From positions 27,143,998-27,207,997 of the forward strand of contig JASXTE010000017.1 of the NCBI GenBank assembly GCA_030280995.1: a DNA stretch of 64,000 bases, written 5' to 3'. The position numbers and the translations under genes were made by a program. The notes below the pieces were generated by a model, which was given only the letters and a program-made list of their open reading frames with translations, did not search any database and was not told the origin of the DNA. Positions 1-64,000 of this stretch are shown here, piece by piece; position 1 is the first letter of the stretch, and the number at the start of each line of letters is the position of its first letter. This DNA is from Hemileia vastatrix (Eukaryota; Basidiomycota; Pucciniomycetes; Pucciniales; Zaghouaniaceae).

Positions 1-208
1 TTTCTTTTAATTTTTTATGGGGGTTGTTAAAATTATAAAATCAAAAATATAGGGTGTTACCACATCAGGGTCACCTGGATGTGGGAAAACATTGGTGGGG
101 AAAGGCTTATCAATTGGCCAGGCAATGCTATTTTATCATTTTATTTTATTTTATTTTTATTTTCATTAATGTCAATTTTTTTTTAAATTCTCATTATAAC
201 CCTTGATG
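1..208 (+). mobile_element. Left half of interrupted Ty3 element B (copy 1), 3' tail
   Basis: Non-coding DNA that closely matches 49590-49740, the region downstream of integrase in the second B copy. It includes the hairpin CCACATC...GATGTGG and the following GGCAATGCT block. The B sequence stops at the TAT target site of the giant CACTA element and resumes at 41578 with the next expected block of the B tail (GTATCCACATCAAGG). This piece and 41575-45697 are therefore one element separated by a 41-kb insertion. Confidence 0.85.
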
Positions 209-211
209 TAT
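209..211. repeat. Target site duplication (TAT), left end of giant CACTA element
   Basis: TAT directly before the terminal CACCACAG; the same TAT follows the opposite terminus at 41575-41577. A 3-bp duplication is the hallmark of CACTA insertions, and all three smaller CACTA elements in this window also have one. Confidence 0.85.
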
Positions 212-251
212 CACCACAGAAAAAATGGGGGGGTATTGCTAGCAATACCCC
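212..251 (+). repeat. Left terminal inverted repeat of giant CACTA element
   Basis: Starts CACCACAG, then an A-run, seven G and a perfect 22-bp palindrome GGGGTATT-GCTAGC-AATACCCC (230-251). Its reverse complement is at 41535-41574. The palindrome probably presents a symmetric transposase binding site; the shorter CACTA elements here have the same TTGCTAGCAA core with different arms. Confidence 0.88.
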
Positions 252-2156
252 TTGCTTGAGCTCCGTTGAGCCACAAATCTATGCTTGAATTATGCACACA
301 TCATCACCATGTAGGAAATTGTTTGGCCTTACATTTAGTCAGAGATTTGTCACAGATTGAGCTCAAGATGAACCTACATTGATCACCGTTTGATCTTGTA
401 AAATCCTAATTTGATCATCAGTTAAGCTCCCTTTGATCTCACTTTGATCTAACATAAGCTTTTGCATATCCAATATGTCAACTATTCACTTTCAAAAAGA
501 TTCATAATGAATTTCACATGGAATATTAGAAACGAAACCAGTAATTTTGAGTAAATGTCTCATCAAAATGATTAATCTACAACAAAATACCATCAAAATT
601 CAATCTGATTACTGAAAACTTTTGTTAAAATGACTAATAGATATTTAAATTGGAAAATAATATTCCATTTCTCAATTTCAAATTCAAAATATAAATCCTC
701 GTTTGAAATGTGAATTTTGTAGATTCCTTGCCTTCCTATATTATGAGTAATATTTGAGGTATTTTACACCTTTGTAAATATGGTGTTGTGCTGCTAGAAA
801 TTATCTCTGTTTCAATTCAACTTTATTGAAGCTTGAGTCCAGAATGATAAATATTTTATAACTATTTTGAGAAAAAAGTCACTAGTAATGAATTTAGCCT
901 TTTATCTGTCCTTTATTAAACCTCACTTAATCCTACTTAAATCCAAATTGACCCACAAAAACCTTATTTGGGATATTTTTTAGCCCAGGATGATTCAAGA
1001 TTGGAGCAAAATATTATTTTAAATATCCAATATGCCTATTAATTAAATTTCTTCAAGCTTACTTTAAATTCACATTAACATTAACTTTCACAGGAAATAT
1101 TAAACACAAATCTTGAAAATATAGTATTTAAAATCATAATAAATATAATATAATATGCTTACAACAAAATTTTCTTTCTGGATTAATTGAAACAAAAAAT
1201 TGTTCATTTGTGAAAATAGAAAAAATACTATCCATCCTGAATTTAGAATTCATTTTTAAAAATTTAATGCCCCCTCACTTTCAAGTTTATCATGTATTTC
1301 GAAAATTATATTTTTAATAATTTTGTGAATAGTACACCTGAGATATAAACTTGGGGATATCAAAAACTAAAACATCAGCAAATTGAAATGTTTTTTATTG
1401 TTATGAATGGAAATAATGATTGAAAAACACCATTAGAGCAAGTTTGATTTTGAATAATAGGCATACTTTCTCATGTAAATTTCAATAAAAATAATTTTTA
1501 TTCTTACTTAAGTTGCGGTGGATACATTTGAGCTCAAAAAGAATTAAAATTGATAAAATAAGACTTCTATAGTTCATATTCAAAAATGAAATCACCCTTC
1601 ATTATCTACCTGTAAACTATTTTAAATTGAATAATTTCAAAGTCAGTATATACTGATGTTATTTTTTCTTCTAAAAAATTTATTATATAGATTAATAGTC
1701 ATAAACAGTTGACATAGATGTTAAATTTATATAAGCAATCTTTAATTCATAAAATGATAAAACTATCTTTTATGTAAAAAGTGATGAAGGAAAAAAATAT
1801 TATTAAATTTTTGATGCACTATCAATAAAATTGAAGATAGAGCATATCAAAAGTTTAAACTTAATTTCAATTTTGATATCATCATTTTATTTTATTTTAC
1901 TTGAGTAGAAAACAGATTTTAAATCTCAATATAATTTTAAATCCCATTAGTTTGTAGATTTCAACATTTGAAACTATGAAATAAATATTTATGAAAGAAT
2001 TTTACAATATTTGCCCTTCTAAAAACTCATAAATCCAACTTCAAATCTTCTAACCTTCACAAGTAACCACAATGCATTCTGAAAATACTCTATATTTAAA
2101 TAATTAAAGGTAAATAAAATTATGTTTTTATTCTTTATTTCAATTTTTGATAAATA

Positions 2157-2187
<31 letters not shown>
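2157..2187. repeat. TA dinucleotide microsatellite
   Basis: An almost uninterrupted run of AT/TA units with one interrupting C, in AT-rich non-coding DNA. Confidence 0.9.
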
Positions 2188-3895
2188 ATTTCTTAAAAAG
2201 TCTAAGAGGGAACTTAATAGTGGTTTTGGCATTAGATATATAGATTCAACTTTCAAAAAATTTGTTTGGAATAAATTACAAAGACAAAAAGGATATATTT
2301 TGATGAAAGAATACTGATTTAGGTTCTCTTAAAATATTATTAACCATTTTTATGGAATATTAATCCATGGTTATCATTCTTTATGATATTATCATAAAAT
2401 TTTTTCCTTTTTTAAAATAATGATTTTCTATTGTGTGGTATGTAGGCTAAGATAAGTTTAAAAGATTTATTGAAGATATATATACCAGAAACAGTATAAT
2501 CTGTAGATTTATAACTATAACTTACTTTTCTGATGTTTTACAACATTGATAAGTAGCTCATGCATTACACAAGTAAATAATTATAGTCTCTGGAAATAAT
2601 TCCTTGTGAATTTCAAATTTTTTGTTATTCTTAAAATCATTACTCAAATAAACTAAAATTTCTTCAAATATTGATTGAAAGAAGGAGTTACAAAATCTTA
2701 TTTTGTAGTTATAAAAGTTTGAGTTATTTTTCATATTATCAAGAATAATGAACATTTGTAAATTTTAACTTGAAAACTAGTGATCATAGCAAAGTAATAC
2801 TGGAAGAATCAGATAAAAAGGGTGGAATAAAGTCATAGCACAACAGGAAATGATACAAAATTGTTGATTTTTATCTCATAAAATTCAACTTATTTTTAAC
2901 ATATTTTACCACCTTTAGATAATGTTTAGTGGATTTTAACATTATTATAACAAGCAAACTTAACAATGTTTTGATTTTTTTAACAAAAATAAATATTGTT
3001 AGATCATTTTTTTAAAAAATATGACTTATTTTTATGCTTTATCTACAATAGTTAGTAGTTTTTTTTGCAGAAATTACTTGTTTTGATATTCTATTTTTGA
3101 ATTTTTTAAGAGACTTCATTGCATTAAAGTTTTGTAATAATTTTTCATTAAAGCATCATATTTTAAATCTAGAGAATTGGTTTTGAAATAATATATATTT
3201 TCATGTTAATTGACTCATTATTTTTGGATTGATAAATTATGTTAAAATTGGGATTGCTTATTTCTAGTGAGTGTACATCATAGTTTGTTTTCAAATCAAA
3301 GATTAATAAATGGTGAAATTTGGTAAAATTCTAAATATCTTTTAAACCTTTTTGATTTAAATAATGTTTAATGTTATGTAATCATTCTATAAGTAGAACA
3401 CAGTTAAAATCTGATAATGGTACATTGCTTTCAATTTCTAATACTAAAATTCTATTCTACTTGAAACAATGTAAACTAAAGCTTGGTATCTCATAAGAAA
3501 CTCACAATTTTCAAAAATCATATTTCCAACTTTTTAAACATGATACACATTAAAATATATTTTTAGAATAATTTCCTAATTAGTTTCAAATACTAGAAAA
3601 TAATGACCTCAATTTATTTTAATACTTAAACCATTCTGATGAGTGAATTTCACAATCCTCTAAGTAACATATGGTTACCATTTATACACATATGCATGAT
3701 TTCTCCTTTTGTTTAATTTTAGCTGAATCTAAAAAGTAAAATCACATGTTGAATATCATCTATAGATAAACTTCTTATATTAGAAGCTAATATTTCATAT
3801 GAGAAATTTGTTATTGAGTTTGGGAAACATTAATAAGTGTTGGGTATTATAATTGAGCCATTTATTCAAGTAAATAAAAAAGGATGACGTTCTAA

Positions 3896-3902
<7 letters not shown>

Positions 3903-3936
<34 letters not shown>
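3903..3936. repeat. TA dinucleotide microsatellite
   Basis: Uninterrupted run of about 17 AT units in non-coding DNA of the giant element. Confidence 0.92.
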
Positions 3937-3938
<2 letters not shown>

Positions 3939-4638
3939 AAAATTAATTATATAGTAGCATTTAACCATGTTTTTATACTAATGTCATATAAAAAAAGGGA
4001 TTGAACTAAAACTTTCAGTAACGAAAATAAAAATAAGATAAGTTAATATTCTTGTTTATATTCTCATATTTTTGAAATGGCTAACTTAAGGGAGAAAATT
4101 ATTTGGTTTTAGAGTACAAGAATTTCTAGATAAAAATCTTCACAATATAGTTTGACCCTCTCAAAAAGAAAATTCCTCAAATTTTACTATCACATTTTAT
4201 ATATTTGTTAAGTAATAGAAAATGGAGTTGTGTCTTTGACAATGAAGCTTTAGAAAATGAAATAAATGATTTAAATTTATAATATAATTTTTGAAACAAT
4301 AAATCATGTATTCAAAAAAAATTATATATCTTACAATCAAGATAACAGTATTAATTAAGCAACTCTAACAACTTTGGAAAGAAACAAGAAAAAAATAATT
4401 AGTAAAATGCATAAGTTATTTTTGGAATTTAAGGAAACTTAATAGCTCTACCTGTAAACTAGCCTTAAAGCAGGTTTGGATTTAACATGTGGAAATTCAT
4501 AAATAGTACCCTTCCATCATTAGAGCAGAATAAAATTTATGTAGTTTTATTTTTTTAATTTATAATAGTATTTTTATTTTTGGCTTTTTCATTAGTATAA
4601 CTATATATTTTTTAACTTTTTTGTTTTTCATAACATAA

Positions 4639-5469
4639 CACCACGCAATAAGGGGGGCGGACTTGCTAGCAAGTCCACAACCTTGAACCCTAATTCATAT
4701 CTTTTTGAGCACACATTGAGGAAGTGATGAAACCATCATGAAGAAGTATTGAATTTACTTTGAACACAAATGGGGCTACAAGGGCTGGAAAGGCTGGAGA
4801 GAGGGGTGAGGAAGGGTGTATGGGGTAGCGAAAAGGTTGGGAAAGAGTTGGAAGGGAAGATTAAGGGTTCTGAGGCATTTTAAATGAAGAAAAGGGTCTG
4901 GGAGAGGTTGAGAGGGGTGAAATGGGGATCAAAAGAGGATGGCATAAAATGGGGCTGGGAGGATAGCGAAAGGCATGGGAAGGGAAGACAAGCATGTGTT
5001 GATAGAATTGAAAGGGATGGAGATTGGTGCAAACAGAGTGTGAAAATAGGAGGATGAACTCTGTTCTTCGGGCGAAGAACAGAGTTCACTTCCATAAAAT
5101 ATTAGCTGAAACAAAACAGAGTGTGAAAATAGGAGGATGAACTCTGTTCTTCGGGTGAAGAACAGAGTTCACTTCCATAAAATATTAGCTGAAACATAGT
5201 TTTCAATTCTGTAAAAACAGTTGTAGGTAATAGAAAAAGTCACTGATCTTCAAAAAATACTTTGCATTGAGTAGACTCATGGAATGATTTTTTCTGGCTT
5301 CCATTCAGTTATCCTCACACTTTCACTATGTTTTCAATATAGATCCATTGTTATTTGTGTGATACTTCAAGTGAAAGTTCAGTATTACTTCAGTCTGAGT
5401 TCCATCTGATTTCCATCTGACTTCAAGTTGCGCACTTGCTAGCAAGTCCTCCCCCTATATTGCGTGGTG
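4639..5469. mobile_element. Non-autonomous CACTA element, copy 1 (831 bp)
   Basis: Termini CACCACGCAATA... and ...TATTGCGTGGTG are inverted repeats. Each continues into the palindrome GGACTTGCTAGCAAGTCC or a one-base variant of it. Flanking TAA at 4636-4638 and 5470-5472 is a 3-bp target duplication. No transposase. The interior has an 82-bp tandem duplication (about 5031-5195), each unit containing a 14-bp-stem hairpin GAACTCTGTTCTTC/GAAGAACAGAGTTC, and subterminal words such as CTGAGTTCCATCTGA. It is nearly identical to 16893-17724, so this family moved recently. Confidence 0.9.
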
Positions 5470-5472
5470 TAA

Positions 5473-6925
5473 GTTCAAAGCTGCACATCACTACTTCAAG
5501 ATGAAACTCCATATAATGTAATCAATGAATGATATATTATAATGAATTTTACTAGAGACTTTTCAAAAATGGTGATTAAGAATACTTATTATAATTTTTT
5601 AAATTTTTATTATCATTCTATCTCTTGAAAGGAGATGGCCATATCCCAATTTAATTAGTTTTTCCTCAGAAAAATTTATTCTTGATCTAAATAAAATTGC
5701 ATCACTATTAACTAGATGTTATTATACAATTTTAACAATTTTTTTATCTGAAAATAGTTGAAAGTATGTATAAATTAAAGTGTTTCCACATAGTCTTACT
5801 ATTATCCCACCATTATTTTCACATTTAGATTTCATTATAACTGTAAAATAAGTTTTTCAATAATTTTAATAATACCTTAATATTTAATAATTTAGTTACA
5901 TAGTAGATTTTTTATCCTTTTTTTTTATGAGGCTTATTATATAAACACTACTTTTAGATTTTATCCATTTTGATGTCTGATAATTTAAATTTTCATTTAA
6001 CTACCCAAATTATATCAAAAAAAATTCAAAAGTATATTTTTTTAATGTACTCTTTTTGATAAACTTATCATTTCTTATAGGTTATTCTTCAACTATTTAT
6101 TGTAATTAAATACCCACTCATTTATGGTCTGTTATTGTTGTTCATTACATACAGACAAAATAAGGATACTCTCATATTATATTGGAGTTTTAAATTAAAA
6201 AGTAAATACTAGTGGCTGGTATTAAATATGAAGTTGTTATAACTAAGTTGAACATTAATTAATTATTAAATGGCATTTTATATTACAAATTTTATTGAAT
6301 GTATATAAAAATAACACTCAAGAAATATATATAAGATATATATATAACCATTGTATATCAAAAATGAAGTACTTATCAACATGGTCTTTTTAAATGATTT
6401 TCAAATTTACTTAAAGAGACATTAATATTACCAATTCAAATTTTATATCAAATACAACAATATTATTATTTCATTTTTAATTATTTTACAAAAAATTTGA
6501 GTTTCAAAGTAATTTAATTCAGTATTTAATGAATGTTTTTGAAAAATATTTTTAAAAATAGAAATAACCCCTCACAAAAAAAAATACAATTTTTTTTACT
6601 TACAATTTGCACCATATTTCTACCCTTAAAATATTTGTATTCTTCTGACAAAAATATTTTTTAAATAAATTTAAAAATTTTTTCATTATTCAATTACAAA
6701 ATGTCAAATTTATAATTTATTTTACCTTACTAAAAATTTAGTTGAAAATTTAATTTTGTATTTCCAAAAAATAAACTTAAATGTCAAAAATTAAAAAAAC
6801 AAAATTATAAATATAATTATGAGAAAGAGGTAGATTAAATTTATAATATTCATATAAAAAAAATTCATATATTTTATGGTGTTTGAATTTTAAATTTAAT
6901 GTATTAAAAATTAATTATTAAATAA
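5473..6925. other. AT-rich non-coding stretch
   Basis: Apart from homopolymer-rich AT sequence I see no gene, repeat family or strong secondary structure here. Confidence 0.6.
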
Positions 6926-7660
6926 CCAAGCCAAATGAAATTGGCTTGGATTTTTGGTATCACTAGAACTTATTTTTTTTCTTATACTCACATTTTAATT
7001 TTTAATTTTTTTTTTTCTACATTTCTCATTTTTTTTTTATGATTTTTAATGTTTTTAAGACCGAAGTTGCTTTCAAACAACTTCGGTCTAACGTTTCTCT
7101 CACTTTCCCACCAGATTGCACCTGGTAGGGAAAGTCGCTTCCATTTTAGAGACCAAAGTCCCTTGCAGGGACTTTGGTTTCTCTGTGTGCATTGCACAGC
7201 CAGAAAAAAACTGGCTGTGCAATGCACTGCATGCAGCACATGCAACACGCATCGCTGCTGCAAGTAATGCGCATTGCATGCAGCAGAAATGCGCGTTGCA
7301 TGTAGCAGCAATGCAGGCTGCATGTGCTGCATGCAGCGCGCATATCTCATGCAGCTGACTTGATATCAGCTGCATGAAATATGGTAGCGATTGTGCAACG
7401 CGCGTTACTTGCAGCAGCAACGCGCGTAGCACACTGCTTTGGCCACCTCCCAGCCTAGTAAATTAGCTGGGAGGGTGGCAAACATTACAGCAAGCAATCG
7501 AAGTCGCTTTTAGCGACTTCGATTGCTTGAAAGAGACACTTCCAGCCAGGGGAAACCTGGCTGGAAGTACTAAATTGCAATGTAAGGGACCCAAGCCAAT
7601 TTCAAAGGCTTGGGTCATAAATTAAGGTTTCTAAAAAGCAGCCAGTATAAATCTGGCTGC
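6926..7660. repeat. Cluster of 13 consecutive hairpins (inverted repeats)
   Basis: A GC-richer island in AT-rich surroundings, composed almost only of back-to-back inverted repeats with unrelated stems. Outer limits: 6926-6949 (9 bp), 7058-7089 (12), 7102-7133 (12, one bulge), 7148-7184 (15, one bulge), 7187-7227 (17 perfect), 7227-7336 (branched, outer stem about 17), 7339-7382 (11 plus 5), 7391-7431 (14, one mismatch), 7443-7481 (13, one bulge), 7491-7529 (18 perfect, loop TTT), 7538-7568 (13), 7588-7616 (10), 7638-7660 (8). Overlapping open frames on both strands here are side effects of this symmetry and share no protein motif. Function unknown: structured RNA, small-RNA source or a DNA structure used in transposition are all possible. 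Confidence 0.85.
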
Positions 7661-8704
7661 AATAAAAAGTAAATTTTTTAAATAAAATACATAAAAAAAT
7701 AAAAATTTGTTCAAATAAAATATACAACACTCTTTCGCCAGTAAGAAACAGCCTTCCATTGTTACACATAGAAACAAAATCAAATGTTTCTTTCATCAAC
7801 ATTGGCCATGTTTCAATATTTTGAACCAAGTAAGATCAGGAAAAAGGTCACGGCAAAAAAATTGCATAATTAAAAGTCTCCCAATTTAATATGGTGCGGA
7901 GGTTCATATTTTAGAAATAGGTGGTGCACATTATAGTTTCCTTTAAAAAAATTCAAAAATGAATTAATTTTGGCGCAATGTAAATTTAAATGTGATGAGT
8001 GTATGTTTTTTAGCTACGTGAAACATGGTAGCTAGAATTATGTGGCGTCAATTTTTTTTAGATGTGAAATTCAGTGTTCCACAAATGTGCATCTGTACAA
8101 CATGCAGCCAAGTAAATTCTAGCTGGAATTAGTATATGCATGGGAAAAAATGATCATGCTGTGTACAGTGCCTTGGCAACATCATTCTTGGAATTTAGAT
8201 GAAGTTTATCATATGACTTGGTGAGCTGCATTTTTTTGAAAATGTGATCAGTGAAAATTCATGATATATACATCTGTTTGCCACCCAATTTATTTTTCCT
8301 TTCTCTTTCTCACTTACCTTTTTCAAAAATTATCAATCATATTTTTGCTTTATCATTTTGAATTATTGGTACTATTTTCTTGACCTTATCTGATTACCGG
8401 TAAGCAAATTTTTCTTGCTATTGCATTTCATATCATTTTGGTTTGTTACACTTTTTTACACTTTTGACAAGTTAATCTAATGATTCTAATTCTGAATTTA
8501 TTTTTATGGTATCTTTTACTGTACCCTTTCGATTCATTATAAAATAATTCTTTTTCAGTTAACTTAAAGTTTTTTTATTTGTTTGTCAATTTACTTTTCT
8601 TTATTCCTTATCAAAAATGTTCAATTTATTTATCTAACCATTTATTTTTTAAAACAGTGATTTTAAAATAAACTTTATAATTAATTTTGATCAATCAGCT
8701 ACAA
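7661..8704. other. Upstream region of the Tet-like gene
   Basis: AT-rich and non-coding, with pyrimidine-rich tracts at 8290-8330 and 8500-8640 leading to the proposed start at 8705. It presumably contains the promoter of the dioxygenase gene, but I cannot point to a specific element. Confidence 0.5.
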
Positions 8705-10617
8705 ATGGAAGAAGATTTTATAGACATGTAAGTTCATGTTTTGCTTATCATTTTTCTATATTTCTTTAATACTTTCTCAACCATTATATTATTAATATGA
8801 AAAGTAAAACATCATCTCGTACTTGCTGAAAGCATACAGGATAATGTTTTGCTTTTCATAATAATAATTAGATTGTTTGTACTTTACCTTTAATTTATTG
8901 ATTTTTAAGTTGTTTCAAAGTCTCGTACTTGCTGAAAGCATACAGGACAATGCTACAATTTAAAAATTAATAATTTATTGAAGTATAACTTTCTAAGTCA
9001 ATATATTGATCAGAGCAAGATTTTTCATTTTATATATGTGGATATCATAATTCCGTAAATTTTTTAATATTACTAGTGTATTGGAGTTATACTTTCATTA
9101 TATTATTAATATTAAGTGTAGAGCCAAATCTCGTACTTGCTGAATGCATACAGGATAAAGCTATACTCTTTATATGTATAATTTAATAAAGTATACCTTT
9201 GAAACGCTTTCTTAATATTTGAAATAAAGAAAAAGTATATAAATTTACTAATATGTAGATATGCTAACTTTTGTATTTCTAATATTGAAGATATGATAAA
9301 GTTAAAGGTATCATTGACTGATAATTGAAATTATGTTACTATTTTCTAATTTTTGATTTTTTTCTATTTTAAATCAAAATTGAATTCTCTTAGGATTGAA
9401 CAATCAATGAGTAACGATTTGAAAAAAAAAAAACGGCCAGGGAAGAACTCTAACAATAGGTGGGCGAAAGACATTGCTACTGGAATGAAACTTGTAAACG
9501 CTCTTGGAATGGATACAAATGGGAAGAAGCCACATTTCTATGCACGATCTTATGCAAATAATATGACAGATTGCAATAATTATTACAATTTTTTTCCTGG
9601 ATGTAGTATTTATAAACCAAAAGGTGTCTTAATACCTAATGTTCTTGTGCAGACTTTTGAAATTCATGAGCTCAAAGAACTAGATATGTTAGAAGCTACG
9701 GTGCGATGCATTAAGGATCTTTCTTACTGCGAACATGAAATTAAAAATAATGGTTATCATCAAAGAGCTGGTGGTTTTGGAAAAATGTTTGGTGGTGGCT
9801 TTATTTTAGATAGAAAGAAATCTTTACATATTCGTAAGTATCACTTTTTTTAATTTAAATACTGAATTTTTGAATGCTTTTCCTTGCAGATGAATACACT
9901 GATGATATTGTAAAAACGGATGAATATAAAAAACGAATGAAGAGGATTGCAATGTACTTTGAATATTTTTTTAAAAAAATATCATATGTAAAGTACAATG
10001 AGGCAACTAATCTTTGCGCAAAACTTGGTATTCCTGGATTTTCAAAAGTTTCTAGTGAAGAAGAGGGTGTACCGTTTGCTAGTAATTTAACTTGGACATC
10101 TGGAGGGAATGGTAATGGGTTCTCTAATGAGGTTCATCTTGATATGGATGCAAGTGAGTATACTTTAGGAATATTTTTTCCTAAAGATACAGAAAAAAAC
10201 ACCATTCATATGAAGTATGATAAGACCCAACCACGACAAATAGGTGGAGAACTTATGTTTCCCGAAATTCGAAGTAAAATCAACTTTGAAGCAACTAATG
10301 GAATAACAGTGACATTATGGCCTGCCAATCAACTAAGGCATTTTACCTCAAGATGTCATGAAATTCCTGGCTTCACTAGGATAGGTTCTTCTATTCAAAT
10401 CAGCACTAGACTTTTTCATGCTATAGAAAAGCTTAATGTTTTTGATATTGATATTTCAGAATACTTAGAAATTAAAAAAGAAAAATTTAGGTTAGAATAT
10501 TTGATTAGTGCTTTGAGAGTTTTTTTGAAAAGAGATGACTTAATAGAGGAAGAAATAGAATCAGCAAAGTATTATTTATCTAATGTTAAGACAAATCTAA
10601 AAAATCTAGATATATAA
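8705..10617 (+). CDS. Tet/JBP-like 2OG-Fe(II) dioxygenase (396 aa, three exons)
   Basis: Exons 8705-8727, 9394-9833 and 9890-10617 join in frame through GTAAGT...TTAG and GTAAGT...GCAG introns to a 396-residue protein. The fold signature of Fe(II)/2-oxoglutarate oxygenases is visible: H237-x-D239 (VHLDMD), a GGELMFPE strand around 273, distal H305 in WPANQLRHFT and R318 in RIGSS for 2-oxoglutarate. The WPANxxxHxT context resembles the fungal Tet-like oxygenases, related to TET/JBP enzymes that oxidise 5-methylcytosine or thymine in DNA; such genes are known to be expanded with DNA transposons in basidiomycetes. The 23-nt first exon is inferred from perfect frame joining; otherwise the start would be ATG 9407. 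The gene looks intact, unlike the transposase. It converges on the 687-aa gene. Substrate is not provable from sequence; an RNA- or protein-directed oxygenase remains possible. Confidence 0.82.
8783..9190 (+). repeat. Three structured repeats in intron 1 of the Tet-like gene
   Basis: A 32-nt word beginning TCTCGTACTTGCTGAA and ending CATACAGGA-AA-G occurs at 8815-8846, 8921-8952 and 9129-9160 with only a few changes. Each copy lies between flanks that can pair with each other (about 20-24 of 26-28 positions), and the pairing flanks differ between copies, so the conserved word would sit at the tip of three different long stems. Each copy also carries a possible branch point (CTGA) and acceptor (CATACAG). 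This suggests a regulatory RNA structure or alternative 3' splice sites. Confidence 0.65.
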
Positions 10618-11416
10618 ATATTAAAAATTTATATTATATATACACAACTTAATGCAAATTTAAACATGATAAATACTGGGAGTAGCTGTAACATTTTCAG
10701 TTTTGATAATTATAGTATTATCTATTTTTTTTATTTGTGAAATAAAATAATTTTTTTTCATAATATTATAAGAAAATTTGATTTACTTTTGAGGAAATAT
10801 ATAAGTTGTGAAATCTTTAAATGTCATTTTTATTAAATTGGTAGCAAAGGTTCTAAAATAAAAAAAACTATAATAAAGAATTTGAAATATATTAGCCATA
10901 AAAATGTGCTTTTAATGCTACCAAATTAACTGTATAGTATTTTAGGTCAAACAGGCTTATTAATAAAAAAGGTAATAATAAAGAGTTGAAGAAAGAATTT
11001 TGAATCAATAATAGATTAAATTGTATTTTTTTAAGAATGTACTCATTTAATTATTTAAATTGTTCTACTTCTGATTAAAAATGTTACAATCAACGAAAAT
11101 ATTTGTAATAAATAATAGATTATATAATATTAAAGGTAAAGTAACAAAACTAGAGCAGTTATCATATTTTTATATAAACAATAAAATATTTAAGAATTTA
11201 ATACAAGTATTTGAAATCATATAAGTAGATTTTAAAATCTTTGTTATTGCTGGACTTACAATAATTTTTTTTAATAATTAATTTAGAAAATCATGTCAAA
11301 GGTTACTTAATAAATTTCAAAGATGGTCACATTTTTGACGTATTTGAAGGAAAATAACTTGAATTATACAAGATATATCATATAGACAGAACTTTATCTA
11401 TTTACATGTTGGAATA
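10618..11416. other. Non-coding region between convergent genes
   Basis: AT-rich DNA between the stop codons of the Tet-like gene and the 687-aa gene. It presumably holds both 3' ends; I see no other feature. Confidence 0.55.
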
Positions 11417-13846
11417 TTAATTTATTGAAAGGCTATGTTTAGCAAAAAAAGGTGATACTGGCTGAATGGAGCTCCAGTGATTAAGAAAATCTGCAGAAAT
11501 AGCCCTAGCAATTCCCGGAGGACTTGGGGTATCAAATTTTAAAGGAAATGGATCACACTTGCCTATAAAAGGTTTTATTAATGTTAAAATATAGTTATTT
11601 AAATTTTTCCAAATTATTTCTTCCATCAAATGATTTTTTTTTTCATGTAAATTAAGAAACTTAACTTCTGATATTACCTCCAAGCAATCAGCTGCTGAAG
11701 CCAATCTATGATCTTGAGAGCTCAGAAATAAACCACGGACACCAACAATTATATAGAATGTGAAAGATTGATATCGGTGGTGGGAGTATTCAGAATTTAT
11801 TTTGTTTAGTGCAGCCTTTTGTTTCTCTCTCATTATAGTCAGTTCAGTATTTTCGTTTTTCTCACTTGATTGTTGAGCTTCACTAGTCTTGCCACTTGAT
11901 ATTTTAGCAGCACAATATTTTGATTTAAGAATGATAATTGACATAATTATATCAATGATAATATTGCTGATTTGAAGAAGAGTTGACATTGATATATCAC
12001 GGGTTTGAAGTGCAGTGGGACCAACTTCTAAGCCATCAGAAATTGGACTCTTCAGATTTGAAAGGTGAGCTAGAAGCTGAAGACCACGTTCAATTGGACA
12101 ATCTGAGTTAATGTTTTGATGTGATGGAAGCTGGCTGAATTCATGTGCGGTCAGATAAAGTGAAGATGATATAAGAGATACCCATGAAGAACGGCAGTGG
12201 TCACTTGGGATCATTAATCTCATGAGCATTCGGATAAGATTGGATTCAGGGTGATCCGTTTTCTTTGTTGAGGAAAGAATTTCAGTATTTAAACCATCAG
12301 GATCACATAAATCTTCCATTTTTTTGAAATCAATATTATCGAGTACCCATAGCTGTGAGCTATCAATCTCTAAAAAAATATTTGCTACAAAAGGAAAAAA
12401 AAAATAAGTAAAAGAACAAAAGTCAAGACTAAAAATTATGGTAACTTACATAACTCAGTAAGTTTTGAAAGCCAATCTTCTCCACAAGATTTTTCCCAAT
12501 GAAAAGTAAACATTGGAATATTTGACATGGGTTCTTGGGAATAAGTAGAAGAGCGTAATTCTAGGAGAGTAACAATTTCCAACCACGACCTGAGGACCTT
12601 TGCCGTGCTGATTCTACCTTTATAAAAATTATGAATTTTACAGAATTCCTCCTGCAAATCAGATTCTTTTAGAACTGAGGGTGAATAAGTTAGAGGTTTT
12701 TTGGATATCTTGATTGGAGTTGATTTCATTGGTAGAGAAGCTTTCAGAATGGTCAAAGTAGGTAATTTAGGAGGTGATGGGTATTGCTTCTTAGAAATGA
12801 AGGAATTTGGTGATGAGCTGTTTGAATCATCATCTTTATCAAACATATCAACATGTCTTGAAGAAGATTTTAAACTTTGCTTTTTTTGATGAACAAGCAT
12901 AGCTTCATATTCTGATAGTTGATCATCGCTATTTTCATTGCTCTTTTCATCATCTTCATCAGGGAGAGGGCGTTTATGGATGGAACAATCTACAGCAGGT
13001 GAGTTTCTGGTACAAAATATCAAAAGAAAGATAAAAAGTACAATATGTAAGCAATAAAAGAGATATATGATTGAATTTTAAAGATAAAAGAATAACAATA
13101 AAAAAAAAGGAAACAAGAATATACTCATTATCAAAACCTTTGCTTTTTTTTGAGATTTATTATTTGATACATCAGAAAATTCATTAGCAGAAGCCGGTTT
13201 AATACGTCGAACAAAAGAGGAGCCTTGGGATAATCTCTTTTTCTTGGAGCGGATAACAGGTGTTTCAAGATTTTCCTTAGAAGTTGAAGCATGAGTTGAA
13301 GCTGATGGTTCATCTGTCTCATCATCATCCCTAATGACAATGACTTCATCAGGAGGAATCATACCCTCCTCATAAGCTACAAATATATATGAAGAAAAAA
13401 AAATATTAATAATCTTATCTACTAATTTAAAAGGAGACAAAAAAGGTGATGAACATACATTTTTCAAGGCTTTTCACATATTGGAGTAATTCATTACAAG
13501 GGTTAGATAAATATGAAGGAGAAGGATTATTGTTAAGGATCTTGACAAGCTCTTCTGTTTTATCTCTAGCCAATTCAAGTAAATTGCAATACTGAACTCT
13601 TGTTATTTCCTGCCTCTCATTGCTAAGTACAGGAGGGTTAGGTGCCATGCCATGTGGCAGACATGGTGCAAGCTCAAAAGCTTCAAAGCGAGTATCAATC
13701 AGAGAGTGGGATGAAACACATTTGGGTGCTGGAAAATCAAATTTTTGAAAAAAAAAGATATAGAACATAAGTGAAATATATAAATTAAGAGAGAGGAACA
13801 TGATATACATACAAAGTGGAGGTGTAGGATTTTGTATACTAGACAT
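11417..13846 (-). CDS. Unknown 687-aa protein, five exons
   Basis: Five exons on the minus strand, 13846-13813, 13728-13459, 13376-13125, 12989-12450 and 12384-11417, join in frame with GT...AG introns of 65-135 bases to 687 residues. I do not recognise the family. The N-terminal third has short helical segments. The middle is low-complexity and charged, with acidic runs (IRDDDETDE, DEDDEKSNEN), serines and basic patches such as SKKKRLS that could act as nuclear localisation signals. The C-terminal half from about residue 330 is more regular and mostly helical, with tryptophans and a hydrophobic stretch (IIIDIIMSIIILK) that looks like a buried helix. No catalytic signature. Its intactness and position between the Tet-like gene and the transposase suggest a nuclear accessory function for the element; that is inference. 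Confidence 0.72.
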
Positions 13847-14880
13847 ATTGATTAATGAATATTAAAAAAAAGTATTCGATATCAAAAAATTATGATGTAA
13901 TATGATGAATAATTATAAGAAACTCTATTCTAGAAAATTGAAGTTGATATTTTAATAGGATAAAAAATTGAATAAGATTAAAATTAAAGTGAGGATGAAA
14001 GAAACAGAAAACATAAAGAGGGGGATTTTATATTATTTGAGCTTTTTTTAACATGTATTATTCATAGTGGGGTAAACTGAGTAACATGCTAAATCACAAT
14101 CTGTTTATATTGAAGCGAAATTTGATGTAGCTAACAGAAAATACTAGTAATTCTTTGGGGACTTTTAGTGTGAAAAACAAATAATAACAAATTTATATCC
14201 CATATTCAAATTGCCACGGGTAAATACAAAATTTTTTAAATTAGAATTTACTCCTAAACAATGGAGATACACTTAATTAGTATATTATATGAAAAAAAAG
14301 GATAATCCTTTATGAATATTTGTTAAATTTAATTTCAGATGACAATGCGAGATTCACATATATACTGATATGCCTCATCAAACAAGAAATGAATTATAAA
14401 TATAAAATTGGTAACATTAGAATTTAAGATAAGAATTTGTTTTTTAAGTGACAGGAGGAGTGTCAGGCTAGGGTGTGGGCACCGTGACCAAACCTTTGAT
14501 AAACTTGGATACAACTAAGGGAAAAAAAAAATTGAATAGTTTTATTTTGCAATATATCTTAGTCTGCACAAGATATTGCATTGTTGTCCCGAACTATACC
14601 AAAATTGTTACTTTTCAAAAGTTATAGGACTACTAAGTTGATAAAATATTATTATGAATCACCCAATGAAATACCTTAAGCAACATTCAAAATTATTAAA
14701 ATATTAATATTCAATTTGAGATTTGGATTAGCTAATTTTTCACAACTTACCACAGTTTTGATTAATATAATAAAACTTGAAAAAAATTGTTGAGATAACC
14801 TAGAAATGGGTGCAAGAAAATGATGAAACATATGACTTGAAACTTAACTCATACACTATTGATAAACTTCATGGATCCTG
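13847..14880. other. Upstream region of the 687-aa gene
   Basis: AT-rich non-coding DNA between the 687-aa gene and the palindrome array. It should contain the promoter of that gene; no clear motif seen. Confidence 0.5.
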
Positions 14881-16816
14881 ATTAATTTCTATCGAAATTA
14901 ATTTTGAGACTAGCATATTGAATTTTAGCTATGACCAAGTACTGTAAGTGCCATGGTTTGTATTCAATATATTGGTGTTGAAATTAATTTTGATAGGAAT
15001 CAACAAGTATCAGATGGCACCATGCATGAAACACTGACAGAAACCATCAAATTTATGAGGCAATGAACCTCATAATTTCGATCGAAATTAATATAGACCC
15101 CTGCATATTGAATACAAGCCATTTCACATGGACTACACAGACATAGATAAAATTCAACATGCATGGCTTAATATTAATTTTGATCGAAATTAACCAAGGC
15201 ATTAAAACATCAATTTTTATATGGTGTACTTGATCAAACCAGTTTATCTAACTGCTTAGCTTACCTATACTTATAGGAATTTTATGCATAGTCCATGTCC
15301 ATATTAATTTCAATCGAAATTAATGTTGACTAATACATAATGAATACATGCTATGCCACTTACACTTTCCAGGCATAGCTACCATTAAATATGCCAGTAT
15401 CAAAAATTAATTTCGATCGAAATTAATGAGCATGATAATCATGAATTTCTGGAGTCAACTGCTTATTTTTATGCATGGTGCCTTGCCAACATTAATTTCG
15501 ATCGAAATTACTTTTGATACTGGCATATTGCATGTATATATGCCTGGAAAGTGTAAGTGGCATAGTGTGTATTCATTATGTATTGGTCAACATTAATTTT
15601 GATCGAATTTAATGTTGACATTTGCATATTGAACCCAAGCCAGAAAACAACCCAGAAGATTCTTCATAAAACTTCCCATTAATTTCGATCGAAATTAAGG
15701 CTGACCATATACATATTGAATGGTAGTTATATCTGGTCTGAGTAAGTGGAGATTACTTATATTCAATATGTATTGGTCAACATTAATTTTGATCAAAATT
15801 AATGAGAATTTTGATCATGAACTGTTTCAGTCAGTTAGTTGTTTCAATGCATAATGGCATTCCAACATTAATTTTGATCAAAATTAATGTTGAAATGATA
15901 TAATGCTTTTTTGCATGACATGTAAAGGACGGCAAGTATTTTTAAGTATTGAAATTTACTATACATGTTGAGGGTAAATATAAAATTTACATATCCATAT
16001 TAATTTCTATAAAAATTAATGTTGACCAATACATAATAAATAGTAAATATGCCTGGCTAGTGTAAGTGGCATAGCTTTTTTTCAATCTGCACTTGGCAAC
16101 ATTAATTTCGATCGAAATTAAGGTTCATGATTATCATCAATTTATTCAGTCAGTTGCTTACTGTTATGCATGGTAACATGTCAACATTAATTTTAATAAA
16201 AATTGAATTTGACATGCTACCAAGCATTTTTATGTAAGATGAAAAGTAGGGCACTCTATTGTTAAGTAAACACATTACAATGCATATTGAGCATGTAAAT
16301 ATCATTTACACATTAATATTAATTTCAATCAAAATTAATGTTGACCAATAAACATTGAACACAAGCTTTACAACTTACACACACCAGATATAACTACCAT
16401 TCAATATGTATATGGTGCTCACTAATTTTGATCAAAATTAATGAGCAGTTTTATGAAGAATTTTTTGGGTCGTTTGCTGGTTTGGGTTCAATATGAAAAT
16501 GTCAATATTAAATTCTATTGAAATTAATGTTGACCAATACGTAATGAATACACACTATTCCACTTACACTTTCCAGGAATAGACACCATGCAATATGCCA
16601 GTATCAAAAGTAATTTCGATCGAAATTAATGTTGGCAAGGCACCATGCATAAAAATAAGCAGTTGACCTCCAGAAATTCATGATTATCATGCTCATTAAT
16701 TTCGATCAAAATTAATTTTTGATACTGGCATATTTAATGGTAGCAATGCCTGGCAAGTATAAGTGGCATAGCGTGTATTCACCATGTATTGGTCAACATT
16801 AAATTCGATTGAAATT
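14881..16816. repeat. Palindrome-punctuated array with modules in both orientations
   Basis: About 20 copies of a 22-bp palindrome (ideal form ATTAATTTCGATCGAAATTA plus AT) occur every 70-130 bases, for example at 14881, 15172, 15302, 15406, 15487, 15677, 15781, 15866, 16100, 16420, 16612, 16695 and 16796. Spacers fall into a few recurring modules. One with CCACTTACACTTTCCAGGCA lies forward at about 15323-15405 and 16527-16608 and reversed at 15510-15590 and 16715-16798. A second (CATGATAATCATGAATTTCT) is forward at 15428-15487 and reversed at 16630-16695. At large scale 15302-15783 and 16338-16816 are inverted arms. No reading frame. Possible replication, binding or recombination platform; function unknown. 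Confidence 0.85.
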
Positions 16817-16892
16817 AATATGGATACATAAATGTGACATAAAGAGGTATGGACCATCAATTTGTTGAAAATACATTTTTATATCTCATACA

Positions 16893-17724
16893 CACCACGC
16901 AATATGGGGGGCGGACTTGCTAGCAAGTCCGCAACCTTGAACCCTAATTCATATCTTTTGAGCACACATTGAGGAAGTGATGAAACCATCATGAAGAAGT
17001 ATTGAATTTACTTTGAACACAAATGGGGCTACAAGGGCTGGAAAGGCTGGAGAGAGGGGTGAGGAGGGGTGTATGGGGTAGCGAAAAGGTTGGGAAAGAG
17101 TTGGAAGGGAAGATTAAGGGTTCCGAGGCATTTTAAATGAAGAAAAGGGTCTGGGAGAGGTTGAGAGGGGTGAAATGGGGATCAAAAGAGGATGGCATAA
17201 AATGGGGCTGGGAGGATAGCGAAAGGCATGGGAAGGGAAGACAAGCATGTGTTGATAGAATTGAAAGGGATGGAGATTGGTGCAAACAGAGTGTGAAAAT
17301 AGGAGGATGAACTCTGTTCTTCGGGCAAAGAACAGAGTTCACTTCCATAAAATATTAGCTGAAACAAAACAGAGTGTGAAAATAGGAGGATGAACTCTGT
17401 TCTTCGGGCGAAGAACAGAGTTCACTTCCATAAAATAGTAGCTGAAACATAGTTTTCAATTCTGTAAAAACAGTTTGTAGGTAATAGAAAAAGTCACTGA
17501 TCTTCAAAAAATACTTTGCATTGAGTAGACTCATGGAATGATTTTTTTCTGGCTTCCATTCAGTTATCCTCACACTTTCACTATGTTTTCAATATAGATC
17601 CATTGTTATTTGTGTGATACTTCAAGTGAAAGTTCAGTATTACTTCAGTCTGAGTTCCATCTGATTTCCATCTGACTTCAAGTTGCGGACTTGCTAGCAA
17701 GTCCTCCCCCTATATTGTGTGGTG
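16893..17724. mobile_element. Non-autonomous CACTA element, copy 2 (832 bp)
   Basis: Near-identical to 4639-5469, with the same CACCACGCAATA terminus, GGACTTGCTAGCAAGTCC palindromes and duplicated 14-bp-stem hairpin unit. It has a different 3-bp target duplication, ACA (16890-16892 and 17725-17727), so this is an independent insertion. It lies at the edge of the palindrome array. Confidence 0.9.
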
Positions 17725-17868
17725 ACATTATTTGTTTTTCTTAAATAAAATGTTACTCTCTCTCATATCACTTTATAACATTTACCAAGCTGCTTTGAAA
17801 AAAAACAGAATACATAAAATTCAATATAAGATAGCTATATTACACAGAAGATCACCGTTATACCTAAG

Positions 17869-19552
17869 TTATGATGATGTTGATGCTCTATTAATTGATT
17901 CCCAAATCTTTACCAGATCAATATCAGCTCCAACCCCAAGTGACTCACGTTCATTCACAGATAATCCTTGCAAAAATGTTGCTGAATAGCAATTCTTGGG
18001 GAGGTATTTGGGAACATTGAATATACCATTTTGTGCAACTGTCCTTTCTGATGACCGTGAATATGTTTTTAATGCTGATTTTTTTTGAGCTGGTGTATGG
18101 GCTAAGGTCCTTTGTCATCTTATCCATTTTTTTAAACAAATCATTGAGTTCAGGATTTCGCCATCCAGGAATAGCTCGGATAGGTGCAGTTGGGGGCTGG
18201 TGCTGGGCCTTCCTCGATATCAGAGATGCACCTAGTATCATGAAAAAGCACAACAAAACCTGGCACATCACTGCAGAGATCTCTTGCTAACTTGTAGCGT
18301 GCACTAGCAATCTGATTCCAACTAAATCAGCTTCATAATAACAAAAAGCAAAGTAAAATTAAAAACTTACCTTGGTCCGATAACGTTTTACTTGTGCCCT
18401 TGCCCTCTTTTCAATCTTTTCTCTTGCTACCCTTTCCTCTTCTTGCCCAAACAACCTTATCATCTCCTTCCCCTTATTAACTACCCATTTCTCAATAACT
18501 CATTGAGTGAACTGAAGCTTTGACTGATCGATTGTATTCAAGGTGGTGAGCCATCTGGTACAGTGGTCGCATACTATGCTTCCCATGACTTGATTCCAAG
18601 TTGATTCTGAAAAAATCACGGCAAGTCCAATCAAACGCGAATTTCCGAAAACCTTTTTCTTGCAATTCACGTTCTAAGTTTCTTTTGACAGAAAGTGGGA
18701 TCGGTGCTCCTCCTTTAGTCCTCGAGGCTCAGGTGGCTGGAAAAAATTTGGGTAGTCAAATTTTGGATCGCAAGAAGGCTATAGAATTGGTTATCAGAAA
18801 TTGTCGATCAGATGCAGAATTGGCACGGTTAGAAGATTGGGACTTGGGTTAGGACAGTTTGAATGGTTTTTAGTTTGAATTGGCTCCAATCTTTCCAATT
18901 TTCAATCTCCAAAGGTGTTGGGCTCGCAGGATATTTTGATATTTGTGTTGGTCCCCCAAGACAATACTTCAGAAAGTGGTAAATATTTCTATTTAGACTG
19001 TCCGAGCTCCTGGGAACATCATTCCTTCTAACTAAGCCTCTTACAGCCCTTAACCCCCGTTCTCGCTCATGAGACTCTGCTGAATTGAGTCTGTGGTAAT
19101 CACTGATACCCATAATGATTGAGGGATTCACTAACAATTCAAATAAGTTAATTAAATTGGTTATTTTTTCAATAAAAGAATACACTACAAATTTTACTTA
19201 CCTGCTCCACTTTGTGCTTGCTCCTTGGTTAGGCTGAGCAGATGATGATTGGTCTCCCGAAAAATTCCCTCAATACTTCACTAGCCCAATCTCTTCTAGC
19301 TGATCAGCTTGCTGATCAGCACTTTCAGAAGCAGAAGGATGATTGGGATTAAAATTTCTCGGTTCTGAATGAGACTCTTGGCCTGGATTGAGATTAGGTG
19401 GTGGGTTAGGATTAGGTGGTACAGATTGAGATGCATCTGGAGGTGGATCAGCAGAGGGTGGTGGAGGAGTATTTCCAGTATTAGTATGTTGAGGCGGAAA
19501 AACAATCAGAATTGGTTGGGTCAACAGACATCCCTTCAAAATTATCATCCAT
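17869..19552 (-). pseudogene. Decayed accessory gene of the giant element, downstream of Tnp2
   Basis: Conserved-looking coding blocks lie on the minus strand but do not form one frame. From 5' to 3': a start near 19552 (MDDNFEGMSVDP), a proline/serine-rich block (PPPPSADPPPDASQ), then past an in-frame TGA to a donor near 19203; a block with ISDYHRLNSAESHERERG and WKDWSQFKLK (19160-18830); a helical, charged block (EEERVAREKIEKRARAQVKR, 18600-18370) preceded by another in-frame TGA; a block with GWRNPELNDLFKKMDKM (18210-18080); and a tail ending GADIDLVKIWESI with stop at 17869. Exon limits are only partly resolvable. I do not recognise the family. Same strand as Tnp2 and just downstream, so a CACTA accessory protein is plausible. 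Confidence 0.5.
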
Positions 19553-19978
19553 AATGAACTGTAATAAAATAAAATAAAATAAAAATAATCAGTTGTTAAA
19601 ATTTATACCTATCAAAGCTAAAGTAAAAAAAGATACTATGTATATAGTCTTGCAAACGTGTATGTTCTCTTGTCGAAAAATAAAGTGAATAATATATAGC
19701 TATCAGCTAAAGTTGGAAGGTCAAACTATTTATAGTAGATGAATGAGCAAGAAGATCATTCATTAAGTAAAAATTTTATCATATTTCTCATTATCATGAT
19801 TTTATTTCTTTCATTCTTACATTTAAGATAAAAATGACTCATTGAAAGCATGGGTTCTCTCGCAATAAAAGCAACCAAAGTAATTGTTCACTGGTTTATG
19901 ATAAGGTAAGTTGGATGCATTGCATTTTTTAATCGAGCATTGAATTATTTCTTTCACCATTTACAAATATCACCAATC

Positions 19979-21827
19979 CTACAAATTTCCCCAATCCCAA
20001 ATTAACACAAAGATGTTAGTCAACAGAAAATAAATTTGATTAATTTTTTCACTCACTACTGTCTGCAGTCCAATGGCAGTGACAACCTCGTCTTTGATTC
20101 CAAACATTCCTTTTTTGTGCTCGACAGTAGCTGCATGTCCAATTATTGCATCTTTCTTAATCACAATTTGAGTTGCTTTGGCTACTCTTACTAACCGACA
20201 ATGCACTTGTGGGAAAAGCTCATAGGGATCCTTTGATGTTTCTTCTGGACGGAGCTCTTTGAAAGGACTTACTATTAAATATATTTGATCAATCTCTTCC
20301 TTTGATCTGAAAAGATCATCAATTTGCCCAAACTGGCTATCTTTTCCATAGTAGAATTCAATTGTTGAATTAGCAATGTGTCGATGGTAACTAGTAAACC
20401 TCTTTCCATGTATCAATATGCTTGCTACATTTTCAACTACCCGATCCCCACTTTTCTCCGATGGTGTCAAAGCCCGTCTTGAAGTTTCTTTTCCCATTCG
20501 TGCCCTTACCCATTTAGTAAATAATGCCATACTTAGATGGATCCATTTGTTTTGTTTATCGAGATGAATATGGATTTTTTTAGTCTCACATTGATCATTA
20601 TCTTCAGCTTCACCAAGATCTAATACCCTAGACTTCCAATACCAATGTTTGAGCATTGTTAGCGGTATCTCTCCTGTGGTAAATATTAATAAATTAGCAC
20701 AGCTGAGTTTTTAAATCATTTCTTACAAACATTACATACGTGGATGGTGATTGTTTGGAATTTCAGATAATATATGATTCACCCGCTCTCCAGACCAAGT
20801 AGCTGTACCTGATGGTGGACCAAGACGCTTTATCATTTCAGGATAATGTTGAGTGATATGCAGATTTGGCTTTGCATTAATATTCTTCCAACCCTCTTCA
20901 AGGCACTCACGATACTCTAACAGAAATTGATCTAGATCTTTAAGCTCATTAGTCTGTATATTTTTTAATGTCAAAAAATTGGTGATCGAGCATAATGTTA
21001 CAAGTGACTTGAGAAGATAATATTCTCTTGGTTTATCAGCTGAGGAAGCTGAAGATTCAGATTCTTTAAATTTTTCAAACCAAAGGGGTATAAGTGACAA
21101 AGGGAAGTAGAGAGTATACAGCATGTGCCATTCTGCTGCCTTGAGGGATCCTGCCTTTTTAGATCCTACTGATTTTGGAACTCGTGTTAGCCAGGAAGGT
21201 CTTCTTACTTGATCAATCATCTTCCATACAACCTGTAGCTCTGCTGCTGTGATTCGTGGATTACTACTACCTTCATTTTCTTTCTCCTTACCTTTCCTTT
21301 TATTTTCTTCATCTCTAGCTGTCTCATTTGATGAGTGAGATCCTTCACTCTGTGATATGCTAATGCTTCTTTGCCTTAAGTTATACAATCAATTCCTACT
21401 GTCACTGCTTTGAGACTGTACTGAGGCCACATCACTATATGGAGGAATAAATTTGGAGCTGGATGACCTACTCTGGCTTCTTGATCGATTCGTTCCCAAT
21501 CCTTCATTATCTAGTCCATGATGACTTGATGACTGTCTTGAACTCGTACGTCTTTGCCGCTTGTGCTGTCTCGTGTGTCCTGTATCATCATCATCATTAT
21601 TCGTGGTGCTTAATCTACTTCTACGTTTTTTCAAATGTTTGTGCAGTGAAGTATCAGAAAAGAAATCATCATCTTCTTCTCTTACATGCCAATTTTTATC
21701 CTTTTCCAGCTTTCTTTCTAGATCTTTTGCTGCATTTTGGATTTGAAAATAGCTTAGACTGTGATCTTTTAGGTTGCCAAGCATATGTGAATGCATAACA
21801 TCAATTGAGCAATATTCAGTTGGACGC
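19979..21827 (-). pseudogene. tnp2: Tnp2 transposase, C-terminal half (cut off by Ty3 element A)
   Basis: Continues the transposase begun at 36070. Directly after the duplicated 4-base target (21824-21827) the frame resumes with a segment containing SIDVMHSHMLGNLKDH, the Tnp2 counterpart of the usual DPMHN...LG block. Next come an acidic/serine-rich linker, then the typical C-terminal Tnp2 features: WKAEWHMLY-like (LKAAEWHMLYTLYFPLSLIP), ITQHYPEMIKRLGPPSG and ERVNHIL. An intron (20739-20674) joins to a last exon with FYYGKDSQFGQIDDLF and DPYELFPQVH; the end is near 19979. One in-frame TGA at 21391-21389 breaks this half, probably from CGA. The parts would have formed a CACTA transposase of roughly 1,050-1,100 residues acting in the nucleus on the CACCACAG termini. 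Confidence 0.85.
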
Positions 21828-22931
21828 TATGGTAAGGTAAACTCTTACAGTCGCCTTGCTGTAAGCAGAATCCGGAGGAGATATGTGGATTTAGCTGAAA
21901 ACCCCATCCTTCCAATAAAAATAACAAAGTAGGTGCTCTAAATCACTAAGCTAACCAATCTACTTAGATCTGATTGATAAAAAATAATGAAACTCTAAAA
22001 TAATTAACGCTTATTGAGATTTGAATAAAAGTGGCTGTTGATAAAAGAAATACTGATAACAACAATTAAGGTGTACCAGTGAAAGATCTGAAAAGATTGA
22101 CTTTTATGTTTTTATAATAATTTGAATTTTTATGAGACAGCAATAATCAAGTCCCAGCGACTAAGACCTTTCTAAAGATACCCTGTATGAAGTGTTATTT
22201 AAACTGTTGAATTGTATTTCTAAGATGTTATGTAAAAATAATAATGTTATAAGGGTATTACAAGTTATTTTAATTTGATGAGTAATAAAAAATGAGTCTG
22301 TGGTGGTTAAAGATTAAGCTGTATGATGTGTTTCCCCTTCTCAATTTCGAGTTTGAGAAGCGCTTAAGTATTCCTAGTCACGTGCCTAAGTTTTCCCCTC
22401 CAGAGCTCTTCCAGAGTCAATCCGGAGCCCGTCCGGAGTCCGTACGGAGTCCCTCCGGACTTCCGGACTCAATTTAGAACCTTAAAACTATAATAAAAAA
22501 ATCTAGAAAAATTACACATAATAGAGCTACTTCCCCTTTACATACCAAACTAATTTTCGTAGTCTGCGCAGCTCTAATTAACCCGTGAAAATTCATCAAA
22601 GTTAAGTAATTTTTGAAAACGTAAATATTTCTATAAAACTTTAAAATTCATTTAAAAATATAAGAAAAATAGTAAAAATTCTGGGAAAATTTCCCAAGGT
22701 TCTTGAGTGACTCGACTTAATACTTATAAATTTTTTTAGACCGTAAAAATAAGTTTTCTCCGTAAAATAAATTGTTTTCGTGTAGGCATTTGCTCGTGAC
22801 CAATTTCTTCATATTTAAAACTCCAATAAATTAAATAAAACCCTTTTATAAAAAATAATAACGCCAATCTTGCACGCCGTAATAACTCCATTTACATATT
22901 TAGGTGCCGTACTAAACTTTAGGCTACCACA
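21828..22931 (-). repeat. 3' LTR of element A
   Basis: 1,104 bp, starting TGTGGTAGCC and ending TTACCATA on the element strand. Pairs with 33433-34536. A 61-codon open frame inside both LTRs (22292-22477 and 33897-34082) is not considered a gene. Confidence 0.92.
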
Positions 22932-22943
22932 TCCTCCCTCCAA
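22932..22943 (-). promoter_or_regulatory. Polypurine tract of element A
   Basis: On the element strand GGAGGGAGGA directly precedes the 3' LTR, the usual primer site for plus-strand DNA synthesis. A similar tract precedes the LTR of family B at 53059-53069. Confidence 0.7.
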
Positions 22944-23054
22944 TCGAGAATGTCCCCATTCTTAAAACTTTGCATAAGTGGTCGAACACAATATTCATCT
23001 TTAACCTTCAACCACCATCTTCTTTAATCAACTATAAAATTCATCTTCATCAAT

Positions 23055-23745
23055 ATGTCTTCCAAAGAACTTGTCGCTCCATGTGAACTCTGCGCTCGAT
23101 ACCAGGTACCTTGTTTAATGTCCAACCCTAATCTTCCTGGCAGAACAGCTTGCGACTTATGCCGTGTGAAAAAAGTCAAATGCAACCGGCCAATAGTTCC
23201 TTCTAAAACAAACGTATATTTAGGACCAACAGCTCTCCCTGATCCCTCAACTTCTAAAAAGCAATCCAAAATTCCTGTCTTCTTAAAACGAATAAGATCA
23301 AAAACAGCTTCAAAAGTTCAATCTTCATCAACGGATCCCGGCCTAATTTTGCCTTCACAAGATCCTAATCCTATAACGCCAGTACCCCCAACTAACTTTG
23401 CTGAGACTATGTTTCCTGGCTCTAAATGTAAGACCCTATTTATCTTACTAAAAAAACTTTTAATCAAAATTGACTAAACCTATAACTTAATAACATATTT
23501 GACTTCTAGCTGTCGAAATAACCAACACTGATGATGTTGGTAGAGTGAAGACGGACTATATCAATCATTACCCAAATTTTCATCGCTATCTTTTTCTTGA
23601 CTTTACTAATGAGTTGAAACGAAAAATGCTGGCCTATTTTCAAGAAACTCCAGCTAATAACCATGAAGACCTCATGAAAAGAAGAATTTTAATGCAAAGC
23701 TTTGATAATGATGTTGAACAATTTCAAAGAAATTATCTTTTCTAA
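23055..23745 (+). CDS. Antisense twin-zinc-motif protein of element A (202 aa)
   Basis: Two exons, 23055-23427 and 23510-23745, join in frame through GTAAGA...CTAG to 202 residues, opposite in strand to gag-pol, starting 124 bases inside the 3' LTR. Residues 12-45 hold C-x2-C-x6-C-x12-C-x2-C-x6-C (CELCARYQVPC, then CDLCRVKKVKC). Each half has the spacing of a half Zn2Cys6 (GAL4-type) cluster, but the basic half comes second, the reverse of the canonical order. A Ser/Pro-rich linker follows, then a C-terminal helical domain (HYPNFHRYL...LAYFQETP...RRILMQSF). The C-terminal domain and the phase-1 intron are shared with the family-B proteins at 52375-52988 and 43915-44523. It is probably a nucleic-acid-binding accessory protein or regulator of the element. 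Intact. Confidence 0.8.
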
Positions 23746-24330
23746 CAGTATAACTTGATAAAATTTTGTTTTTGCTTGGTCTTCTTAAACTTTCAACATA
23801 AATGATGTTTTCTTTCTTCTCTGGCTTGATATAACATAAAATAAAATAAAATAAATCTTGTGATGATTCCACTACTGAGAGCAAGGTTTGAATCCCTTCA
23901 GACTCCCATATACCAGTCTTCCTTCTTGTCACAGCATTGAGAGAGTGGATCTTCCTATGAGCCGAATACTCCTGATTCCAACCTCATAGGGCCCCCCACT
24001 GAGCCGAATTCTATGATTCCAATCTCGCCATAAGGTCCTCCAAGCTTCACACCAAAAAAAAAAAAATGGCCTAACTATGAGGCACTAAAAAAATCATTCC
24101 CTAAAATCCAACTACCATCCTAACTTCTGATTCCTTCATCACAATTTTCAAACTTTGCTTTACAGCAAACCCATAAAATACTTTTGCCAGGCTTCCAATA
24201 ATAATATTAACTTTAGACCATGTTAAAGCGCCACAAATTTCATCTAATTAACCATTATGCTTTCTTTAGCATCATCACCACCTAAAATTTTAACCTCCTA
24301 AAGCTATCAGCACCCAATTCTAGAAATAAT
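23746..24330. other. Non-coding spacer of element A
   Basis: Between the antisense gene and the hairpin-repeat array. Contains a duplicated block around GAGCCGAAT...CTCATAGGGC (about 23950-24040), otherwise nothing recognisable. Confidence 0.5.
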
Positions 24331-24339
24331 TGAATAACC

Positions 24340-25180
24340 AGTTTAGAGTCTTAGGGGACAGTGATAAATTAAAAGATTGAATTGAGTTATCCAAACAAGA
24401 TTGACATTCCAATTTAAAGTCTTGGTAGACCAAACATATAATCGATTGCCAGTTTATGGTCTTGGTGGACCAAAGATCGTTTAAGTGCATAAATATCTTG
24501 ATATATTCCTAAGTAAGGCCTAGGCTTGACCAAAGATTGAATAAATTTGATAATCCAGTTTAATGTCATAGTGGACCAAACATTTGATCGACAAGTAATC
24601 CAGTATAAGGCCATAGTGGTCCGATGAATGTTGAATTATCCTGCAGATATTAATTTTCCAGTTTAAAGTCATAGTGGACTAAACAATGAATGAACTACCA
24701 GTTTAAAGTCATGGTGGACCAAACATTTAATCGATAAGAAATCCAGTTTAAGGTCATGGTGGACCCAGCACATGATAATAGTCCAGTTTAAGGTCTTGGT
24801 GGACCTAACATTTGATAACACTCCAGTTTAAGGTCATGGTGGACCTAACATTTGATTTATATAAAAAAAAATCCGTCTCCGAAAATATCCATAAAATCTT
24901 GAAAATCCTTGAAATTCAGTTTAAAGTCTTGAAGGACTAACAGCTCCATTATAAAATCTTTAATGAAAGTCTTGAAAATTAGCCAGTTTAAAGTCTTGGA
25001 GGACTAACAGATCCAAAATACGTGTAAAAAAAAACCTTAAAGAACGTCTTGAACAGTAGCCAGTTTAAAGTCTTGGTGGACTAACAGATCCAAAATTCGT
25101 ATAAAAAAAACCTTAAAGAATGTTTTGAACAGTAGCCAGTTTAAAGTCTTGGAGGACTAACAGATATCTTGAAGTAAAAT
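24340..25180 (+). repeat. Array of TTAAACTG hairpin repeats in element A
   Basis: More than a dozen degenerate units read CCAGTTTAA-(stem)-loop-(stem) on the plus strand, such as AGTC-TTGGAG-GACT, GGTC-ATGGTG-GACC and GGTC-TTGGTG-GACC. The 4-bp stem varies but pairing is kept, and the 6-nt loop and the TTTAAACTGG flank are conserved. The repeat unit is about 45-100 bases. Also present singly at about 25895-25915. Confidence 0.8.
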
Positions 25181-25199
25181 CCCATTGGTATTGAGTTCT

Positions 25200-25560
25200 C
25201 CTAGACCCTGTTTCCTGTCTAAACTAAATGAAAAAAAAACTAAAAAGAATGAAAACTAAAAAAATAAAACTAAGAAATATAATAATAATTTTAATTTAAT
25301 TAATTAATTTTTTTTTTTTTTTATTTATTTATTTTATTTTATTTTATTTTTTTTTGATTTTGTGTTTTTTTTTTATTTATTTTTTATTTTTTATTTTTTT
25401 ATTTTTTATTTTTATTTATTTTTTTATTTTTTATTTTATTATTTTTTTTTTTGTTTGTGATTTAAAATAAAAGATTTTAGAAAAGATAGTTTTGAAATAA
25501 AATTTAAAATTTAATTTTAAAGAAAGATAAAACAAGTAATAAAAATTTTTTAAAATAAAT
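25200..25560. repeat. Low-complexity T/A tract
   Basis: Runs of T with interspersed ATT and TTTA units (densest 25300-25460), non-coding, of the kind made by slippage. Confidence 0.85.
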
Positions 25561-25569
25561 TTTAAAAGA

Positions 25570-26040
25570 TGCCCCCCAGCCATTTGATGAGCCGTACCCT
25601 TGACATCATACCCACATCCAAGTGCAACTTGATGTGGTTACACAATTTTGAGAAATTGAAAAGAAAAGAAAATAAATGAAAGTTTTTAGAAGATAATTTT
25701 TATAATGATGATCACTGGGTGGGCTCCCTCCAATTTATAAAAATGATTAGAGACCACCAGTGAGCATCACCTTTACATTAATTCATAATATATATTAAAA
25801 AAAGAAATCACAATCCAACATAAAAAAATCAAAAACAAAATAAAAAAAAATCTTGAATCCGGCGTTGAGAGTGGTGTCTCTTGATTCGTTCCAGTTTATA
25901 GTCTTAGTGGACTTCCTAAAATTAAAAGACAAAGCCAGGATTCAACTAGAAACAGGGAAAATTTTGGAAACGAACATTATGGGGTAATTGTGTATAGAGC
26001 AGCCAGCCCATCAATTACCCCCACACTTGCCAATATTAAA
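25570..26040 (-). other. Conserved structured 3' region of element A
   Basis: Read on the element strand this region contains the same hairpin-forming blocks, in recognisable form, as the family-B tail at 49200-49920: CCACATCAAGTTGCACTTGG-ATGTGG, the GGGGTAATTG...CAATTACCCC pair around GAGCAGCCAGCCCAT, and GATCACTGGGTGGGCTCCCTCC with its partner. Conservation in non-coding DNA between two diverged elements suggests a selected RNA structure, for example for packaging, dimerisation or 3'-end function. Confidence 0.65.
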
Positions 26041-26219
26041 TTAAGAAGGTTCCCCTGTGAACACTTCTTCCAATAAATTTTAAAAAGTTTTCCAACACTA
26101 TCTTCACCCATATTTTAAGAATTTTAAGTTTTTGAAAATTTCAAAGATGGTCTTCTTGAATTTCGTTAAGTTTCATCATAGTTTCGTTGCCCATAGGAAG
26201 TGTAACGATAGTAAAGTAT

Positions 26220-26590
26220 TTTTGATAAAAATAAGAAGATAGTTTATCCTCGTTGCGGAGGATCCATAAAATTTAAGAAGTTTCATAGTTTATCCTCATT
26301 GCGGAGGAATCCATAAAGTTTCGTAGTTATCATAGTTTATCCTCATTGCGGAGGAATCCGTAAAATTTCATCAATATCATAGTTTATCCTCGTTGCGGAG
26401 GTTGATAAGATTTTTAAAAACATCATAGTTTATCCTCATTGCGGAGTAGATAAAATTTAAGAAATTTCATAGTTTATCCTCATTGCGGAGGAATCCATAA
26501 AATTTCATTGATATCATAGTTTATCCTCATTGCGGAGGATCCATAAAATTTAAGAAGTTTCATAGTTTATCCTCATTGCGGAGGAAGACT
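26220..26590 (-). repeat. Array of eight CCTC-CGCAAT-GAGG hairpin repeats
   Basis: About eight copies of CATAGTTTATCCTCATTGCG followed by GAGG (plus strand), spaced 35-50 bases. On the element strand each is stem CCTC, loop CGCAAT, stem GAGG, then ATAAACTATG, the same layout as the TTAAACTG hairpins. The last copy overlaps the 3' end of the integrase frame, so the array seems to have grown from a coding copy. The B element has a degenerate single copy at 48838-48862, just after its integrase stop. Confidence 0.82.
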
Positions 26591-27720
26591 TCGGCACTCC
26601 TGGTGCCTCTAGGATAGAACCGTTTCACTTGATCGGCCGCTACCCTCTTCTTCAATACTACTCCATCCAACTCTTCTAGCACATATGAACCGCCGGAAAC
26701 TTGCTCCTTGATTTTATACGGTCCATTCCACCTATCTGCAAACATCTTTCCCCACTGACTTTCCAAACTCCTATTATACACCAGGACCATATCACCTGGG
26801 TTCAAAGGTTTCCTTAATCGATGTGCCAACCGCTCATCCCAATATCTAACTGATTGATTTCGGATCTTCATCATCCGCGAATATGCCTTTTCTAAATATT
26901 CTTCTTTCTTTTCTAGCTGCATCATTCTTGCACACAATAATTCTTCAGTAGTTTTGACCGTGTCCCAGTCAACTCCAAGATATGATTCAGCTTCTAAATC
27001 AACCGGTAAAACTGCTTTCTGTCCAAAAACAAGTTCATAAGGTGAAAATCCGGTCGTCCTTTTGGCAGTGATTCGATCAGCAAATAAAACTAAAGGTAAA
27101 TAGTGCCTCCATTTTTCGGCACTTGTCCCACACATTTTAACTAAAGCATCCTTGATAACTTGATGCCCTCTTTCAACCATGCCTTCAGCTTCAGGATAAT
27201 ATGGGGTTGCTACCCTAACCTTTGATCCAACTTTCAATACGGCCTCTTTAAACTCTGTCCCAAATTCAGGACCTCCATCTACCGTCACCAATTTCATCAC
27301 CCCATACCTATATACCCAATTATTCAAAAAAAATTCTGCCACATTTTTGGAAGTTAAATTAATAAGAGGCGCTGCCTCTACCCAACCAGATAAATCATCT
27401 CTGGCCACAATTAAATATTTATACCGTCCCTCTTTTATATGAACGGCATCTAAACTAACTCTCCCAAAGAGCGTATATTCACCGGTCGCGCGTCCAGGTT
27501 CTTTTGGCCTTAAATAACTTCGTCTTTGACATTCTTCGCATGACTGAACCCACTGTTTAACAGCCATCTTCATGCCAGGCCACCAAAATCGATCAGAAAT
27601 TCTTCTAAATGTTTCTCCAACGCCTCTATGCCTGAGATCTTCATGCAGTGATTTCAAAACTAATTCTTGCCCCTTCTGTTGAGTTATAACTACTTGAGGA
27701 TTTGGATACCTCCTCCTCAT
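26560..27720 (-). pseudogene. Integrase part of element A polyprotein
   Basis: 386 codons in the same frame as the upstream RT-RNase H part, separated from it only by an in-frame TGA (27729-27727). The second B copy has an arginine codon (AGG) at this position, so the TGA is most simply a CGA mutation. Visible: zinc-binding HHCC region (LHEDLRHRG...CEECQRR), catalytic core D (SLDAVHIK), D (TVDGGPEFG) and E (PEAEGMVERGHQ), then a C-terminal region with KRTTGFSPYELVFGQ and a GPYKIKEQ patch. No chromodomain. Would integrate the cDNA into nuclear DNA if translated by readthrough. Confidence 0.9.
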
Positions 27721-27726
27721 TAAACG

Positions 27727-30669
27727 TCAACCAGATAGGTAAAACGTAGATGACTTCCTCTTGATAGCCACCCATTCATTGTCTTCACAATCTTCTGGCC
27801 TCTCTAAAGTCAACAAATATTTGACTAACAAAAAATAAAAACCAGTCTGACCCCAGACTTCATCTTGAAAATCGATTAATATAACATCAATAGGGACTTC
27901 TCTATCACCAATATCACCTGCACATGAATGAGCCAATAATCGTTGACCCCTAAATAAATCTTTAATCGAGCTATGTCGACGTTTTTCTTCTGAACCTTTG
28001 GATCCTTCGAAAACCGTATTCAAAAATACCTCTTTCTCTTTATCCACCTTTTTATTTAAATTCTCTAATTCTCCAACATATACACCATTCCTTAACTTAC
28101 TACTATCCCACACTACCAATCCATCTTCCTCTACATACACCACATCTTCTTCTACCTCCTCTCTGCCGAATTTATCTACACCTTTTCCAACACCTTTATT
28201 AACATAAAAACTATTTTCCAGTTTAACCTCTTGGTGGAGGTCATCATCACCATAATCTAAACACAATATTCCTGCCAGTTTAACCTCATGGGGGAGGTAT
28301 GGAAAGTCTTCAGCTCCTTTAGTGCTGGCTTTGATAATAGGTATATCTTCATCGAACTCTTCTGAGTCTGAATCTTCTTCAGTGGGTGGTCTCCTTGATA
28401 AACCATCTGGCATAGTAAAAGTTTTGCCAGGCTTATGAACTAAATCGAACGAAAAATGTTGAATAAAAGCTACCCATCTCGTCATGGGTGCGTTCGGTAA
28501 ACTTGGGGAATTAATCATCTGGATTAACGATTTCGCATCCACTTGCAACTCAAAATGTTGCCCCCACAAAATATGCTGAAGTTTCTTCAGTATTTTAGCC
28601 ACACCACATAATTCCAATTTCGGTTGAGAATATCTTGATTCGACCTCAGTAAATACTACAGATTCATACCTAACTGGCCTGATGTAACCAGCTTTATCCA
28701 TCTGAGACAAAACCGCCCCAGCTGCAATCTGACTTGAATCAACTGCTAAATAAATTCTGCCAGCATCTTTTCCATAATCCAACTTGTGCAGGACTAAATC
28801 CTTCCCCACAACCTCCTTCAACTTCACAAACGCCTTCTCACACTCTTCATCCCACTCCCAGTCTGCATCCTTTCTCGTTAACCATCTCAATGGAGCTGCC
28901 AATGAAGAAAAGTCCTTGATAAACATTCTAACATATACGCAAACGCCTAAAAACCCTCTGACTTCGGTTGTATTCTTGGGTCTTGGCCAGGACTGAATTT
29001 TGTTAACTTTCTTCTTGGACATAATCCTACCCTCTCTACATACCACATGGCCTAATATTTCTAAGGCTGGCACACAACATGAAAATTTTGAACCTGAAAT
29101 AGTTAAACCAGCCTCTTCAATTCGAAACAAGATTCTTTCTAATGTAATTGCAAATTCCCAAATGAATTTGCGTATCCCGGGATTCTCTTCCAACACCTGG
29201 TTATCATAGTCGGTTGTTGGTCCCTTAATTCCTCCATCATCTATAAAGATTCCAGCATATTGTGGAATTTCATCTTGAAGGATCCAAGCCATCTGAGCTT
29301 GATAAACTGCAACCGAATTTGTTGCTCCTTGAGGTAATCTTGTTAACTGTAAGCGTCCAAGTGGCGTATCGAATGTAGTGAGAGGTCTTGAGTCCGGATG
29401 TAACTCTCTCTCATCATATCCACCCATAATATCTCCCAAACCATAGCACACTCTCCCTGCAAACGCTTCAACGAACTCCTCAGCACTAGGTGGTATCCCA
29501 GCATCCTTTATTGTAACCCTATTTAATTCCCTAAGATCATGAACAACTCTAAGCTTGCCATTCGGTTTCTTGATACAAAATACAGGACTTGAATAACTTG
29601 ACGTTGATTGCTCATACAGTCCAGTGCGTATCCGTTCTCTGACAACTTCAATATAGGCTTCTTTTAATGCAGCCGGAATAGGAATCGGTTTCTGCTGCCA
29701 CGGTTCATGACATACCACAGGAATCTTGTAAGGCTCCCCATAGGAATGCTTCAACACACCCCTCTCCTCTTCTACAAAAGCAATGGCCTTCTCTCGCTTG
29801 ACCATCACATCCAACAACAACTTCTTCTCTTCTCCAGACAACCAACCATCAGGTCCAAAATTAACAACACCCAGTCTCTCAAAAGTGATTCTTGACGTCT
29901 CAGAAAATTCAGGCGGATTCTTTACCAAGGGACTTTCATAAGGATCTCTTGATAACCTTGGTCTTCTCAAGGGTGGATTTAATTCAGCAGGTAGCGGTTC
30001 ATTAATAGGTCGAACTTTATTTGCTACTTTCTTATATTTGGCTGTGTCCACATCTAAATAAACTTGAGGTAAAACATTGCCATTAAAACTTTCATCAAAT
30101 GAATCTTCTTCATCGTCAGAATCAGAATAAGAAAAATTAGAAAAATATTTTATTTCATTTTTAAATTTTACCCTTTTCTCCTTTCCCTCGTCTAATTTAT
30201 AAACAGATTTTCCAACACCTTTGCTTCCCTTATCCAACAGTAAATCACCCGTAAAGAATGTCGGCAGTTTAACCTCTTGCTGGAGGACCGGAATAGCATT
30301 TTCACAAAAATTATTTTTTTGTGTTTTAATTATACTGAGATTTTTTATTGAGTTTTGATGAGTTAATTGCAGTTTACCCTCTTGCTGGAGGTCATAAAAC
30401 ATACCCTTCCAATTTTTATCCAACCTAATTTGACCCATGTTGCCTTTTTCACCATTTTTAAATTTAATAGAAAAACCGGGTAAATCCAATAAACATATAG
30501 AAAAGTCCAAAACGTATTTGCACTCCAAAGTAATATTAACAGAAAATAATTGAGAATCCACTTGAATTATCTCCAAGTGAGCTGACCTATTGCAATCCGG
30601 GATCTCATCCTGAGGAGAGATTACAACATTAGAGCGATCAGCCCCTGCTACCCCAAAAAATGAGGGCAT
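27727..30669 (-). CDS. Reverse transcriptase and RNase H of element A
   Basis: 980 codons. After about 330 residues of linker, with an acidic stretch (DSDDEEDSFDE), comes the RT: KPNGKLRVVHDLRELNR, GLGDIMGGYDE, TPLGRLQLTRLPQGATNSV and the catalytic GIFIDDGG. Tether and RNase H follow: IYLAVDSS, LELCGVAKIL, QVDAKSLIQMI and HKPGKTFTMPDGLSRRP. A further region continues to the TGA before integrase. Four short peptide repeats of the type LxxEVKL (encoded at 28219-28240, 28276-28297, 30265-30286 and 30370-30391) are the coding form of the element's hairpin motif. The frame begins at ATG 30669, overlapping the preceding frame; expression probably needs frameshifting or reinitiation. Confidence 0.9.
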   Translation of the reverse strand: MPSFFGVAGADRSNVVISPQDEIPDCNRSAHLEIIQVDSQLFSVNITLECKYVLDFSICLLDLPGFSIKFKNGEKGNMGQIRLDKNWKGMFYDLQQEGKLQLTHQNSIKNLSIIKTQKNNFCENAIPVLQQEVKLPTFFTGDLLLDKGSKGVGKSVYKLDEGKEKRVKFKNEIKYFSNFSYSDSDDEEDSFDESFNGNVLPQVYLDVDTAKYKKVANKVRPINEPLPAELNPPLRRPRLSRDPYESPLVKNPPEFSETSRITFERLGVVNFGPDGWLSGEEKKLLLDVMVKREKAIAFVEEERGVLKHSYGEPYKIPVVCHEPWQQKPIPIPAALKEAYIEVVRERIRTGLYEQSTSSYSSPVFCIKKPNGKLRVVHDLRELNRVTIKDAGIPPSAEEFVEAFAGRVCYGLGDIMGGYDERELHPDSRPLTTFDTPLGRLQLTRLPQGATNSVAVYQAQMAWILQDEIPQYAGIFIDDGGIKGPTTDYDNQVLEENPGIRKFIWEFAITLERILFRIEEAGLTISGSKFSCCVPALEILGHVVCREGRIMSKKKVNKIQSWPRPKNTTEVRGFLGVCVYVRMFIKDFSSLAAPLRWLTRKDADWEWDEECEKAFVKLKEVVGKDLVLHKLDYGKDAGRIYLAVDSSQIAAGAVLSQMDKAGYIRPVRYESVVFTEVESRYSQPKLELCGVAKILKKLQHILWGQHFELQVDAKSLIQMINSPSLPNAPMTRWVAFIQHFSFDLVHKPGKTFTMPDGLSRRPPTEEDSDSEEFDEDIPIIKASTKGAEDFPYLPHEVKLAGILCLDYGDDDLHQEVKLENSFYVNKGVGKGVDKFGREEVEEDVVYVEEDGLVVWDSSKLRNGVYVGELENLNKKVDKEKEVFLNTVFEGSKGSEEKRRHSSIKDLFRGQRLLAHSCAGDIGDREVPIDVILIDFQDEVWGQTGFYFLLVKYLLTLERPEDCEDNEWVAIKRKSSTFYLSG

Positions 30670-31001
30670 TCATCCCTTTCCAACAAACATAATTCACCAG
30701 AAGCCGTCCGTTTTATATGCCGCTTCTTGGTGCAAACACAACACTGGCACAGAGTAGTAATCCCTGGCCGTGTTTCCCAACCTTCATCTCCAGGAGGCGC
30801 TAACCGCATATGTAACCTCCGCATATCTTCACCAGTGATCTCCAAACTAATCCCCATGCCAGCTTGATACCCTATCCTGGCCTCAAAATCCATCAAAAAA
30901 GGACCACCAAGAACAGTTTTGACTGCTCCTCTGGCCACATAAAAGTGAACCTTACCAACAGATCCACCAATGCCTAACCTGACATGCTCAGCAGTACCCA
31001 T
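30648..31001 (-). CDS. C-terminal part of element A protease region
   Basis: 117 codons opening with an ATG that overlaps the stop of the preceding frame (TGATG). It contains VHFYVARGAVKTVLGGPFLMDF, the usual C-terminal half of a retroviral-type aspartic protease (the LGxxFL strand). A second block follows with cysteines (CQCCVCTKKRH). The protease is thus split at 31001 between two frames. Either programmed coupling or an old 1-base change could explain this; no second intact copy is available here for comparison. Confidence 0.75.
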   Translation of the reverse strand: MGTAEHVRLGIGGSVGKVHFYVARGAVKTVLGGPFLMDFEARIGYQAGMGISLEITGEDMRRLHMRLAPPGDEGWETRPGITTLCQCCVCTKKRHIKRTASGELCLLERDECPHFLG

Positions 31002-31939
31002 CAGCTCTGTTGCATGCCCTCCAATACCTCTGAGGTTTCCCCAGTTCCACTTTTAATTGGCAAGCCTATACTCGTCGCTTGCTCCAATGAAATTAAATTA
31101 ATTTGAGACCCTGAATCGACCAAGGCCTTTACTTCTTTACCATTAAGAGTTACCACCAGGTAACCCAGGGGAGCGGAAAAATGTGTATCTACATCTTCCC
31201 CAAACTTTTCAACATTTTCACAAATATATTCCACCTCTCCAGTGGAAACCCGACGCCTCGTCAAATGCTTCTTTTTCTTTTCAGCAAGCGCCGGACTAAT
31301 CGTAAATAACTCCCCTAAAGATAAGGGAATCTGAAGTTGATTCACCCTATTCAAAACTGCGTCCATCGCATTAGCTTGACCGGAAACTACTGGCCGCTCA
31401 TACTGGACCTTTGATTTAACAACCTTGGCCCTGGGTACCTCTTGAGGTCCAACCGAGCCATCTTCACCCCCCATTATAACATCTTCACTTTCTATAACCC
31501 TAACTCTGTCACCAGCTTCTTGCACTAATCCTGATCCATCGCTAGTCCTTCTTACTCCCTCCATTGGGATGGGACCGCTAAAACTTGGTCTGGGTAGAGA
31601 CGCCAACGGTACGTCCTCCTCAGAATCCGAATCATCCTCTGGCATAGGCTCACCATTTAAATCAAACTTGCCATAACTAGGGGGCCCCATATCAGCAATC
31701 CCCTTCTGCATTTTATATAATTTGTCCTTAGAGTAAGGGTTCAATTTGTTGGCGGCAGTTTGAGCACTAGAATTCTTGTCCTTAGAGTAAGGGTTCACTT
31801 TGTTATTGGCCTTGCCAGGATTAGCCCTCAATTGGCTCTGAATGCTACTTTTCGCCTTAGTAGCAGCTGCTCTTCTAGCAGCATTAACATCGTATTCGCC
31901 AGCCATACAGCTTCCCTCCACCTGGGCAACCGTCGCCAG
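31001..31939 (-). CDS. Linker and protease N-terminal part of element A
   Basis: Open frame directly continuing gag after its UAG (31942-31940), in the same frame, as in readthrough arrangements. Low-complexity linker with a repeated NPYSKDK unit (twice), then a negatively charged region. Near the end is the protease active site VDSGSQINLIS. The frame stops at 31001 in the TGATG overlap with the next frame. First ATG in frame is 31906 (MAGEYDV). Confidence 0.78.
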   Translation of the reverse strand: MATVAQVEGSCMAGEYDVNAARRAAATKAKSSIQSQLRANPGKANNKVNPYSKDKNSSAQTAANKLNPYSKDKLYKMQKGIADMGPPSYGKFDLNGEPMPEDDSDSEEDVPLASLPRPSFSGPIPMEGVRRTSDGSGLVQEAGDRVRVIESEDVIMGGEDGSVGPQEVPRAKVVKSKVQYERPVVSGQANAMDAVLNRVNQLQIPLSLGELFTISPALAEKKKKHLTRRRVSTGEVEYICENVEKFGEDVDTHFSAPLGYLVVTLNGKEVKALVDSGSQINLISLEQATSIGLPIKSGTGETSEVLEGMQQS

Positions 31940-33256
31940 CTATAAACCACCAAAAGAAGTAGAAAATGTGGCTTTACTGACCTCTTTCTCCTTGCCCTTG
32001 TTAGCTTTACCACCATTACCATTACCATTTTTGCCACTCTTGGCATTAACATCTTCATCCATCACCTCTTCAAATCTGGCTCTCCTTTCAGCCGTTAAAC
32101 TTCTTCTGACCAAATCAGAAGGAGACTGTCCATCACTGGGCTTGATGAACAAACCATCGGGAAATTTATAAACTTTACCATCGAATAAAACTCGCCCAGC
32201 ATCCATATCCTTATCAAGAGCAAAACAAACTGTTTCTCTGTGACCCCTCCTATTACAATAGGAGCACACCTTTGGCTCATCATAGCCACCTCTATATCCA
32301 TTACTACCATTCCCACCATTTCTCCCATTGCCTGGAAAGCGGTTACCGTTGTTATTGCCATTATAATTTCGACGTTCATAACCTCTAGACTGATAAGAAG
32401 TCGACGTCGACGAAGAAGCGATTGGGGCCTTATTGGCCTTCTGGGTTTCTTGAACAAATATTTTTAATTGTTTAGTTAAATCGGCCAGGTGATCGACCAT
32501 CTTATTATCTACATTACCCTCAACTTTAGCAGCAGGTAATCCCATTTGAGCCTTCTTGGCCTCCTGGGCTTTGACCATAATATTGTTGTTTTCGGCCAAA
32601 ACCTTGCTAACCTTGCTAACATATTGAGTGCAAGACTCTTGATATTTGTCCAACGCCAATAACTTGAGATGGGCCTGAATGTTCTCTTTGATAACCTCCA
32701 GAGCCGGCAGTTTCTGCTCACCATTAGGCAGTTCCTTCATCAAATCTTTTCTTGAAAGATCCTTCAAGACGTCCATATGAATATCCCTGCTGCATGCTGA
32801 CCAAAACAAATCTTTTGCTTGGTTCTCATGCACTAACTCGTCCACCAGTATGAGATATTCCACCACTTCATCAAACTGAACACAGAGCTTTTTGAAGTCA
32901 GCCATAGAAGAAACACCACCTTTTGCTTGCCAGTCTCCAACAATTTTATTGAGGTCCATCATAGTAAACCTAACACCCCATCTATCAATCATAGCTTTAG
33001 AAAGCTTAACCCAATCCTTGTCCTTGAATGCCTGCATAGCAATAACCTCTTTTTCCACCTCCCTATCAGCAATAAAAAACCTAACTTGCTTCACCATATC
33101 CACATGAGAAGCACCATCAACAGCAGCAGCAGCTTCATACCTGCTAATGAACCATTTAACCTCCTCTCCATCAAACTTTGGGCCATCCCAAGAAACAATT
33201 CTAACTGAGGGAGTAAGAGGGTTAGAAGATCCAGAAGCAAAAGCAGAAGAAGACAT
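31940..33256 (-). CDS. gag: Gag of element A
   Basis: 438 residues. The N-terminal capsid-like region is helical (VKWFISRYEAAAAV, DRWGVRFTMMDLNKIVGDWQ). A Gly/Asn-rich stretch (NGNNNGNRFPGNGRNG) leads to one CCHC zinc knuckle (CSYCNRRGHRETVC) for RNA binding. Its start ATG lies about 180 bases downstream of the 5' LTR. It ends with UAG followed by in-frame open sequence. Confidence 0.9.
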   Translation of the reverse strand: MSSSAFASGSSNPLTPSVRIVSWDGPKFDGEEVKWFISRYEAAAAVDGASHVDMVKQVRFFIADREVEKEVIAMQAFKDKDWVKLSKAMIDRWGVRFTMMDLNKIVGDWQAKGGVSSMADFKKLCVQFDEVVEYLILVDELVHENQAKDLFWSACSRDIHMDVLKDLSRKDLMKELPNGEQKLPALEVIKENIQAHLKLLALDKYQESCTQYVSKVSKVLAENNNIMVKAQEAKKAQMGLPAAKVEGNVDNKMVDHLADLTKQLKIFVQETQKANKAPIASSSTSTSYQSRGYERRNYNGNNNGNRFPGNGRNGGNGSNGYRGGYDEPKVCSYCNRRGHRETVCFALDKDMDAGRVLFDGKVYKFPDGLFIKPSDGQSPSDLVRRSLTAERRARFEEVMDEDVNAKSGKNGNGNGGKANKGKEKEVSKATFSTSFGGL

Positions 33257-33410
33257 CCCAATAAGTAATGAAAAGCGTTAAAATTCGATAAAATAACAAG
33301 CCTCTTGCAGGCCAATAACAAAAATCCAATTAGAGTTCCAGAAAATATGCCTCTTGCAGGCTAATAACGTTCTTGATCCAAGTAAGTCTTTAAAGAAAGC
33401 TAGAGAAATC

Positions 33411-33432
33411 GAACCCCACATTGGGCGCCAAC
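33411..33432 (-). promoter_or_regulatory. Primer binding site region of element A
   Basis: On the element strand GTTGGCGCCCAATGTGGGG follows the 5' LTR immediately. The TTGGCGCCCA-tGTGGGG form is typical of fungal LTR-element primer sites; the exact tRNA is not identifiable by eye. Confidence 0.65.
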
Positions 33433-34536
33433 TATGGTAAGGTAAACTCTTACAGTCGCCTTGCTGTAAGCAGAATCCGGAGGAGATATGTGGATTTAGC
33501 TGAAAACCCCGTCCTTCCAATAAAAATAACAAAGTAGGTGTTCTAAATCACTAAGCTAACCAATCTACTTAGATCTGATTGATAAAAAATAATGAAACTC
33601 TAAAATAATTAACGCTTATTGAGATTTGAATAAAAGTGGCTGTTGATAAAAGAAATACTGATAACAACAATTAAGGTGTACCAGTGAAAGATCTGAAAAG
33701 ATTGACTTTTATGTTTTTATAATAATTTGAATTTTTATGAGACAGCAATAATCAAGTCCCAGCGACGAAGACCTTTCTAAAGATACCCTGTATGAAGTGT
33801 TATTTAAACTGTTGAATTGTATTTCTAAGATGTTATGTAAAAATAATAATGTTATAAGGGTATTACAAGTTATTTTAATTTGTTGAGTAATAAAAAATGA
33901 GTCTGTGGTGGTTAAAGATTAAGCTGTATGATGTGTTTCCCCTTCTCAATTTCGAGTTTGAGAAGCGCTTAAGTATTCCTAGTCACGTGCCTAAGTTTTC
34001 CCCTCCAGAGCTCTTCCAGAGTCAATCCGGAGCCCGTACGGAGTCCGTACGGAGTCCCTCCGGACTTCCGGACTCAATTTAGAACCTTAAAACTATAATA
34101 AAAAAATCTAGAAAAATTACACATAATAGAGCTACTTCCCCTTTACATACCAAACTAATTTTCGTAGTCTGCGCAGCTCTAATTACCCCGTGAAAATTCA
34201 TCAAAGTTAAGTAATTTTTGAAAACGTAAATATTTCTATAAAACTTTAAAATTCATTTAAAAATATAAGAAAAATAGTAAAAATTCTGGGAAAATTTCCC
34301 AAGGTTCTTGAGTGACTCGACTTAATACTTATAAATTTTTTTAGACCGTAAAAATAAGTTTTCTCCGTAAAATAAATTGTTTTCGTGTAGGCATTCGCTC
34401 GTGACCAATTTCTTCATATTTAAAACTCCAATAAATTAAATAAAACCCTTTTATAAAAAATAATAACGCCAATCTTGCACGCCGTAATAACTCCATTTAC
34501 ATATTTAGGTGCCGTACTAAACTTTAGGCTACCACA
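33433..34536 (-). repeat. 5' LTR of element A
   Basis: 1,104 bp, the same length as the 3' LTR at 21828-22931 and over 99% identical by eye. Presumably contains the promoter driving gag-pol leftward. Confidence 0.92.
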
Positions 34537-36070
34537 ACGCCAATATTCAAGGTTATTCAGCTCACTCCATTGTACCCCATGATTTTGAACAATTGATACA
34601 CGCTCCCAATGTGACTTAGAATTTTTCCACTTTGTTGCCCAGCACATATGATCCTCATGATTCCGTAATGAAAAATTTCCCACATTCTTTTCACTAATTT
34701 CATCTTTAGAGATATTACAGAAAGAGCAGAACATTTTTGCAGAGTGACTCGAAAAGCCAGCCAATTTTCGTATTGCAGGAATGTCACCTATCAAAGAGAA
34801 CAATGCAACTCTTAATTTCCGGCCTCGTGGATAAAGATGTGTCTTTTCAATCAATATACCATCCCATAGAGTTTGTAGATCATTAACCAGTGGTTTTAGA
34901 AGGTGATTAAGCTGTTCACTTGTGGGTTCTGTTGGTCCGGGTATAATAGAATACAAAAAAAGATTTTCCATTTTGTATCTATCTTCTTGAGGTAGGTTCA
35001 TACACACCATCATAATATTGCCTACAGACTTCTGATGACCTCCAATCCTATTGCCACCAGGCCTAAACCAGTCGACATATAAAGTAAACATTAAGTTGCC
35101 TGAAGTTATCGTATATTCATCATCATTGCTATCCAGAGCTGGAGTGGTTATGGGAAAGTTTTTCCAAATTGAACCATCACAAACATCCTTCATCAAATCA
35201 CACTCTACACGTTCTGCCACAGGGGTTTTCTTCTCAATCAGAAGCTCAAATTTGAACAGTTTGATCTTTTCCTTAAGCCAGTCGATAAAAGAATGGTGAT
35301 GAAATGTTTTAAGAGATAAGTATTTTACATGTTCTTGATGTTCCTCCATCAAATACAGCCTTTCATCACATTTAACTGCAATTTGTCCTGCTCCAAACAT
35401 TTTTAAATAGCGCTTTGATGATGAAAGAAACGGTTGATTGCAACATAGTATAGATGGTTGAGATTCAGAGTTATACTCATAAAGAGCAAAGCATTTAGGA
35501 CAGCATGTTTTAGTGAAAAATGATTGATTGAGCTTTAATCGACTAAAAACTGTATCTATCGAGCGTGGGACCAGGCGGACAATGCTATCAGAATCCAGTA
35601 TTCCACTATCACCTAGAAGTTTGAGCTTCTTAATTTCTTTATCCAAAAATTGAGTACAACCTTCTTTGCTCAAATGATGAATCAGAGAAAGCTTTGCTGC
35701 CTGCCACATAATTATTTGGCTATACCGTTCCCCAAGATTTGAGTTTCTAGAGACTGTTGAAGATACTTCTGCCCCCAATAGCAACTGCCCCTATGTAATA
35801 AATCATTGAAACATCATAAAGACTTTAATTCTCACATTGAACTATAGATATACAGCTTACTGTTTCTGTGGAGCGGGAACTTCCAATGTTAAGTGGATTG
35901 TTGGAAGAAATAACCATCTGGGCCTTCCTATTTCTTTCCTCTTGATGTTTTGCATAAGAATTAGAGCTTTTGAAAGCCATACCAACTTCAAAGGACCCAG
36001 AAGAAGTTTGATACTTTCTATTGACACATCCAAGATCTTGACATTGACATACATGAAAAAATAGAGGCAT
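34537..36070 (-). pseudogene. tnp2: Tnp2 transposase, N-terminal half
   Basis: Exon 1 is 36070-35861 and exon 2 starts at 35790 (GTAAGC...ATAG intron, phase 0); exon 2 is cut by element A at 34537. Exon 1 has a zinc-like CxCxxxxC start (CQCQDLGC). Exon 2 shows the Tnp2 domain: CCPKCFALY, the catalytic-region LYVDWFRPGGN, NLPQEDRYKMENLFLYSIIPGP, PTSEQLNHLLKPLVNDL, IGDIPAIRKLAGF and HSAKMFCSFC. The last codons (EYWR) continue after the insertion at 21823. It reads divergently from the 350-aa gene at 37146. No stop or frameshift in this half, so the gene was probably functional until recent hits. Confidence 0.9.
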
Positions 36071-37145
36071 TGTAATTGTGATAATTGTAGGAATAAGTTA
36101 GCTATTCGAAGTTACCGATTGAAGGTATTCCTTTTTTTGAAAGGCACTAGCTAATATAAGCTACATTTTTTTATCAAAAGAATATGATGGAATATGTGTT
36201 GAAATTATTTAAGTTTAAATGTTTAATTTTTAATCGGATAAATTATATATTAATTTAAAGTTATGCAGTCTACTTTATTTGTATTCTGTATACTCTCTGC
36301 ATTTGTACAACAATGCATGCATGTTTATCAGAATATTTTCTATCATAGAAAAAATTCTGTTGTACGCACAAGCATCTTAATTATTTTTCCATCAAATGCC
36401 TTCTGAGTTATATCTAACTACCCTATAATTATTTGATTTTGATAAAAATTCTTAGTTATGGACTATAAGAAAAGTAATCCATATTTTTAACATAATTATT
36501 TAAAAAATTACCCCAAAAATCAAAGTTAAACCCAAATATAAGTTTAATATTTTGTAAAAAACAATCACAAACATATTTCTTTCAACTTGAAAATTGGTCT
36601 GTACTAGGTAGAATTTTCTATAAAGAAAAAATCAAAAATACTCAAATAATAGATGCTACAAAAGTGTAAACCTTAAAGAATTACATAAAAGCTGAAACCT
36701 TGTATAACTTTTCATACATAAATGCGATGAAGTGACACTCTAGTCTATTTATTCAGGTTGAAAAAAATTACTCAAAAGAATATGTATTACTATCATATTG
36801 GACCAAAAATAATTTTTTGGTAATCAAAAAATGAACATAGCCTCACATTTAACAAATTATTTTTGTGGAAGAATTTTTTGAAAAGAAAAAAAAATCCGTT
36901 TCTTAAATGAGTCTGCTTTTATCACATAATCATTCTCTTTATTTTATACCATTCCTTTTGAGTTCAAGTTGCATATAAAAATATAATTTATGCATATTAT
37001 AATTCCATAAAGTCGAAATATTTCTTATTCTTAATTTTTGTGATATTTCTCCTTAAATCAACTTTGATCATAAAGTTTTGGAGCTCAACAATTTATCCTT
37101 CCTCTTTGTTTAATTTAATTGAACACTTTCTTAATCTAATTATTT
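36071..37145. promoter_or_regulatory. Divergent intergenic region, Tnp2 / 350-aa gene
   Basis: 1.07 kb of AT-rich DNA between two genes transcribed apart. It must hold both promoters; pyrimidine-rich stretches precede the start at 37146. No individual motif is certain. Confidence 0.5.
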
Positions 37146-38267
37146 ATGAACCCTAGTAGCTCTTACTTTCCTCATGGAAACTTGCCCACAAACACAAGAA
37201 CACTTAATAGAATTTTTAATGAGACTTTGCCTCCATTCAATTCTCACTTTTGTAGATCTATACACAATTTTTGTCGTTCACTTTTGGATATGTCACCAGA
37301 ATCAAATGGATGGAAACAAAACCCTACTGAAGAGCAATTAGACATATTTTCATCATTTGACATGAATTCTTGCAACATTGCCTTTGAACTACCTCATCCA
37401 GAATCAAATTCAGCGGTTTCAGAAAAGTTTCCACCAATTTTCCGTGAATCTTTTATTGAGCACCTTCGCATGTGTGGTTTCCCAGGATCAACTTTCGCTT
37501 GGAACCTAGATTGGTTTGACAAATGGAACCAGGTCTTGGCAAATATTCTCATTAAACACTGGGACAATGCCTTAAAAACCAATAATTTGATTGCATATCC
37601 AATTGACTCAACTCAAATTAGCTTCTCAAATCAAATAGGAGTTCTTCACCGTTGGTTTTTAGGTCATGCTGATAGATTAATACTTGGGAAGGATTCTCAT
37701 AGCTCTCAAGAAATAATCAAAGTGAGAAAGCATAAATATAGAATAAAAAAAAAAGTATGAAAATCCCTTTTTTTTCAACCGTTTTTATTTATGACCTTTA
37801 TTTCAAATAACAAAGATTCTTAGAATTCAGTTAACCGAACTAAACTTCTTAAAGAACTTCCACATTGTGAAACTTATCACAACCTTTTCACAAACATCAA
37901 ATGTTGTTCAGACACCGAAATTGATAATGATGGATCGTTAAGACGTATCTTAATGCAATGGAGGTCTGAAGATTTTTCTAAAGTTGCACAATATCTTGAC
38001 CAACAACACTTTGATATTCGAGATAATTCAACCTACTCTGGCAGTGTGCTAAAGGACTTGGCCTTGTACAAAAGAATCAGTTTGGTTTCAACATTATCCC
38101 CTAACCTTAATCCTTCTCATGTCCCCCGGGGTTTGCCGAATGACTGTTATTCTCCCTTATATCTTGCATCTCTAAATCCTCAACAACTCAGACTTTTAAA
38201 TCCTCAAAATCCCATAAATTTACCTGCTCTCCTTGAAATTCTTTCTTCCTCTAATGTGAGTGATTGA
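37146..38267 (+). CDS. Unknown 350-aa protein, two exons
   Basis: Exons 37146-37754 and 37824-38267 join in phase 0 through a 69-bp GTATGA...TTAG intron to 350 residues. Not recognised. The first exon has tryptophan-rich segments (FAWNLDWFDKWNQVLANIL, LHRWFLGHADRLIL) and ends in a very basic stretch (KVRKHKYRIKKK) that could be a nuclear localisation or DNA-contact region. The second exon has LLKELPHCETYHNLF and a Leu/Asn/Pro-rich end (NPQQLRLLNPQNPINLPALLEIL). Intact, divergent from Tnp2, and ending 132 bases from the convergent SNF2 gene. Position suggests a CACTA accessory (DNA-binding) protein; this is inference. Confidence 0.7.
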
Positions 38268-38399
38268 CAAACTCCCTTAATAATAGGTTTGCACACTCAT
38301 ACTCCTCATTTCCACTGTTTGGGACACTTAGCCTTGAAAACAAAAACATAATTTTAATGATTACTATTATCATTAAAATTTATAGAAATGAAATTTGGC

Positions 38400-40625
38400 T
38401 TACATTGTTAGCTCCATTTTTTTCCTTTGAATCTTATACATGCTGAATTCTATACTTCCTTGTACAAAATAATTCAAAACATTTACTTCATTTTGCTGCC
38501 CCATTCTATACAGCTGATCAACAGCCTGTTGCTCAACTGCTGGATTCCAATTTGGCTCCTATTTCAACATTGAACATATAAAAAATTTAATATTTTTGTT
38601 CTTAATATGAAATAAAAGACATTGAGCTCACCATTATATATACATTTTGAGCACACCTGAGATCTATACCCACTCCTGCAGCCTGAATTGTTCCAACCAA
38701 AACTTGGCAATTTTTATTAAAATGGAATTCATGCATATTTTTGTCTCGCTTTGTCCGGCTGAGTTCACCCGTAAGCTGGGTATACCTAATATTGTGGTCA
38801 TCTAAAGCCATTTTTATTCTATTTTGAAATATTAGAAAATTGTTTTTAATAAGCCAACACAATTTTGTAAAAAAATTCATTATAGAATCACTTACATCTG
38901 CAAAAAGTCTGCAAAGTTGGAGAATATAACAGCTTTTGGAAAATTTATATCCCTTTCACCAGACAAAAAGTTTTTTAAGTGGCCTATAAGATGACAAATC
39001 TTTGCGGAATGCTGCCAGGTGAAATCAAAAGTTGGAGTTTCATCCAGATTTTCGTAGATTGGATGGTTGCAGAATTTTCTTAAAATCATCAGCTCTCTTA
39101 GAAACTCAGATGAGTCCCAAGGGAAGTCAGTGCTTCTGGAGGACCCATATCGCTCAGTTAATCCTTCTTGAAGCACATCAAGTTTAGACCTCCATGGATC
39201 TGCTAATTGAACCGATATCCCCCTTTGAATCTTTTTTGGAAGAGACAAAATTGCATCCTTTGCTCTACGTAGGCTTATGACTTTCATTAAGTGATTGATT
39301 GATTTAATAGAATTAGCCTTTCCTTTTTGCAAACCTGGAAAAAGGAAATTCTTCCATAACCAGTCTTCTTGCCACTTTTCGATTCTAAGAAAAAATATGA
39401 GACTTTGAAGGTCAGTGGGCCTGTTCTGAAGTGGAGTTCCAGTCAAGCATAGTCGGTGTTGGGATTCCAAGTCAAATATTGTTTGAGCCCTCTGCGAGTA
39501 AGGATTTTTAATGTAACTAAAAGAATATTTATAAAAATTGATAATAATAATTAAGTTTTAAGTTTTAGATATAGAAATGGGCACTAACTGAGCTTCATCT
39601 AAAACAACTCTATACCAAAAGAGCATTTGAGTCACCGGTATCTTTTTTTGGCTTTGATTTTTTGACATCGTTGGGCTAGCTATTTCATAGGTCGTTAAAA
39701 CAATAGCAGTGTCCTGTAGCTCATTGACATTAGTATTTTGACAATCCTTCCCATAAAGAACCTTGAAAGGAAGTGCATTATCTTCAAAGTGCACACTTAT
39801 TTCATTGATCCAATTCAATAGTGTTGCCAGGGGGCATATAATCAGTGTGGCTGAACTCCGATTAATACCTTCTTGATTTTCTGATACCTGGAATTGTCTT
39901 GCTTCACCTTGAGTTGCACTTATAAGAGAAAGAGTTGAAAGTGTCTTTCCCAAACCCATATCATCAGCAAGTATTGACCCGTTTCCTTCAGGCGGCAATT
40001 GATTGTTAGGAAACTGATCTTTATAGTCATCGAATCCAGTTCTAAGCCAATGGTTGTCCTGGTGCCTCCACATGATATCCAACTTTTCCTTTAACATTCG
40101 TTCATTGTCAATCATAAAATTTATTGCTTGAAGTTGATGTGTTTTGAGAACTGTTTTGATTCCTCGGATAAGTTGATCAGCATTCCAATCTTGAGTACTC
40201 TGAGATATTTGGAAAGAGCCTTCAAAAATTACATGCGGGATATTAAAAAAGATAGTGGAGTCGTAGTTCAGGATTGGACATAAATCAATTTGTGCAGAAG
40301 AAAATGCTTCTTTAGCAAGACTGATTAGTGTACTTGAAGAAAAGAGGCATCCCCAAAGTTGATACTGATTACCAAAAACTGGAACCAAGTAAGCATGAAA
40401 ATAGAAAGGCTTCATAGGATTCAAGGCACTTCTTTGGTTTAAATGGTGAGATCCAGAGCCAATGTCACCCAATAGTGGTCCAATGTGCTGACTCTGCACT
40501 TGAGAAAGATTACCAACAAGGGTTGGTTTTCTTTCTTCAAATAGTCCAAAAATATGAACATTTGAATGGCCTCGCTGTAAAATCGTGGGGGTTGGTGAGT
40601 TTTGAAATCTTGAAATTACATTCAT
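38400..40625 (-). CDS. SNF2-family DNA-dependent ATPase (658 aa, four exons)
   Basis: Exons 40625-39589, 39489-38896, 38818-38632 and 38558-38400 join in frame to 658 residues. Helicase motifs in order: Q-like KTHQLQAINFM (about 161), I ADDMGLGKT (about 220), Ia TLIICPLATLLNW, II DEAQ spanning the first splice junction, III CLTGTPLQNR, IV KAVIFSNFADFLQ, V VGTIQAAGVGIDL and VI DQLYRMGQ. This is a compact Rad5/HLTF-like SNF2 core without an added RING finger or reader domain. Motif II is DEAQ instead of the common DEAH/DEGH; the first acceptor is chosen because only it keeps frame. It would move or strip proteins on DNA or chromatin using ATP. Intact; nearest gene to the right end of the transposon. 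Kinetoplastid JBP2 joins a Tet-type oxygenase to an SNF2 domain, so co-carriage with the Tet-like gene is notable. Confidence 0.87.
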
Positions 40626-41534
40626 ATAAATTTGATCGATTGTTATTGAGAACTGTCAAACACATCTGAGACTTGACATATTAAGTAAGAATAGTATCTG
40701 AAGATAGTGGTTGTTAAAAGATGAATTGAAGCAAAAAATGAAGAATCAGTTTTGAATAAAACGACAAAATAACTTTTTAGCATATGCTATGCTAAGCTCA
40801 TAATTCTTTCACATGTATTATTATTATCTTTTTAATAAATATTGGAAGTAAATCAATGATAACTGAAATGAATAATATGTCTTAAAAATAAATCTTGAGC
40901 CTATAGAGTAAATTTTGGTTTGTGGAGGAAGAAAAATTTTCTCAATAAAAATGTGCATTATTGTTACATTATAATCACAAAATAGAATAATTTCACTCTT
41001 ATTACACTTATTTATGTTTCTGTCTAATAGTAAAATGCTTTAGATGTCAGTTCAAAATCCAAATTGAAACTACTACCTAGAACGATATCTTGATACTAAC
41101 ATACTTTTTGTAAGTCTTTGGAAAGACACTTATGGTGATCTCAATAATATTAAAATTGATTTGAATTGTATGTTTTATCAAATATCTATGTAGTCTAGTG
41201 TAATAATTGAGATACTACAGTTTAACCTTCTGTTACCAACTTGGCAAGAAAATATATGTAGATATTCTTAGAACGAATATCAAATTTTGCTTTCCACAAG
41301 ATGGGAAAGTGAATATTATGATATGTTAAGTGATATGTTCAAGCTTTGCTCAATCTGTGCTCAGCTCAAAATCAAAGTAATCACCAAGCTCCAAGAAACC
41401 TGTGATTGAGTTTGGTTGAACCTAGGTCTAACTGATTACCAAATCTTTGTCCAATTAATTTAAATCTGGTTTCACAATGAACTCCCAACAGCCTTCCAAC
41501 AGCTTTCCAACCACTTCCCAACATTTTTAAATGA
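40626..41534. other. Right subterminal region of giant element
   Basis: No gene. Up to the right TIR the last 200 bases hold repeated AAGCTC / TCAATC / TTTGATT-like words (reverse of the left-end TTTGATC words) and an imperfect direct repeat CAACAGCCTTCC/CAACAGCTTTCC at about 41486-41512, as expected for CACTA subterminal sites. Confidence 0.6.
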
Positions 41535-41574
41535 GGGGTATTGCTAGCAATACCCCCCCAAATTTTCTGTGGTG
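41535..41574 (-). repeat. Right terminal inverted repeat of giant CACTA element
   Basis: Reverse complement of 212-251 at 38 of 40 positions, ending TCTGTGGTG and followed by the TAT duplication. Contains the same 22-bp palindrome (41535-41556). Confidence 0.88.
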
Positions 41575-41899
41575 TATGTTTCTGATTTCAAATCATTTAA
41601 ATTATTTAAGGTGTATCCACATCAAGGTGCACTTGGATGTGGGCAAGGTATCAGGGAATCAGCTCATCAATTGGCTGGAAGATACCATTTGTATTATTTT
41701 TTATCTTTTTTTTATTTTATTTATTTTTATTTTATTTATCAATTTTTAATTTTAGTATGTTAGTAGACTGTAAAAAAAAAATTTAGAATTTATATTGATT
41801 AATTTTATTTAATTTTATTTATTATTATGCTTTTAATTATTTTTCAGGAGCTCAATGTCTGGATGATAAAGTTTCTGGAGGCTGGTCCGGATTATGATG

Positions 41900-43324
41900 T
41901 CATTTTTTTTTGTTGGGGTTGAGGGAAGCACTGTGTTCTTTGAAGTGCATCCTGCTGGAGAGATGATATGGATTATAATTGGCAGGAATGGGTTTGGATG
42001 GAAGTTCAGGAATGGATTGTTGGAAGTCTTTTAAAGGTCCATGGAGGGCAAAGGCTTTCAGCATGTTTGAACACATGGTGCTGAGGAGTTGTTTCATGTC
42101 TCCATAATCCAGGGTCAAAGAAGTTTCTAGAGGTTGGCAAACTCCAATAGTAGTTTCAGGAGGAGGGGTGCCAACTAGACAAGAAGAATTGGATCAGTAA
42201 TTATTTTTTGAAGAAATTGGATGCATTAATGTGGTACTTACAGATTGGAAGCTCATCAAATTTTTAAGTGGCTGGAATTTGAAGTTCTGAAGATTTTGGA
42301 ATGGTGATAGTAGGTGGATCAATAAGGGAAACATATGCATTCTCTTTCTCTTCCTCTGAAAGGTTTTGAGAAGGTGAAGTAGGAGGCTGATGTTCCTGGG
42401 GCCTAGTTGGAGCAGCAGGCCTGTTGTTGCTGTTGTTAATATTTCTGTTTGATTCAGTTTGATGAGGTGATGGTGATGGAGTACCAGGGTTGTTATAAGA
42501 TGGGGCAGGAGAGGGTGATCTGGAAGCGGATTGATCTCTTCTGGATGGAGCTCTTGAGCGAATGGAACTGTAGAAGAATAGTTGGCTGGCAGAGGAGAGG
42601 TGTAGTTTTTTTGCCTTAACTGGGGGCAAAGTTGTTTGTTGGGTTCAGTGTTGGGTGCTCTGGTGTCTTCTTGAGGTCCTATGGCAGTTCTCCTAAACGT
42701 TTGTGAAATTTTGGAGTTTTTGGATCTTAGAAAGGTTGGCTGAATTGCTCTGGGAGCAGTGGTAGGTGACTGTGTGGAGTTGGTTTTGTTGATTGGAGGA
42801 ATATGGCTGTTTTATAGTTGTTTTTGGAAGTTTTGAGCCTGATTTTAACTGTCTAGTGAGGCAGGCTGGCCCCCCAACATCGGCCGGGCTGCCTGGACAC
42901 AGTCTAGCAGCCTAGGAGTTGATTTTGAAGCTTTTGGAGCTAAATTAGCAGAGATAAAAGCTGTTTCTTGGGGAGTTAAAGCAGGCCTTTTGGGGAGAGT
43001 TCTGGAAACAGAGTTCCGGGATCTTCTGGATGGTGCTGAGGATAAAGATGAAGAGGCTGGACTAAGCTCTGGGGATCTGGTAGGGGATCTGGAGAGGTAT
43101 TTATTAGAAGGTGAAGGAGGAGGAATAGGGTAGTTGGAATCTGTGTCACATTTCTTCTTTTTGGAGTAGCAAGAATCACAGGCCCTGTTGTAGAATTTGG
43201 CTTCAGGAGTTAGAAGAGTGAATGTGCAAGGTCTGCACATGTCGATGCACTGTTTGCAGGCATAGTCCTTGGGAGCAGTGAAGCAAGGAAGATTGGAGGG
43301 GTCAAAATCAGGGGATCCAGCCAT
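41900..43324 (-). pseudogene. Antisense gene B2, copy 1 (twin zinc motif, Ser/Pro-rich)
   Basis: Homologue of 50234-51629. It starts MAGSPDFDPS with C-x2-C-x6-C-x15-C-x2-C-x6-C (CKQCIDMCRPC ... CDSCYSKKKKC), then a Ser/Pro/Arg-rich region. The frame stops at 42845; a second block (42629-42264, SRSPSPAPSYNNPGTPSPSP) and a C-terminal block with LDYGDMKQLLSTMCSNMLKAF (42118-41900) lie in other frames. Splicing can explain the last break; the middle junction is unresolved. After the shared FALHGPL segment the sequence differs from copy 2, indicating an indel, so this copy is probably decayed. Confidence 0.6.
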
Positions 43325-43429
43325 GATCTGTGGTGAGAAAAGATGATGGAAAGAGATAAGAAGGAGATTTTGTCAGTGATGGGTAGATAATAAAGTGAAA
43401 GTGGAAGTTCAGCAGGTTGGCTGTAGGTG

Positions 43430-43900
43430 TATTCTGTATGAAATTGGCTGGGTCTATTTTATGCAAAATTCTGGTAGTCCATCAAGACTTTAAACTGAAC
43501 ACTGTCTTAGTCCCCCAAGACTTTAAACTGAGGATTGTTTGATGGTGTAGTCCCCCAAGACTATAAACTGAGGAATGGTTTTTTTTTGTTGAAGTGGGTT
43601 AGAAATATTGGCAGAGGGTATCCACAGGGGGAGTCTCTGAATTTAGCAAAGACAGGTTTGGGGGTAATTGGTGGGCTGGCAGCTCCATTCACAATTAACC
43701 CAGAATGATAGTTTTTTCTCTGTGTCTTAATGTGGTTGATCTCTGGTTCTGTGTTTATGATTTAGGTTTTTGAGTCCCCCAAGACTTTAAACTGAGGGTC
43801 TATGAGTCCCCCAAGACTATAAAATGAGGATGGTCCCCCAAGACTTAAAACTGAGGGTTGTTTGTCTTTTCATCCTATAGAGGGTGTGGTCAATTTTTCT
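43430..43900 (-). repeat. TTAAACTG hairpin repeats in element B, copy 1
   Basis: About eight units such as AGTC-CATCAA-GACT-TTAAACTG and AGTC-CCCCAA-GACT-TTAAACTG (plus-strand reading), lying between antisense genes B2 and B1, with GGGGTAATTG blocks between them. Same motif as in element A. Confidence 0.8.
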
Positions 43901-43914
43901 TTTCTGAATCAAGC

Positions 43915-44523
43915 TCAAGTACTAGTGGATTTACAGAGGGAATCAAGAGATGAAATGAAGTGTTCAGAATTAGCCTTGAACTGGTGAATGAGGTGTCTTC
44001 TGTTCTCAATGTCCTGTGGATCTCTAGAAGGAGTGGATTGGAAGTAGTTTAGCAGAAGGTGTTTCTGTTGAGATGTGTGTTGTTGGAACTTGGCCTTAAT
44101 TGCGGGAAAGTGGTTTGGTGTTTTTGGTTTAATGGATCCTACATTGTTATCATCACTTTCAGAAGATGAAGGAACTGAGAAGTAATCAGTTTTATAAATT
44201 GGAAAGAAGAAATGGAAGTTTTTACCATCAGATAAACCAGGGATGGTGGAACTTGTTGTTTTAGTGGTTTTGGCACTCTTCTGAGAAGGGTGTAGCTTTT
44301 TAATTAATCTGGGAATCAAGATGGATGGCCCAGATATTTTTGTGCTGGTAGAAGATGGACCAGGTTGAGTTGGAGGTGAAGCTGTTACAGAAGATAAAGG
44401 ACCAGGTTGGTAGCAGGTCCTCTTTCTGGAGTGGAAGACATCACAGGAAGTTCTGTATGGATGGACAGGAGGTGTGATGGTGCAGATTAGATTATTGTCA
44501 ATGCAGTGTTGGCAAGGACCCAT
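43915..44523 (-). CDS. Antisense twin-zinc protein B1, copy 1 (185 aa)
   Basis: Exons 44523-44226 and 44174-43915 (GTAAAA...TCAG, 51 bp) give 185 residues. N-terminal CQHCIDNNLIC is followed after 12 residues by CDVF-HSRKRTC: the fifth cysteine of the motif is Phe here and Cys in copy 2, so zinc binding is probably impaired. Proline-rich linker, then the C-terminal domain with HFPAIKAKF, LLLNYFQSTP and IENRRHLIHQF, clearly homologous to that of element A. Because the intron length is a multiple of three the unspliced frame is also open. Confidence 0.72.
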   Translation of the reverse strand: MGPCQHCIDNNLICTITPPVHPYRTSCDVFHSRKRTCYQPGPLSSVTASPPTQPGPSSTSTKISGPSILIPRLIKKLHPSQKSAKTTKTTSSTIPGLSDGKNFHFFFPIYKTDYFSVPSSSESDDNNVGSIKPKTPNHFPAIKAKFQQHTSQQKHLLLNYFQSTPSRDPQDIENRRHLIHQFKANSEHFISSLDSLCKSTST

Positions 44524-44604
44524 TTAAGAGGCAGATTTAAGAAGAAGGTTGAAAATGGTGGTTTGATGAAAAAAGAATGTGTAAATTCTTAATTGGTGGG
44601 AGGA

Positions 44605-45697
44605 TGTGGTCTTCCAAAAATTGTAGGGGCCTTTTTTGTGTGTTTTGGTGCTGTTTGTGCATGTCTTAATTGACATATGTTGAAGAATTGGGTATTTTTC
44701 TGGTTTTATTCGGTGGATATTGGGTCTGCGGGTATGTGGGTACTATTATTGGATAGCCCTGGTTTTTCTCTATATTTTATGTCTTGTAGAAAATTTTCAT
44801 ATTCTGAGTTTTAAGGGGTCATTTCCTCATTTTTCATTTATAAAAGATTGCTGTTTAATTTTGTTTTTCGTGTTTTACGGGCTAACCTTAAGTCTTAGGG
44901 TTAAGTGCTTAGTACCATTGGATAGAGCTAATTTTTCTCTATATTTCATGTCTCAACATTGTTATAGTGAAATTCCGTGTTTTAAAGATTTTAGTAGCTG
45001 TAGCTAGTTTTTCTAAGTAGATTAGTGGTTTTTATTGGTTTTCTGGCTTCAGGGAGGCCGGGCCACTTCAGGAGGCATCTCTGACGTCGGGCAGCCCGCC
45101 CGCCTCTGTTTTAGGAGGTTGGGGAGCGCTCCAGGAGGGTTTTTTATACAATTTGGCGGGTACAGGAGCCAGATTGGTGGGTGCGCATGGGCTCTTAGTT
45201 AGTGGTCTGTGTGTACATAGTGAATAAGACAGTTTGGGGCAACCTTAATCATCATACAACCATCCGGAGGTGATCTCATTGTTCCTCACTCAGTTTTCAC
45301 TATTTTCTGGCCACAATTGGCTGTGTTTGTTGCAAGTGAGTTCTTCATTTAACTTAACCTTGGCAACTGTTTTCTCTGTTATAGTCTTGCAAGCTATAGC
45401 AAGTATTATTGCTGTCTCTGGTGTGGATTTGCAGCCTACATCAAGTATCTTTTCTGTCTCTGGTGTGGACATTGTTCTACATTTCAGTTCTTTGGTCTGG
45501 TAGTCTATCTGGGGACTACTTTCTTGGCTCATCAAGCAGTCAAGTGTGTTAAACAGGAGCTTTAGCAAAACAGGAACCAACTTACTTTAGCAAGTAAATC
45601 TCACTCTATTTTTCTAAAGGGACAGGGGTTTATCTCTCTGGTTTTTCTCCAACTCCCTTGGTCAAGGCCTATAGCTAGTACTATAGGATTGTCTACA
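44605..45697 (+). repeat. LTR of element B, copy 1
   Basis: Pairs with 53070-54141 at roughly 95% identity by eye, with one block of about 20 bases present only here. Begins TGTGGTCTTCC just after a G/A tract and ends GGATTGTCTACA. It also abuts, without primer site or gag, the truncated pol of copy 2. Confidence 0.8.
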
Positions 45698-48600
45698 GTG
45701 GTTTTCTGAGGAAGAAAAGAAGTTGTTGTTGACGTTATTGTGCTAAGGGAAAAAGCTGTGGCGTTTGTTGAGGAGGAAAGGGGTGTATTGAAGCACTCTT
45801 ATGGGGAACCTTACTTGATTCCTGTGGTTTGTCATGAACCTTGGCAAATCAAACCTATTCCAATTCCAGCTGCTATTTGAGAGGATTTTGTAGAGATTGT
45901 TAGAGAAAGAGTCAGGACTGGGTTATATGAACAATCAACATCCAGTTACTCAAGTACGTTGTTCTGTGTAAAGAAGCTGAATGGAGAGTTGAGGGTGTTT
46001 CATGGTCTTAGAGCCTTGAACAGAGTCACTATCAAGGACTCTGGTATGCCACAGAGTGCAGAGGATTTTTTTGAAGCTTTCGCTGGAAGGTTCTGTTATG
46101 GTTTGGGTGATATTATGGGTGGTTATGATTAGAGGGAACTCCATACGGATTCAAGGCCTCTCACAACTTTTGAGACTCCTTTGGGAAGATTTCAGCTCAC
46201 TAGGTTGCCTCAAGGAGCAACTAATTCAGTGGCAGTTTATCAAGCACAGATGGCTTGGATTTTTCAGGATGAGGTTCCTACTCATGCTGGTATTTTTATT
46301 CATGATGGTGGAATTAAAGTACCATCCACTGATTATTGTAACAAGGTGTTAGCGGAGAACCCTGGCATAAGGAGGTTTGTGTGGGAATATGCAATAACTC
46401 TAGAGAGTGTGTTGTTCAGGATTGAAGAGGCTGGTTTGACCATTTCAGGGTCAAAATTCTGTTGTAGTGTTCCTGCTTTGGAAATTCTGGGTCATGTGGT
46501 ATTTAAAGAGGAAAGAATTATGGGGAAGAAGAAGATTAATAAAATTCAGTCATGGCCAAGGCCTAAAAATACTACTGAAGTCAGGGAATTTTGGGTGTAT
46601 GTGTATATGTCAGGATTTTTATTAAGGATTTTTCATTGTTGGCTTCACCTTTAAGGAGGTTGACCAGAAAAGATGCAGATTGGGAATTAACTGAAGAGTG
46701 TGAAGAGGCTTTTCAGAAGTTGAAAAAGGTTGTTGGTGAAGATATTGTTCTTCACAAGTTGGATTATGGTGTTGGTGCTGGAAAAATTTATCTTGAAGTG
46801 GACTCAAGTTATATTGCTGCTGGTGCTGTTTTGTCTCAGGAGGATAAGACTGGGAGGGTCAGGCCAGCAAGATATGAGTCTGTGGTGTATAATGAGGTGG
46901 AATCTAGGTATTCTCAACCTAAGTTGGAATTGTGTGGCGTAGCTAAAATTTTAAAGAAGCTACAGATGGTTTTGTGGGGCAGCATTTTAAGCTGCAGGTG
47001 GATGCAAAATCTTTGGTTCAGATGATCAATACACCTAGTCTTCCAAATGCTCCAATGACTAGGTGGGTGGCATTTATTCAACATTTTTCTTTTGACCTGG
47101 TACACAAACCAGGTAAAACTTTTACTATGCCTGATGGATTATCAACGAGACCACCTACAGATGAGGATTCTGATTCTGAAGAGTTTGACGAAGATGTTCC
47201 AGTGGTTAGGGCCAGCACAAAGGGTGCTGAGGATTTTTCTCTCCTCCCCCATGAGGCTAAACTGGATGATTGTTTTGACCTCCCCCAAGAGGCTAAACTG
47301 GCTGGATCTGATCTTGATTCTGGTGATCAGGATGTTTTTGTTGATAAAGATGGAGTTGTTGTTTGGGAAAGCTCAAAATTGGAAAAGGGTGTTTTTGTTC
47401 GTGAACTGGATTCTCAAAAGGTTCAGTGGAAAGAGAAGGATGTGCCAAATATTAAAGATTGGTGTCCTGGTTGGGCTGCTCAATTTGCCCATGTTCACAC
47501 TGGTGATTTTGGTGAAAGATTTGTACCCTTGGATGTTGTTTTGTTGGATTTTGAAGATGAGACCTGGGGTCAGTCTGGGTTTTATTTTATTTTGGTGGAA
47601 TATCTGTTGATTTTGGAGAGGCCAGATAGTTGTGATGATGATACTTGGTTGGCAATCAAGAAGAAGAGTCCTGGATTTTATGTGTCAGGAAGGCGGTTGA
47701 TGAGGAGGAGACATCCAAATCCTCAAGTGGTGGTGACTCAGAAGAAGGGTCAAAAATCGGTTTTGAAGTCTTTGCATGAAGACCTTGGTCATAGAGGCTT
47801 TGGGGAGACTTATAGAAGAATAGCAGAAAGATTTTGGTAGCCAGGTATGAAGTTGGCTGTGCAGGGTTGGGTTCAATCTTGTAAAGAATGTCAAAGAAGA
47901 AGTCATTTGAAACCTAAAGAGGTGGTCCGTGCTACTGGTGAATCAACTGTTTTTGGAAGGGTCAGTCTGGATGCTGTCCATATTAAAGAGGGCAGGTATA
48001 ATCACTTGATTGTTGTTAGGGATGATTTGTCTGGTTGGGTTGAGGCAGTGCCTCTGGTTAATTTGACTGCCAAGAATGTGGCAGAGGTTTTGAAGAAGGA
48101 GTGGATTTACAGTTATGGGTTGATGAAGTTGGTGACTGTTGATGGTGGGCCAGAGTTTGGTGCCAAATTTAAAGAAGCTGTGGCTAGTGTTGGTTCTAAA
48201 GTTAGAGTGGCTACACCTTATTATCCTGAAGCTGAAGTCATGGTTGAAAGAGTCCATCAAGTTATCAAGAATGCTTTGGTAAAGATGTGTGGGGATAGTG
48301 CTGAAAAGTGGAGGCATTATTTACCCTTGGTGTTATTTGTTGATAGGGTCACTGTTAAGAGGACAACTGGATATTCTCCTTACGAGTTAATGTTTGTTCA
48401 AAAAGCTGTTCTACCAGTGGACTTGGAAGCTGTCTCTTATCATGGAATTGATTGGGATGACGTGCACTCAACAGAAGAATTTCTCTGTGCCAGGATGCAA
48501 CAGTTGGAATGTAGAGAGGAATGTAAGGAGAAGGCATACTCTAGAATGATGAAGATTAGGAATCAATCAGTCAGGTACTGGGACAGGAAGTTGGCTCATA

Positions 48601-48836
48601 GACTCAGGAATCCCTTGAAACCTGGTTGTTTGGTTTTGGTGTATAATAGAAGTTTGGAGAGTCAGTGGGGGAAAATGGTTTCTGACAGATGGAATGGACC
48701 TTACAGAGTCAGATCTCAGGCGTCTGGAGGTTCTTATGTTTTGGAAGAGTTGGATGGTGAAGTCTTGAAAAAGAGGGTGGCTGCAGAACAAGTGAAGAGG
48801 TTTTATCCCAGAGGCACTAGGCATGAAGAAGATTAA
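45698..48836 (+). pseudogene. Truncated, decayed RT-RNase H-integrase of element B, copy 2
   Basis: Homologous to element A pol but begins in the middle of the pre-RT linker directly after the LTR; gag, protease and primer site are missing. The RT part has in-frame stops (TGA near 45707, TGA near 45880, TAG near 46130). Its catalytic FIDD is FIHD, which should abolish activity. Frame shifts occur near 46590 and 46970. RNase H (YLEVDSSYIAAG, HKPGKTFTMPDGLS) and integrase (CKECQRR, TVDGGPEFG, PEAEVMVERVHQ) are recognisable; a TAG replaces a tryptophan before PGMK (47837). At the site of the element A TGA this copy has an arginine. Two copies of the coding hairpin motif (LPHEAKL, LPQEAKL) lie at 47250-47303. 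Confidence 0.88.
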
Positions 48837-50230
48837 CTCCGCAATGGGGATAAACTATGGAACATTCTTTTTTGTTTTGGAATTTTGTGGTGTTGCAGAG
48901 CAACTTTTGTGTTGGAAACTTTTTGTTAGAAGGTACCCATGGGTGGGGCTTCTAGATTTGATCTTGGCAAGTGTAAGGGTGACTGATGGGCTGGCTGCTC
49001 TATCAACAGTTACCCCAGATTGTCTGTTTCCAACCCTTTTTCTTTATTTGGTTGAACCCTAGTATTGGTTTCTTTTCACAGTTTTTAGTCCTGTATGACT
49101 TTAAACTGGAATTTCCTCTGGTTGTCAAGTGCTGGACTCTTCACTGTTTATTGGTTTTGGTTTTTTGTGTTGGACGTTGGTTTATGTTAGAAGGTACCCA
49201 GGGGGGGCTTCTGGATTTTATTTTGGCAAGTGTGGGGGTAACTGATGAGCTGGCTGCTCTGTAGAACAGTTACCCCAGAATGTCTGTCTCAAGTCTTTTG
49301 TTTTTCCTAGTTGAATTCTAGTTCTGTTGTTTATTATTCAGGTTTCAAGTCCACTATGACTTTAAACTGGTTTGGGACTGGCTTCTTTATCTTTGTTTCT
49401 TTCAGATTGATGGTGGATCACTGGTGGTCTCCCATCATTTTTACTTATTGGAGGGAGCCCGCCCAGTGATCATTTCTATGGATCGGACTTTCCCTTATTG
49501 GACCATCTATGGAGCTGGACTTTTTTTTGATTTTGAAGTTATGTTTTTGCTAGATAGCAGTTTTAGATTATTTTCTTTTTTCTCTTTTTTTCTTTTAATT
49601 TTTTATGGGGGTTGTTTAAAATTATAAAATCAAAAATATAGGGTGTTACCACATCAGGTTCACCTGGATGTGGGCAAGCATTGGTGGGGAAAGGCTCATC
49701 AATCGGCCGGGCAATGCTATTTCATTTTTATTTATTATTTATTTCATGTGTTTCTGTGTTTCATTATTTTTATTATCTTCTGAATTTCTAAATTTTTTGA
49801 ATTTTGTTTTCTGTTAACCATTTAAAAGAATTAATTGTGTATCCACATCAAGGTGCACTTGGATGTGGGTAAGGTATCAGGGGATCAGCTCATCAATTGG
49901 CTGGGGGATACCATTTGTATAATTTTTTATATAATTTTTTATTTCATTTATTTTATTTCATTTTATTTATAAATTTTTAATTTAATATATTAGTACATTT
50001 AAAAAAAAAAAATTGTGAAATTATTTTTATTAATTGTTTTATATTATTATTATGTTTCTAATCTTTTTGCAGGAGCTCATTGTCTGGATGATGGAGCTTC
50101 TGGAGGCTGGTCCGGATTGTGATGACGTTTTTGTTTTTTTTTGGGATTGTGGGAAGCACTGTGTTCTTTATAGTGCATCTTTCTGGAGAGATTATAGGGA
50201 TTTTAATGGTCAGGGATTGTATTAGAGGGA
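48837..50230 (+). other. Structured non-coding tail of element B, copy 2
   Basis: Contains a duplicated block (about 48880-49080 and 49130-49320) with GGGGTAACTG/CAGTTACCCC pairing around GGGCTGGCTGCTCT. Single TTAAACTG hairpins lie at 49087 and 49354. Further blocks are a GATCACTGG...CCAGTGATC pair (49425-49480), and CCACATCAGG..CCTGGATGTGG (49651-49675) and CCACATCAAGG..CTTGGATGTGG (49842-49868) hairpins. The corresponding blocks are in element A. It also represents the uninterrupted version of the site where the giant CACTA element inserted in copy 1. Confidence 0.7.
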
Positions 50231-50233
50231 AGT

Positions 50234-51629
50234 TCAGAGGAGGAAGAAGAAGAGGCAGGAATGGAGTCTCTGGAGGGTGTGTTTAATGATCCTAGACATT
50301 TTCCAGTGGTCGTCCAGTAGGCGCTTTCTCAGGGATTTTTCAAAGTCATTCAAGGGTCCATGGAGGGCAAAGGCTTTTAGCATGTTGGAACACATGGTGC
50401 TTAGGTGTTTCTTCATGTCTCCATAATCCAGGGTCAAAGAAGTTTCAAGAGGTTGGCCAACTCCAATAATAGTTTCAGGAGGAGGGGTGCCAACTAGACA
50501 GGAAGAATTGGATCAGTAATTATTTTTGTTGAAGAAATGGAATAATTAATTTGGTACTTACAGATTGGAAGCTCATTAAATCTGTAAGAAGCTGGTATTT
50601 GGATCTCTGACAATTTTGTAATGGTCATAGTGGGTATATCAACTAGGGAAAGATATGGATTCTCATGGTCTTCCTCTGTAGGATCCTGAGAAGGTGAACT
50701 GGGATGCTGATGTTCCTGGGGCCTAGTTGGAGCAGTGAGATTGTTGTTGTTGTTGTGGTTGTTATTTCTGTTGGATTCAGCTGGAGGAGGTGCTGGTGAT
50801 GGAGTACCAGGGTTGTTAAAGGATGGAGCAGGAGAGTGGGATTTGGAAGCAGACCGCTCTCTTCTGGATGAAGAATTTGAAGAGATGGAACTGTCAGAAG
50901 AGTAGTTGGCTGACAGAGGAGAGGTGTAGTTTCTTTTTCTTAGTTGGGGACGAAGTTGTTGTTGTGGAGCAGGGTGTGGTGTTCTGGTTTCTTCTTGGGG
51001 TTCTCTGGCAGGTCTCTTCGAAATCTGGTAAATTTTGGTGCTTTTGGACTTTGGAAGGGTGGATTGCATATATCTGGGAGCAGTAGGAGGTAGTTGGGTT
51101 GAGCTGTTGTTGTTGTCTGGATGAATTTGGCTATTTTCTGGCTGTTTTTGGAGGTTTTGGCTCTGATTTTCACTGTTTGGTGAGGCGGGCGGGCCACCTG
51201 GACGTGGTCTAGAAGCCTGGGAGTTGATTTTGAAGCTTTTGGATCTAAGTTGGCGGAGATAAAAGCAGTTTCTTGTGAGGCTAAGGCTGGTCTTTCAGGA
51301 AGAGTGCAGGAAGCTAAGCTTCTGGATCTTCTGGAAGGAGCAGAAGATAGAGAGGAAGAGGAAGGACCAAGCTCTGGGGATCTGGTAGGGGATCTGGAGA
51401 TGTATTTGTGAGAAGGAGAAGGCGGAGGAATAGGGTAGTTGGCGTCTCTGTCACATCTTTTCTTTTTGGAATAACAAGAGTCACAAGCCCTGTTGTAGAA
51501 TTTGGATTCAGGATTTGGAAGAGTGAATGTGCAAGGTCTGCATATGTGGATGCACTGTTTGCAGGCATAGTCTTTGGGAGCAGTGAAGCAAGGGAGAGTA
51601 GAAGAGTTAACATCAGGAGATCCAGCCAT
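50234..51629 (-). CDS. Antisense gene B2, copy 2 (twin zinc motif, Ser/Pro-rich, multi-exon)
   Basis: Starts MAGSPDVNSS at 51629. Zinc region C-x2-C-x6-C-x15-C-x2-C-x6-C (CKQCIHICRPC ... CDSCYSKKKRC) with a basic second half, then a long Ser/Pro/Arg-rich region (PPPSPSHKYISRSPTRSPE, RRERSASKSHSPAPSFN). The zinc frame stops at 50940 and the following block (51069-50570) is in another frame, implying an intron or frameshift I could not place. A GTAAGT donor after ELPI (about 50570) joins to an exon ending with LDYGDMKKHLSTMCSNML and LRKRLLDDHWKMSRI (50510-50234). The C-terminal helical domain resembles that of B1 in size and position. Probably a paralogue of B1 with another zinc spacing. Role unknown. 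Confidence 0.6.
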
Positions 51630-51769
51630 GATCTGTGGTGAGAAAAGATGATGAAAAGGGATAGGAGGAGATTTTTGTCAGTGATGGGTAGATGATGAAG
51701 TGAAGGTGGAAGTTCAGCAGGTTGGCTGTAGAGGTGTGCTGCATGAAATTGGCTGCATCCATTTTATGT

Positions 51770-52340
51770 GAAATTCAGTAAGTCCATCAAGACTCTAAAC
51801 TGAAAAAGCTATGGTATCAAGTCAGTCCATCAAGACTCTAAACTGAAAAAGCTATATTATCAAGGCAGTCCATCAAGACTTTAAACTGAAATCTGGTTTT
51901 TGTTAGTCCTCCAAGACTTTAAACTGGCTGGTTTCAAGATTTTATCAAGGTAGTCCATCAAGACTTTAAACTGAACACTGTGTTAGTCCCCCAAGACTTT
52001 AAACTGAGGGTTGTAAGTCCCCCAAGACTATAAACTGAGGAAAAAGTTTTGTTGTGGAGTTGGTTTTGAAATATTGGTGGAGGGTATCCACAGGGGGAGC
52101 CTCCAAATTTAGCAAAGGAAAGTTTGGGGGTAATTGATGGGCTGGCTGCTCTATTCACAATTACCCCAGAATGTTAGTTTTTTCTCTGTGTCTTAATGTG
52201 GTTGATCTCTGGTTCTGGGTTTATGATTTAGGTTTTTGAGTCCCCCAAGACTTTAAACTGAGGGTTTTTGAGTCCCCCAAGACTATAAAATGAGGATGGT
52301 CCTTTAAGACTTAAAATTGAGGGTTGTTTGTGGTTACATC
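51770..52340 (-). repeat. TTAAACTG hairpin repeats in element B, copy 2
   Basis: About ten units AGTC-CATCAA-GACT-CTAAACTG, AGTC-CTCCAA-GACT-TTAAACTGG or AGTC-CCCCAA-GACT-TTAAACTGAGG, between genes B2 and B1. The first two or three units are near-perfect tandem copies of about 45 bases. Confidence 0.82.
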
Positions 52341-52374
52341 CTATAGAGGGTGCGGTCAATTTTTCTTTTCTGAA

Positions 52375-52988
52375 TCAAACTAAAGTACTGGTGGAATTAC
52401 AGAGGGAATCAAGAGATGAAATGAAGTGTTCAGAATTAGCCTTGAACTGGTGAATGAGGTGTCTTCTGTTCTCAATGTCCTGTGGATCTCTAGCAGGAGT
52501 GGATTGGAAGTAGTGAAGCAGAAGTTGTTTCTGTTGGGATGTGTGTTGTCTGAACTTGGCCTTGATAGTGGGCAAGTGCGTTGGTGTTGGTGGTGCAATG
52601 GATCCTACATTGTTATCATCACTATCAGAAGAGGGAGGAACTGAGAAGTTATCAGTTTTAAAGTTGAAGGAAGAAATGAATGTTCTTTACCATCAGATGG
52701 ACCAGGGATGGGGGAACTAGTTGTTCTATGGGTTGTGGCACTCTTCTGGGAAGGGTGGAGCTTTTTGATTAATCTGGGTATCAGGATGTATGGCCTAGAT
52801 CTTTTGGTGCTGGCAGAAGAAGAACCAGGTTGAGGAGTAGGTGAATCTGTTGTGGAAGAAAGTGGACCAGGTCTGTGGCAGGTCTTCTTTCTGGAGTGGC
52901 AGACATCGCACGACATTCTGTATGGATGGACAGGTGGTGTCATAGCGCAGATTAAATTATTGTCGATGCAGTATTGGCAGGGGCCCAT
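52375..52988 (-). CDS. Antisense twin-zinc protein B1, copy 2 (187 aa)
   Basis: Exons 52988-52691 and 52640-52375 (GTAAAG...TCAG) join in frame to 187 residues; the start lies 81 bases inside the 3' LTR. All six cysteines are present: CQYCIDNNLIC, 12 residues, CDVCHSRKKTC. Ser/Pro linker, then the C-terminal domain HLPTIKAKF ... LLLHYFQSTP ... IENRRHLIHQF. The intron falls at the same place and phase as in the element A gene. Likely a nuclear nucleic-acid-binding accessory protein of the retroelement; whether it represses or aids the element is unknown. Confidence 0.78.
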
Positions 52989-53069
52989 TTCAGAGGCAGA
53001 TTTGGGAAGAAGGTTAAACATGGTGGTTGTAGGAAGAAAGAATGCGGACATTCTCAATTGGAGGGAGGA

Positions 53070-54141
53070 TGTGGTCTTCCAACATTGGAAGGGGCCTTTG
53101 TTGTGTGATTTTGCGCGGTTTGTTAATGTCTTAATTGACATCTGTTAAGGAATTGGGTATTTTTCCGGTTTTATTCAGTGGATATTGGGTCTGCGGGTAT
53201 GTGGGTACTATCATTGGATAGCCCTGGTTCTTCTCTATATTTTATGTCTTGGAGACATTTTTCATATTCTGAGTTTTAAGGGGTCATTTCCTCATTTTTC
53301 ATTTATAAAAGATTGCTGTTTAATTTTGTTTTTCGTGTTTTACGGGCTAACCTTAAGTCTTAGGGTTAAGTGCTTAGTACCATTGGATAAAGCTAATTTT
53401 TCTCTATATTTCATGTCCCAATGTTGTTATAGTGAAATTCCATGTTTTAAAGGTTTTAGTAGTTGTAGCTAATTTTTATAAGTAGATTAGTGGTTTTTAT
53501 TGGTTTTCTGGCTTCAGGGAGGCTGGGCCGCTTCAGGCGGCATCTCCGACGTCGGGCGGCCCGCCCACCTCTGTTTTAGGAGGTTGGGGAGTGCTCCAGG
53601 AGGGTTTTTTATACAATTTGGTGGGTGCGCATGGGCTCTTAGTTAGTGGTCTGTGGGTACATAGTGAATAAGACAGTTTGGGGCAACCTTAATCATCATA
53701 CAACCATCCGGAGGTGATCTCATTGTTCCTCACTCAGTTTTCACTGTTTTCTGGCCACAATTGGCTGTGTTTGTTGCAAGTAAGTTCTTTATTTAACTTA
53801 ACTTTAGCAACTGTTTTCTCTGTTATAGTCTTGCAAGCTATAGCAAGTATTATTGCTGTCTCTGGTGTGGATTTGCAGCCTACATCAAGTATCTTTGCTG
53901 TCTCTGGTGTGGACTTTGTTCTACATTTCAGTTCTTTGGTCTGGTAGTCTATCTGGGGACTACTTTCTTGGCTCATCAAGCAGTCAAGTGTGTTGAAAAT
54001 GAGCTTTAGCAAAAAAGGAACCAACTTACTTTAGCAAGTAAATCTCACTCTATTTTTCTAAAGGGACAGGGGATTTTCTCTCTGGTTTTTCTCCAACTCC
54101 CTTGGTCAAGGCCTATAGCTAGTACTATAGGATTGTCTACA
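53070..54141 (+). repeat. 3' LTR of element B, copy 2
   Basis: 1,072 bp from TGTGGTCTTCC to TTGTCTACA, preceded by a GGAGGGAGGA purine tract. Pairs with 44605-45697. Open frames inside it occur in both LTRs and are not called. Confidence 0.82.
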
Positions 54142-55536
54142 ACGTTTTACATCATTTTTTATTTGTTTTACTCAAATATAAGCAGTAATAAATTTTATTA
54201 TTATCATAAATTAATGAGATAGAACAACAAGAATGTAATTACTAAAACAAATATTAAATAAGCATTTAAATGAAATAAGTGTTTGTTAAATGTAAGTAAG
54301 TAATGGATATACAAAAACAACCAAAAAGAGAGGCCTTATATAGGCAAAGGAGAGATAAAGCACAGTAATAAAAGTCTAAATACAGTAGTATGAGAGAGAG
54401 AAAAAAAGAATATTCCAGAAGGAATATTTTCAAATAATAAAGTTTTTCTAAAATAAAGGCGTCAAAAAGGTGTATTTACCGAATGTGACAGGAATAAATT
54501 AATTTATATAATATTTACTGTAAAAGTCAATTCTAAATAAGCAATTTGAATATTTTGTATATTATTATTTTTATTTTAATTTAAAAATTTTTTAATATAA
54601 ATTTTTTTTTCTTTCAACCTGTCATTGAGGGGTGGTGTTAAAAAATAAAAGTTTAAGGGACATTTTAATATTTAATTTTAATTATTCATTAATTTGACCA
54701 TTTTGTAATTTAGTTAATTTATTATAGGTAATTTTAATGTAAATAAATTATAATTAAAATAATTAAAATAATAAGGCGTGGCTTCAACCAGTAAATTATA
54801 AATTATTTTACTGGGTAAGTCTAGCAACCTGGCTGACACTCCCTTACTCTAAAAAAATAATAATAAAAATCCTATGATTTATTCTTTTTATATTTCTTGG
54901 GCAGAGTAGGAAGATTAGGTATCTCTTTCCCAGGAATCCAAGAATCATATTCTGAAGATTTATTCTTGAATCTCAATAAGTATTCAGTAATTCTTTCAAC
55001 AGTAACTATTCTGTCATTTAGAATCTTATCAATTTCTGCTGTCTCAGTGATTTCATTAGGGGTCTTTTTTGGTCTTCCCCCCTTTTGGGAAATAAATCAC
55101 TATTGGATGTGTAAGGTTTCAGAAGAGATATTGGAAACACAGGATGTTTTCTGTCATATGGAGGATACAAAATAACTTCAACAGCATTACCACCAACCAT
55201 TCTCCTGACAACAAATGGATCTACAAATGGATCTTTCAATTTGTTATTACATTGTAAATTGAAGTGGACTGTAGAAATCAGTACCTCATCACCCTTTTTA
55301 AAAGTGTATTTTTTATGGGATTCGTCCCATCTCTTCTTCTTATATTCAAAGAATTTTTCAATATATTTTTGAGCATGACTTCTGCAAAGTTTTTGCATTT
55401 GAAGAAAAGATTTTACACCAGGATGTAAATCCAATTTAGGTATTTTATTATTGAGAATTTGGGCAGGAGTATTTGAAACACATCCCAGCCAGAGCTCAAA
55501 AGGCTTTTTCTGAGTAACAGAATGAACAGTGCTATT
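54142..55536 (-). mobile_element. Fragment of an older chromovirus (D): integrase end, chromodomain and probable LTR
   Basis: Minus-strand coding remains from 55536 to about 54895. They hold the end of an integrase core (NSTVHSVTQKKPFELWLG), a GDEVLIST...FVVRRMVGG region and HPVFPISLLKPY. After a 1-base frameshift near 55075 comes a chromodomain (ILNDRIVTVERITEYLLRF, EYDSWIPGKEI) ending in a stop at about 54893. Beyond it, GTAAGGGAG followed by TGTCAGCCAGG at about 54841 looks like a purine tract and LTR start, so 54142-54841 is probably its LTR. Element C cuts it at 55537, inside the integrase. Confidence 0.75.
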
Positions 55537-56313
55537 TGTCACGGGCCACGTGACACTCGAGGCAAAATTAACTCAATAAATCAATAATATCGAGTCCTAA
55601 ATCTATACTCAAAGCGCAGAAAGCAATTCTCCATAGCAACTGCGATTTTCCTTTGTGTACTTACTATTTAACTGCGCTAGCCTAAACTCTAAATCTAAAT
55701 TAGTCAATCTCCCAATAGGGTACCTTAGTCCTTTTTCAATAAGCGATGGGCAGCGCTAGGATGAACGAAATAGTATAGTGATAGTTTTTTTCATTAAAGT
55801 TTTGTTAATTAATTAAAAAGGGGTAAATTGAGCATGGACAGATATTTAGTGGAGAGGGTCTAAGTGTATGTTAGTAATGGTCAATGGAATGGGAATGCTG
55901 CGATGGAAGGGAGGTCAATGCGAGGAGGAACAAAGGATATAAAAGGAGTTGGGTATTTGGTTCGATATTCCTTAGAATTAAATTATAATATCGTATTTAC
56001 ATTAATAGTGGTAAATCCTTAAAAGTTAAATCATTGTTATTGTATTTTTCTTTTACTTTCTCAATATTCATTTCTAAATCCTAAATCTTTGATTATTGAG
56101 TTTCCAACCCTTTGTGAGATTTTAAGAATTATTATTACCTTGGAACTAGTTTATAATTCTTCTCGATCGACCCTCGAACCTATAGCTATTACTTCGAGTG
56201 ACCTTCGAATCATTTCCTCGAATCATTCCTCTGTGCTTCGAAGAAGTTTCTAAAAATCCCTCATCTCACTTACAGGAACATCCTCGACCTTGTGCGTAGG
56301 TCGTCCGGTGACA
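55537..56313 (+). repeat. 5' LTR of chromovirus C
   Basis: 777 bp, TGTCACGGGCC...CCGGTGACA with inverted-repeat ends TGTCAC/GTGACA. The first 555 bases match the 3' LTR at 63446 with about eight differences. Confidence 0.9.
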
Positions 56314-56384
56314 GTATAATTTAATTCTCTGTAGTTCTCATTCTTTGCACTACTACGTCCTTTTAGGTGTTTCTAAAATTTTAA

Positions 56385-57572
56385 ATGGCACCTGTTCAAC
56401 GCACTCCTCCTATGGGCGCTACTACTAGAGCTCGCGCTAGAGGCAGGCCAACAGCCACAAGGTCTGTTTCTCGCACTCACTCTTTGAAACCACTCGACCT
56501 TAGGGAACGGCAACATTCAGTTCAATCTGTAGAAGACATTCCACAAGATTTTGAGGATTCTAGTGATGAAGAAGAAGGAGAGGATACAATGCATGAGGCA
56601 CCATCCGCCCCTGCCAATCACCCTTCTGGCCAATCCTCAGAACCGGGACCATCTAACTCTCTGGAAGATTTCATGAGACTTTTTATGAAAACCCTTTCAA
56701 ATCCAACGTCTTCAGAGGGATCTAAGTTCAAAACTCCTTCTATGAAATCTCCTGACAAATTCGACGGAGATCACCCCGACAGATTGCGACCCTTCTTGCA
56801 AACCTGCAAGCTACTGTTCCATAATGACCCTCGAACCTTTAACAGCGACCGATTAAAGGTTGTTTACGCTTCTTCATTCCTAGCCGGAAAAGCAGCAAGA
56901 TGGTTTGAACCTTATCTACTCATGCTTTCTTCGACAGAAACCCACTTACTTATCAATAATTGGGAAAAATTCGAGGACCAACTTTTTACGTTGTTTGGGG
57001 ACCCTAATGAAACGGACAACGCGGAAATTGAACTTGATTTTCTTCGCATGAGTGATAATGGTTAAGCTTCTGAATATATCTCGAACTTCAGAGCACTTCA
57101 AACTCGAGTAGGTTGAAATGATGCTGCCCTTAAGTATCATTTCAAGAAAGGACTTCCTTCGAGGATTCTAGATCAATTAAATCTTCAGGGTCAGAAGATG
57201 ACTACTTTAACGGACTTAATGGATCGAACCCTCGAACTTGACGGCGTTTATCAAGGACGACTTCAACATTGTCGATATGCCAACAAATCTCAAGGCCTAA
57301 ATTTTAAATCAGGACCTTCTTCACACCCACGACCAAATCAATCCTCCTCGACTCAATCCAAACCCAATAAGGGAAAGGATAAATCTCGACCAAAAGGCTC
57401 GACCCCAGGCGATATCAGCAAAGTACTGGATCCTAAAGGGGAACTTAAAGAAGCTGAGAGAAAGAGACGAGCAGATAATGGGTTATGTATGTATTGTGGG
57501 GGTAAGCAAAAGTTGGAAGACTGTGTAAAGTTGAAGGAAAGAGAAGGTACTATTTCGAAGTCAAAAAACTAG
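56385..57572 (+). pseudogene. gag: Gag of chromovirus C with two premature stops
   Basis: About 396 codons. Arg/Ser-rich and acidic N-terminus, then the Ty3 capsid block (SPDKFDGDHPDRLRPFLQTC, LINNWEKFEDQLFTLFGDPN), typical of rust-fungus elements. In-frame stops TAA 57063-57065 and TGA 57114-57116 fit single transitions of CAA and TGG/CGA. The C-terminal zinc knuckle [13 protein letters not shown] lacks the expected histidine and is one residue short. A basic NKGKDKSRPKG stretch precedes it. Confidence 0.88.
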
Positions 57573-57586
57573 TATATAGTTTACTT

Positions 57587-60500
57587 GTGTGCAAAGCAAA
57601 CTATCTTATCTCTCCCAGTGCACAGAACCTCCATGTCTTAAGGACTGGAGTTGCCTTAAACTGCTTGAGATTCATTCTTTTTAAGGAGGATATCCCCTTC
57701 AGTTGTCTTATAGACTCTGGAGCTTCAATTTCTTTTGTTAGTTTATCTTTTGCCGAGAAGCTTCAACTAACATTTACAGATATCGATCGAACTCCCATCT
57801 ATTTGGTCGAATCAGAGGAACCCAAATATTGGGTAAGTAAGAAAGTTTTATGGGTTTTCAACTTTCTGAATTTTCCCCCCTTCGAGTGGGAATTATCAGT
57901 CTTGGACGCCCCAAGGATGGACGATACCATTCTTGGCCATGACTTTTTAACGCATTGGAATCCCGAAATTGATTGGACTAGGGGATTGATCACCCCACGC
58001 TCTAAGTATATTTCTGATTCTTCAATGCAGGTCAATAGGGAGTTAAACAACCCGCCTGACAACGTCCTGCTAGAGGACAAGTCTCTGCCAGATGACTTGC
58101 AAGCATCTGTACCTTCTTTAAATGAGCAATTGGCTAACCCTTCTAGCTCGATGACTTCACTCGAAGAGGATTTAAATTGCCTCGAAGTAATCAAATTCTG
58201 CTCTCTCAATACAGGTATCCCCTCAACAGATTCTCTCGAAGATGAAGAGGACGACCAAATAAACGTTGAAGCCATCAAATCAACTCTACCGGAAATCTAC
58301 CATGATTTCCTCGATGTTTTCTCAATCCGCAAGGCCGATAAGTTACCACCTCATCGACCCTACGACCATCAAATAGAGTTAATAGGCCCAGTACCTCCGG
58401 CAGGTCCTGTCTATTCTTTATCGAAGGACGAATCTCAAGTTCTTCGAGACTACATTGCAGAGAATGTAGCCAAAGGTTTCATCAGAGCCAGTAAATCTCC
58501 AACTGGCTCTCCTGTCCTCTTTGTAAAAAAGAAGGACGGTAGTCTTAGGTTGTGTGTTGACTATAGAAAGCTCAACACAGTCACAAAGAAGAATGCATAT
58601 CCTGTTCCTCCTATGTCATTACTTCTTACCCTTTTCAATGGTGCTAATTTCTTTTCTAAAATTGATCTTAGAGGCGCTTACAATCTTATTCGCATTGCGG
58701 AAGGTCATGAACCACTGACTGCAATGCGCACTAGATTTGGTAGTTTTGAATCTTTAGTTATGCCTTTTGGATTATGTAATGCACCTTAAACTTTTCAAAC
58801 TTTTGTTAATGATATCTTTCAGGATGTTGTTGAACAATTTGTAGTTGTCTATTTAGATGATATTTTAATATTCTCGAAAACACTGGATGAACATATTCAT
58901 AATGTTTGTCAGGTCCTAAATCGTCTTCGAGATCATGGTCTCTACGCCAAGCATAATAAATGCGAATTCCACCTCAAATCAATTGATTTTTTGGGGTTTA
59001 CGTTGTCCACTGACGGTTTAGTCATGGATGATAAAAAAATCCAGAAAATCCTGGAATGGCCTGAGCCCAAAAACATTAAATCACTCCAAGGATTTTTGGG
59101 TTTTTCAAACTTCTATAGAAGATTTATTAAAGATTACTCTAAAACTATTTCCAATCTTACTTCTCTTCTTAGAAAAGATATTCCTTTTGTTTTTACTTCT
59201 ACAGAACGAAAGGAATTCGAAGCACTAAAAACGGCGTTCACCACAGCCCCAATTCTTCGGCATTTTGATCCTTCTGCCTCGACAATAGTTGAGACAGATG
59301 CGAGCAATTATGCTATTGCAGGGGTCATCTCCCAATTAAATCCTGAAACAAATTTGTTTCATCCTGTTGCTTTTGAGTCACGCAAACTCATAGCCGCGGA
59401 ATTAAATTATGAAATTCATGACAAAGAGCTTTTAGCTATCACTACGCAATATAGGGGGTGGACTTGCTAGCAAGTCCTTAACCTGAACTCAGATGGAACT
59501 CAGATGGAACTCAGACTGAACTCATACTGAACCCATACTGAACTCTACTTGAACACCCACCTAAAACTGTGCTTCTGAGTGGTGTTCATTCCTGATTGTA
59601 TGGCTCCTTTATCAATAGCTCAATGTGTGTTCAATCTATGGTGAGTTTGGGTCCAAGGTTGCGGACTTGCTAGCAAGTCTGCCCCCCATATTGTGTGGTG
59701 TATTATCCATTGTCTTAAAAAATGGCGTTCTTTTCTTCTCAGCCTAGATAGTCCTTTTCAAATTTTAACAGATCATAATGCTTTGAAATACTTCATGTCT
59801 TCTAAAGTGTTAACCAGGCGTCAAGCCAGGTGGGCTGAATTTTTGTCTGAATTTTCTTTCTCTATTTCCTATCGCCCAGGAAAAAACTGCATTGTCCCAG
59901 ATATCTTGTCACGTCGGGACAACGTTTACCCACAGCGGGGGGATGCATTTGCTGACAAGAACCCAGCAAATGTGCAATCAATCTTCAACAAATCAATGTT
60001 AACGACTCATCATATTAATTCGATGACAATTCAATCTTTTCGAAATCCACTATCCAACATCCTCGAAGCTCAGTCGAAGGATGATTATTGTTTAGGGTTA
60101 AAAGACAAAATACTCTCGAAGCAAGGGGCCAAAAGATTTAGTATTGAATCAGGTCTATTAGTCTTCGAAGGTAGAGTAGTCATACCCAACAACAATGAGA
60201 TAAAATTATGGATTTTCAACAGTCAACATGATTCTCCGTTAGCTGGTCATTTTGGGGTTGATAAAACCTACCAGTTAATAGCGAGGGATTTCTTCTGGCC
60301 AGGTATGACCAAAGAAATCAAGGCCTATATAAAAGCTTGTTACAAATGTAATAGGAATAAGGCTCCCCGTCACCGGAAGCATGGGTTGCTTCAACCACTT
60401 CCTATTCCCTCTAAACCTTGGGAATCTTTATCGATGGATTTCATTTCTCAACTTCCTATTTCTAATGATTTTGATGCTATATTAGTAATAGTAGATAGAT

Positions 60501-61483
60501 TTTCAAAAATGTCTATTTTTATTAAAACCACTACTACTGCTACAGCAGAAGATTTGTCAAAATTGTTTCTAGAATATGTATTTTCTAAACACGGCTTACC
60601 AAATGATATTATTTCAGATAGAGGCTCATTGTTTGTATCCACATTCTGGACCCAACTGTGTCGACAACTCAATATCACGAGGAATCTCTCCACGGCCTAT
60701 CACCCTGAAACCGATGGTCAAACAGAAAGAGTTAACCAAATCCTCGAACAATATCTTCGAATGTATGTCAGTTACCAACAAGATGATTGGACCACATGGC
60801 TACCATTGGCCGAATTTGCTTATAATAACTCGACTCATTCTTCGACACGACAATCTCCCTTCGAAACCATTTATGGACGACATCCTCGATTCAACTCAAT
60901 TCATGTAGGAACTAATCATCCTGCGGAACATTATCTTCGAACTATATCACGACTCCAAGAAGAACTTAAAACAAATTTGGAATCAGTGATTCGAAGATAC
61001 AAGGAACAGGCCGACAAACATCGACAATCTGCTCCTTCCTTTAAACCAGGCGACAAAGTATGGCTCAATGCACAAAACATCCGAACAACAAGACCATCAA
61101 AGAAACTGGCTGAAAAGCGCTTGGGACCATTCGAAATCGACTCTGAAGTCTCTAAAACTGCATTTCGACTCAAGTTACCTCCTAAATGGCAGGCGATTCA
61201 CCCTGTTTTCCATGTATCTCTCCTGGAACTGGCTCGAGAAATATACCCGGGCAAGAACCAACCCCCTCCGGAACCGGTCAAAGTAGAAGATCATCTAGAG
61301 TGGGAAGTAAGTCGTATCCTTGATTCAAGAATACGCAAGGGGAAACTTCAATACCTCGTGGAATGGGAAGGCTTCCTCAATGACTCAGACAAAACATCCT
61401 GGGAACCAGCCATCAATGTTTCTAACGCTCCTGAACTCCTAAAATCTTTTCATTCGAAATATCCTTTAAAACCAAAACCTTAA
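57587..61483 (+). pseudogene. pol: Pol of chromovirus C, interrupted by a stop and a MITE
   Basis: Frame shifted -1 relative to gag. Domains: protease ([14 protein letters not shown]), RT ([21 protein letters not shown], then YLDDILIFSK), RNase H (VETDASNYAIAG; second part after the MITE: LTDHNALKYF, RPGKNCIVPD), integrase zinc region (HFGVDKTYQLIARDFFWPGM, CYKCNRNK), DDE core (SMDFISQLP, ISDRGSLFVS, HPETDGQTERVNQ), GPY-type region, and chromodomain (WEVSRILDSR, YLVEWEGFLN, SWEPAIN). TAA at 58787-58789 interrupts RT (probably from CAA). The MITE with its duplicated TAT occupies 59440-59703; without it the frame is continuous. The chromodomain would direct integration to modified histones. Confidence 0.92.
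59440..59700. mobile_element. CACTA MITE (261 bp) inside RNase H
   Basis: Ends CACTACGCAATA / TATTGTGTGGTG with the GGACTTGCTAGCAAGTCC palindrome in the left inverted repeat and a one-base variant in the right, and a 3-bp TAT duplication (59437-59439, 59701-59703). Subterminal tandem CAGATGGAACT and ACTGAACTC words match those of the 0.83-kb copies. The left end is a true CACTA. Excising it with one TAT restores the RNase H frame. Confidence 0.92.
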
Positions 61484-62412
61484 AATTTCTTTATTTAAAA
61501 TTTTCTTTTCTTTTTCTTTCTTTCTTTAAAATCTAAAACACCTCTTAAATTTTTTTAGCCTTGTTTTCTTCTTTCTCTCTTCTTTTCTTTCTATAAAATT
61601 TCCTCCAAAACCAACTAAAATTAAAATTAAAATTAAAATTATATACAATAAAATAAAATAAAATAAAATAAAATCAAAATTAAAATTAAATAAAATAAAA
61701 TAAATAGAATAAAACATAAATAATAAAATAAAAATAAATCTCTCTAAATATTTTCTTTCTTTTCTTTTCAATTCTTTAAATACATTCTTTTCTTAAATTT
61801 AAAATTCTCTTTAAAAATTTCTCTTCCAAAAAATTTATTCTCTCTTTAAAAAACTTTTTTTCCTTCGAATCATCAAATCTTGTACGACACGACCATTTCC
61901 TCGAACTTAACTTCAACCTCTAAATCTCCCTATAATAATTCTTCGAAACAAATAAATCTTCTTTTCAAACTCTCTTAAATTCTAAATTCTGTTTTTTTTC
62001 TTTTCTTTCTTCTTCCTCTCTTTTCAACTAAAATTTCTTAAAAAAAAAAAAAAAAATTCAAACTCCTCAATTTAACAAACTCATCTCAATCACAAAACCG
62101 TTTTTTTTTCTCTCTTTTCTTATATAAAAATTTTCTTTTTTAAAAAACACTAAAACTTCCTTCAATTAAAAACAACCTTTTTTCCTTTCTTTAAAATTCC
62201 TCTTTCAAATTCTAAAATTTTTTATTTAAACTTCTTTTTCTTTTTTTTTCTTTTCTTTTTCTCTCTCTCTCAAATCTTATAAAATTAACAACATTCACCT
62301 ACAATAAAAAAAAAATAATAATAATACTAATAATAAAATAAATTAAAATTAAAATTAAATTAAAATACAATTTTTCTCTACTTCTTTACATCTCCTTTTC
62401 TTTTAAATTCTC
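61484..62412. other. Non-coding spacer of chromovirus C
   Basis: CT-rich and AAAT/AAATT-rich low complexity (notably 61616-61735 and 62280-62370), with a poly-A run at about 62038-62056. No gene seen. Confidence 0.7.
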
Positions 62413-63356
62413 TCAAACCAATCTTTTCATTTTCTCCAAAACTACCCTTATTTCCTTCCTGCATTTCTCAAATACCTCCTCCTCTCCTACCGGAACCACC
62501 TCTCCCATCTCCAATAGCTCCTCTGCCACGTCAAAGGAAGCAGCGTCAATAATAGCGTCGACCTCCCCACATAGTTCTTCCGCGAACCTTACTCGTCGAC
62601 CTTGACGAGGTTTCTTCGACCACACCTGGTCCAGGGTGTCTTTGGGCTCTTCAACTACTTCAGTGGCTGGAGGGTTTGCCTCAGTTGGTATAGCCGGCGC
62701 AGGCTCCGCAATCGGCTCTTCAAGGTTATTCAATGTCTAAAAAAAAAAAAAAAAAAAAAAAAATCTCATCAGTAACTTCATCCTTAAAACAAACAAATAA
62801 AACTTACCTCAAAGATGGGGTCAGGCTCTAGAAATAACCTGGGCGCCACTTCGACCTCTACCTCTCTCTCTTCCTCATCGTCCTCGATGACCACCTGTCG
62901 TTTCTTGGGTGTCCGCCATGGAACAGGGACTTCATCTTCATCCTCCTCCACCAATTCGTCGACCTCTTCCTCGACACCTCGCTTTGAACTTGTGGTCTGG
63001 GTTACCCAGGTTGAGATCTCGTTGTTCAACTCCTTATCATTTTCCCCCACCGATTGTTCATCTTTGATCGAGACATCCCAAATGTCTTCGACCACCTCTT
63101 TGGTCTTCGGAACTACCCAAAACTTAGTTTTTGTAAATCGTTTTTCGATTTCCGCGTTCTTCGTCAACGCATCGCATGCCACTCGCCGCCAACGGCAAAA
63201 CTCGCATTTCTGGCGAGGGCCTCGAGTCGCCGTACTTTCGACACAGAAATATTCCATGCTTTCACAAGCCGTGCAAGTCTGTGAAAACTGTTGTGTGATT
63301 ATTTCCCCATCCGCTTTAGGGTGTGGAGGCGTGGGTGTGAGAGTAGGGCAGTTCAT
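62413..63356 (-). CDS. Antisense twin-zinc-motif protein of chromovirus C (290 aa)
   Basis: Exons 63356-62808 and 62736-62413 (GTAAGT...TTAG intron containing a long homopolymer) give 290 residues, opposite to gag-pol, starting about 90 bases inside the 3' LTR. The frame extends upstream into the LTR, but ATG 63356 (MNCPTLTP) is the likeliest start. Motif C-x2-C-x6-C-x12-C-x2-C-x6-C (CTACESMEYFC, 12 residues, CEFCRWRRVAC): same spacing as in families A and B1. Then an acidic Glu/Asp/Val-rich region (VDELVEEDEDEVPVPW) and a different, acidic C-terminus (DTLDQVWSKKPRQGRRVRFA). The intact frame contrasts with the broken gag and pol of the same element. Confidence 0.78.
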
Positions 63357-63445
63357 TATAAAATAAATAATTAAGAGGTGAGGGAAATTAGTGTGAGAAG
63401 ATGGCTCAAGCTCAATGGAGTTTGCGTTTTTTATACCCGGGCATC

Positions 63446-64000
63446 TGTCACGCGCCACGTGATACTCGAGGCGAAATTAACTCAATAAATCAATAATATC
63501 GAGTCCTAAATCTATACTCAAAGCACAGAAAGCAATTCTCCATAGCAACTGCGATTTTCCTTTGTGTACTTACTATTTAACTGCGCTAGTCTAAACTCTA
63601 AATCTAAATTAGTCAATCTCCCAATAGGGTACCTTAGTCCTTTTTCAATAAGCGACGCGCAGCGCTAGGATCAACGAAATAGTATAGTGATAGTTTTTTT
63701 CATTAAAGTTTTGTTAATTAATTAAAAAGGGGTAAATTGAGCATGGACAGATATTTAGTGGAGAGGGTCTAAGTGTATGTTAGTAATGGTCAATGGAATG
63801 GGAATGCTGCGATGGAAGGGAGGTCAATGCGAGGAGGAACAAAGGATATAAAAGGAGTTGGGTATTTGGTTCGATATTCCTTAGAATTAAATTATAATAT
63901 CGTATTTACATTAATAGTGGTAAATCCTTAAAAGTTAAATCATTGTTATTGTATTTTTCTTTTACTTTCTCAATATTCATTTCTAAATCCTAAATCTTTG
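63446..64000 (+). repeat. 3' LTR of chromovirus C (cut by window end)
   Basis: First 555 bases of the LTR, starting TGTCACGCGCCACG, matching 55537 onward. Confidence 0.92.

Follow-up and report, generated by a model that had tools for sequence, protein, structure and literature searches.

Transposons of the EnSpm type that carry a TET gene have been described in rusts (Kojima 2025, PMC12730594). In the available text of that paper, these elements resemble the one described here in their PU-group context, EnSpm-type transposase, 5'-CAC..GTG-3' termini, 3 bp TSDs and internal TET/JBP gene. The term SNF2 does not occur in that text, whereas an SNF2 ATPase is present in our element, which further adds P697, the homologues P350 and ORF2, a length of 27 kb and terminal cores that number in the thousands. 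It is set apart from the published families by the paper's text, not by its Table S1, and may overlap one of them. No published transposon with both TET and SNF2 was found in the literature searched.

The kinetoplastid protein JBP2 also combines a TET/JBP oxygenase with a SWI2/SNF2 ATPase that acts on chromatin, a role that would be shared by the enzymes described here, and mutation of SNF2 residues abolishes base-J synthesis, according to the part of the source available (PMC10057400). However, JBP2 is a single host protein that acts on thymine and has the oxygenase fused to SNF2, while here the two are encoded by separate transposon genes. As far as the accessible source text goes, the VANDAL elements of Arabidopsis, with VANC, are likewise DNA transposons that have their own anti-silencing factor, here a putative function. 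VANC acts in a sequence-specific manner and is not known to contain an oxygenase or an ATPase.

Structure of the element

We analysed a 64,000 bp stretch of the Hemileia vastatrix genome (contig JASXTE010000017.1), here called the window. The element in it spans positions 212–41574 (~41 kb) and has the 40 bp terminal inverted repeats (TIRs) that had been proposed, which match at 38/40 bases. The TAT reported on both sides was located immediately outside them.

209–211, left TSD copy, TAT
212–251, plus strand, left TIR, which starts CACCACAG and holds the palindromic core GGGGTATTGCTAGCAATACCCC
41535–41574, minus strand, right TIR
41575–41577, right TSD copy, TAT

The termini CACCACAG...CTGTGGTG (CAC...GTG) are found in the window copy and in five further copies (E1–E5, see below), with one change in a sixth, E6. 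Along with these CACTA/EnSpm-type termini and TIRs, 3 bp TSDs were found in 12/12 copies, and the transposase is of the Tnp2 type (PF02992, E = 6.9e-16), with an open frame of 781 codons in E2. Subterminal repeats typical of CACTA elements were sought in E2, where 6-mer enrichment was weak. The flanks, previously read as halves of one retroelement, are when joined collinear with an uninterrupted copy downstream (49589–50924), matching it at 49589–50237 (541/664, 81%) and 50333–50924 (502/593, 85%). The junction falls in an AT-rich, divergent section of this alignment.

The element proper is ~27 kb; the window copy owes its length of 41 kb to ~14 kb of nested insertions, namely two MITEs and an LTR retrotransposon.

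4639–5469, MITE of ~830 bp, sister TIR family, 3 bp TSD TAA, missing there in E1–E6
16893–17724, second MITE of ~830 bp, 3 bp TSD ACA
21828–34536, minus strand, LTR retrotransposon with Ty3-type pol, 1.1 kb LTRs and 4 bp TSD ACGC, which splits Tnp2

The LTR pair of the retrotransposon is 99.4% identical (7 differences in 1105).

Further copies and empty sites

The original prediction had called for a search for other copies by their termini, for recurrence of the genes between them and for empty sites, and all three were found. In the 747.6 Mb genome, 2,879 sites carry the terminal core, compared with none for a reversed-pattern control. Six full-length copies (E1–E6; 26,892–27,162 bp) are 94.9–99.7% identical to the window copy and alike in gene set and layout; they were selected by termini ~27 kb apart, a criterion that leaves copies of shorter or rearranged form under-represented. 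The SNF2 gene is present in all 11 copies examined for it. The ends of E2 were matched over ~1.5 kb by 15/15 terminal loci (95–99.8% identity), and its joined flanks are unbroken at 40 scored places in the same genome, 21 of which are 100% identical over 91 nt. The empty paralogous site of E2 carries a single AAT.

It is thus strongly supported that the window element is one copy, enlarged by nested insertions, of an autonomous 27 kb CACTA/EnSpm DNA transposon family. Because the copies are so similar, the expansion of this family is, judging from their sequences, recent. In a sister family, two stretches near C2, a 27.2 kb pair of sister termini, contain neither SNF2 nor a match to E2. Segmental duplication, considered in place of a transposon, was ruled out by the TSDs and the unbroken sites.

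Genes and palindromes

The genes and the palindrome array of the window copy are as follows.

9407–10617, plus strand, TET/JBP-like 2OG-Fe(II) dioxygenase gene, exons 9407–9833 and 9890–10617, 384 aa
11417–13846, minus strand, P697, five exons, 693 aa in E2, out of frame in the window copy
14876–16823, array of imperfect palindromes around ATTAATTTCGATCGAAATTAAT, upstream of P697
17872–19602, minus strand, ORF2, multi-exon, homologue of P350, fragmented in the window, with longer open exons in E2
19982–21826, minus strand, downstream piece of the Tnp2 transposase gene, with one further in-frame stop
34537–35790, minus strand, upstream piece of the Tnp2 transposase gene, with the Transposase_21 domain (PF02992, E = 6.9e-16)
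37146–38267, plus strand, P350, two exons, homologue of ORF2
38249–40679, minus strand, SNF2-family ATPase gene, five exons, 711 aa in open copies, internal Met at 40625

All three domain assignments made from the sequence at the outset were recovered by Pfam: Tet-like (PF20515, E = 1.6e-22; 81 bits, cut-off 27), SNF2-rel_dom (PF00176, E = 1.9e-57), accompanied by Helicase_C (PF00271, E = 1.2e-15), and Transposase_21 (tnp2). Tnp2 is broken, as expected, being split by the LTR retrotransposon and carrying an in-frame stop in its downstream piece. Intact frames had been assigned to three cargo genes; this holds for TET, while the SNF2 frame seen in other copies is interrupted here by an in-frame stop at codon 8, and the 687 aa gene is out of frame relative to E2.

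Translation of TET may equally well begin at Met 27, which is in frame (position 9485). Candidates for the HxD, distal H and R residues (H225, D227, H293 and R306) were picked by eye; the single-sequence structure prediction for exon 2 (pLDDT 36) was of too low quality to locate them. A sequence search of the PDB returned no match to TET (best E = 0.46), and none of 1,978 scored candidates was a homologue at E ≤ 1e-3, in a search that relies on shared 5-mers and could overlook homologues. Within the genome, the best 150 of 8,394 candidates were scored, which are the best matches and not a random sample; they are 98–100% identical, and 147/150 are without a stop in exon 2.

The SNF2 protein contains the ATPase motifs GKT and DEAH and the helicase C motif. 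Translation from the internal Met gives a 693 aa model in the window copy, and the gene is open in only 5 of the 11 copies. TET and SNF2 are on opposite strands ~14 kb apart in E2, and when sequence was fetched at positions predicted from TET genes, SNF2 was found at 5/6 of these blind positions, 15.4 kb away. Among solved structures, yeast Rad5 is the nearest in sequence (E = 2.8e-46). As neither a RING between the lobes nor a HIRAN domain gave a Pfam match at E ≤ 1 in the window SNF2, we call it a Rad5-like ATPase and not a Rad5 orthologue. In a tree of 46 rows, it forms a group with 12 Puccinia proteins (SH-aLRT 99%) to the exclusion of the other 33 SNF2 proteins; the RING-less, rust-specific SNF2 proteins such as PTTG_29311 of P. 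triticina, which it resembles, belong to this group. A 693 aa P. triticina homologue shares 44% identity over 97% of the length and retains the motifs. In the available part of a wheat-rust comparison, SNF2 domains were 2.56-fold over-represented.

The three further proteins, initially left without a function, are P697, P350 and ORF2, and the latter two are homologous to each other (BLASTP E = 1e-12). The P697 frame break in the window, seen relative to E2, is masked when an alternative intron boundary is used. No P697 homologue was found at E ≤ 1e-3 among 7,990 scored candidates (again by shared 5-mers, and not proof of absence), and the prediction for its last exon from the single sequence had a pLDDT of 35. 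The palindrome array is in 7/7 full-length copies read, with 18 palindromes counted in the window and 21 in the seven-copy alignment when up to 4 mismatches are allowed.

Constraint and CpG decay

Shared variants pooled over five genes comprise 28 synonymous and 27 nonsynonymous changes, where 40.4 of the latter were expected (w 0.35, P = 1e-4). Singletons show no constraint (109 synonymous and 343 nonsynonymous, 345.8 expected; w 0.97). A per-gene comparison had been suggested, and shared variants of SNF2 alone are constrained in 11 copies (13 synonymous, 10 nonsynonymous, 15.6 expected; P = 0.014), more weakly so with CpG sites removed (4 and 4, 5.7 expected; P = 0.18). For TET alone, constraint on shared variants was not significant with 7 or 10 copies (5 and 9, 10.1 expected).

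In the two CpG-bearing blocks, CpG transitions are 3.5- to ~130-fold above those at other C/G sites, in 7/7 copies. This decay follows insertion in all copies, and old copies are unprotected. Because the copies bear the scar of CpG-directed mutation, the element probably offers a modified-cytosine substrate. In the accessible parts of two reports, CpG methylation in rusts marks young transposons (PMC8444563, PMC12774611). Protection of the palindromes from CpG decay was ruled out, as their CpGs decay as elsewhere (0.02–0.42 per site).

Possible roles of TET and SNF2

Anti-silencing is the likely role of TET and SNF2. By sliding or evicting nucleosomes on the element, the SNF2 ATPase would enable the TET dioxygenase to oxidize methylated CpG, which would weaken methylation-based silencing and keep the transposase gene transcribed. 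This would be the division of labour of JBP2, with two genes in place of one protein. P350 and ORF2 may be DNA-binding accessory proteins, and P697 a recruiting or regulatory partner. Observations in favour are the CpG mutation scar on the copies and the depletion of amino acid changes among pooled shared variants; against it, constraint on TET alone is not significant and old copies undergo CpG decay. Copies, gene recurrence and empty sites bear out the original prediction of a transposon, and its proposed demodification and remodelling kit, which would open the element's own silenced DNA, fits the evidence. Overall, we consider it reasonably probable that this is a 27 kb CACTA/EnSpm family in which TET and SNF2 form a putative anti-silencing pair.

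The Rad5 match could instead mean that SNF2 serves transposition, by exposing a nucleosomal target or acting in a Rad5-like manner at replication forks or in excision-gap repair, while TET acts separately on silencing. DNA transposons with a helicase do exist (AcademH, in the source text available), but Pfam detected neither a RING nor a HIRAN domain in the window protein, and we regard this explanation as rather unlikely. Less probable still is that TET does not remove 5mC but writes a lasting modified base (5hmC or a pyrimidine modified further) as a mark or shield on the element, and that SNF2 spreads this mark. Some relatives of TET are writers, JBP of base J and CMD1 of 5gmC, in the part of PMC12730594 available; however, Pfam recognized no glycosyltransferase-like gene in the exons scanned, a weak objection as P697, P350 and ORF2 are without an assigned function. 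It is highly improbable that TET and SNF2 are captured passengers of no help to the element. The insignificant constraint on TET alone and the breakage of SNF2 in about half of the copies would suit passengers, but the layout is the same in 6/6 full-length copies read, pooled shared variants and SNF2 are constrained, and the P. triticina homologue keeps its motifs.

An extension of the anti-silencing reading, which we offer only tentatively, is that TET and SNF2 amount to a two-gene JBP2 on a transposon, a co-mobile module that drives the mass amplification of the 27 kb element. The abundance of SNF2 in rusts might then be largely such cargo, and the CpG-bearing palindromes upstream of P697 a methylation-sensitive target.

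To our knowledge, fungal TET transposons have been known for a decade and the benefit of the enzyme to them has never been tested. The family described here is large and young and has an ATPase beside TET. For each gene, a single chromosome-scale genome contains open copies next to broken ones, and anti-silencing is therefore testable through copy-to-copy comparison of methylation and transcription. If the abundant SNF2 genes of other rusts are indeed cargo, an unexplained gene-family expansion would be accounted for.

Structure of the window copy

The element, a CACTA/EnSpm transposon with a Tnp2 transposase, occupies positions 212–41574 and ends in 40 bp terminal inverted repeats (TIRs) that are identical at 38/40 positions, with TAT directly outside both ends, as originally predicted. 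When the flanks were fused by script with one TAT retained, they aligned with a retroelement copy (541/664 at 49589–50237 and 502/593 at 50333–50924). The alignment is unbroken across the junction, where approximately 75 bp are AT-rich and poorly conserved, and the flanks are therefore two halves of one Ty3-B stretch, also as predicted. Three insertions lie inside the element:

4639–5469, MITE of approximately 830 bp, core CTTGCTAGCAAG (related to the palindromic TIR centre, or core, of the element), 3 bp duplication TAA
16893–17724, MITE of approximately 830 bp, core CTTGCTAGCAAG (related to the element core), 3 bp duplication ACA
21828–34536, LTR retrotransposon, 1105 bp LTRs with seven differences between them, 4 bp duplication ACGC

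The LTR retrotransposon interrupts Tnp2, which has one more in-frame stop in its downstream piece, confirming that this gene is broken. With the three insertions removed, the element is approximately 27 kb.

The MITEs belong to a sister TIR family, the core of which, GGACTTGCTAGCAAGTCC (≤1 mismatch), was found at 22 236 genomic sites (reversed control, 0). Many of these form pairs approximately 200 or 800 bp apart (MITEs), and some pairs are 24.7–27.2 kb apart. Apart from the MITEs at 4639–5469 and 16893–17724, the sister core occurs in the window at approximately 59441–59701, where a small sister-TIR element breaks the pol frame of a Ty3 element with a chromodomain (57506–61483).

A large and young family

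The genome searched comprises 747.6 Mb in 791 contigs and contains 2879 sites with the terminal core GGGGTATTGCTAGCAATACCCC (≤2 mismatches; backwards-read control, 0). Among the first 50 distinct core sites listed, all in contig C2 and up to 19.4 Mb, 11 of 49 neighbour gaps were 26–29 kb. This extrapolates to approximately 630 near-full-length copies, or 17 Mb and 2.3% of the assembly, a rough figure given 2.6 core sites per Mb in the listed stretch vs 3.9 genome-wide. All six pairs fetched for termini approximately 27 kb apart (E1–E6) are full-length copies of 26 892–27 162 bp that lack the three insertions and share 94.9–99.7% identity with the window element in each block >1 kb. Their 3 bp duplications match in every case (TTT, AAT, TTT, TGT, TTT and AAT, respectively). 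A further 15 of 15 terminal loci of approximately 3 kb match the ends of E2, our reference copy, and yielded five new pairs beyond E1, with duplications AAT, ACT, TTT, AAG and AAT (a differing G-run length was tolerated in scoring two of them). Thus, 12/12 copies have a 3 bp target duplication, and the family is large and young.

Of 294 candidate places for the 91 nt fused flank of E2 with a single AAT, 40 were scored; the flank was unbroken at all 40, and at 21 the match was exact along the full 91 nt. E2 therefore inserted into a repeat of which other copies are empty. Both the other copies and the empty sites for which the original prediction proposed a search were thus found, the latter within the same genome. 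In one further copy (C2:3043633–3072170), sister cores recur at two offsets that nearly match those of the window-copy MITEs, so that a 28.5 kb subfamily has probably moved with its MITEs already in place.

Recurrence and integrity of the genes

Pfam supports the three predicted identifications, namely a Tet-like 2OG-Fe(II) oxygenase (TET; PF20515, 1.6e-22), an SNF2 ATPase (PF00176, 1.9e-57; PF00271, 1.2e-15) and Tnp2 (PF02992, 6.9e-16). The three predicted proteins without assigned function are also present: P697 (five exons), P350 (two exons) and ORF2 (several exons), the last two homologous (BLASTP E=1e-12). This Tnp2 element makes 3 bp duplications on insertion, and its copies share one set of genes. 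SNF2 was found in 11/11 copies: the window copy, E1–E6 and four loci fetched at the predicted place on C2 (L038–L041; 99.2–99.96% identical to E2). Six other contigs were sampled at six loci, each 15.4 kb from a TET match: five contained SNF2, in two cases with no difference from E2 across 721 bp, and it was not found at L042 (G000:C103:8412841–8413561). The best 150 of 8394 candidate matches to TET exon 2 were 98–100% identical and 147 were stop-free, the open-frame share across the whole family being lower than in these best-scoring matches. On C2, each of the seven TET matches listed below 19.4 Mb is enclosed by two terminal cores; another five fall past the region of listed cores.

E2 has open frames for Tnp2 (781 codons), SNF2 (711 aa), P697 (693 aa) and P350 (350 aa); in its TET frame, codon 19 is a stop, ahead of Met 27. 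An A-run at TET codon 6 differs in length by 1–3 bases among copies, which probably means either that translation begins at Met 27 or that the assembly is unreliable at this run. From Met 27 on, TET is stop-free in 7/10 copies (E2, E4, E6, the window copy and L035–L037, which were chosen as best TET matches) and broken in E1, E3 and E5. In a check that covered stops and gaps relative to E2, SNF2 was clean in 5/11 (E1, E2, E6, L038 and L039); codon 8 is a stop in both L040 and the window copy. Of the three main cargo genes predicted to be intact in the window copy, TET is, whereas SNF2 and P697 (the predicted 687 aa gene) are not.

Constraint on the genes

Differences from the majority letter in five genes of seven copies (six for Tnp2) were sorted into mutation types that took CpG context into account, and nonsynonymous counts were compared with type-specific expectations using binomial P values that assume independent sites. 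Differences in a single copy were 109 synonymous and 343 nonsynonymous or stop vs 345.8 expected (w 0.97, P=0.39). Those in at least two copies were 28 synonymous and 27 nonsynonymous vs 40.4 expected (w 0.35, P=1e-4). For the pool, this is the pattern expected if the genes were needed while copies were active and decayed freely later. Shared synonymous/nonsynonymous differences per gene were 9/3 for SNF2 (P=0.003), 6/4 for P350 (0.013), 6/8 for P697 (0.11), 4/6 for TET (0.25) and 3/6 for Tnp2 (0.42). As Tnp2, which is surely needed, is also non-significant, the per-gene power is low. With 11 copies, SNF2 gave 13/10 (15.6 expected, P=0.014), or 4/4 with CpG sites removed (5.7 expected, P=0.18), and TET in 10 copies gave 5/9 (10.1 expected, P=0.35). 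Constraint during activity, found in the pool, is suggested for SNF2 taken alone and is not significant for TET.

CpG decay

Within both CpG-bearing blocks, transitions at CpG were 3.5 to approximately 130 times as frequent per site as at other C/G in 7/7 copies, many of them in TCG context. The left 4.4 kb has only six CpG, and four copies have no CpG transitions there. Young transposons are reported to be CpG-methylated in Puccinia graminis and Austropuccinia psidii (PMC8444563, PMC12774611). Together with the transition excess, this makes a TET substrate on the element probable, and the element itself is not spared the consequences. CpG observed/expected was lowest in the old Ty3-B flank (0.17), followed by the element genes (0.3–0.55), the nested retrotransposon (0.62) and the young Ty3 at 55.5–64 kb (0.82). 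In this genome, the contrast between adjoining retroelements (0.17 at 41578–54141 vs 0.82 at 55500–64000) could serve as an age clock for CpG-directed mutation.

A palindrome array around ATTAATTTCGATCGAAATTAAT lies upstream of P697 (14876–16823) in 7/7 copies. Exact TTTCGATCGAAA occurs eight times in E2 and nine in its close relative E4, six in the window copy, three each in E1, E3 and E6, and once in E5, the most diverged; the array is eroded in more diverged copies. It is CpG-bearing and rich in TCG, which elsewhere shows the strongest depletion of any context, and our guess is a putative methylation-sensitive binding site for an element protein.

Possible roles and relatives

In the probable mechanism, SNF2 would open nucleosomes and TET would oxidise 5mC, so that silencing would weaken and transposase would be made. 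JBP2 similarly combines oxygenase and SNF2 domains, in one protein, and its ATPase residues are reported to be required for base-J synthesis (PMC10057400). Less probable alternatives, in falling order, are that the ATPase serves transposition or repair, that TET writes a protective base, or that both are passengers.

TET-bearing EnSpm elements with 3 bp duplications and CAC..GTG termini are described in Puccinia striiformis, with related elements in other rusts (Kojima 2025; PMC12730594). SNF2 has 0 occurrences in the accessible text of that paper, in contrast to the ATPase here. No transposon with both TET and SNF2 was found in searches of open-licence PMC papers, and within that scope the addition of SNF2 to the known TET-bearing EnSpm of rusts appears new.

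The closest solved structure to the window SNF2 by sequence is yeast Rad5 (2.8e-46); Pfam found neither RING nor HIRAN in it. Puccinia proteins (≤44% identity) take the top 19 places among 120 listed homologues, and in a quick, midpoint-rooted 46-row tree, 12 Puccinia proteins group with the window protein on one side of a 99% branch. These relatives, together with the CpG/TCG depletion and the size of the genome, are the grounds for calling the host a rust. Many Puccinia members sit on short contigs, which fits repeats and proves nothing. SNF2 domains are reported as 2.56-fold over-represented in a wheat-rust comparison that also lists alpha-kinase domains as over-represented (PMC5295586); this SNF2 excess is possibly due to transposon cargo. 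As alpha-kinase is reported as cargo of TET-bearing IS3EU transposons (PMC12730594), both expansions in wheat rusts may be transposon cargo.
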